From: Candidatus Omnitrophota bacterium
GTDB lineage: Bacteria; Omnitrophota; Koll11; Gygaellales; Profunditerraquicolaceae
Length of the DNA stretch: 14,337 bases
NCBI GenBank assembly: GCA_028712045.1
Contig: JAQTRA010000020.1
Span: forward strand, 1-14,337
Direction of reading: 5' to 3'
This document shows positions 1 to 14,337 of this stretch, piece after piece (within the stretch, counting starts at the first letter, position 1; each line of letters opens with the position of its first letter). A model generated the notes under the pieces. The model did no database searches, was not told the origin of the DNA, and was given only the letters and a program-made list of their open reading frames with translations. A program made the position numbers and the translations under genes.

Positions 1-2
1 CA

Positions 3-326
3 GCTAAAAAAGAGGATATTGTAGTGATTAAGAGCCCGGTGGGGCTGCCGGGAAGAGTGATCAGTAACGAATTTGTGAAAAAAGTTACTCAAGGCGCGCA
101 TGTGCCTTTTGCCTGCGAGTATAAATGTTTATATACTTGTGATTCTAAAAAAGTGAATTATTGCATTGCTAAGGCGCTGTTGAATGCTTACCGCGGGGAG
201 ATGGATAAAGGGTTTGCCATGTGTGGCAGCAATGCCTACCGCATTGATAAAATAGTTTCAGTCAAAGAGTTAATCTGTGAACTTGTTACCGAAGCAAAAG
301 TTTGCCTGAGCACCCAATCTCAGTAA
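3..326 (+). CDS. Nitronate monooxygenase-like flavin oxidoreductase, C-terminal part
   Basis: Partial gene: the frame is open from base 3 to a TAA at 324-326, giving 107 residues, and there is no reason to place a start inside the window. The C-terminal sequence (KSPVGLPGR near the start, a cysteine-rich patch PFACEYKCLYTC followed by a fourth Cys, then GSNAYRIDKIVSVKEL) matches what I know of FabK/nitronate monooxygenase-type NAD(P)H-dependent flavin oxidoreductases of anaerobic bacteria. These are FMN TIM-barrel enzymes in the cytoplasm; many are annotated as nitronate monooxygenase or 2-nitropropane dioxygenase without biochemical proof. The FMN-binding core lies outside the window, so the substrate cannot be judged. 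The four cysteines spaced C-x3-C-x3-C-x7-C are notable and could bind metal or act in redox, which is inference. No terminator hairpin follows. Confidence 0.75.
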   Translation, partial: AKKEDIVVIKSPVGLPGRVISNEFVKKVTQGAHVPFACEYKCLYTCDSKKVNYCIAKALLNAYRGEMDKGFAMCGSNAYRIDKIVSVKELICELVTEAKVCLSTQSQ

Positions 327-356
327 TTGTTATAAAATTCTCCGTAAATGTTTATC

Positions 357-386
357 TTGAAGTTAGGTTGATTATGGAGGTATAAT
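357..386 (+). promoter_or_regulatory. Promoter of purU operon, leaderless type
   Basis: A -35 box TTGAAG (357-362), an 18-bp spacer and a perfect -10 TATAAT (381-386) precede the purU ATG at 393 by only 6 nt. A start about 7 nt after the -10 box would fall on the A of the ATG. A GGAGG at 376-380 looks like a Shine-Dalgarno but is 12 nt from the ATG and overlaps the promoter spacer, so it would not be in the transcript. Confidence 0.6.
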
Positions 387-392
387 TAAACT

Positions 393-1235
393 ATGCAAAC
401 TTATATATTGCTTTTTAGGTGCCGTGACCAAAAAGGTATTGTAGCTAAGATATCTGATTTTATTTTTAAGCAAGATGCCAATATAATCAAAGCTAACCAA
501 TATACCACTGACCCTGAAGGTGGTTATTTTTTCTTGCGCATCGAGTTCACCTGCGCATCTAGCCAAATTGGAGTATCTTCTTTAACTGAATCTTTTAAAG
601 CAATCGGACAGGAGTTTGCCGGCCAATGGAAGATCTATAATAAAACCCAGCTTTTACGTATGGGCATATTTGTTTCTAATCCGGATCATTGTTTAATTGA
701 TTTGCTTTATCTCTGGAAAATAGGTGAATTACGCGTCCAGATACCTTTTGTGGCCAGCAATTGCCAGGAGCATCGGGCAATTGTAGAACAGTATAATATT
801 CCGTTTTATTTTATTGCTGCTAATAAAGATAACCGAAGAGAAGACGAGCTTTTAGCTCTGGCTTTGGATAAAACAGATTTTCTGGTACTTGCCCGTTATA
901 TGCTGGTTTTGTCGCCGGATTTCCTGGAAAAATATAATAAGGATATTATTAATATCCACCACGGTTTTTTACCTTCTTTTAAAGGCGCTGACCCTTACCG
1001 CGAGGCATTGAATCTTGGGGTTAAGGTTATTGGCGCTACCGCGCACTTTGTAAATGAAAAATTAGATGATGGCCCGATTATTAGCCAGGCAGTTGAAAAT
1101 GTAACGCACGATGATAATTTGGCTTCGTTACTCAGAAAGGGCAGGAACCTGGAGAAACGCGCGCTAACTGAGGCAATATTAAGTTATACTGATTATCGTT
1201 TGATCCGGCACGAAAACAAAACTATTGTTTTTTAA
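393..1235 (+). CDS. purU: Formyltetrahydrofolate deformylase
   Basis: Hydrolyses 10-formyltetrahydrofolate to formate and tetrahydrofolate, balancing one-carbon pools and supplying formate for PurT; cytoplasmic. The 280 residues are the usual family length. Residues ~3-85 form an ACT domain (YILLFRCRDQKGIVAKISDF), and ~88-265 the formyltransferase fold. The catalytic Asn/His pair is in NIHHGFLPSF (N187, H189) and the Asp in LDDGPII (D225), and GATAHFVNEKLDDGP is nearly identical to the enterobacterial enzyme as I remember it. Start ATG 393 lies directly behind a promoter. It leads a tight operon: 13 bp to the membrane-protein gene and then crtI. A link between one-carbon metabolism and carotenoid synthesis is not obvious. 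The ACT domain distinguishes it from GART or methionyl-tRNA formyltransferase. Confidence 0.95.
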   Translation: MQTYILLFRCRDQKGIVAKISDFIFKQDANIIKANQYTTDPEGGYFFLRIEFTCASSQIGVSSLTESFKAIGQEFAGQWKIYNKTQLLRMGIFVSNPDHCLIDLLYLWKIGELRVQIPFVASNCQEHRAIVEQYNIPFYFIAANKDNRREDELLALALDKTDFLVLARYMLVLSPDFLEKYNKDIINIHHGFLPSFKGADPYREALNLGVKVIGATAHFVNEKLDDGPIISQAVENVTHDDNLASLLRKGRNLEKRALTEAILSYTDYRLIRHENKTIVF

Positions 1236-1236
1236 A

Positions 1237-1243
1237 AAGGAGG
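1237..1243 (+). promoter_or_regulatory. Strong Shine-Dalgarno for the DUF2934-like membrane protein
   Basis: AAGGAGG ends 5 nt before the ATG at 1249 and begins just after the purU stop. It shows that the host uses canonical anti-SD pairing for genes inside operons, in contrast with the SD-less operon heads in this window. Confidence 0.8.
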
Positions 1244-1248
1244 AGTAG

Positions 1249-1623
1249 ATGTCAAAGTTAGATGCTAAAGCTTGTGGAATTGCATTTGGGTTGGTTGCTG
1301 CGGCAGCGATGTTTATTTTAGGGACAATTAATGTGTTATTTTTTTGGATAGAAAGTTATCGCAGAGCGGTCAGTATTTTGTATCTGGGTTATCAGCCAAC
1401 GGTAATCGGTGTAATTTTTGGTTCTTTGTGGGCCTTTATTTATGCTTTTATACTCGGCTCAAGCTTTGCTTGTTTATATAACCGCATCGTGGAAGAGCGC
1501 AAAGCAGAAATTGATGAAAAGATCAAGAATCTTGCCCATGAGATCTGGGTAAAAAAAGGTAAGCCGGATAATAGTTCAGATGAAAATTGGAAGGAAGCAG
1601 TCAGGCGTGTCAGAGGAGATTAA
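1249..1623 (+). CDS. Small holin-like membrane protein with C-terminal DUF2934-like motif
   Basis: A 124-residue protein of unknown function. Two hydrophobic helices (about residues 8-32 and 47-75), separated by a short loop with YLGYQPTVIG, resemble small membrane proteins sometimes annotated as bacteriophage holin or DUF5676; this resemblance is from memory. The cytosolic tail (~78-124) is charged and contains AHEIW (96-100), G104, P106, W114 and A117. The spacing W-x3-G-x-P-x7-W-x2-A agrees with the DUF2934 consensus as I recall it. A phage lysis role is unlikely: there is no endolysin or phage gene nearby, and the gene sits in a metabolic operon, 13 bp after purU and 1 bp before the crtI GTG. 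The start is supported by a strong Shine-Dalgarno. A membrane-tethering or adaptor role would fit but is speculation. Confidence 0.75.
   Translation: MSKLDAKACGIAFGLVAAAAMFILGTINVLFFWIESYRRAVSILYLGYQPTVIGVIFGSLWAFIYAFILGSSFACLYNRIVEERKAEIDEKIKNLAHEIWVKKGKPDNSSDENWKEAVRRVRGD
1613..1618 (+). promoter_or_regulatory. Shine-Dalgarno that fixes the crtI GTG start
   Basis: GAGGAG ends 6 nt before GTG 1625 and lies in the last codons of the preceding gene. It favours this GTG over the in-frame ATG at 1580, which would add 15 residues with no resemblance to the family N-terminus and overlap the upstream gene by 44 bp. Confidence 0.8.
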
Positions 1624-1624
1624 T

Positions 1625-3085
1625 GTGCCTCAGAGAATAGCTATTATCGGCGCAGGCGTAGGAGGTTTAGCTTGCGCCTGTCGTTTGGCCAAAGATGGCT
1701 ATAGTGTAGATGTTTATGAGAAGTTAGCTTCCCCGGGAGGCCGCAACAATATAATTAATGACCAGGGGTTTAAGTTTGATACCGGGCCTTCATTTGTGCT
1801 CATGCCGGATTTTTTCCAAGAGGTTTTTTCTTATTGTGGCGAAAATATCAATGATTATTTAAACCTCAAAACTATTGATCCGAGTTATAAGATTATTTAC
1901 CCGGATGGCGATTGCCTTACCGTGCATAAGGATAGTAACCGCACAAAAAACGAAATTGAGCGCATTGAAAAAGGCAGTAGCCAACAATTCGATAAATTTA
2001 TCGCCGAAACAAAAAATATATATGAAGTTATCCGGCCTCTTTTATATGAATGCGTAACTTTAAAATCTTTACTTGATCCTCGTTTTTGGTTTATCTTCCC
2101 GCAGATTCATGCCTTTGAATCATATTGGCAATTAGCTAAGAAATATTTTAAAAGCCAGAAGCTTTGTTACGCCTTTACATTTGAAGCGATGTTTATGGGT
2201 GTATCTCCTTACCAGGCTCCGGCGTTTTACAGCGTGATCACCTATACGGACCATGCGCAAAAAATAGCTCATCCTCTGGGCGGGATGTATCAGATCCCGT
2301 TAGCTTTAGAGAAGATGGCAAAGAAATTCGGGGCTAAGTTCCATTATAATTGTGAAGTTAAGGATATAAATAAAAAAAATAAGCAGTTTTCTTTAAAAAT
2401 AAACGGAGAAAATATCCTGGCTGATACGGTTGTGGTTAATGCTGATTATGCTTATGCCCAGGAATCCCTGCTTAAAAGGAAGATCCCAAAATTTAAATAT
2501 TCCTGTTCAGTTTACCTTATTTACCTGGGTTTAAATAAAAAGCTGAAAAATTTAAGCCACCATAATTTATTTTTTGCAGATAATTTAGATAAGAACCTTG
2601 ATGAAATATTTAATCAAAGAGTAGTTTCTCAGGATCCTTCATTTTATGTGCATGTTCCCACAGTAACCGATGCTTCGCTTGCTGATGAGGGCAAGGAGAT
2701 CGCTTATATTTTGGTTCCGGTGCCTAATCTTGAAAATGACAATAATAAATTTTTAGATTATGAGGCAGGTATCCGAAAAACTGTTTTTCAGAAGATAAAT
2801 CAGCTGGCTGGTTGTGATTTAGAAAGCTTAATTGAGGTTGAACATAAATTTTATCCCGAAGATTTTATTAAACGTTATAATCTAAAAAATGGGGCAACTT
2901 TTGGGTTAGCGCATAATTTAACCCAAAGCGCATTTATGCGGCCGCAAAATTTTGATACTTTAATTCCAGGCCTTTATTTTGTAGGGGCGAGTACTCAGCC
3001 CGGGGGAGGCTTACCGGTAGTTATTGCCGGTTCACGTATTGTTGCAGATTTAATCAGGAAGAAGGAAAAGAGAGCAGGTACTTAA
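1625..3085 (+). CDS. crtI: Phytoene desaturase, CrtI/CrtN family
   Basis: FAD-dependent carotenoid desaturase or isomerase that introduces double bonds into phytoene to give zeta-carotene, neurosporene or lycopene; membrane-associated. With the GTG start it is 486 residues, normal for the family, and the FAD-binding GAGVGG lies at residues 9-14, followed by the glutamate of VYEK ending strand 2. The signature GFKFDTGPSFVLMP and the C-terminal flavin motif GLYFVGASTQPGGGLP followed by AGSRIVADLI are typical. Number of desaturation steps and C40 versus C30 substrate cannot be read directly; crtB, a GGPP-type synthase and a lycopene cyclase nearby point to C40 and lycopene. Third gene of the purU operon, one base after the upstream stop. 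Its last 32 bp overlap the end of ispH on the other strand, so no terminator can separate them. Confidence 0.92.
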   Translation: MPQRIAIIGAGVGGLACACRLAKDGYSVDVYEKLASPGGRNNIINDQGFKFDTGPSFVLMPDFFQEVFSYCGENINDYLNLKTIDPSYKIIYPDGDCLTVHKDSNRTKNEIERIEKGSSQQFDKFIAETKNIYEVIRPLLYECVTLKSLLDPRFWFIFPQIHAFESYWQLAKKYFKSQKLCYAFTFEAMFMGVSPYQAPAFYSVITYTDHAQKIAHPLGGMYQIPLALEKMAKKFGAKFHYNCEVKDINKKNKQFSLKINGENILADTVVVNADYAYAQESLLKRKIPKFKYSCSVYLIYLGLNKKLKNLSHHNLFFADNLDKNLDEIFNQRVVSQDPSFYVHVPTVTDASLADEGKEIAYILVPVPNLENDNNKFLDYEAGIRKTVFQKINQLAGCDLESLIEVEHKFYPEDFIKRYNLKNGATFGLAHNLTQSAFMRPQNFDTLIPGLYFVGASTQPGGGLPVVIAGSRIVADLIRKKEKRAGT

Positions 3086-3896
3086 TTATTTCCTGAATAG
3101 TTGATTCCGGAGTGGAAGCTCCAGCAGTTATTCCGACCTTCTGAATACCTTTAAACCAGCCTTTTTTTATTCCTCTAACAGAATTTACCCAGTAACTCTT
3201 AGGATTAAGCGATTTTGATATTTCGTATAATCTTTGGGTGTTTGCGCTGTTTTTAGAGCCGATAATAAGCATCAGATCGTTTTTTAGAGGTATGCCGCGG
3301 ATTTCTTCCTGTTTAATTCTGGTTGGCTGGCAGATAGTGTTGTGAAATTCAAGGCCGGGTATAATTTTTTTGAGTTGATTAATGATTTCTGCAACTTTAT
3401 TAAAATTTTGCGTGGATTGCACGACTACTGCTGCTTTTTTAATATTTTTGAGGGATTCGGGGATATTTTTCAGGCGATCAATAACTATTGCCCGGGTATT
3501 TACCTGGCCGATAATTCCGAGTACCTCATCATGTTTTTTATCTCCGATGACGATTAAATTCAAACCTCGGGAATGCGCGTTTCTGGCAATTTTATGAATT
3601 TCTTTGACCATAGGGCAGGTAGCATCAATAATTTTATAGCCTAATTTTTTGCCCTGATTGGTTATTTTAATTGCGTTGCCATGCGCGCGGATTAATAAAA
3701 TTTTATCTTTTCCGCAAGTAAGCCGCTTTATTTTTTTAATTCCTGCTTCTTTAACTTGCTGTACTACCTTTTCGTTATGTACGATATCGCCAAGCATGTA
3801 TACCTGACGATGGCCTTTGGCTGTTTCTAAAGCTAAGGTAATAGCCCGTTTAACTCCAAAACAAAATCCAGCAGATTTCGCCAGGCTGATTTTCAT
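3054..3896 (-). CDS. ispH: 4-hydroxy-3-methylbut-2-enyl diphosphate reductase
   Basis: Last enzyme of the MEP pathway; the [4Fe-4S] protein reduces HMBPP to IPP and DMAPP. With ATG 3896 it has 280 residues. The three cluster cysteines are C12 (GFCFGV), C94 (DATCP) and C189 (NTICQPT). Active-site residues expected from the family are present: H40 (VHNE), H72 (RAHG), H122, E124, S214-x-N216 (GSKNSANT) and S261 (GASTPES). The usual HPEV reads HDEV, a Pro-to-Asp change beside the catalytic Glu. An in-frame TTG at 3902 is possible, but ATG 3896 overlaps the crtB stop as ATGA and has AAAGGA 8 nt upstream (only 2 nt from the TTG), and it places the first Cys at 12 as in well-studied enzymes. Co-transcribed with crtB, it links precursor supply to carotenoid output. 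It may be the only ispH in the genome, which would make this operon essential. Confidence 0.96.
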   Translation of the reverse strand: MKISLAKSAGFCFGVKRAITLALETAKGHRQVYMLGDIVHNEKVVQQVKEAGIKKIKRLTCGKDKILLIRAHGNAIKITNQGKKLGYKIIDATCPMVKEIHKIARNAHSRGLNLIVIGDKKHDEVLGIIGQVNTRAIVIDRLKNIPESLKNIKKAAVVVQSTQNFNKVAEIINQLKKIIPGLEFHNTICQPTRIKQEEIRGIPLKNDLMLIIGSKNSANTQRLYEISKSLNPKSYWVNSVRGIKKGWFKGIQKVGITAGASTPESTIQEIIKYLLSFPSS

Positions 3897-4762
3897 GAGC
3901 AATTTCCTTTAATTAATATTTTAGAAACAATCATTATTTTATCAAGTTTACTTACCTGGGCTCTTTTTAAGAGAACATTGTAACTATTTTTCTCTACTTT
4001 ATTTAATATTGCAGCGTAAATTTCTTTCATCGCCAAAACTACCCGCCGGCAATTTTTATCTTTGAGCATGGCTATTCCGGGAGTGCAATCTGAATAATAT
4101 TGACGGCTGCGTTTGATCTGAAATTTAAGCAGCTTAATGAAATCAGGCGTAGGGGTTGTTTTTTTTAAAGTATCTTCAGTTATGGCGAATTTTTGCATTT
4201 CAGTTTGGGGCAGATAGATGCGTCCTTTTTGCCAGTCTTCTTTAATATCCCGGATTATGTTGGTTAATTGCATGGCAATGCCTAGCTTAATCGCGTAAGC
4301 CTGAGCTTCGGGATCGGAATAGCCGAATATTTTTAACATAATCAATCCCACTACTCCGGCAGCTTTGTAGCAATAATCGTAAAGCTCATCAAAATCAGCG
4401 TAACGGGTTTTCTTTAAATCCATACGCATGCCTTTGATTAATTCATCAAAATATTCCTTGGGTATGGCAAATTTATTTACTATTTCGGCAAACGCTAAAA
4501 GCAGGGGGTCAGCTGGTTTTTGCAGTAGACAGCCCGCATAGGCTTGATCAATATTTTTTTGCATGTTTTCTAAAGCGCCGGTATTCGTTTGGGTGTCTAC
4601 GGCTTCATCGCTAAGCCGGCAAATCGCATAAACAGCATAGGCAGCATTTTGTTTTTCTATGGGCAGGAATAATGATGCGAAATAAAATGTTTTGGCAAAA
4701 TCAGCGGTAATTTTTTTTGCTTTGCTAAAACCGGATTTTAACTCCTGATTGTCCTGGGCCAT
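3893..4762 (-). CDS. crtB: Phytoene synthase
   Basis: Condenses two GGPP to prephytoene diphosphate and then phytoene, the first committed carotenoid step; a peripheral membrane enzyme. It is 289 residues, typical. Both Mg-diphosphate DxxxD motifs are intact: D52-D56 in RLSDEAVD, preceded by YAVYAICR, and D172-D176 in NIIRDIKEDWQKGRIYLP. The N-terminal TFYFASLFLP is the usual substrate-pocket start. It cannot be separated by sequence from squalene or dehydrosqualene synthases with certainty, but the cyclase and desaturase genes on either side support phytoene. No Shine-Dalgarno precedes ATG 4762, and a -10 box ends 6 nt upstream, suggesting leaderless translation. Its TGA overlaps the ispH ATG (ATGA, 3893-3896), so the two are translationally coupled. 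Confidence 0.95.
   Translation of the reverse strand: MAQDNQELKSGFSKAKKITADFAKTFYFASLFLPIEKQNAAYAVYAICRLSDEAVDTQTNTGALENMQKNIDQAYAGCLLQKPADPLLLAFAEIVNKFAIPKEYFDELIKGMRMDLKKTRYADFDELYDYCYKAAGVVGLIMLKIFGYSDPEAQAYAIKLGIAMQLTNIIRDIKEDWQKGRIYLPQTEMQKFAITEDTLKKTTPTPDFIKLLKFQIKRSRQYYSDCTPGIAMLKDKNCRRVVLAMKEIYAAILNKVEKNSYNVLLKRAQVSKLDKIMIVSKILIKGNCS
3905..3910 (-). promoter_or_regulatory. Shine-Dalgarno deciding the ispH start
   Basis: On the minus strand this reads AAAGGA, 8 nt before ATG 3896 and 2 nt before TTG 3902, so it serves the ATG. It lies within the last codons of crtB. Confidence 0.7.
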
Positions 4763-4768
4763 GTTATT

Positions 4769-4796
4769 ATTTTACATCAAAGCCTTTAAAATCCAA
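4769..4796 (-). promoter_or_regulatory. crtB-ispH promoter, leaderless type
   Basis: On the minus strand: -35 TTGGAT (4796-4791), 16-bp spacer, -10 TAAAAT (4774-4769), then 6 nt to the crtB ATG at 4762. The predicted start falls on the ATG and no Shine-Dalgarno is present. Confidence 0.5.
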
Positions 4797-4840
4797 GGGT
4801 TCTTTCAAGGAAGGCAAGCCAATTGATGGCTGAATTATGG

Positions 4841-4868
4841 TTGATAATTGCCAGATTAGTAATAAAAT
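4841..4868 (+). promoter_or_regulatory. crtYc-crtYd-TPR promoter, leaderless type
   Basis: -35 TTGATA (4841-4846), 16-bp spacer, -10 TAAAAT (4863-4868), then 6 nt to ATG 4875. The architecture is the same as at crtB on the opposite strand, again without a Shine-Dalgarno. Confidence 0.5.
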
Positions 4869-4874
4869 ATACTT

Positions 4875-5183
4875 ATGTCTAATTATATGTCCGCGCTTAT
4901 TTTGTCTTTGTTTTTTCCGTTTATTTTAAGTTTTTGGCCGGGCTTAAAGTTTTGGAAGCATATCCGCGCTTTAGGCTTAACTATTTTTATAATCCTGGTA
5001 TTATTTGGAAGTTGGGATATATTCGCCACCAGCCGCGGGCACTGGTATTTTAATCCACAAGGAATTTTTGGTTTAAAGTTAATCAATCTTCCGGTTGAAG
5101 AGTGGTTGTTTTTTGTAATTATCCCATTTTGCTGTATTTTCACCTGGGAAGCGCTGAATTATTTAAAAAGCAGGGCTAAATGA
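4875..5183 (+). CDS. crtYc: Lycopene cyclase subunit CrtYc
   Basis: First half of the heterodimeric, membrane-embedded lycopene cyclase that forms beta-ionone ends. At 102 residues it is the expected size for one lycopene-cyclase domain with three helices (about 5-21, 33-51 and 77-96). The domain signature is visible: HWYFNP (56-61), then NLPVEEWLFF (71-80) with the P-x-E-E acid motif thought to protonate the substrate. Actinobacteria, Myxococcus and others encode two such small proteins; haloarchaea and fungi carry the two domains fused. It starts behind an SD-less promoter and ends in an ATGA overlap with crtYd (5180-5183), which favours equal amounts of the two subunits. Neither half is expected to work alone. 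Confidence 0.88.
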   Translation: MSNYMSALILSLFFPFILSFWPGLKFWKHIRALGLTIFIILVLFGSWDIFATSRGHWYFNPQGIFGLKLINLPVEEWLFFVIIPFCCIFTWEALNYLKSRAK

Positions 5184-5476
5184 GAGAGTACACTTTACTG
5201 GCAGTTTTTTCTTTAGGGCTTACGGTTTTTCTTGACCGTTTAACCAAAGTTCGTATTTTAAAAAATAAAATATTTTATTTTTTTATTGTTGTAATTTTAG
5301 TTTTTAAGTTCCTGGTAAACGGTTATCTTACCAGCACGAATATCGTTATGTATAACCCAAAATTTTTTATGGGTTTAAGAGCAGGTAGTATTCCGTTTGA
5401 AGATTTTATCTTTGGTTTCAGTATGGTTACAATAAGTATTATATTCTGGGAATTTTTCAAAAAAAGAAACCTATGA
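5180..5476 (+). CDS. crtYd: Lycopene cyclase subunit CrtYd
   Basis: Second half of the heterodimeric lycopene cyclase, 98 residues with three hydrophobic segments (about 5-20, 31-48 and 75-92). The matching acid motif is GSIPFEDFIFGF (69-80; P72, E74, D75), preceded by a YNP (58-60), so both halves keep their catalytic carboxylates. Whether the product is beta-carotene (both ends) or gamma-carotene (one end) cannot be told from sequence. The start overlaps the crtYc stop by ATGA with only a weak AGGG upstream, so re-initiation after crtYc is likely. Its own TGA overlaps the ATG of the TPR gene in the same way. Confidence 0.85.
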   Translation: MREYTLLAVFSLGLTVFLDRLTKVRILKNKIFYFFIVVILVFKFLVNGYLTSTNIVMYNPKFFMGLRAGSIPFEDFIFGFSMVTISIIFWEFFKKRNL

Positions 5477-6354
5477 GCAAAGTAATTTTACTCTTTTTAG
5501 TCATATTTTTTCTTTGTTTTCCTGCCTATGCTTTGGAATGGAAAGAGCTCCATGAACAGGCAGATGCGCTGGACATTGGCTCAGCTGTTAAATTATCCGG
5601 TAATAACCCTGAATCTGTAGATGATTTGTATAAATTAGGGTTAGTTTATTTAAATATTCATCAGGATATCCAGGCAAATGATGCATTTTCGAAAATTTTA
5701 TTGTTAAAGCCTGGTTTGATCCAGGCGCGTTGGGGCCAGGCAGAATCATTACGCCGGCAACACAACTTAAATCAAGCCGAGAGCCTGCTGAAACAAATTA
5801 TTGTTGAAAATGCGGATTTTTCCCCGGCCTATATAAGTTTAGCTTATATAAAATATATGCAGATGGATTTTGAGGAATCTGTGCGCTTAGCTTTAAAAGT
5901 AATCCAACAGGGCAGGGATAAAGTTGATTTAAGTAATTATGCGCGCGCCTATTCCATGTATGCGGGAGCTAAAGGAATGATTGCCCATTATGGCGGGCCA
6001 TTTTCTAAAGCGGTAAATGGCCTGGCAGTTAAACCTAATTTAGATAAAGCCGCTAAATTACAGCCTGATGCTGCGGGCGTTCTCTTTGGGTTAGGCAGCT
6101 ATTATCTGCTAGCTCCGGCACTAGCTGGAGGGGATAAAATAAAAGCGGAAGTATATCTTAAAAAAGCAATTGCCGCTGACCCGCTATTCGCGGATATCTA
6201 TGTGCGCTTAGCCCAGCTTTATAAAATAAAGGGCGATAAAGAAAAGTATGGCGGGTATTTAGCTAAAGCATTAGAGATTGATCCGGGAAATGAATTAGCC
6301 CTAGATACTCAAAGCGGAAAATGTAAATTTATTTGTACGGGTGGAAAAGATTAA
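5473..6354 (+). CDS. Secreted tetratricopeptide-repeat protein
   Basis: Unidentified 293-residue protein. Residues 1-20 are a Sec signal peptide (hydrophobic core LLFLVIFFLCF, likely cut after AYA), so the mature protein is probably periplasmic; there is no lipobox. TPR-like helical pairs occur at about 50-83, 84-117, 118-150 and 240-273, the last ending in ALEIDPGN. The middle (about 160-230) has a glycine-rich insert, AHYGG and later APALAGGDKIKA, that resembles the TatT-like TRAP-associated TPR family, but I hold this loosely. Two cysteines near the end (C284, C288) could form a disulfide. No TRAP transporter gene is near. It is ATGA-coupled to crtYd and lacks its own Shine-Dalgarno, so it is made with the lycopene cyclase; a role in carotenoid handling is only a guess. 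Its TAA shares TTAA (6351-6354) with the opposing gene's stop. Confidence 0.8.
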   Translation: MSKVILLFLVIFFLCFPAYALEWKELHEQADALDIGSAVKLSGNNPESVDDLYKLGLVYLNIHQDIQANDAFSKILLLKPGLIQARWGQAESLRRQHNLNQAESLLKQIIVENADFSPAYISLAYIKYMQMDFEESVRLALKVIQQGRDKVDLSNYARAYSMYAGAKGMIAHYGGPFSKAVNGLAVKPNLDKAAKLQPDAAGVLFGLGSYYLLAPALAGGDKIKAEVYLKKAIAADPLFADIYVRLAQLYKIKGDKEKYGGYLAKALEIDPGNELALDTQSGKCKFICTGGKD

Positions 6355-7397
6355 TAATTGATCGCCAGGATTTTTCTGCAGAACTCAACTAAGGTTTTTT
6401 TGTAGATGCCGCGCATCGGTAAATTATCAATTAAGCGTTGGGATTTTTGCATCAAGGAAGTTATCTCTTTTTTAGCGTAATCTAAAGCGCCGGAGCTTTT
6501 TATTATGCTTTGCATTCTGCTTAAATCTTCCAACCGGATCGATTTTGCTGAGAGTATCTTTTTTATGATAGCTTTATCTTTTGGGCAACTGTTATTGTAA
6601 GCGTACCATAAAAGTAAGGTCTTTTTTTCTTCTAAAAGGTCGGTAAGGTTAGATTTGCCTATTTCTGATTCAGAACTAAAAATTCCGATTATATCATCCT
6701 TAATCTGAAAAGCCCGCCCCAAATATATCCCGTAATCAAAAAGTTTTTTAATTTGGTTTTTATTTGCTCCGGCAAGAATTGCCCCCATGGTCAGGGGAGA
6801 AGAGAAAGTATAATTTGCAGTTTTATAATCGTAAATTTTATAAATTTCTTCTTTGTTTACTTCGGCTATTGGTTTTGCCCCTAATAAAAGCTCAATAAAT
6901 TCTCCACTACCGGTGAAAAGTGCCGCTGAAATAAGTTTTCTTAAAGCTAGTTCCTTACGCCCAGGGCTTTCTTTTACCGCTAAAAAGGCGTCGAGAGCCA
7001 TAGCATACATTACATCGCCGGCAACAATAGTTAAATCTGCGCCGTTAAACTTTATTTTTTTATATTTTCGTAAATAATTATCCAATAAAGCGTGCATCGA
7101 AGGCAGGCCGCGGCGGGTATTAGATTTGTCAATGATATCGTCATGCACCAGCATAAAATCATGTAAAAGCTCTAAGGATATAGCGCTGCGGTATAGTCCG
7201 GATGCGGGTTTTTTAGCAAACCCGAGATAGCCGATGCAGAATAATACCGGGCGCACCCTTTTGCCATCACGCGAAATAAACTCTTTGATGCTTTTAAAGA
7301 GTAAGGGCGAAAGGTTGTTTAAGTGGTAGGTTTTATCGATGCTGGCAATATAAGATTGCAGCTCTAAATTGACCCTGCTTTTTATTTTCAAAAACAT
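6351..7397 (-). CDS. crtE: Polyprenyl diphosphate synthase, probably GGPP synthase
   Basis: Trans-isoprenyl diphosphate synthase that elongates allylic diphosphates with IPP. It is 348 residues. The first Asp-rich motif is HDDIID (D86, D87, D90), the second KDDIIG (D234, D235), and GKRVRP lies at 45-50. The FARM has no two-residue insertion, and F81 sits five residues before it with M82 at -4. By the chain-length rules known for type I GGPP synthases this favours a C20 product, in line with neighbouring crtB. An FPP or longer-chain (quinone) synthase remains possible. Encoded alone on the minus strand. The ATG at 7397 has no Shine-Dalgarno and lies 30 bp from the divergent ndh ATG. The end overlaps the TPR gene by 4 bp. 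Confidence 0.88.
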   Translation of the reverse strand: MFLKIKSRVNLELQSYIASIDKTYHLNNLSPLLFKSIKEFISRDGKRVRPVLFCIGYLGFAKKPASGLYRSAISLELLHDFMLVHDDIIDKSNTRRGLPSMHALLDNYLRKYKKIKFNGADLTIVAGDVMYAMALDAFLAVKESPGRKELALRKLISAALFTGSGEFIELLLGAKPIAEVNKEEIYKIYDYKTANYTFSSPLTMGAILAGANKNQIKKLFDYGIYLGRAFQIKDDIIGIFSSESEIGKSNLTDLLEEKKTLLLWYAYNNSCPKDKAIIKKILSAKSIRLEDLSRMQSIIKSSGALDYAKKEITSLMQKSQRLIDNLPMRGIYKKTLVEFCRKILAINY

Positions 7398-7426
7398 GTA
7401 ATTATGGTAACATAGCTATAAAGCCA
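7398..7426. promoter_or_regulatory. 29-bp divergent spacer between crtE and ndh
   Basis: Both flanking ATGs lack a Shine-Dalgarno. Plus-strand candidates for ndh are an extended -10 TGGTAACAT (7405-7413) and TATAAA (7417-7422), the latter too close to ATG 7427. The minus strand has CATAAT ending 3 nt and TATGTT ending 11 nt before ATG 7397. Any -35 box must lie inside the opposite gene or overlap the other promoter. No single assignment is convincing. Confidence 0.3.
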
Positions 7427-8566
7427 ATGCAAACAAAAACGCAGAGAATTATAATTTTAGGTGCTGGTTTTGCCGGTTTAAGCCTGGCCAGAAAGTTGAG
7501 TTCTAGCGGTTTGAACCTGGATATCCTGCTGGTGGATAAGAAGGATGTATCTGATTTTCTTCCGTTATTGCCGGATCTAATTGGCCGCAATCTTCATCCG
7601 GATTATTTGAGTATTAATCTTGAGCAGTTTTGCCGTAAAATCAAATGCAAATTCTTGTTAGCTGATTGTTTAGGAGTTGATCTAACCAGAAAAGAGGTCC
7701 GGTTATCCCGGGGTATTTTTACCTATGATTATCTGGTTCTGGCCAGCGGCAGTGAAACTAATTTTTATGGCAATGAAATTATAAAAAATTACGCTTATAC
7801 TTTAGACAGCGTAGCAGATGCCCGAAAAATAATTCAGGCCTTAAAGCAGAGAAGTTATGATAATTATATAGTTTGTGGCGGCGGTTATACCGGGGTAGAG
7901 GCGGCTACAAACCTGCAAGTATTTTTAATAAAAAATAAAATTAATAAGCGTGTAATTATTATTGAGCGTGCTCCTAAAATATTAAGCATGGTGCCGGAGT
8001 GGATGCAGGCTTATGTCAAACTTAACCTTAACCAGTTAGGTATTGAAATTTTTACCGATAGTGTAATTGAAAAAGCCGAAAACAGCAGTGTTTATTTAAA
8101 TAATAATAGATCATTTCCCAATGCTTTTTTAATTTGGGTAGCCGGGGTAAAAACCGCTGCTTATATTCAGGATTTGCAGGTTGAGAAGAATGCCCAGGGC
8201 AGGATTAAAACTGATGATTTTTTAAGGTTGAATGATTCTTGTTTTGTTGCCGGTGATGCAGCTTATTTTAATGCCGGAGGTAATTATTTGCGTATGGCAA
8301 TCCAGTTTGCGATTACTCAGGGTGATCAGGCAGCCGATAATTTAATCAGATCGATTAAGGGTAAGCAGCTTGTGCAATTTAAACCCCGGGATCTGGGGTA
8401 TATAATTCCTTTGGCTAATAATAAGGCTTGTGGCCAAATTATGGGTTTTGATTTTAAAGGTTTTTTTCCTCTTTTATTGCATTATTCTATGTGTATTTAT
8501 CGCTCTTACGGTTTAAGAAGTAAATCAGGGATACTCAGGAATTTATTAAGCGGAGGCGTAAAATGA
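7427..8566 (+). CDS. ndh: Type II NADH:quinone oxidoreductase (NDH-2)
   Basis: Single-subunit FAD enzyme at the inner face of the membrane that passes electrons from NADH to quinone without pumping protons. It has 379 residues, slightly shorter than typical (about 400-430). Two Rossmann motifs are seen: GAGFAG (12-17) for FAD and GGGYTG with E158 (151-158) for NADH. A C-terminal flavin motif CFVAGDAAY (~270-278) precedes the Gln-rich quinone-side segment RMAIQFAITQGD. The tail FFPLLLHYSMCIYRSYG is the usual amphipathic membrane anchor. A sulfide:quinone reductase is less likely because the SQR cysteine pattern is absent. The TGA overlaps the next ATG (ATGA, 8563-8566), coupling it to the DoxX protein. 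Confidence 0.85.
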   Translation: MQTKTQRIIILGAGFAGLSLARKLSSSGLNLDILLVDKKDVSDFLPLLPDLIGRNLHPDYLSINLEQFCRKIKCKFLLADCLGVDLTRKEVRLSRGIFTYDYLVLASGSETNFYGNEIIKNYAYTLDSVADARKIIQALKQRSYDNYIVCGGGYTGVEAATNLQVFLIKNKINKRVIIIERAPKILSMVPEWMQAYVKLNLNQLGIEIFTDSVIEKAENSSVYLNNNRSFPNAFLIWVAGVKTAAYIQDLQVEKNAQGRIKTDDFLRLNDSCFVAGDAAYFNAGGNYLRMAIQFAITQGDQAADNLIRSIKGKQLVQFKPRDLGYIIPLANNKACGQIMGFDFKGFFPLLLHYSMCIYRSYGLRSKSGILRNLLSGGVK

Positions 8567-8946
8567 TGGATGCCGGTATTTTAGTTTTACGGTTGGGATT
8601 AGGGGTTATGTTTATGGCCCATGGCTTGCAAAAGGCGTTTGGATTGTTTGGCGGGCCAGGGGTTAAGGCTTTTTCTGAAATGCTGGCCGGATTAGGATTT
8701 ACCCCAGCTTTATTTTGGGCATATCTGGCCAGTTATGCGGAGTTAATCGGAGGGTTATTGCTGATTGCCGGAGTATTTAGCCGGGGTGCGGCTTTATTCC
8801 TTTTAATCCTGATTATTACGGCTGGTTTAAAGGTCCATCTAAAAAATGGTTTTTTTCTTTCCGCCGGTGGATTTGAATATGTTTTTGTTATTGCCATGGC
8901 TCTGGCAGCATTAATTTTACTGGGGCCCGGTTCAATCCGCCCTTAA
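8563..8946 (+). CDS. DoxX-family membrane protein
   Basis: A 127-residue inner-membrane protein with four hydrophobic helices (about 4-21, 46-68, 72-90 and 102-122). LRLGLGVMFMAHGLQK at the N-terminus, AYLASYAELIGGLLL in helix 2 and the final GGFEYVFVIAMALA are the hallmarks of DoxX (Pfam DoxX family). Family members are linked to membrane-bound oxidoreductases: thiosulfate:quinone oxidoreductase subunits in Acidianus and the DoxX-SseA-SodA complex of mycobacteria. Biochemical function here is unknown. A GGAGG 6 nt before ATG 8563 supports the start; a second ATG follows at once. Coupling to ndh suggests a partner in quinone-linked electron flow, which is inference. No terminator is visible downstream before the next promoter. 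Confidence 0.85.
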   Translation: MMDAGILVLRLGLGVMFMAHGLQKAFGLFGGPGVKAFSEMLAGLGFTPALFWAYLASYAELIGGLLLIAGVFSRGAALFLLILIITAGLKVHLKNGFFLSAGGFEYVFVIAMALAALILLGPGSIRP

Positions 8947-8965
8947 ATTTGGTTGTATATTAATA

Positions 8966-8993
8966 TTGTAAGTGGGTAAAATTGTGTTATATT
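8966..8993 (+). promoter_or_regulatory. Promoter of the thioredoxin-DsbD operon, leaderless type
   Basis: -35 TTGTAA (8966-8971), 16-bp spacer, extended -10 TGT-TATATT (8985-8993), then 7 nt to ATG 9001. No Shine-Dalgarno lies in the preceding 20 nt. Confidence 0.5.
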
Positions 8994-9000
8994 TAAACAA

Positions 9001-10167
9001 ATGAAAAGAATATCCCGGCCACTTTTATTTGCAATTTTCATATTATTATTTTTTGCGCCTAAATCATTTTCTCAGGAGCTAAAGAGTTTGTTTATTTTTC
9101 ATTCTCCTACCTGTCATCGCTGCGTAGAAGCTAAAGAAAAGATAATCCCCGCGGTATTAAATGAATTTGCTGGTAAGCTGACTGTCCAGTATCGGGATAC
9201 CCAGGAAATAGAAAACTACAAATTTTTACTTAGTTTACAAAAGCAGTTTGCTCCGGATATCACTCTTGATCTGCCGGTATTTTTTATGGAAGGTAAGCTA
9301 ATTAATGGTAGCGGTAGCATTGATCTGAACTTAAGGCAGCTTATTGTCGAATCGCTTGCCAGCCAGAGGAGTGGATTTAAATTGCCAGAGATTGATTTAG
9401 TTAAGCATTTCCAAAGCTTTACTCCTTTAGCGGTTAGTTTTGCCGGGCTTCAGGACGGGATTAATCCCTGTGCTTTTACCGTCATAGTTTTCTTTATTTC
9501 ATTTCTTACCTTGCAAGGGTATAGAAAGAGAGAGGTTTTATTAATCGGGTTAACTTTTATTGCGGCTGTATTTTTAACCTATTTACTTATTGGTTTGGGG
9601 ATATTTAATTTCCTTTACTCTTTAAAAACTACCGTGATTTTGTCAAAAATATTAACTATTTTTATTGGAGCTTTTAGTATTATCCTGGGCTTTTTTGCTC
9701 TATATGATTTCATTAAATTTAAAATATCTAATGATCCCCAAACGCAGGTTTTGCAGCTTCCTAACGCGATAAAAAAACGTATTCAGGCAGTAGTCGGGTT
9801 TTTTCACCGCAAGGACCGCTCGGCGGATTCAAAGGCGCGGCCGCATATATTTAAGTTGGTAATCAGTGCACTAATCAGCGGGTTTTTGGTTACTTTGCTT
9901 GAGACGGTTTGCACGGGGCAGCTTTATCTTCCCACAATTACTTATATTTTAAAAACCACGCAATTTAAATTTGATGCTTGGTTGTACTTATTGCTTTATA
10001 ACATCATGTTTGTCCTGCCTTTGATTTTAATATTCATTCTGGCGCTTTTTGGGGTGACCAGCGATCAGTTCGCGGCATTTTTAAAGAAACATCTGGCGAT
10101 GATTAAATTAATTATGGCGTTATTATTTCTTATTTTAGGGGTGGTGCTGATTAAGGGGGTATTATGA
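9001..10167 (+). CDS. Periplasmic thioredoxin fused to DsbD/CcdA-like electron carrier
   Basis: A 388-residue thiol-disulfide relay in one chain. Residues ~1-25 are a signal peptide or anchor. A thioredoxin-like domain (~26-125) carries the CxxC pair C38/C41 in HSPTCHRC, and the cis-Pro region is probably LDLPVFF (89-95). Six helices follow (about 150-171, 178-198, 211-236, 284-304, 327-350 and 365-385), with NPCAF (C157) in the first and VCTGQ (C304) in the fourth, the redox cysteines that carry electrons across the membrane in DsbD/CcdA proteins. The loop at 237-283 is rich in Lys and Arg and should be cytosolic, so the thioredoxin domain faces the periplasm. It would bring reducing power from cytosolic thioredoxin to periplasmic proteins. 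Classical DsbD has its thioredoxin domain at the C-terminus; here it is N-terminal. Coupled to the DUF1573 gene by ATGA (10164-10167). Its client proteins are unknown. Confidence 0.85.
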   Translation: MKRISRPLLFAIFILLFFAPKSFSQELKSLFIFHSPTCHRCVEAKEKIIPAVLNEFAGKLTVQYRDTQEIENYKFLLSLQKQFAPDITLDLPVFFMEGKLINGSGSIDLNLRQLIVESLASQRSGFKLPEIDLVKHFQSFTPLAVSFAGLQDGINPCAFTVIVFFISFLTLQGYRKREVLLIGLTFIAAVFLTYLLIGLGIFNFLYSLKTTVILSKILTIFIGAFSIILGFFALYDFIKFKISNDPQTQVLQLPNAIKKRIQAVVGFFHRKDRSADSKARPHIFKLVISALISGFLVTLLETVCTGQLYLPTITYILKTTQFKFDAWLYLLLYNIMFVLPLILIFILALFGVTSDQFAAFLKKHLAMIKLIMALLFLILGVVLIKGVL

Positions 10168-10598
10168 GAAAATTATTTTTCTTATCTTTATTTCTGATTT
10201 TTAACACTTATTGTTTTGCCGCTGGCCAGAAGGACGCGGTTTGGCCTCCTTTAGCCAAAGCCGCCGGCTCTGTCCCGGTGGCTCAGGAATCTGTACAGAT
10301 AAATCCGCGGAGTTGGGATTTTGGCAAGGCTAAAGCTGGCGAAATCCTGGAGCATACTTTTGTTTATAAAAATGAAAGTAAAACAGTAGTTGAACTAATC
10401 AGTGCCAGCACTTCTTGCGGTTGCACTGTTTCGGCGATCAAGAAAAAAACATTGCTTCCCGGTGATAGTTCCGATATTGCGGTTACTTTTAATTCTAAGA
10501 ATTATAGTGGAGAAGTAAAACAGTTTATATATTTAAATACCACCAACCCGGCGGAATCGGTTGTGCGTTTTGATATTAAAGCAATAGTTGAAAAATAG
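10164..10598 (+). CDS. Secreted DUF1573 protein with CxC motif
   Basis: A 144-residue exported protein with a signal peptide (MRKLFFLSLFLIFNTYCFA) and one DUF1573 domain, an immunoglobulin-like beta-sandwich at about 46-144. Family marks are the WDFGKAKAGE opening (51-60), HTFVYKNES, the STSCGCT motif (C85, C87) and LLPGDSSDIAVTFNS. The molecular function of DUF1573 is not established. The start has AAGGGGG 4 nt upstream and overlaps the stop of the thioredoxin-DsbD gene, so the two are made together. The CGC pair next to a dedicated thiol reductant suggests it could be the client kept reduced, or could carry a metal; this is inference. htpX follows 12 bp later. Confidence 0.85.
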   Translation: MRKLFFLSLFLIFNTYCFAAGQKDAVWPPLAKAAGSVPVAQESVQINPRSWDFGKAKAGEILEHTFVYKNESKTVVELISASTSCGCTVSAIKKKTLLPGDSSDIAVTFNSKNYSGEVKQFIYLNTTNPAESVVRFDIKAIVEK

Positions 10599-10600
10599 AA

Positions 10601-10607
10601 GGGGGAG
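10601..10607 (+). promoter_or_regulatory. Shine-Dalgarno of htpX
   Basis: GGGGGAG 3 nt before ATG 10611, within the 12-bp gap after the DUF1573 gene. There is no separate promoter, so htpX is probably read from the operon promoter at 8966-8993. Confidence 0.6.
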
Positions 10608-10610
10608 AAG

Positions 10611-11570
10611 ATGTTTGGCTTAAAATTACGTATGGCTTTATTAGTCTTTGCGCTTTTTGGCATAATTTATGCTTTATTTGTTATGTTGGGCGCATATTTA
10701 GGTATCAATAATTTTTATTTTTACCTCATTTTATCTTTAGGCATGATGTTTTTGCAGTATATGCTGGGGCCGAAATTAGTCGAGTGGAGTATGCGGGTAA
10801 AATATATCAAAAAAGACGAAAACCCGCGGTTATTCCAGATGGTGGAATCCCTGTCCAGGCGCGCTATGATCCCTACTCCCCGGATTGGAATAGCTCAAAT
10901 CGAAATCCCTAATGCTTTTGCTTTTGGCCGGGGGGTTAAAGATGGCCGGGTTTGCGTCACCGCCGGTATCATGAATCTTTTAAATGATGATGAATTAAGA
11001 GCAGTCCTGGGCCATGAAATCAGCCACTTAAAAAACCGGGATGTGTTAACCATCACTTTGCTTTCGGTAATTCCGATGATTATGTATCGGCTGGCCTGGC
11101 AGTTTCTTTTTATGGGCAGAAGAAGGGATGACCGGGGAGGAAATACCGTATTAATCGGGGTGGTGGCATTTTTGTTCTATTTTATTACTAATTTGTTGGT
11201 TTTGTATGCTTCACGTATTCGTGAGTATTTTGCGGACAGGGGTTCTATTGCTTTAGGGTCAAGCCCGGCAACACTTGCTTCCAGCCTTTACAAACTGGTT
11301 TATGGTTCGGCGCGGATGAATAAAGAAACCCTTAAAGAAACCGAGGGGCTCAAGGCATTTTTTGTGAATGACCCTTCCCGGGCAGGAATTGAAATTTCGG
11401 ATTTAGCCCAATTGGACTTAGATAAAAGCGGGACTATTGATGCTAGCGAATTAGAGATTTTAAGAAGAAAGCAGATGAAATTAGGTTGGGGTGATAAAAT
11501 GCTGGAGATGATGAGCACCCATCCGAATATGCTCAAACGGATTAAAAGGCTGGCCGAGTATAAAAACTAA
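10611..11570 (+). CDS. htpX: HtpX-type M48 membrane metalloprotease with EF-hand insert
   Basis: Integral membrane zinc endopeptidase that cleaves damaged membrane proteins on the cytosolic side. It has 319 residues (E. coli about 293). Two N-terminal helices (~5-28 and 33-55), the zinc site HEISH (H135, E136, H139), two more helices (~146-168 and 178-200) and the third ligand E205 in EYFADR are all in place. Unusual is DLDKSGTIDASE at 269-280, a complete 12-residue EF-hand loop with Asp at 1, 3 and 9, Ser at 5, Thr at 7 and Glu at 12, placed between the usual FFVNDPS segment and the final STHPNMLKRIKRL. Calcium could therefore tune activity. I recall similar inserts in some archaeal and bacterial HtpX relatives but cannot check. 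Last gene of the operon with the envelope thiol relay, consistent with an envelope stress role. Confidence 0.92.
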   Translation: MFGLKLRMALLVFALFGIIYALFVMLGAYLGINNFYFYLILSLGMMFLQYMLGPKLVEWSMRVKYIKKDENPRLFQMVESLSRRAMIPTPRIGIAQIEIPNAFAFGRGVKDGRVCVTAGIMNLLNDDELRAVLGHEISHLKNRDVLTITLLSVIPMIMYRLAWQFLFMGRRRDDRGGNTVLIGVVAFLFYFITNLLVLYASRIREYFADRGSIALGSSPATLASSLYKLVYGSARMNKETLKETEGLKAFFVNDPSRAGIEISDLAQLDLDKSGTIDASELEILRRKQMKLGWGDKMLEMMSTHPNMLKRIKRLAEYKN

Positions 11571-11575
11571 TGCAA

Positions 11576-11604
11576 TTGACATAAGCTGATGCCTAAGATA
11601 TAAT
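11576..11604 (+). promoter_or_regulatory. Perfect-consensus lysS promoter
   Basis: TTGACA (11576-11581), 17-bp spacer, TATAAT (11599-11604): full sigma70 consensus in both boxes at ideal spacing. The lysS ATG at 11614 follows after 9 nt, so the leader should be 0-3 nt, and no Shine-Dalgarno is present. Strong constitutive expression of lysS-lolC-lolD is expected. Confidence 0.85.
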
Positions 11605-11613
11605 TATAACTCT

Positions 11614-13071
11614 ATGGAACTAAACGAGATTATCCAACAAAGAATAGAAAAACGCCTGGCGATTGAGGCAACTGGCCAAAGCGCGCATGACCGGGTTTTG
11701 CCTGGCCGCGTTGAGATTTCTTCTATTTTGAGTAATTTTCAGGAAGGCACAAAAGCAGTGCTGGCCGGCAGGGTAACTGCCAAGCGTTCTCATGGAAAAG
11801 TGAGTTTTCTGGATTTAAGGGATACTACCGGCAGGATTCAATTATATGTCAAGACAACTGAGTTGGCCGAATTAAAAGCAAAACTTTTTGAAAATATTGA
11901 TATTGCAGATATTTTATCGGTTAAAGGTGAGCTTTTTAAGACGCATACCAATGAACCCACTTTAAGAGTAGAGGATTTTGTTATTTTGAGTAAAGCTATC
12001 CGGCCGCTTCCGGAAAAGTGGCATGGGCTTAAAGATGTGGAGGTGCGTTATCGGCAGCGCTACCTGGATTTAATTGCTAACGCGGAAGTGAAAAATATCT
12101 TTGCTTTAAGGTCCAAAATTATCCGTGAAATAAGAAATTTTCTGGATACCCGCGCTTTTTGCGAAGTGGAAACTCCGATGATGCATGATGTTCCCGGGGG
12201 AGCAGCTGGCCGGCCTTTTAAAACTTTTCATAATGAATATAAGATGGATCTTTACTTAAGGATTGCCCCGGAACTATATCTTAAAAGGCTTTTAGTCGGC
12301 GGGCTGGATAAAGTTTATGAGATCAACCGTTCTTTTCGTAATGAAGGTGTATCTACCCGGCATAATCCGGAGTTTACTATGCTTGAGGTTTATCAGGCTT
12401 ACGCGGATTATGAAGATATGATCAATTTAACCCAGGATCTTATTTGCCATTTAGCCAAAGAGCTTTTGGGTAAAGACGAACTTACTTTTCAGGGCAAAGC
12501 TATCGCGCTTAAAACTCCCTGGAACAGGCAATCGTTTGCCGGGTTGGTGAAGGAGAAGTTTGGCATTGACCCGCAAGATGAGCCTAATCAGATGCTGAGT
12601 AAACTACAGCTTAAAGGGTTTGCTAAAGACAAAAACCGCCTGAGCCGTTCTCAGATCAATAAAATTATCGAAGATACTCTGGAACAGGATATGCAGGCCA
12701 GCCCGACATTTATTACCGATTATTTTACTGTGCTTTGTCCGCTGGCCAAAACAAAAAAAGATAATCCGTTAATTTCAGAAAGATTTGAATTATATGTCGC
12801 CGGTATGGAAATTGCTAATGCTTATTCTGAGTTAAACGACCCAACCGAGCAGAAAAGGCGTTTTGAAGAGGAAGTTAAAGAGCTCAATACCGATGAGCAA
12901 AAAAGCGTAGATAATGATTATATTCTGGCTCTAGAGCATGGCATGCCTCCGGCCGGTGGTTTAGGTATTGGTATTGACCGGTTGGTGATGTTGTTTGCCA
13001 ATCAGCCGTCAATCAGGGATGTGATTTTATTTCCTTTGCTTAGATCTCAAGAAGAGGTTGTTGAGGAATAA
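11614..13071 (+). CDS. lysS: Lysyl-tRNA synthetase, class II
   Basis: Charges tRNA-Lys with lysine in the cytoplasm. It has 485 residues against about 500 in E. coli. An N-terminal OB-fold anticodon-binding domain (~45-135; AGRVTAKRSHGKVSFLDLRD) is followed by the class II core: motif 1 around FLDTRAFCEVETPMM, motif 2 with FRNEGVSTRHNPEFTMLE (R242, E244) and motif 3 GIGIDRLVMLF (R456). The lysine-pocket stretch NAYSELND is kept. Where most bacterial enzymes read DYP-x-E-x-SPLAK, this one has DYFTVLCPLAK, a lineage variation near but not in the core pocket. ATG 11614 follows a consensus promoter at near-leaderless distance. lolC starts 2 nt after its stop, and lysS-lolC-lolD is an order I recall from several Gram-negative groups. 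Confidence 0.97.
   Translation: MELNEIIQQRIEKRLAIEATGQSAHDRVLPGRVEISSILSNFQEGTKAVLAGRVTAKRSHGKVSFLDLRDTTGRIQLYVKTTELAELKAKLFENIDIADILSVKGELFKTHTNEPTLRVEDFVILSKAIRPLPEKWHGLKDVEVRYRQRYLDLIANAEVKNIFALRSKIIREIRNFLDTRAFCEVETPMMHDVPGGAAGRPFKTFHNEYKMDLYLRIAPELYLKRLLVGGLDKVYEINRSFRNEGVSTRHNPEFTMLEVYQAYADYEDMINLTQDLICHLAKELLGKDELTFQGKAIALKTPWNRQSFAGLVKEKFGIDPQDEPNQMLSKLQLKGFAKDKNRLSRSQINKIIEDTLEQDMQASPTFITDYFTVLCPLAKTKKDNPLISERFELYVAGMEIANAYSELNDPTEQKRRFEEEVKELNTDEQKSVDNDYILALEHGMPPAGGLGIGIDRLVMLFANQPSIRDVILFPLLRSQEEVVEE
13063..13067 (+). promoter_or_regulatory. Shine-Dalgarno deciding the lolC start
   Basis: GAGGA ends 5 nt before ATG 13073, inside the last lysS codons. It rules against the in-frame TTG at 13058, which would add five residues and lacks a well-placed site. 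Confidence 0.6.
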
Positions 13072-13072
13072 T

Positions 13073-14284
13073 ATGTTTTCCGAGTTATGGCTTAGCCAGA
13101 GGTATTTAAGAACCGGCAAAAAAGAGAAGATCATCTCTCTGACTGCGCTGATCTCCATGGTTGGTATTGCTATCGGGGTTTTGGTGTTAATTGTAGTTAT
13201 TTCGGTAATGAGCGGGTTTGACCGTTATCTGGAAGATAAAATGATCGGCACTAACGCGCACCTGTTAGTTGAATTTTACGGCGGATCAAAGCAGCCGGAT
13301 CAGGTAATTGAAAAATTAAAAAAATTTCCTTATGTTTTAGGCGCGTCTCCGTTTATTGATGGCCAGGCGCTGGTAAAAAATGAAAAATCAATTTTTGGCG
13401 TCCAGGTCCGCGGCATTGACCCAAAGCTGCAGGTGCAAACTTCCAAGATTAATGAATATTTAAAAACAGGAAGTTATGATTTAAACGGCAATGAAATTGC
13501 GATCGGCCAAGAGTTGGGGATGCGTTTAGGATTAGGCATCGGAGATGCAATTGGTTTAATTTCACCGGTTACGCTTACGAAAACTGATTTTTATATTAAA
13601 GGTATTTTTAACAGCGGGATGTATCTTTATGATTCCAGCCTGATTCTGACCAGTATCAAGGGAGCTCAGGATTTTTATAAGATGCCGGATCTGGTAAGCG
13701 GCGTAGCCGTTAAAGTAGGTAATGTTTACAAAGTGGAGAATATTAAAGAGCAGTTATACCGGGATTTAACCGGGGTGGGGACTTATCAGGTGCGCACTTG
13801 GATCGATGAGAATAAAAATTTTCTGGAAGCTTTAAAGCTGGAAAAAGTTGTGATGTTTATTGTGGTGACGATGACTACAGTAGTGGCGGCATTTGGTATT
13901 GTCAGCACTTTAATTATGTCCGTGATGAGCCGGATCAAAGATATCGGAATTTTGCGTTCAGTAGGCGCCAAAACTAAAAGTATCTTACAGATTTTTGTTT
14001 TTCAGGGTATGGCGATCGGTATTACCGGAATTATCCTGGGCTTATGCGGCGGAGTAGCGCTGGCACTTTCTTTGGATAAAGTAGTGGATTTCATATCCTA
14101 CATTATCGGAAGGAGCCTGATTCCTAAGGATATTTATTATTTCGACCGTATACCGACGAATATAAATATCGGGGATATCAGCATAATTGTGCTGTCGGCT
14201 TTAATGATAACTTTCCTCGCCAGTATCTATCCGGCATATTATGCCAGCCGTATAATTCCCAGCGAGGCAGTGCGGCATGAGTGA
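13073..14284 (+). CDS. lolC: Lipoprotein-releasing ABC transporter permease LolC/LolE
   Basis: Inner-membrane permease of the LolCDE complex, which lifts mature lipoproteins out of the inner membrane and hands them to LolA for the outer membrane. It has 403 residues, the usual size. The layout is typical: N-terminal elbow (ELWLSQRYLR), helix 1 (~24-47; TALISMVGIAIGVLVLIVVI), a large periplasmic domain (~48-258), then three helices in the FtsX-like domain (~260-287, ~308-335 and ~372-396), with MSRIKDIGILRSVGAK as the cytosolic coupling helix and YPAYYASRIIPSEAVRHE at the end. Only one permease gene is seen before lolD, so a single LolC/E-type (LolF) homodimer is plausible, but a second could lie outside the window. 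The stop overlaps the lolD start by 8 bp. Confidence 0.92.
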   Translation: MFSELWLSQRYLRTGKKEKIISLTALISMVGIAIGVLVLIVVISVMSGFDRYLEDKMIGTNAHLLVEFYGGSKQPDQVIEKLKKFPYVLGASPFIDGQALVKNEKSIFGVQVRGIDPKLQVQTSKINEYLKTGSYDLNGNEIAIGQELGMRLGLGIGDAIGLISPVTLTKTDFYIKGIFNSGMYLYDSSLILTSIKGAQDFYKMPDLVSGVAVKVGNVYKVENIKEQLYRDLTGVGTYQVRTWIDENKNFLEALKLEKVVMFIVVTMTTVVAAFGIVSTLIMSVMSRIKDIGILRSVGAKTKSILQIFVFQGMAIGITGIILGLCGGVALALSLDKVVDFISYIIGRSLIPKDIYYFDRIPTNINIGDISIIVLSALMITFLASIYPAYYASRIIPSEAVRHE

Positions 14285-14337
14285 AAAGATTGTTAAAGTC
14301 AGCGCTCTTTGTAAAAGTTACCGCGATAATCTCAATG
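14277..14337 (+). CDS. lolD: Lipoprotein-releasing ABC transporter ATPase LolD, N-terminal fragment
   Basis: Cut by the window edge after 20 codons. The visible residues MSEKIVKVSALCKSYRDNLN match the first strand and A-loop region (K-S-Y) of LolD/MacB-type ABC ATPases. Walker A would lie just outside the window. ATG 14277 sits inside the lolC end in another frame, with GAGG 9 nt upstream, so the two are translationally coupled. The identification rests mainly on position after lolC. Confidence 0.75.
   Translation, partial: MSEKIVKVSALCKSYRDNLN

Follow-up and report, generated by a model that had tools for sequence, protein, structure and literature searches.

Our results indicate that a subset of the genes heading transcription units in a lineage of the Omnitrophota very probably carries a sigma70-type promoter with its -10 box only 6-9 nt from the ATG, which would give rise to leaderless mRNA. 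The window analyzed here is the whole 14,337-nt stretch of contig JAQTRA010000020.1 (Candidatus Omnitrophota bacterium, GCA_028712045.1), in which the promoters occupy this position at heads only. In the explanation we favor, an ordinary sigma70-type promoter would be read at a subset of heads, and RNA polymerase would start either on the A of the ATG itself or at most ~3 nt ahead of it; the head message would then be leaderless and translated from its 5'-terminal AUG without pairing to a Shine-Dalgarno (SD) site. Genes further along in the transcription unit, reached inside the message, would use SD sites. Where the transcript begins in this scheme is inferred, as is translation by the 5'-AUG recognition known from other bacteria.

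Direct reading confirmed exactly all five promoter-to-start arrangements given in a preliminary description of this DNA. The promoter of the purU-like gene (393..1235, plus strand; ACT and formyl transferase domains by Pfam) spans 357..392 on the plus strand, with -35 TTGAAG (357-362), an 18-nt spacer, -10 TATAAT (381-386), and 6 nt to the ATG at 393. That of crtB (SQS_PSY domain by Pfam) lies on the minus strand at 4763..4796 and combines TTGGAT (4796-4791), 16 nt, TAAAAT (4774-4769), and 6 nt to the ATG at 4762, while that of crtYc (Lycopene_cyc domain by Pfam) lies on the plus strand at 4841..4874, with TTGATA (4841-4846), 16 nt, TAAAAT (4863-4868), and 6 nt to the ATG at 4875. The gene at 9001 is preceded by a promoter-like site (8966..9000, plus strand; TTGTAA 8966-8971, 16 nt, TATATT 8988-8993, 7 nt, ATG). 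The promoter of lysS (11576..11613, plus strand) has TTGACA (11576-11581), 17 nt, TATAAT (11599-11604), and 9 nt to the ATG at 11614; the gene (11614..13071, plus strand) was named lysine-tRNA ligase by reading, and its relatives were compared. Two heads had been omitted from the preliminary description, namely the polyprenyl synthetase gene ispA (ATG 7397, minus strand), which fits the arrangement, and ndh (7427, plus strand), which does not. The ispA promoter (7398..7432, minus strand) consists of TTGCAT (7432-7427), 17 nt, TACCAT (7409-7404), and 6 nt, and the complement of its -35, ATGCAA, forms the first bases of the gene at 7427. Assignment of the window to an Omnitrophota lineage was upheld, its LysS matching that of locus L001 at 91% and the pair receiving SH-aLRT 100 in a quick tree, among MAGs titled Omnitrophota.

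Six of seven heads and none of nine internal starts had a promoter abutting the start under a window test requiring a -35 that begins with TTG and agrees with TTGACA at 3 or more of its 6 positions, a spacer of 16-18 nt, a -10 of the form TA...T agreeing with TATAAT at 4 or more of 6 positions, and 5-9 nt to the start, thresholds that were chosen after the noted sites were known; ispA passes because the -35 threshold was set at 3/6. When the seven upstream sequences were shuffled 4,000 times by dinucleotides, 0, 1, 2, and 3 matches were obtained in 3491, 482, 25, and 2 of the shuffles, respectively, with a maximum of 3/7. Just 7 of 402 ATGs on both strands (60 nt upstream) pass, including the six heads. 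The claim of a -10 box at fixed distance from the ATG at heads and its absence at internal starts holds for the window and for stretches of relatives.

SD-like sites were present, as previously described, before each of seven named internal genes (1249, 1625, 3896, 8563, 10164, 10611, and 13073). These include, all on the plus strand, AGGAGG (1238..1243) before the gene at 1249, conserved in G001, the closest genome (AAGGAGGAG); AGGAG (1614..1618) before crtI (GTG 1625), with GGGGGA and GGGAGG before two orthologs; and GGAGG (8552..8556) before doxX (8563), with AAGGAGG or AAAGGAGG-type sites in five ortholog rows (four genomes). The sites at 10164 and 10611 are runs of G, and GAGG lies 6 nt before the ATG at 13073 (by eye); of two further internal genes, 5180 has only AGG and 5473 no SD. 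The five originally described heads do lack an SD at normal spacing, with the correction that a GGAGGT ends 11 nt before the purU ATG, an overlong spacing. The GGAGG of this site reads TGAGG in G001, still containing the 4-mer GAGG. A search for the 16S anti-SD CCUCC gave no 16S match in five genomes, nor was a 16S 3' end found in the relatives' stretches examined, where one 11-mer match was put down to chance.

Across four Omnitrophota genomes, with heads and internal genes inferred from gene order only, a -10 box at 6-8 nt was found in 88 of the 714 heads called, with 28 of 91 among divergent heads, compared with ~48/714 expected from shifted windows, and in 30 of 987 internal genes (~38 expected by chance). 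A -35 was present in 40 of these 88 heads vs 37 of the 626 other heads, and the joint occurrence of -35 and -10 exceeded that in shifted windows at heads (40 vs 10.6), with little difference at internal genes (4 vs 3.0). An SD 4-mer preceded just 5/88 qualifying heads vs 303/626 others, the latter being about as frequent as in internal genes (444/987), and a pyrimidine directly before the ATG, resembling a YR start site, was found in 68/88 vs 323/626. The positive control, Thermus pTT27, gave a head fraction of 9/55, and the negative controls gave 2/92 (E. coli) and 2/78 (Bacillota-type loci). A first gene caller was dropped for its low coding density and noisy profiles. The second (order 4, minimum score 6) recovered only 32 of 46 annotated genes on a 50-kb E. 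coli piece, with 29 of 32 starts exact; the head fractions are therefore rough, and a test independent of gene calling was added.

This caller-free test, based on the distances of ATGs after sigma70-like -35/-10 pairs, revealed at the strict setting a peak at 6-7 nt in G001 (14 vs 3.9 expected, P = 6e-5) and G004 (12 vs 3.5, P = 3e-4), both also significant at two looser settings and both enriched in ORFs of 80+ codons at the peak ATGs (P = 8e-4 to 2e-2). Only ATG was in clear excess as a start codon (14 and 13 vs 2.8 and 2.7 expected); GTG counts (0 and 0 vs 1.3 and 0.9) are too small for exclusion. In-frame TAA codons mimicking TANNNT at distance 6, considered as a cause, are opposed by the caller-free test and by the excess at the out-of-frame distance 7. 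No 6-7 nt peak was detected at the strict setting in two more distant Omnitrophota, G085 (2 vs 2.0) and G032 (3 vs 3.2), picked for their large contigs and, for G032, also for having no 5-9 nt matches in an exact-pattern scan, nor in lysS-centred loci (2 vs 1.4 and 3 vs 3.4). The genome-wide excess of -10 boxes near starts expected from the preliminary description was seen at heads in the four pooled genomes and, caller-free, at 6-7 nt in G001 and G004 but not in G085 and G032. At the loosest setting, E. coli (5 vs 2.2, P = 0.07) and Bacillota-type loci (9 vs 5.2, P = 0.09) leaned upward, both in small samples. The exact-pattern scan, only modestly informative and summed from hand-copied counts, covered 145 Omnitrophota genomes, where the ATG followed at 5-9 nt in 233 matches and at 25-29 nt in 163, and 119 genomes from the phylum to which L065 (a Desulforamulus) belongs, where the corresponding counts were 311 and 389. 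Separately, G032 showed an unpredicted ATG excess at 8 nt (7 vs 1.6).

Several arrangements are conserved between species. For purU, TTGAA, the -10, and the 6-nt distance are kept in G001, the only relative to keep them, and the gene is SD-led in G002, G003, and G004; crtB keeps the -10 and distance in G004 at 50% protein identity, and crtYc keeps AGTAATAAAAT-6-ATG there at 58%. The ispA arrangement recurs as TTGC(A/T/C)T-17-TA(A/C)CAT-5/6-ATG in five other genomes: L116 (G001), L003, L004, L092 (same as L005), and L008. The site before 9001, the weakest of the set, is not conserved in G001. The purU and lysS start codons are those used by SD-led orthologs. An ortholog test is weak: both members had the state in 4 of 127 pairs (odds ratio 25, P = 6e-4), against 1-2 pairs in shifted windows, and one of the four looks spurious. 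On sequence grounds, the abutting promoter is a genuine feature that relatives conserve, though one confined to a minority of heads.

The gene lysS stands out, in a comparison of L001-L064 plus four outgroup loci (64 scored, four without upstream DNA); another used 65 loci hand-picked from 80. Counted from the likeliest start, a choice uncertain in distant loci, the consensus promoter lies 7-12 nt from the ATG in 25 loci and the window, and at least 20 nt away in 27 of 33 others; 6 of the 25 leaderless-like loci (L047, L051, L054, L056, L059, and L060) fit only with a start other than the extrapolated one. The 17-nt spacing and 9-nt distance of the window recur identically in 18 other loci, and 18 of 18 lysS loci with the 9-nt distance have a pyrimidine immediately ahead of the ATG. 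With distances taken from real start codons, three loci fall at 20, 22, and 23 nt, so a gap of 13-24 nt was narrowed to an empty interval of at most 13-19 nt, dependent on start choice. A quick tree, in which the outgroup did not fall on one side of a branch, had six changes between leaderless and other states, each readable as gain or loss. L011 and L034, titled Planctomycetales, fell within Omnitrophota, and L044, L053 (titled Omnitrophota), and L064 (Ratteibacteria) beside the outgroup. We tentatively propose, at somewhat less than even chances, that leaderless lysS is ancestral in Omnitrophota: TTGACA-17-TATAAT may stand 8-9 nt from the ATG in widely separated branches and have been repeatedly parted from the start as new leaders arose, many of them carrying an SD, which would make a natural series of leaderless-to-leadered switches under one promoter.

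Chance matches in AT-rich DNA must be considered, as -10-like hexamers near an ATG are expected at 39% GC and the matching heads had been picked. TA...T is indeed common (11-19 matches in shifted windows of G001, among 241 heads, vs 31 at 6-8 nt), and one of the two omitted heads, ndh, does not fit. However, the other, ispA, does, and the shuffles, the scarcity of passing ATGs outside the heads, the position-specific excess accompanied by a -35, a missing SD and a -1 pyrimidine, and conservation between species make chance very improbable. The opposite extreme, in which leaderless starts would characterize operon heads in general and SD sites the internal genes, is favored by the window itself, whose head fraction is far above that of the four genomes. 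Nonetheless, 88/714 heads, ~48 expected by chance, make the statement that operon heads are leaderless too broad, nearly half of the other heads carry an SD 4-mer, and some members of the phylum have an SD-led lysS or purU. This general split, as first described, is not borne out and is highly unlikely, and the idea that the -10 marks the start codon applies to the subset, not to heads in general.

Real promoters may instead yield a short or alternative leader, through a start a few nucleotides upstream or extra upstream promoters, with translation dependent on an SD or leader. The 9-nt lysS distance, above the 6-7 nt mode, and the purU GGAGGT leave room for this and count against our main explanation, and read-through from upstream genes is possible. 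In contrast, 83 of 88 qualifying heads have no SD 4-mer, the purU GGAGG is altered in G001, and the lysS loci at 9 nt share the pyrimidine before the A, with lysS distances, subject to the same uncertainty in start choice, either 7-12 or at least 20 nt. A short leader thus appears unlikely, and leaderless expression of the subset remains our preferred reading.

Comparable arrangements are known elsewhere among bacteria. In the TA-led (TANNNT) leaderless genes outlined by Zheng et al. (2011; PMC3160421), a -10-like box lies ~12 nt before the start, taking the form TAtaaT at medium GC, and within a polycistronic transcript leaderless status is open to the proximal gene alone, distal genes needing an SD; the groups listed there from 953 bacterial genomes of 2010, one unclassified, do not include Omnitrophota. 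The heads described here resemble TA-led genes in the -10 near the start (enriched ~10-12 nt before it in the window, G001, and G004, and not at 6-7 nt, caller-free, in G085 and G032), in the restriction to single or proximal genes, and in an SD lacking at such genes and present elsewhere, with transcript starts inferred here; they differ from the TA-led genes as outlined there in the TTGACA-type -35 accompanying the -10 in 40/88 heads. For Deinococcus-Thermus, the consulted account (PMC12340547) describes a -10 motif adjoining the ORF that suffices without a -35 for leaderless mRNA in ~30% of ORFs, SD coexisting in the genome. The likeness lies in the abutting -10 and coexisting SD, and Thermus pTT27 behaved alike in our head test, whereas here the arrangement involves ~12% of called heads, half of them expected by chance, often with a -35. 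Leaderless mRNAs of Actinobacteria, as far as described, likewise have TANNNT close to the start. They use GUG as well, whereas the clear excess found here is limited to ATG, the power to see one for GTG being low.

In the literature searched, we found no description of leaderless heads for Omnitrophota, in agreement with the suggestion that they may be undescribed there. The arrangement would add a large uncultured phylum to the groups with -10-adjacent leaderless expression, and would offer gene finders a start-site signal in Omnitrophota. If the proposed history of lysS is true, the phylum would constitute a natural series of switches in an essential gene under one promoter. The lysS loci offer an evolutionary series in which a near-identical promoter would drive a message with a leader in some members and without one in others, and this opens the gain and loss of leaderless starts, and the reasons for them, to direct testing.

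Reading the window directly, we found the five promoter-to-ATG arrangements of the preliminary description (purU, crtB, crtYc, the gene at 9001, and lysS) to be exact throughout. Two further heads, that is, first genes of a transcription unit, were absent from that list and form the divergent pair ispA/ndh; ispA fits the arrangement (TTGCAT-17-TACCAT-6-ATG), and ndh does not, passing neither the promoter nor the Shine-Dalgarno (SD) test. A single rule, namely a TTG-type -35 (at least 3/6 matches to TTGACA), 16–18 nt, a TA...T -10 (at least 4/6 to TATAAT), and a start 5–9 nt further on, was passed by six of the seven heads and by none of the nine internal starts. When the DNA upstream of the heads was dinucleotide-shuffled 4,000 times, at most three passed, a maximum reached twice. 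Counting both strands, 402 ATGs have 60 nt of sequence before them; seven of these pass, including all six heads. Opposite the -35 of ispA (TTGCAT, minus strand, window 7427–7432) stand the first six bases of the divergent ndh, ATGCAA, so that the ndh start codon sits within the ispA promoter.

Genome-scale tests were done on relatives' genomes in place of the window's own, using four Omnitrophota genomes, of which G001 is closest to the window and G085 and G032 are more distant. With gene calls restricted to ATG starts, a gene counting as a head if it was divergent or followed a co-directional gene after more than 25 nt, and with the genomes pooled, a -10 lay 6–8 nt upstream of 88/714 heads versus a mean of ~48 in shifted windows, compared with 30/987 internal genes versus ~38. 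The 88 heads rarely carried an SD 4-mer (5/88 versus 303/626 other heads), and more often had a -35 in register (40/88 versus 37/626) and a pyrimidine before the ATG (68/88 versus 323/626). Joint -35/-10 promoters at this distance numbered 40 at heads against a shifted-window mean of 10.6 (G001, 13 versus 4.4; G004, 15 versus 3.0; G032, 10 versus 2.4; G085, 2 versus 0.8), and 4 against 3.0 at internal genes. The positive control, Thermus pTT27, gave 9/55 heads (SD 0/9, pyrimidine 9/9), and the comparison sets gave 2/92 (E. coli) and 2/78 (Bacillota-type loci). Based on these pooled head counts and controls, there is a real subset of putatively leaderless heads in these Omnitrophota, but it is a minority. 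The proposed division between leaderless heads and SD-led internal genes thus holds as a head-only, SD-poor excess of -10 elements and not as a general rule, nearly half of the other heads carrying an SD 4-mer. Of 127 G001–G004 ortholog pairs whose starts align, 4 had the state in both members (odds ratio 25, P = 6e-4); one of the four is probably spurious.

Without gene calling, we counted ATGs 6–7 nt after strict promoter sites (at least 5/6 to TTGACA with TTG fixed, 16–18 nt, at least 5/6 to TATAAT) against expectations derived from distances 12–59. An excess was found in G001 (14 versus 3.9) and G004 (12 versus 3.5), in agreement with two looser thresholds (P = 5e-5 to 6e-4), and no peak in G085 (2 versus 2.0), G032 (3 versus 3.2), or two lysS-centred locus sets (2 versus 1.4; 3 versus 3.4). 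The lysS-centred loci instead peaked at 8–9 nt, largely through lysS itself, and in G032 stretches L216–L235, which have 85 strong promoter sites, an unpredicted excess of ATGs lay at 8 nt (7 versus 1.6). Small samples of E. coli (strict, 1 versus 0.2; loosest, 5 versus 2.2, P = 0.07) and Bacillota-type loci (2 versus 1.3; 9 versus 5.2, P = 0.09) were also counted. At each of the three settings, open reading frames of at least 80 codons were enriched at the 6–7 nt ATGs of G001 and G004; G085 and the more distant loci showed this at the loosest setting (P = 0.014 each), and G032, E. coli, and the Bacillota-type loci did not. In G001 and G004 together, an SD motif accompanied 1/42 of these ATGs versus 65/247 of those lying at least 18 nt away (setting 4/4). 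GTG showed no excess in the two genomes (0 and 0 versus 1.3 and 0.9 expected, setting 4/5). A divergent pair with 76 bp between starts and -10-abutting promoters on both sides occurs in both genomes (L154:15284–15361 and L090:5891–5968) and is a conserved, putative double leaderless head.

The window (39.0% GC) encodes purU, a DUF2934 gene, crtI, ispH, crtB, two lycopene cyclase halves, and a TPR-like gene, followed by ispA (polyprenyl synthetase), ndh (NADH-dehydrogenase-like), a doxX-like gene, 9001 (thioredoxin/membrane-like), 10164, htpX, lysS, and a lolC-like gene. A Pfam search covered ten of these and returned no match for 9001; the names or descriptions of ispH, TPR, doxX, 9001, 10164, lysS, and lolC come from our reading of translations. 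The closest match to the window LysS (91%) is in a MAG that carries the title Candidatus Omnitrophota bacterium bin S2.101, with which it pairs at SH-aLRT 100 in a quick tree, supporting the suggested Omnitrophota-like lineage.

Conservation was assessed by local tblastn against fetched loci, among the matches listed per gene. For purU, G001 keeps TTGAA, TATAAT, and the 6 nt, with GGAGG changed to TGAGG, and G002, G003, and G004 have a G-rich SD-like site near the ATG instead. The -10 and 6-nt distance are kept in G004 for crtB and crtYc at 50% and 58% protein identity, respectively, and the ispA promoter, TTGC(A/T/C)T-17-TA(A/C)CAT with 5–6 nt, in five other genomes; the promoter-like site of 9001 is missing from G001. 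SD-like sites are kept at the internal genes 1249, doxX, htpX, and 10164 among the matches listed. In G001, purU and lysS are separated by ~5.9 kb versus 11.2 kb in the window, with ispH, ispA, 9001, 10164, and htpX present. The carotenoid part (window 1625–8946) looks variable between the two, since crtI, crtB, both cyclase halves, the TPR gene, ndh, and doxX have no match in the G001 locus L116 among the matches listed.

The mechanism itself is already known. Zheng et al. 2011 (PMC3160421) described this leaderless class, to which no gene of a transcript but the proximal one can belong, and 21.6% of bacterial species are predicted to use leaderless transcription, as cited in PMC9581028. The contact between promoter and start that the Omnitrophota heads show in sequence is the same as that demonstrated experimentally in Deinococcus-Thermus (PMC12340547). 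The text of Zheng et al. does not contain "Omnitroph" (one genome there is unclassified), the available passages of PMC5397173 do not mention Omnitrophota, PMC12641178 has Omnitrophota/Omnitrophica and leaderless in unrelated places, and PMC12340547 refers to its supplement for a domain-wide scan that takes in common phyla. The suggestion that the arrangement may be undescribed in Omnitrophota agrees with our finding no description for this or other candidate phyla in the searchable literature, which leaves out preprints and most subscription papers.

Across 145 Omnitrophota genomes, the exact consensus pattern preceded an ATG at 5–9 nt 233 times, a total partly made up of lysS itself, and at 25–29 nt 163 times, versus 311 and 389 in the phylum to which L065, a non-Omnitrophota lysS locus, belongs (119 genomes; odds ratio 1.8, P = 6e-6). 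In 18 lysS loci outside the window, a -35 (TTGACA in 17/18, L011 deviating), exactly 17 nt, TATAAT (18/18), and exactly 9 nt lead to the ATG, which T or C precedes in all 18, and most spacer columns vary. Besides the window, 25/64 scored lysS loci are leaderless-like (distance 7–12), six of them only if a start different from the extrapolated one is taken. With six non-Omnitrophota loci left out (L058, L062, L065, L066, L072, L079), 33 others are not leaderless-like; many, not all, have an SD-like 4-mer. For 27 of them, a promoter with a score of 11 or the full 12 lies no more than 150 nt from an in-frame start; the shortest of these distances are 20, 22, and 23 nt (L023, L037, L044), and all the rest are longer. 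No such promoter was found within that range in L027, L035, L038, L041, L050, and L064. The LysS of L011 and L034, titled Planctomycetales, falls inside Omnitrophota in the quick tree; these are perhaps mislabelled bins.

On that tree, the leaderless lysS state needs 6 changes versus a shuffled mean of 20.6. Separate branches carry it, including L047, L051/L054/L056/L059/L060, L017/L021, L022, L024, L030, and the window's clade. That separate branches have the unusual 8–9 nt distance in common speaks for common ancestry of a state that would be leaderless, with root and losses ambiguous. We consider the lysS series the most interesting part of the finding.
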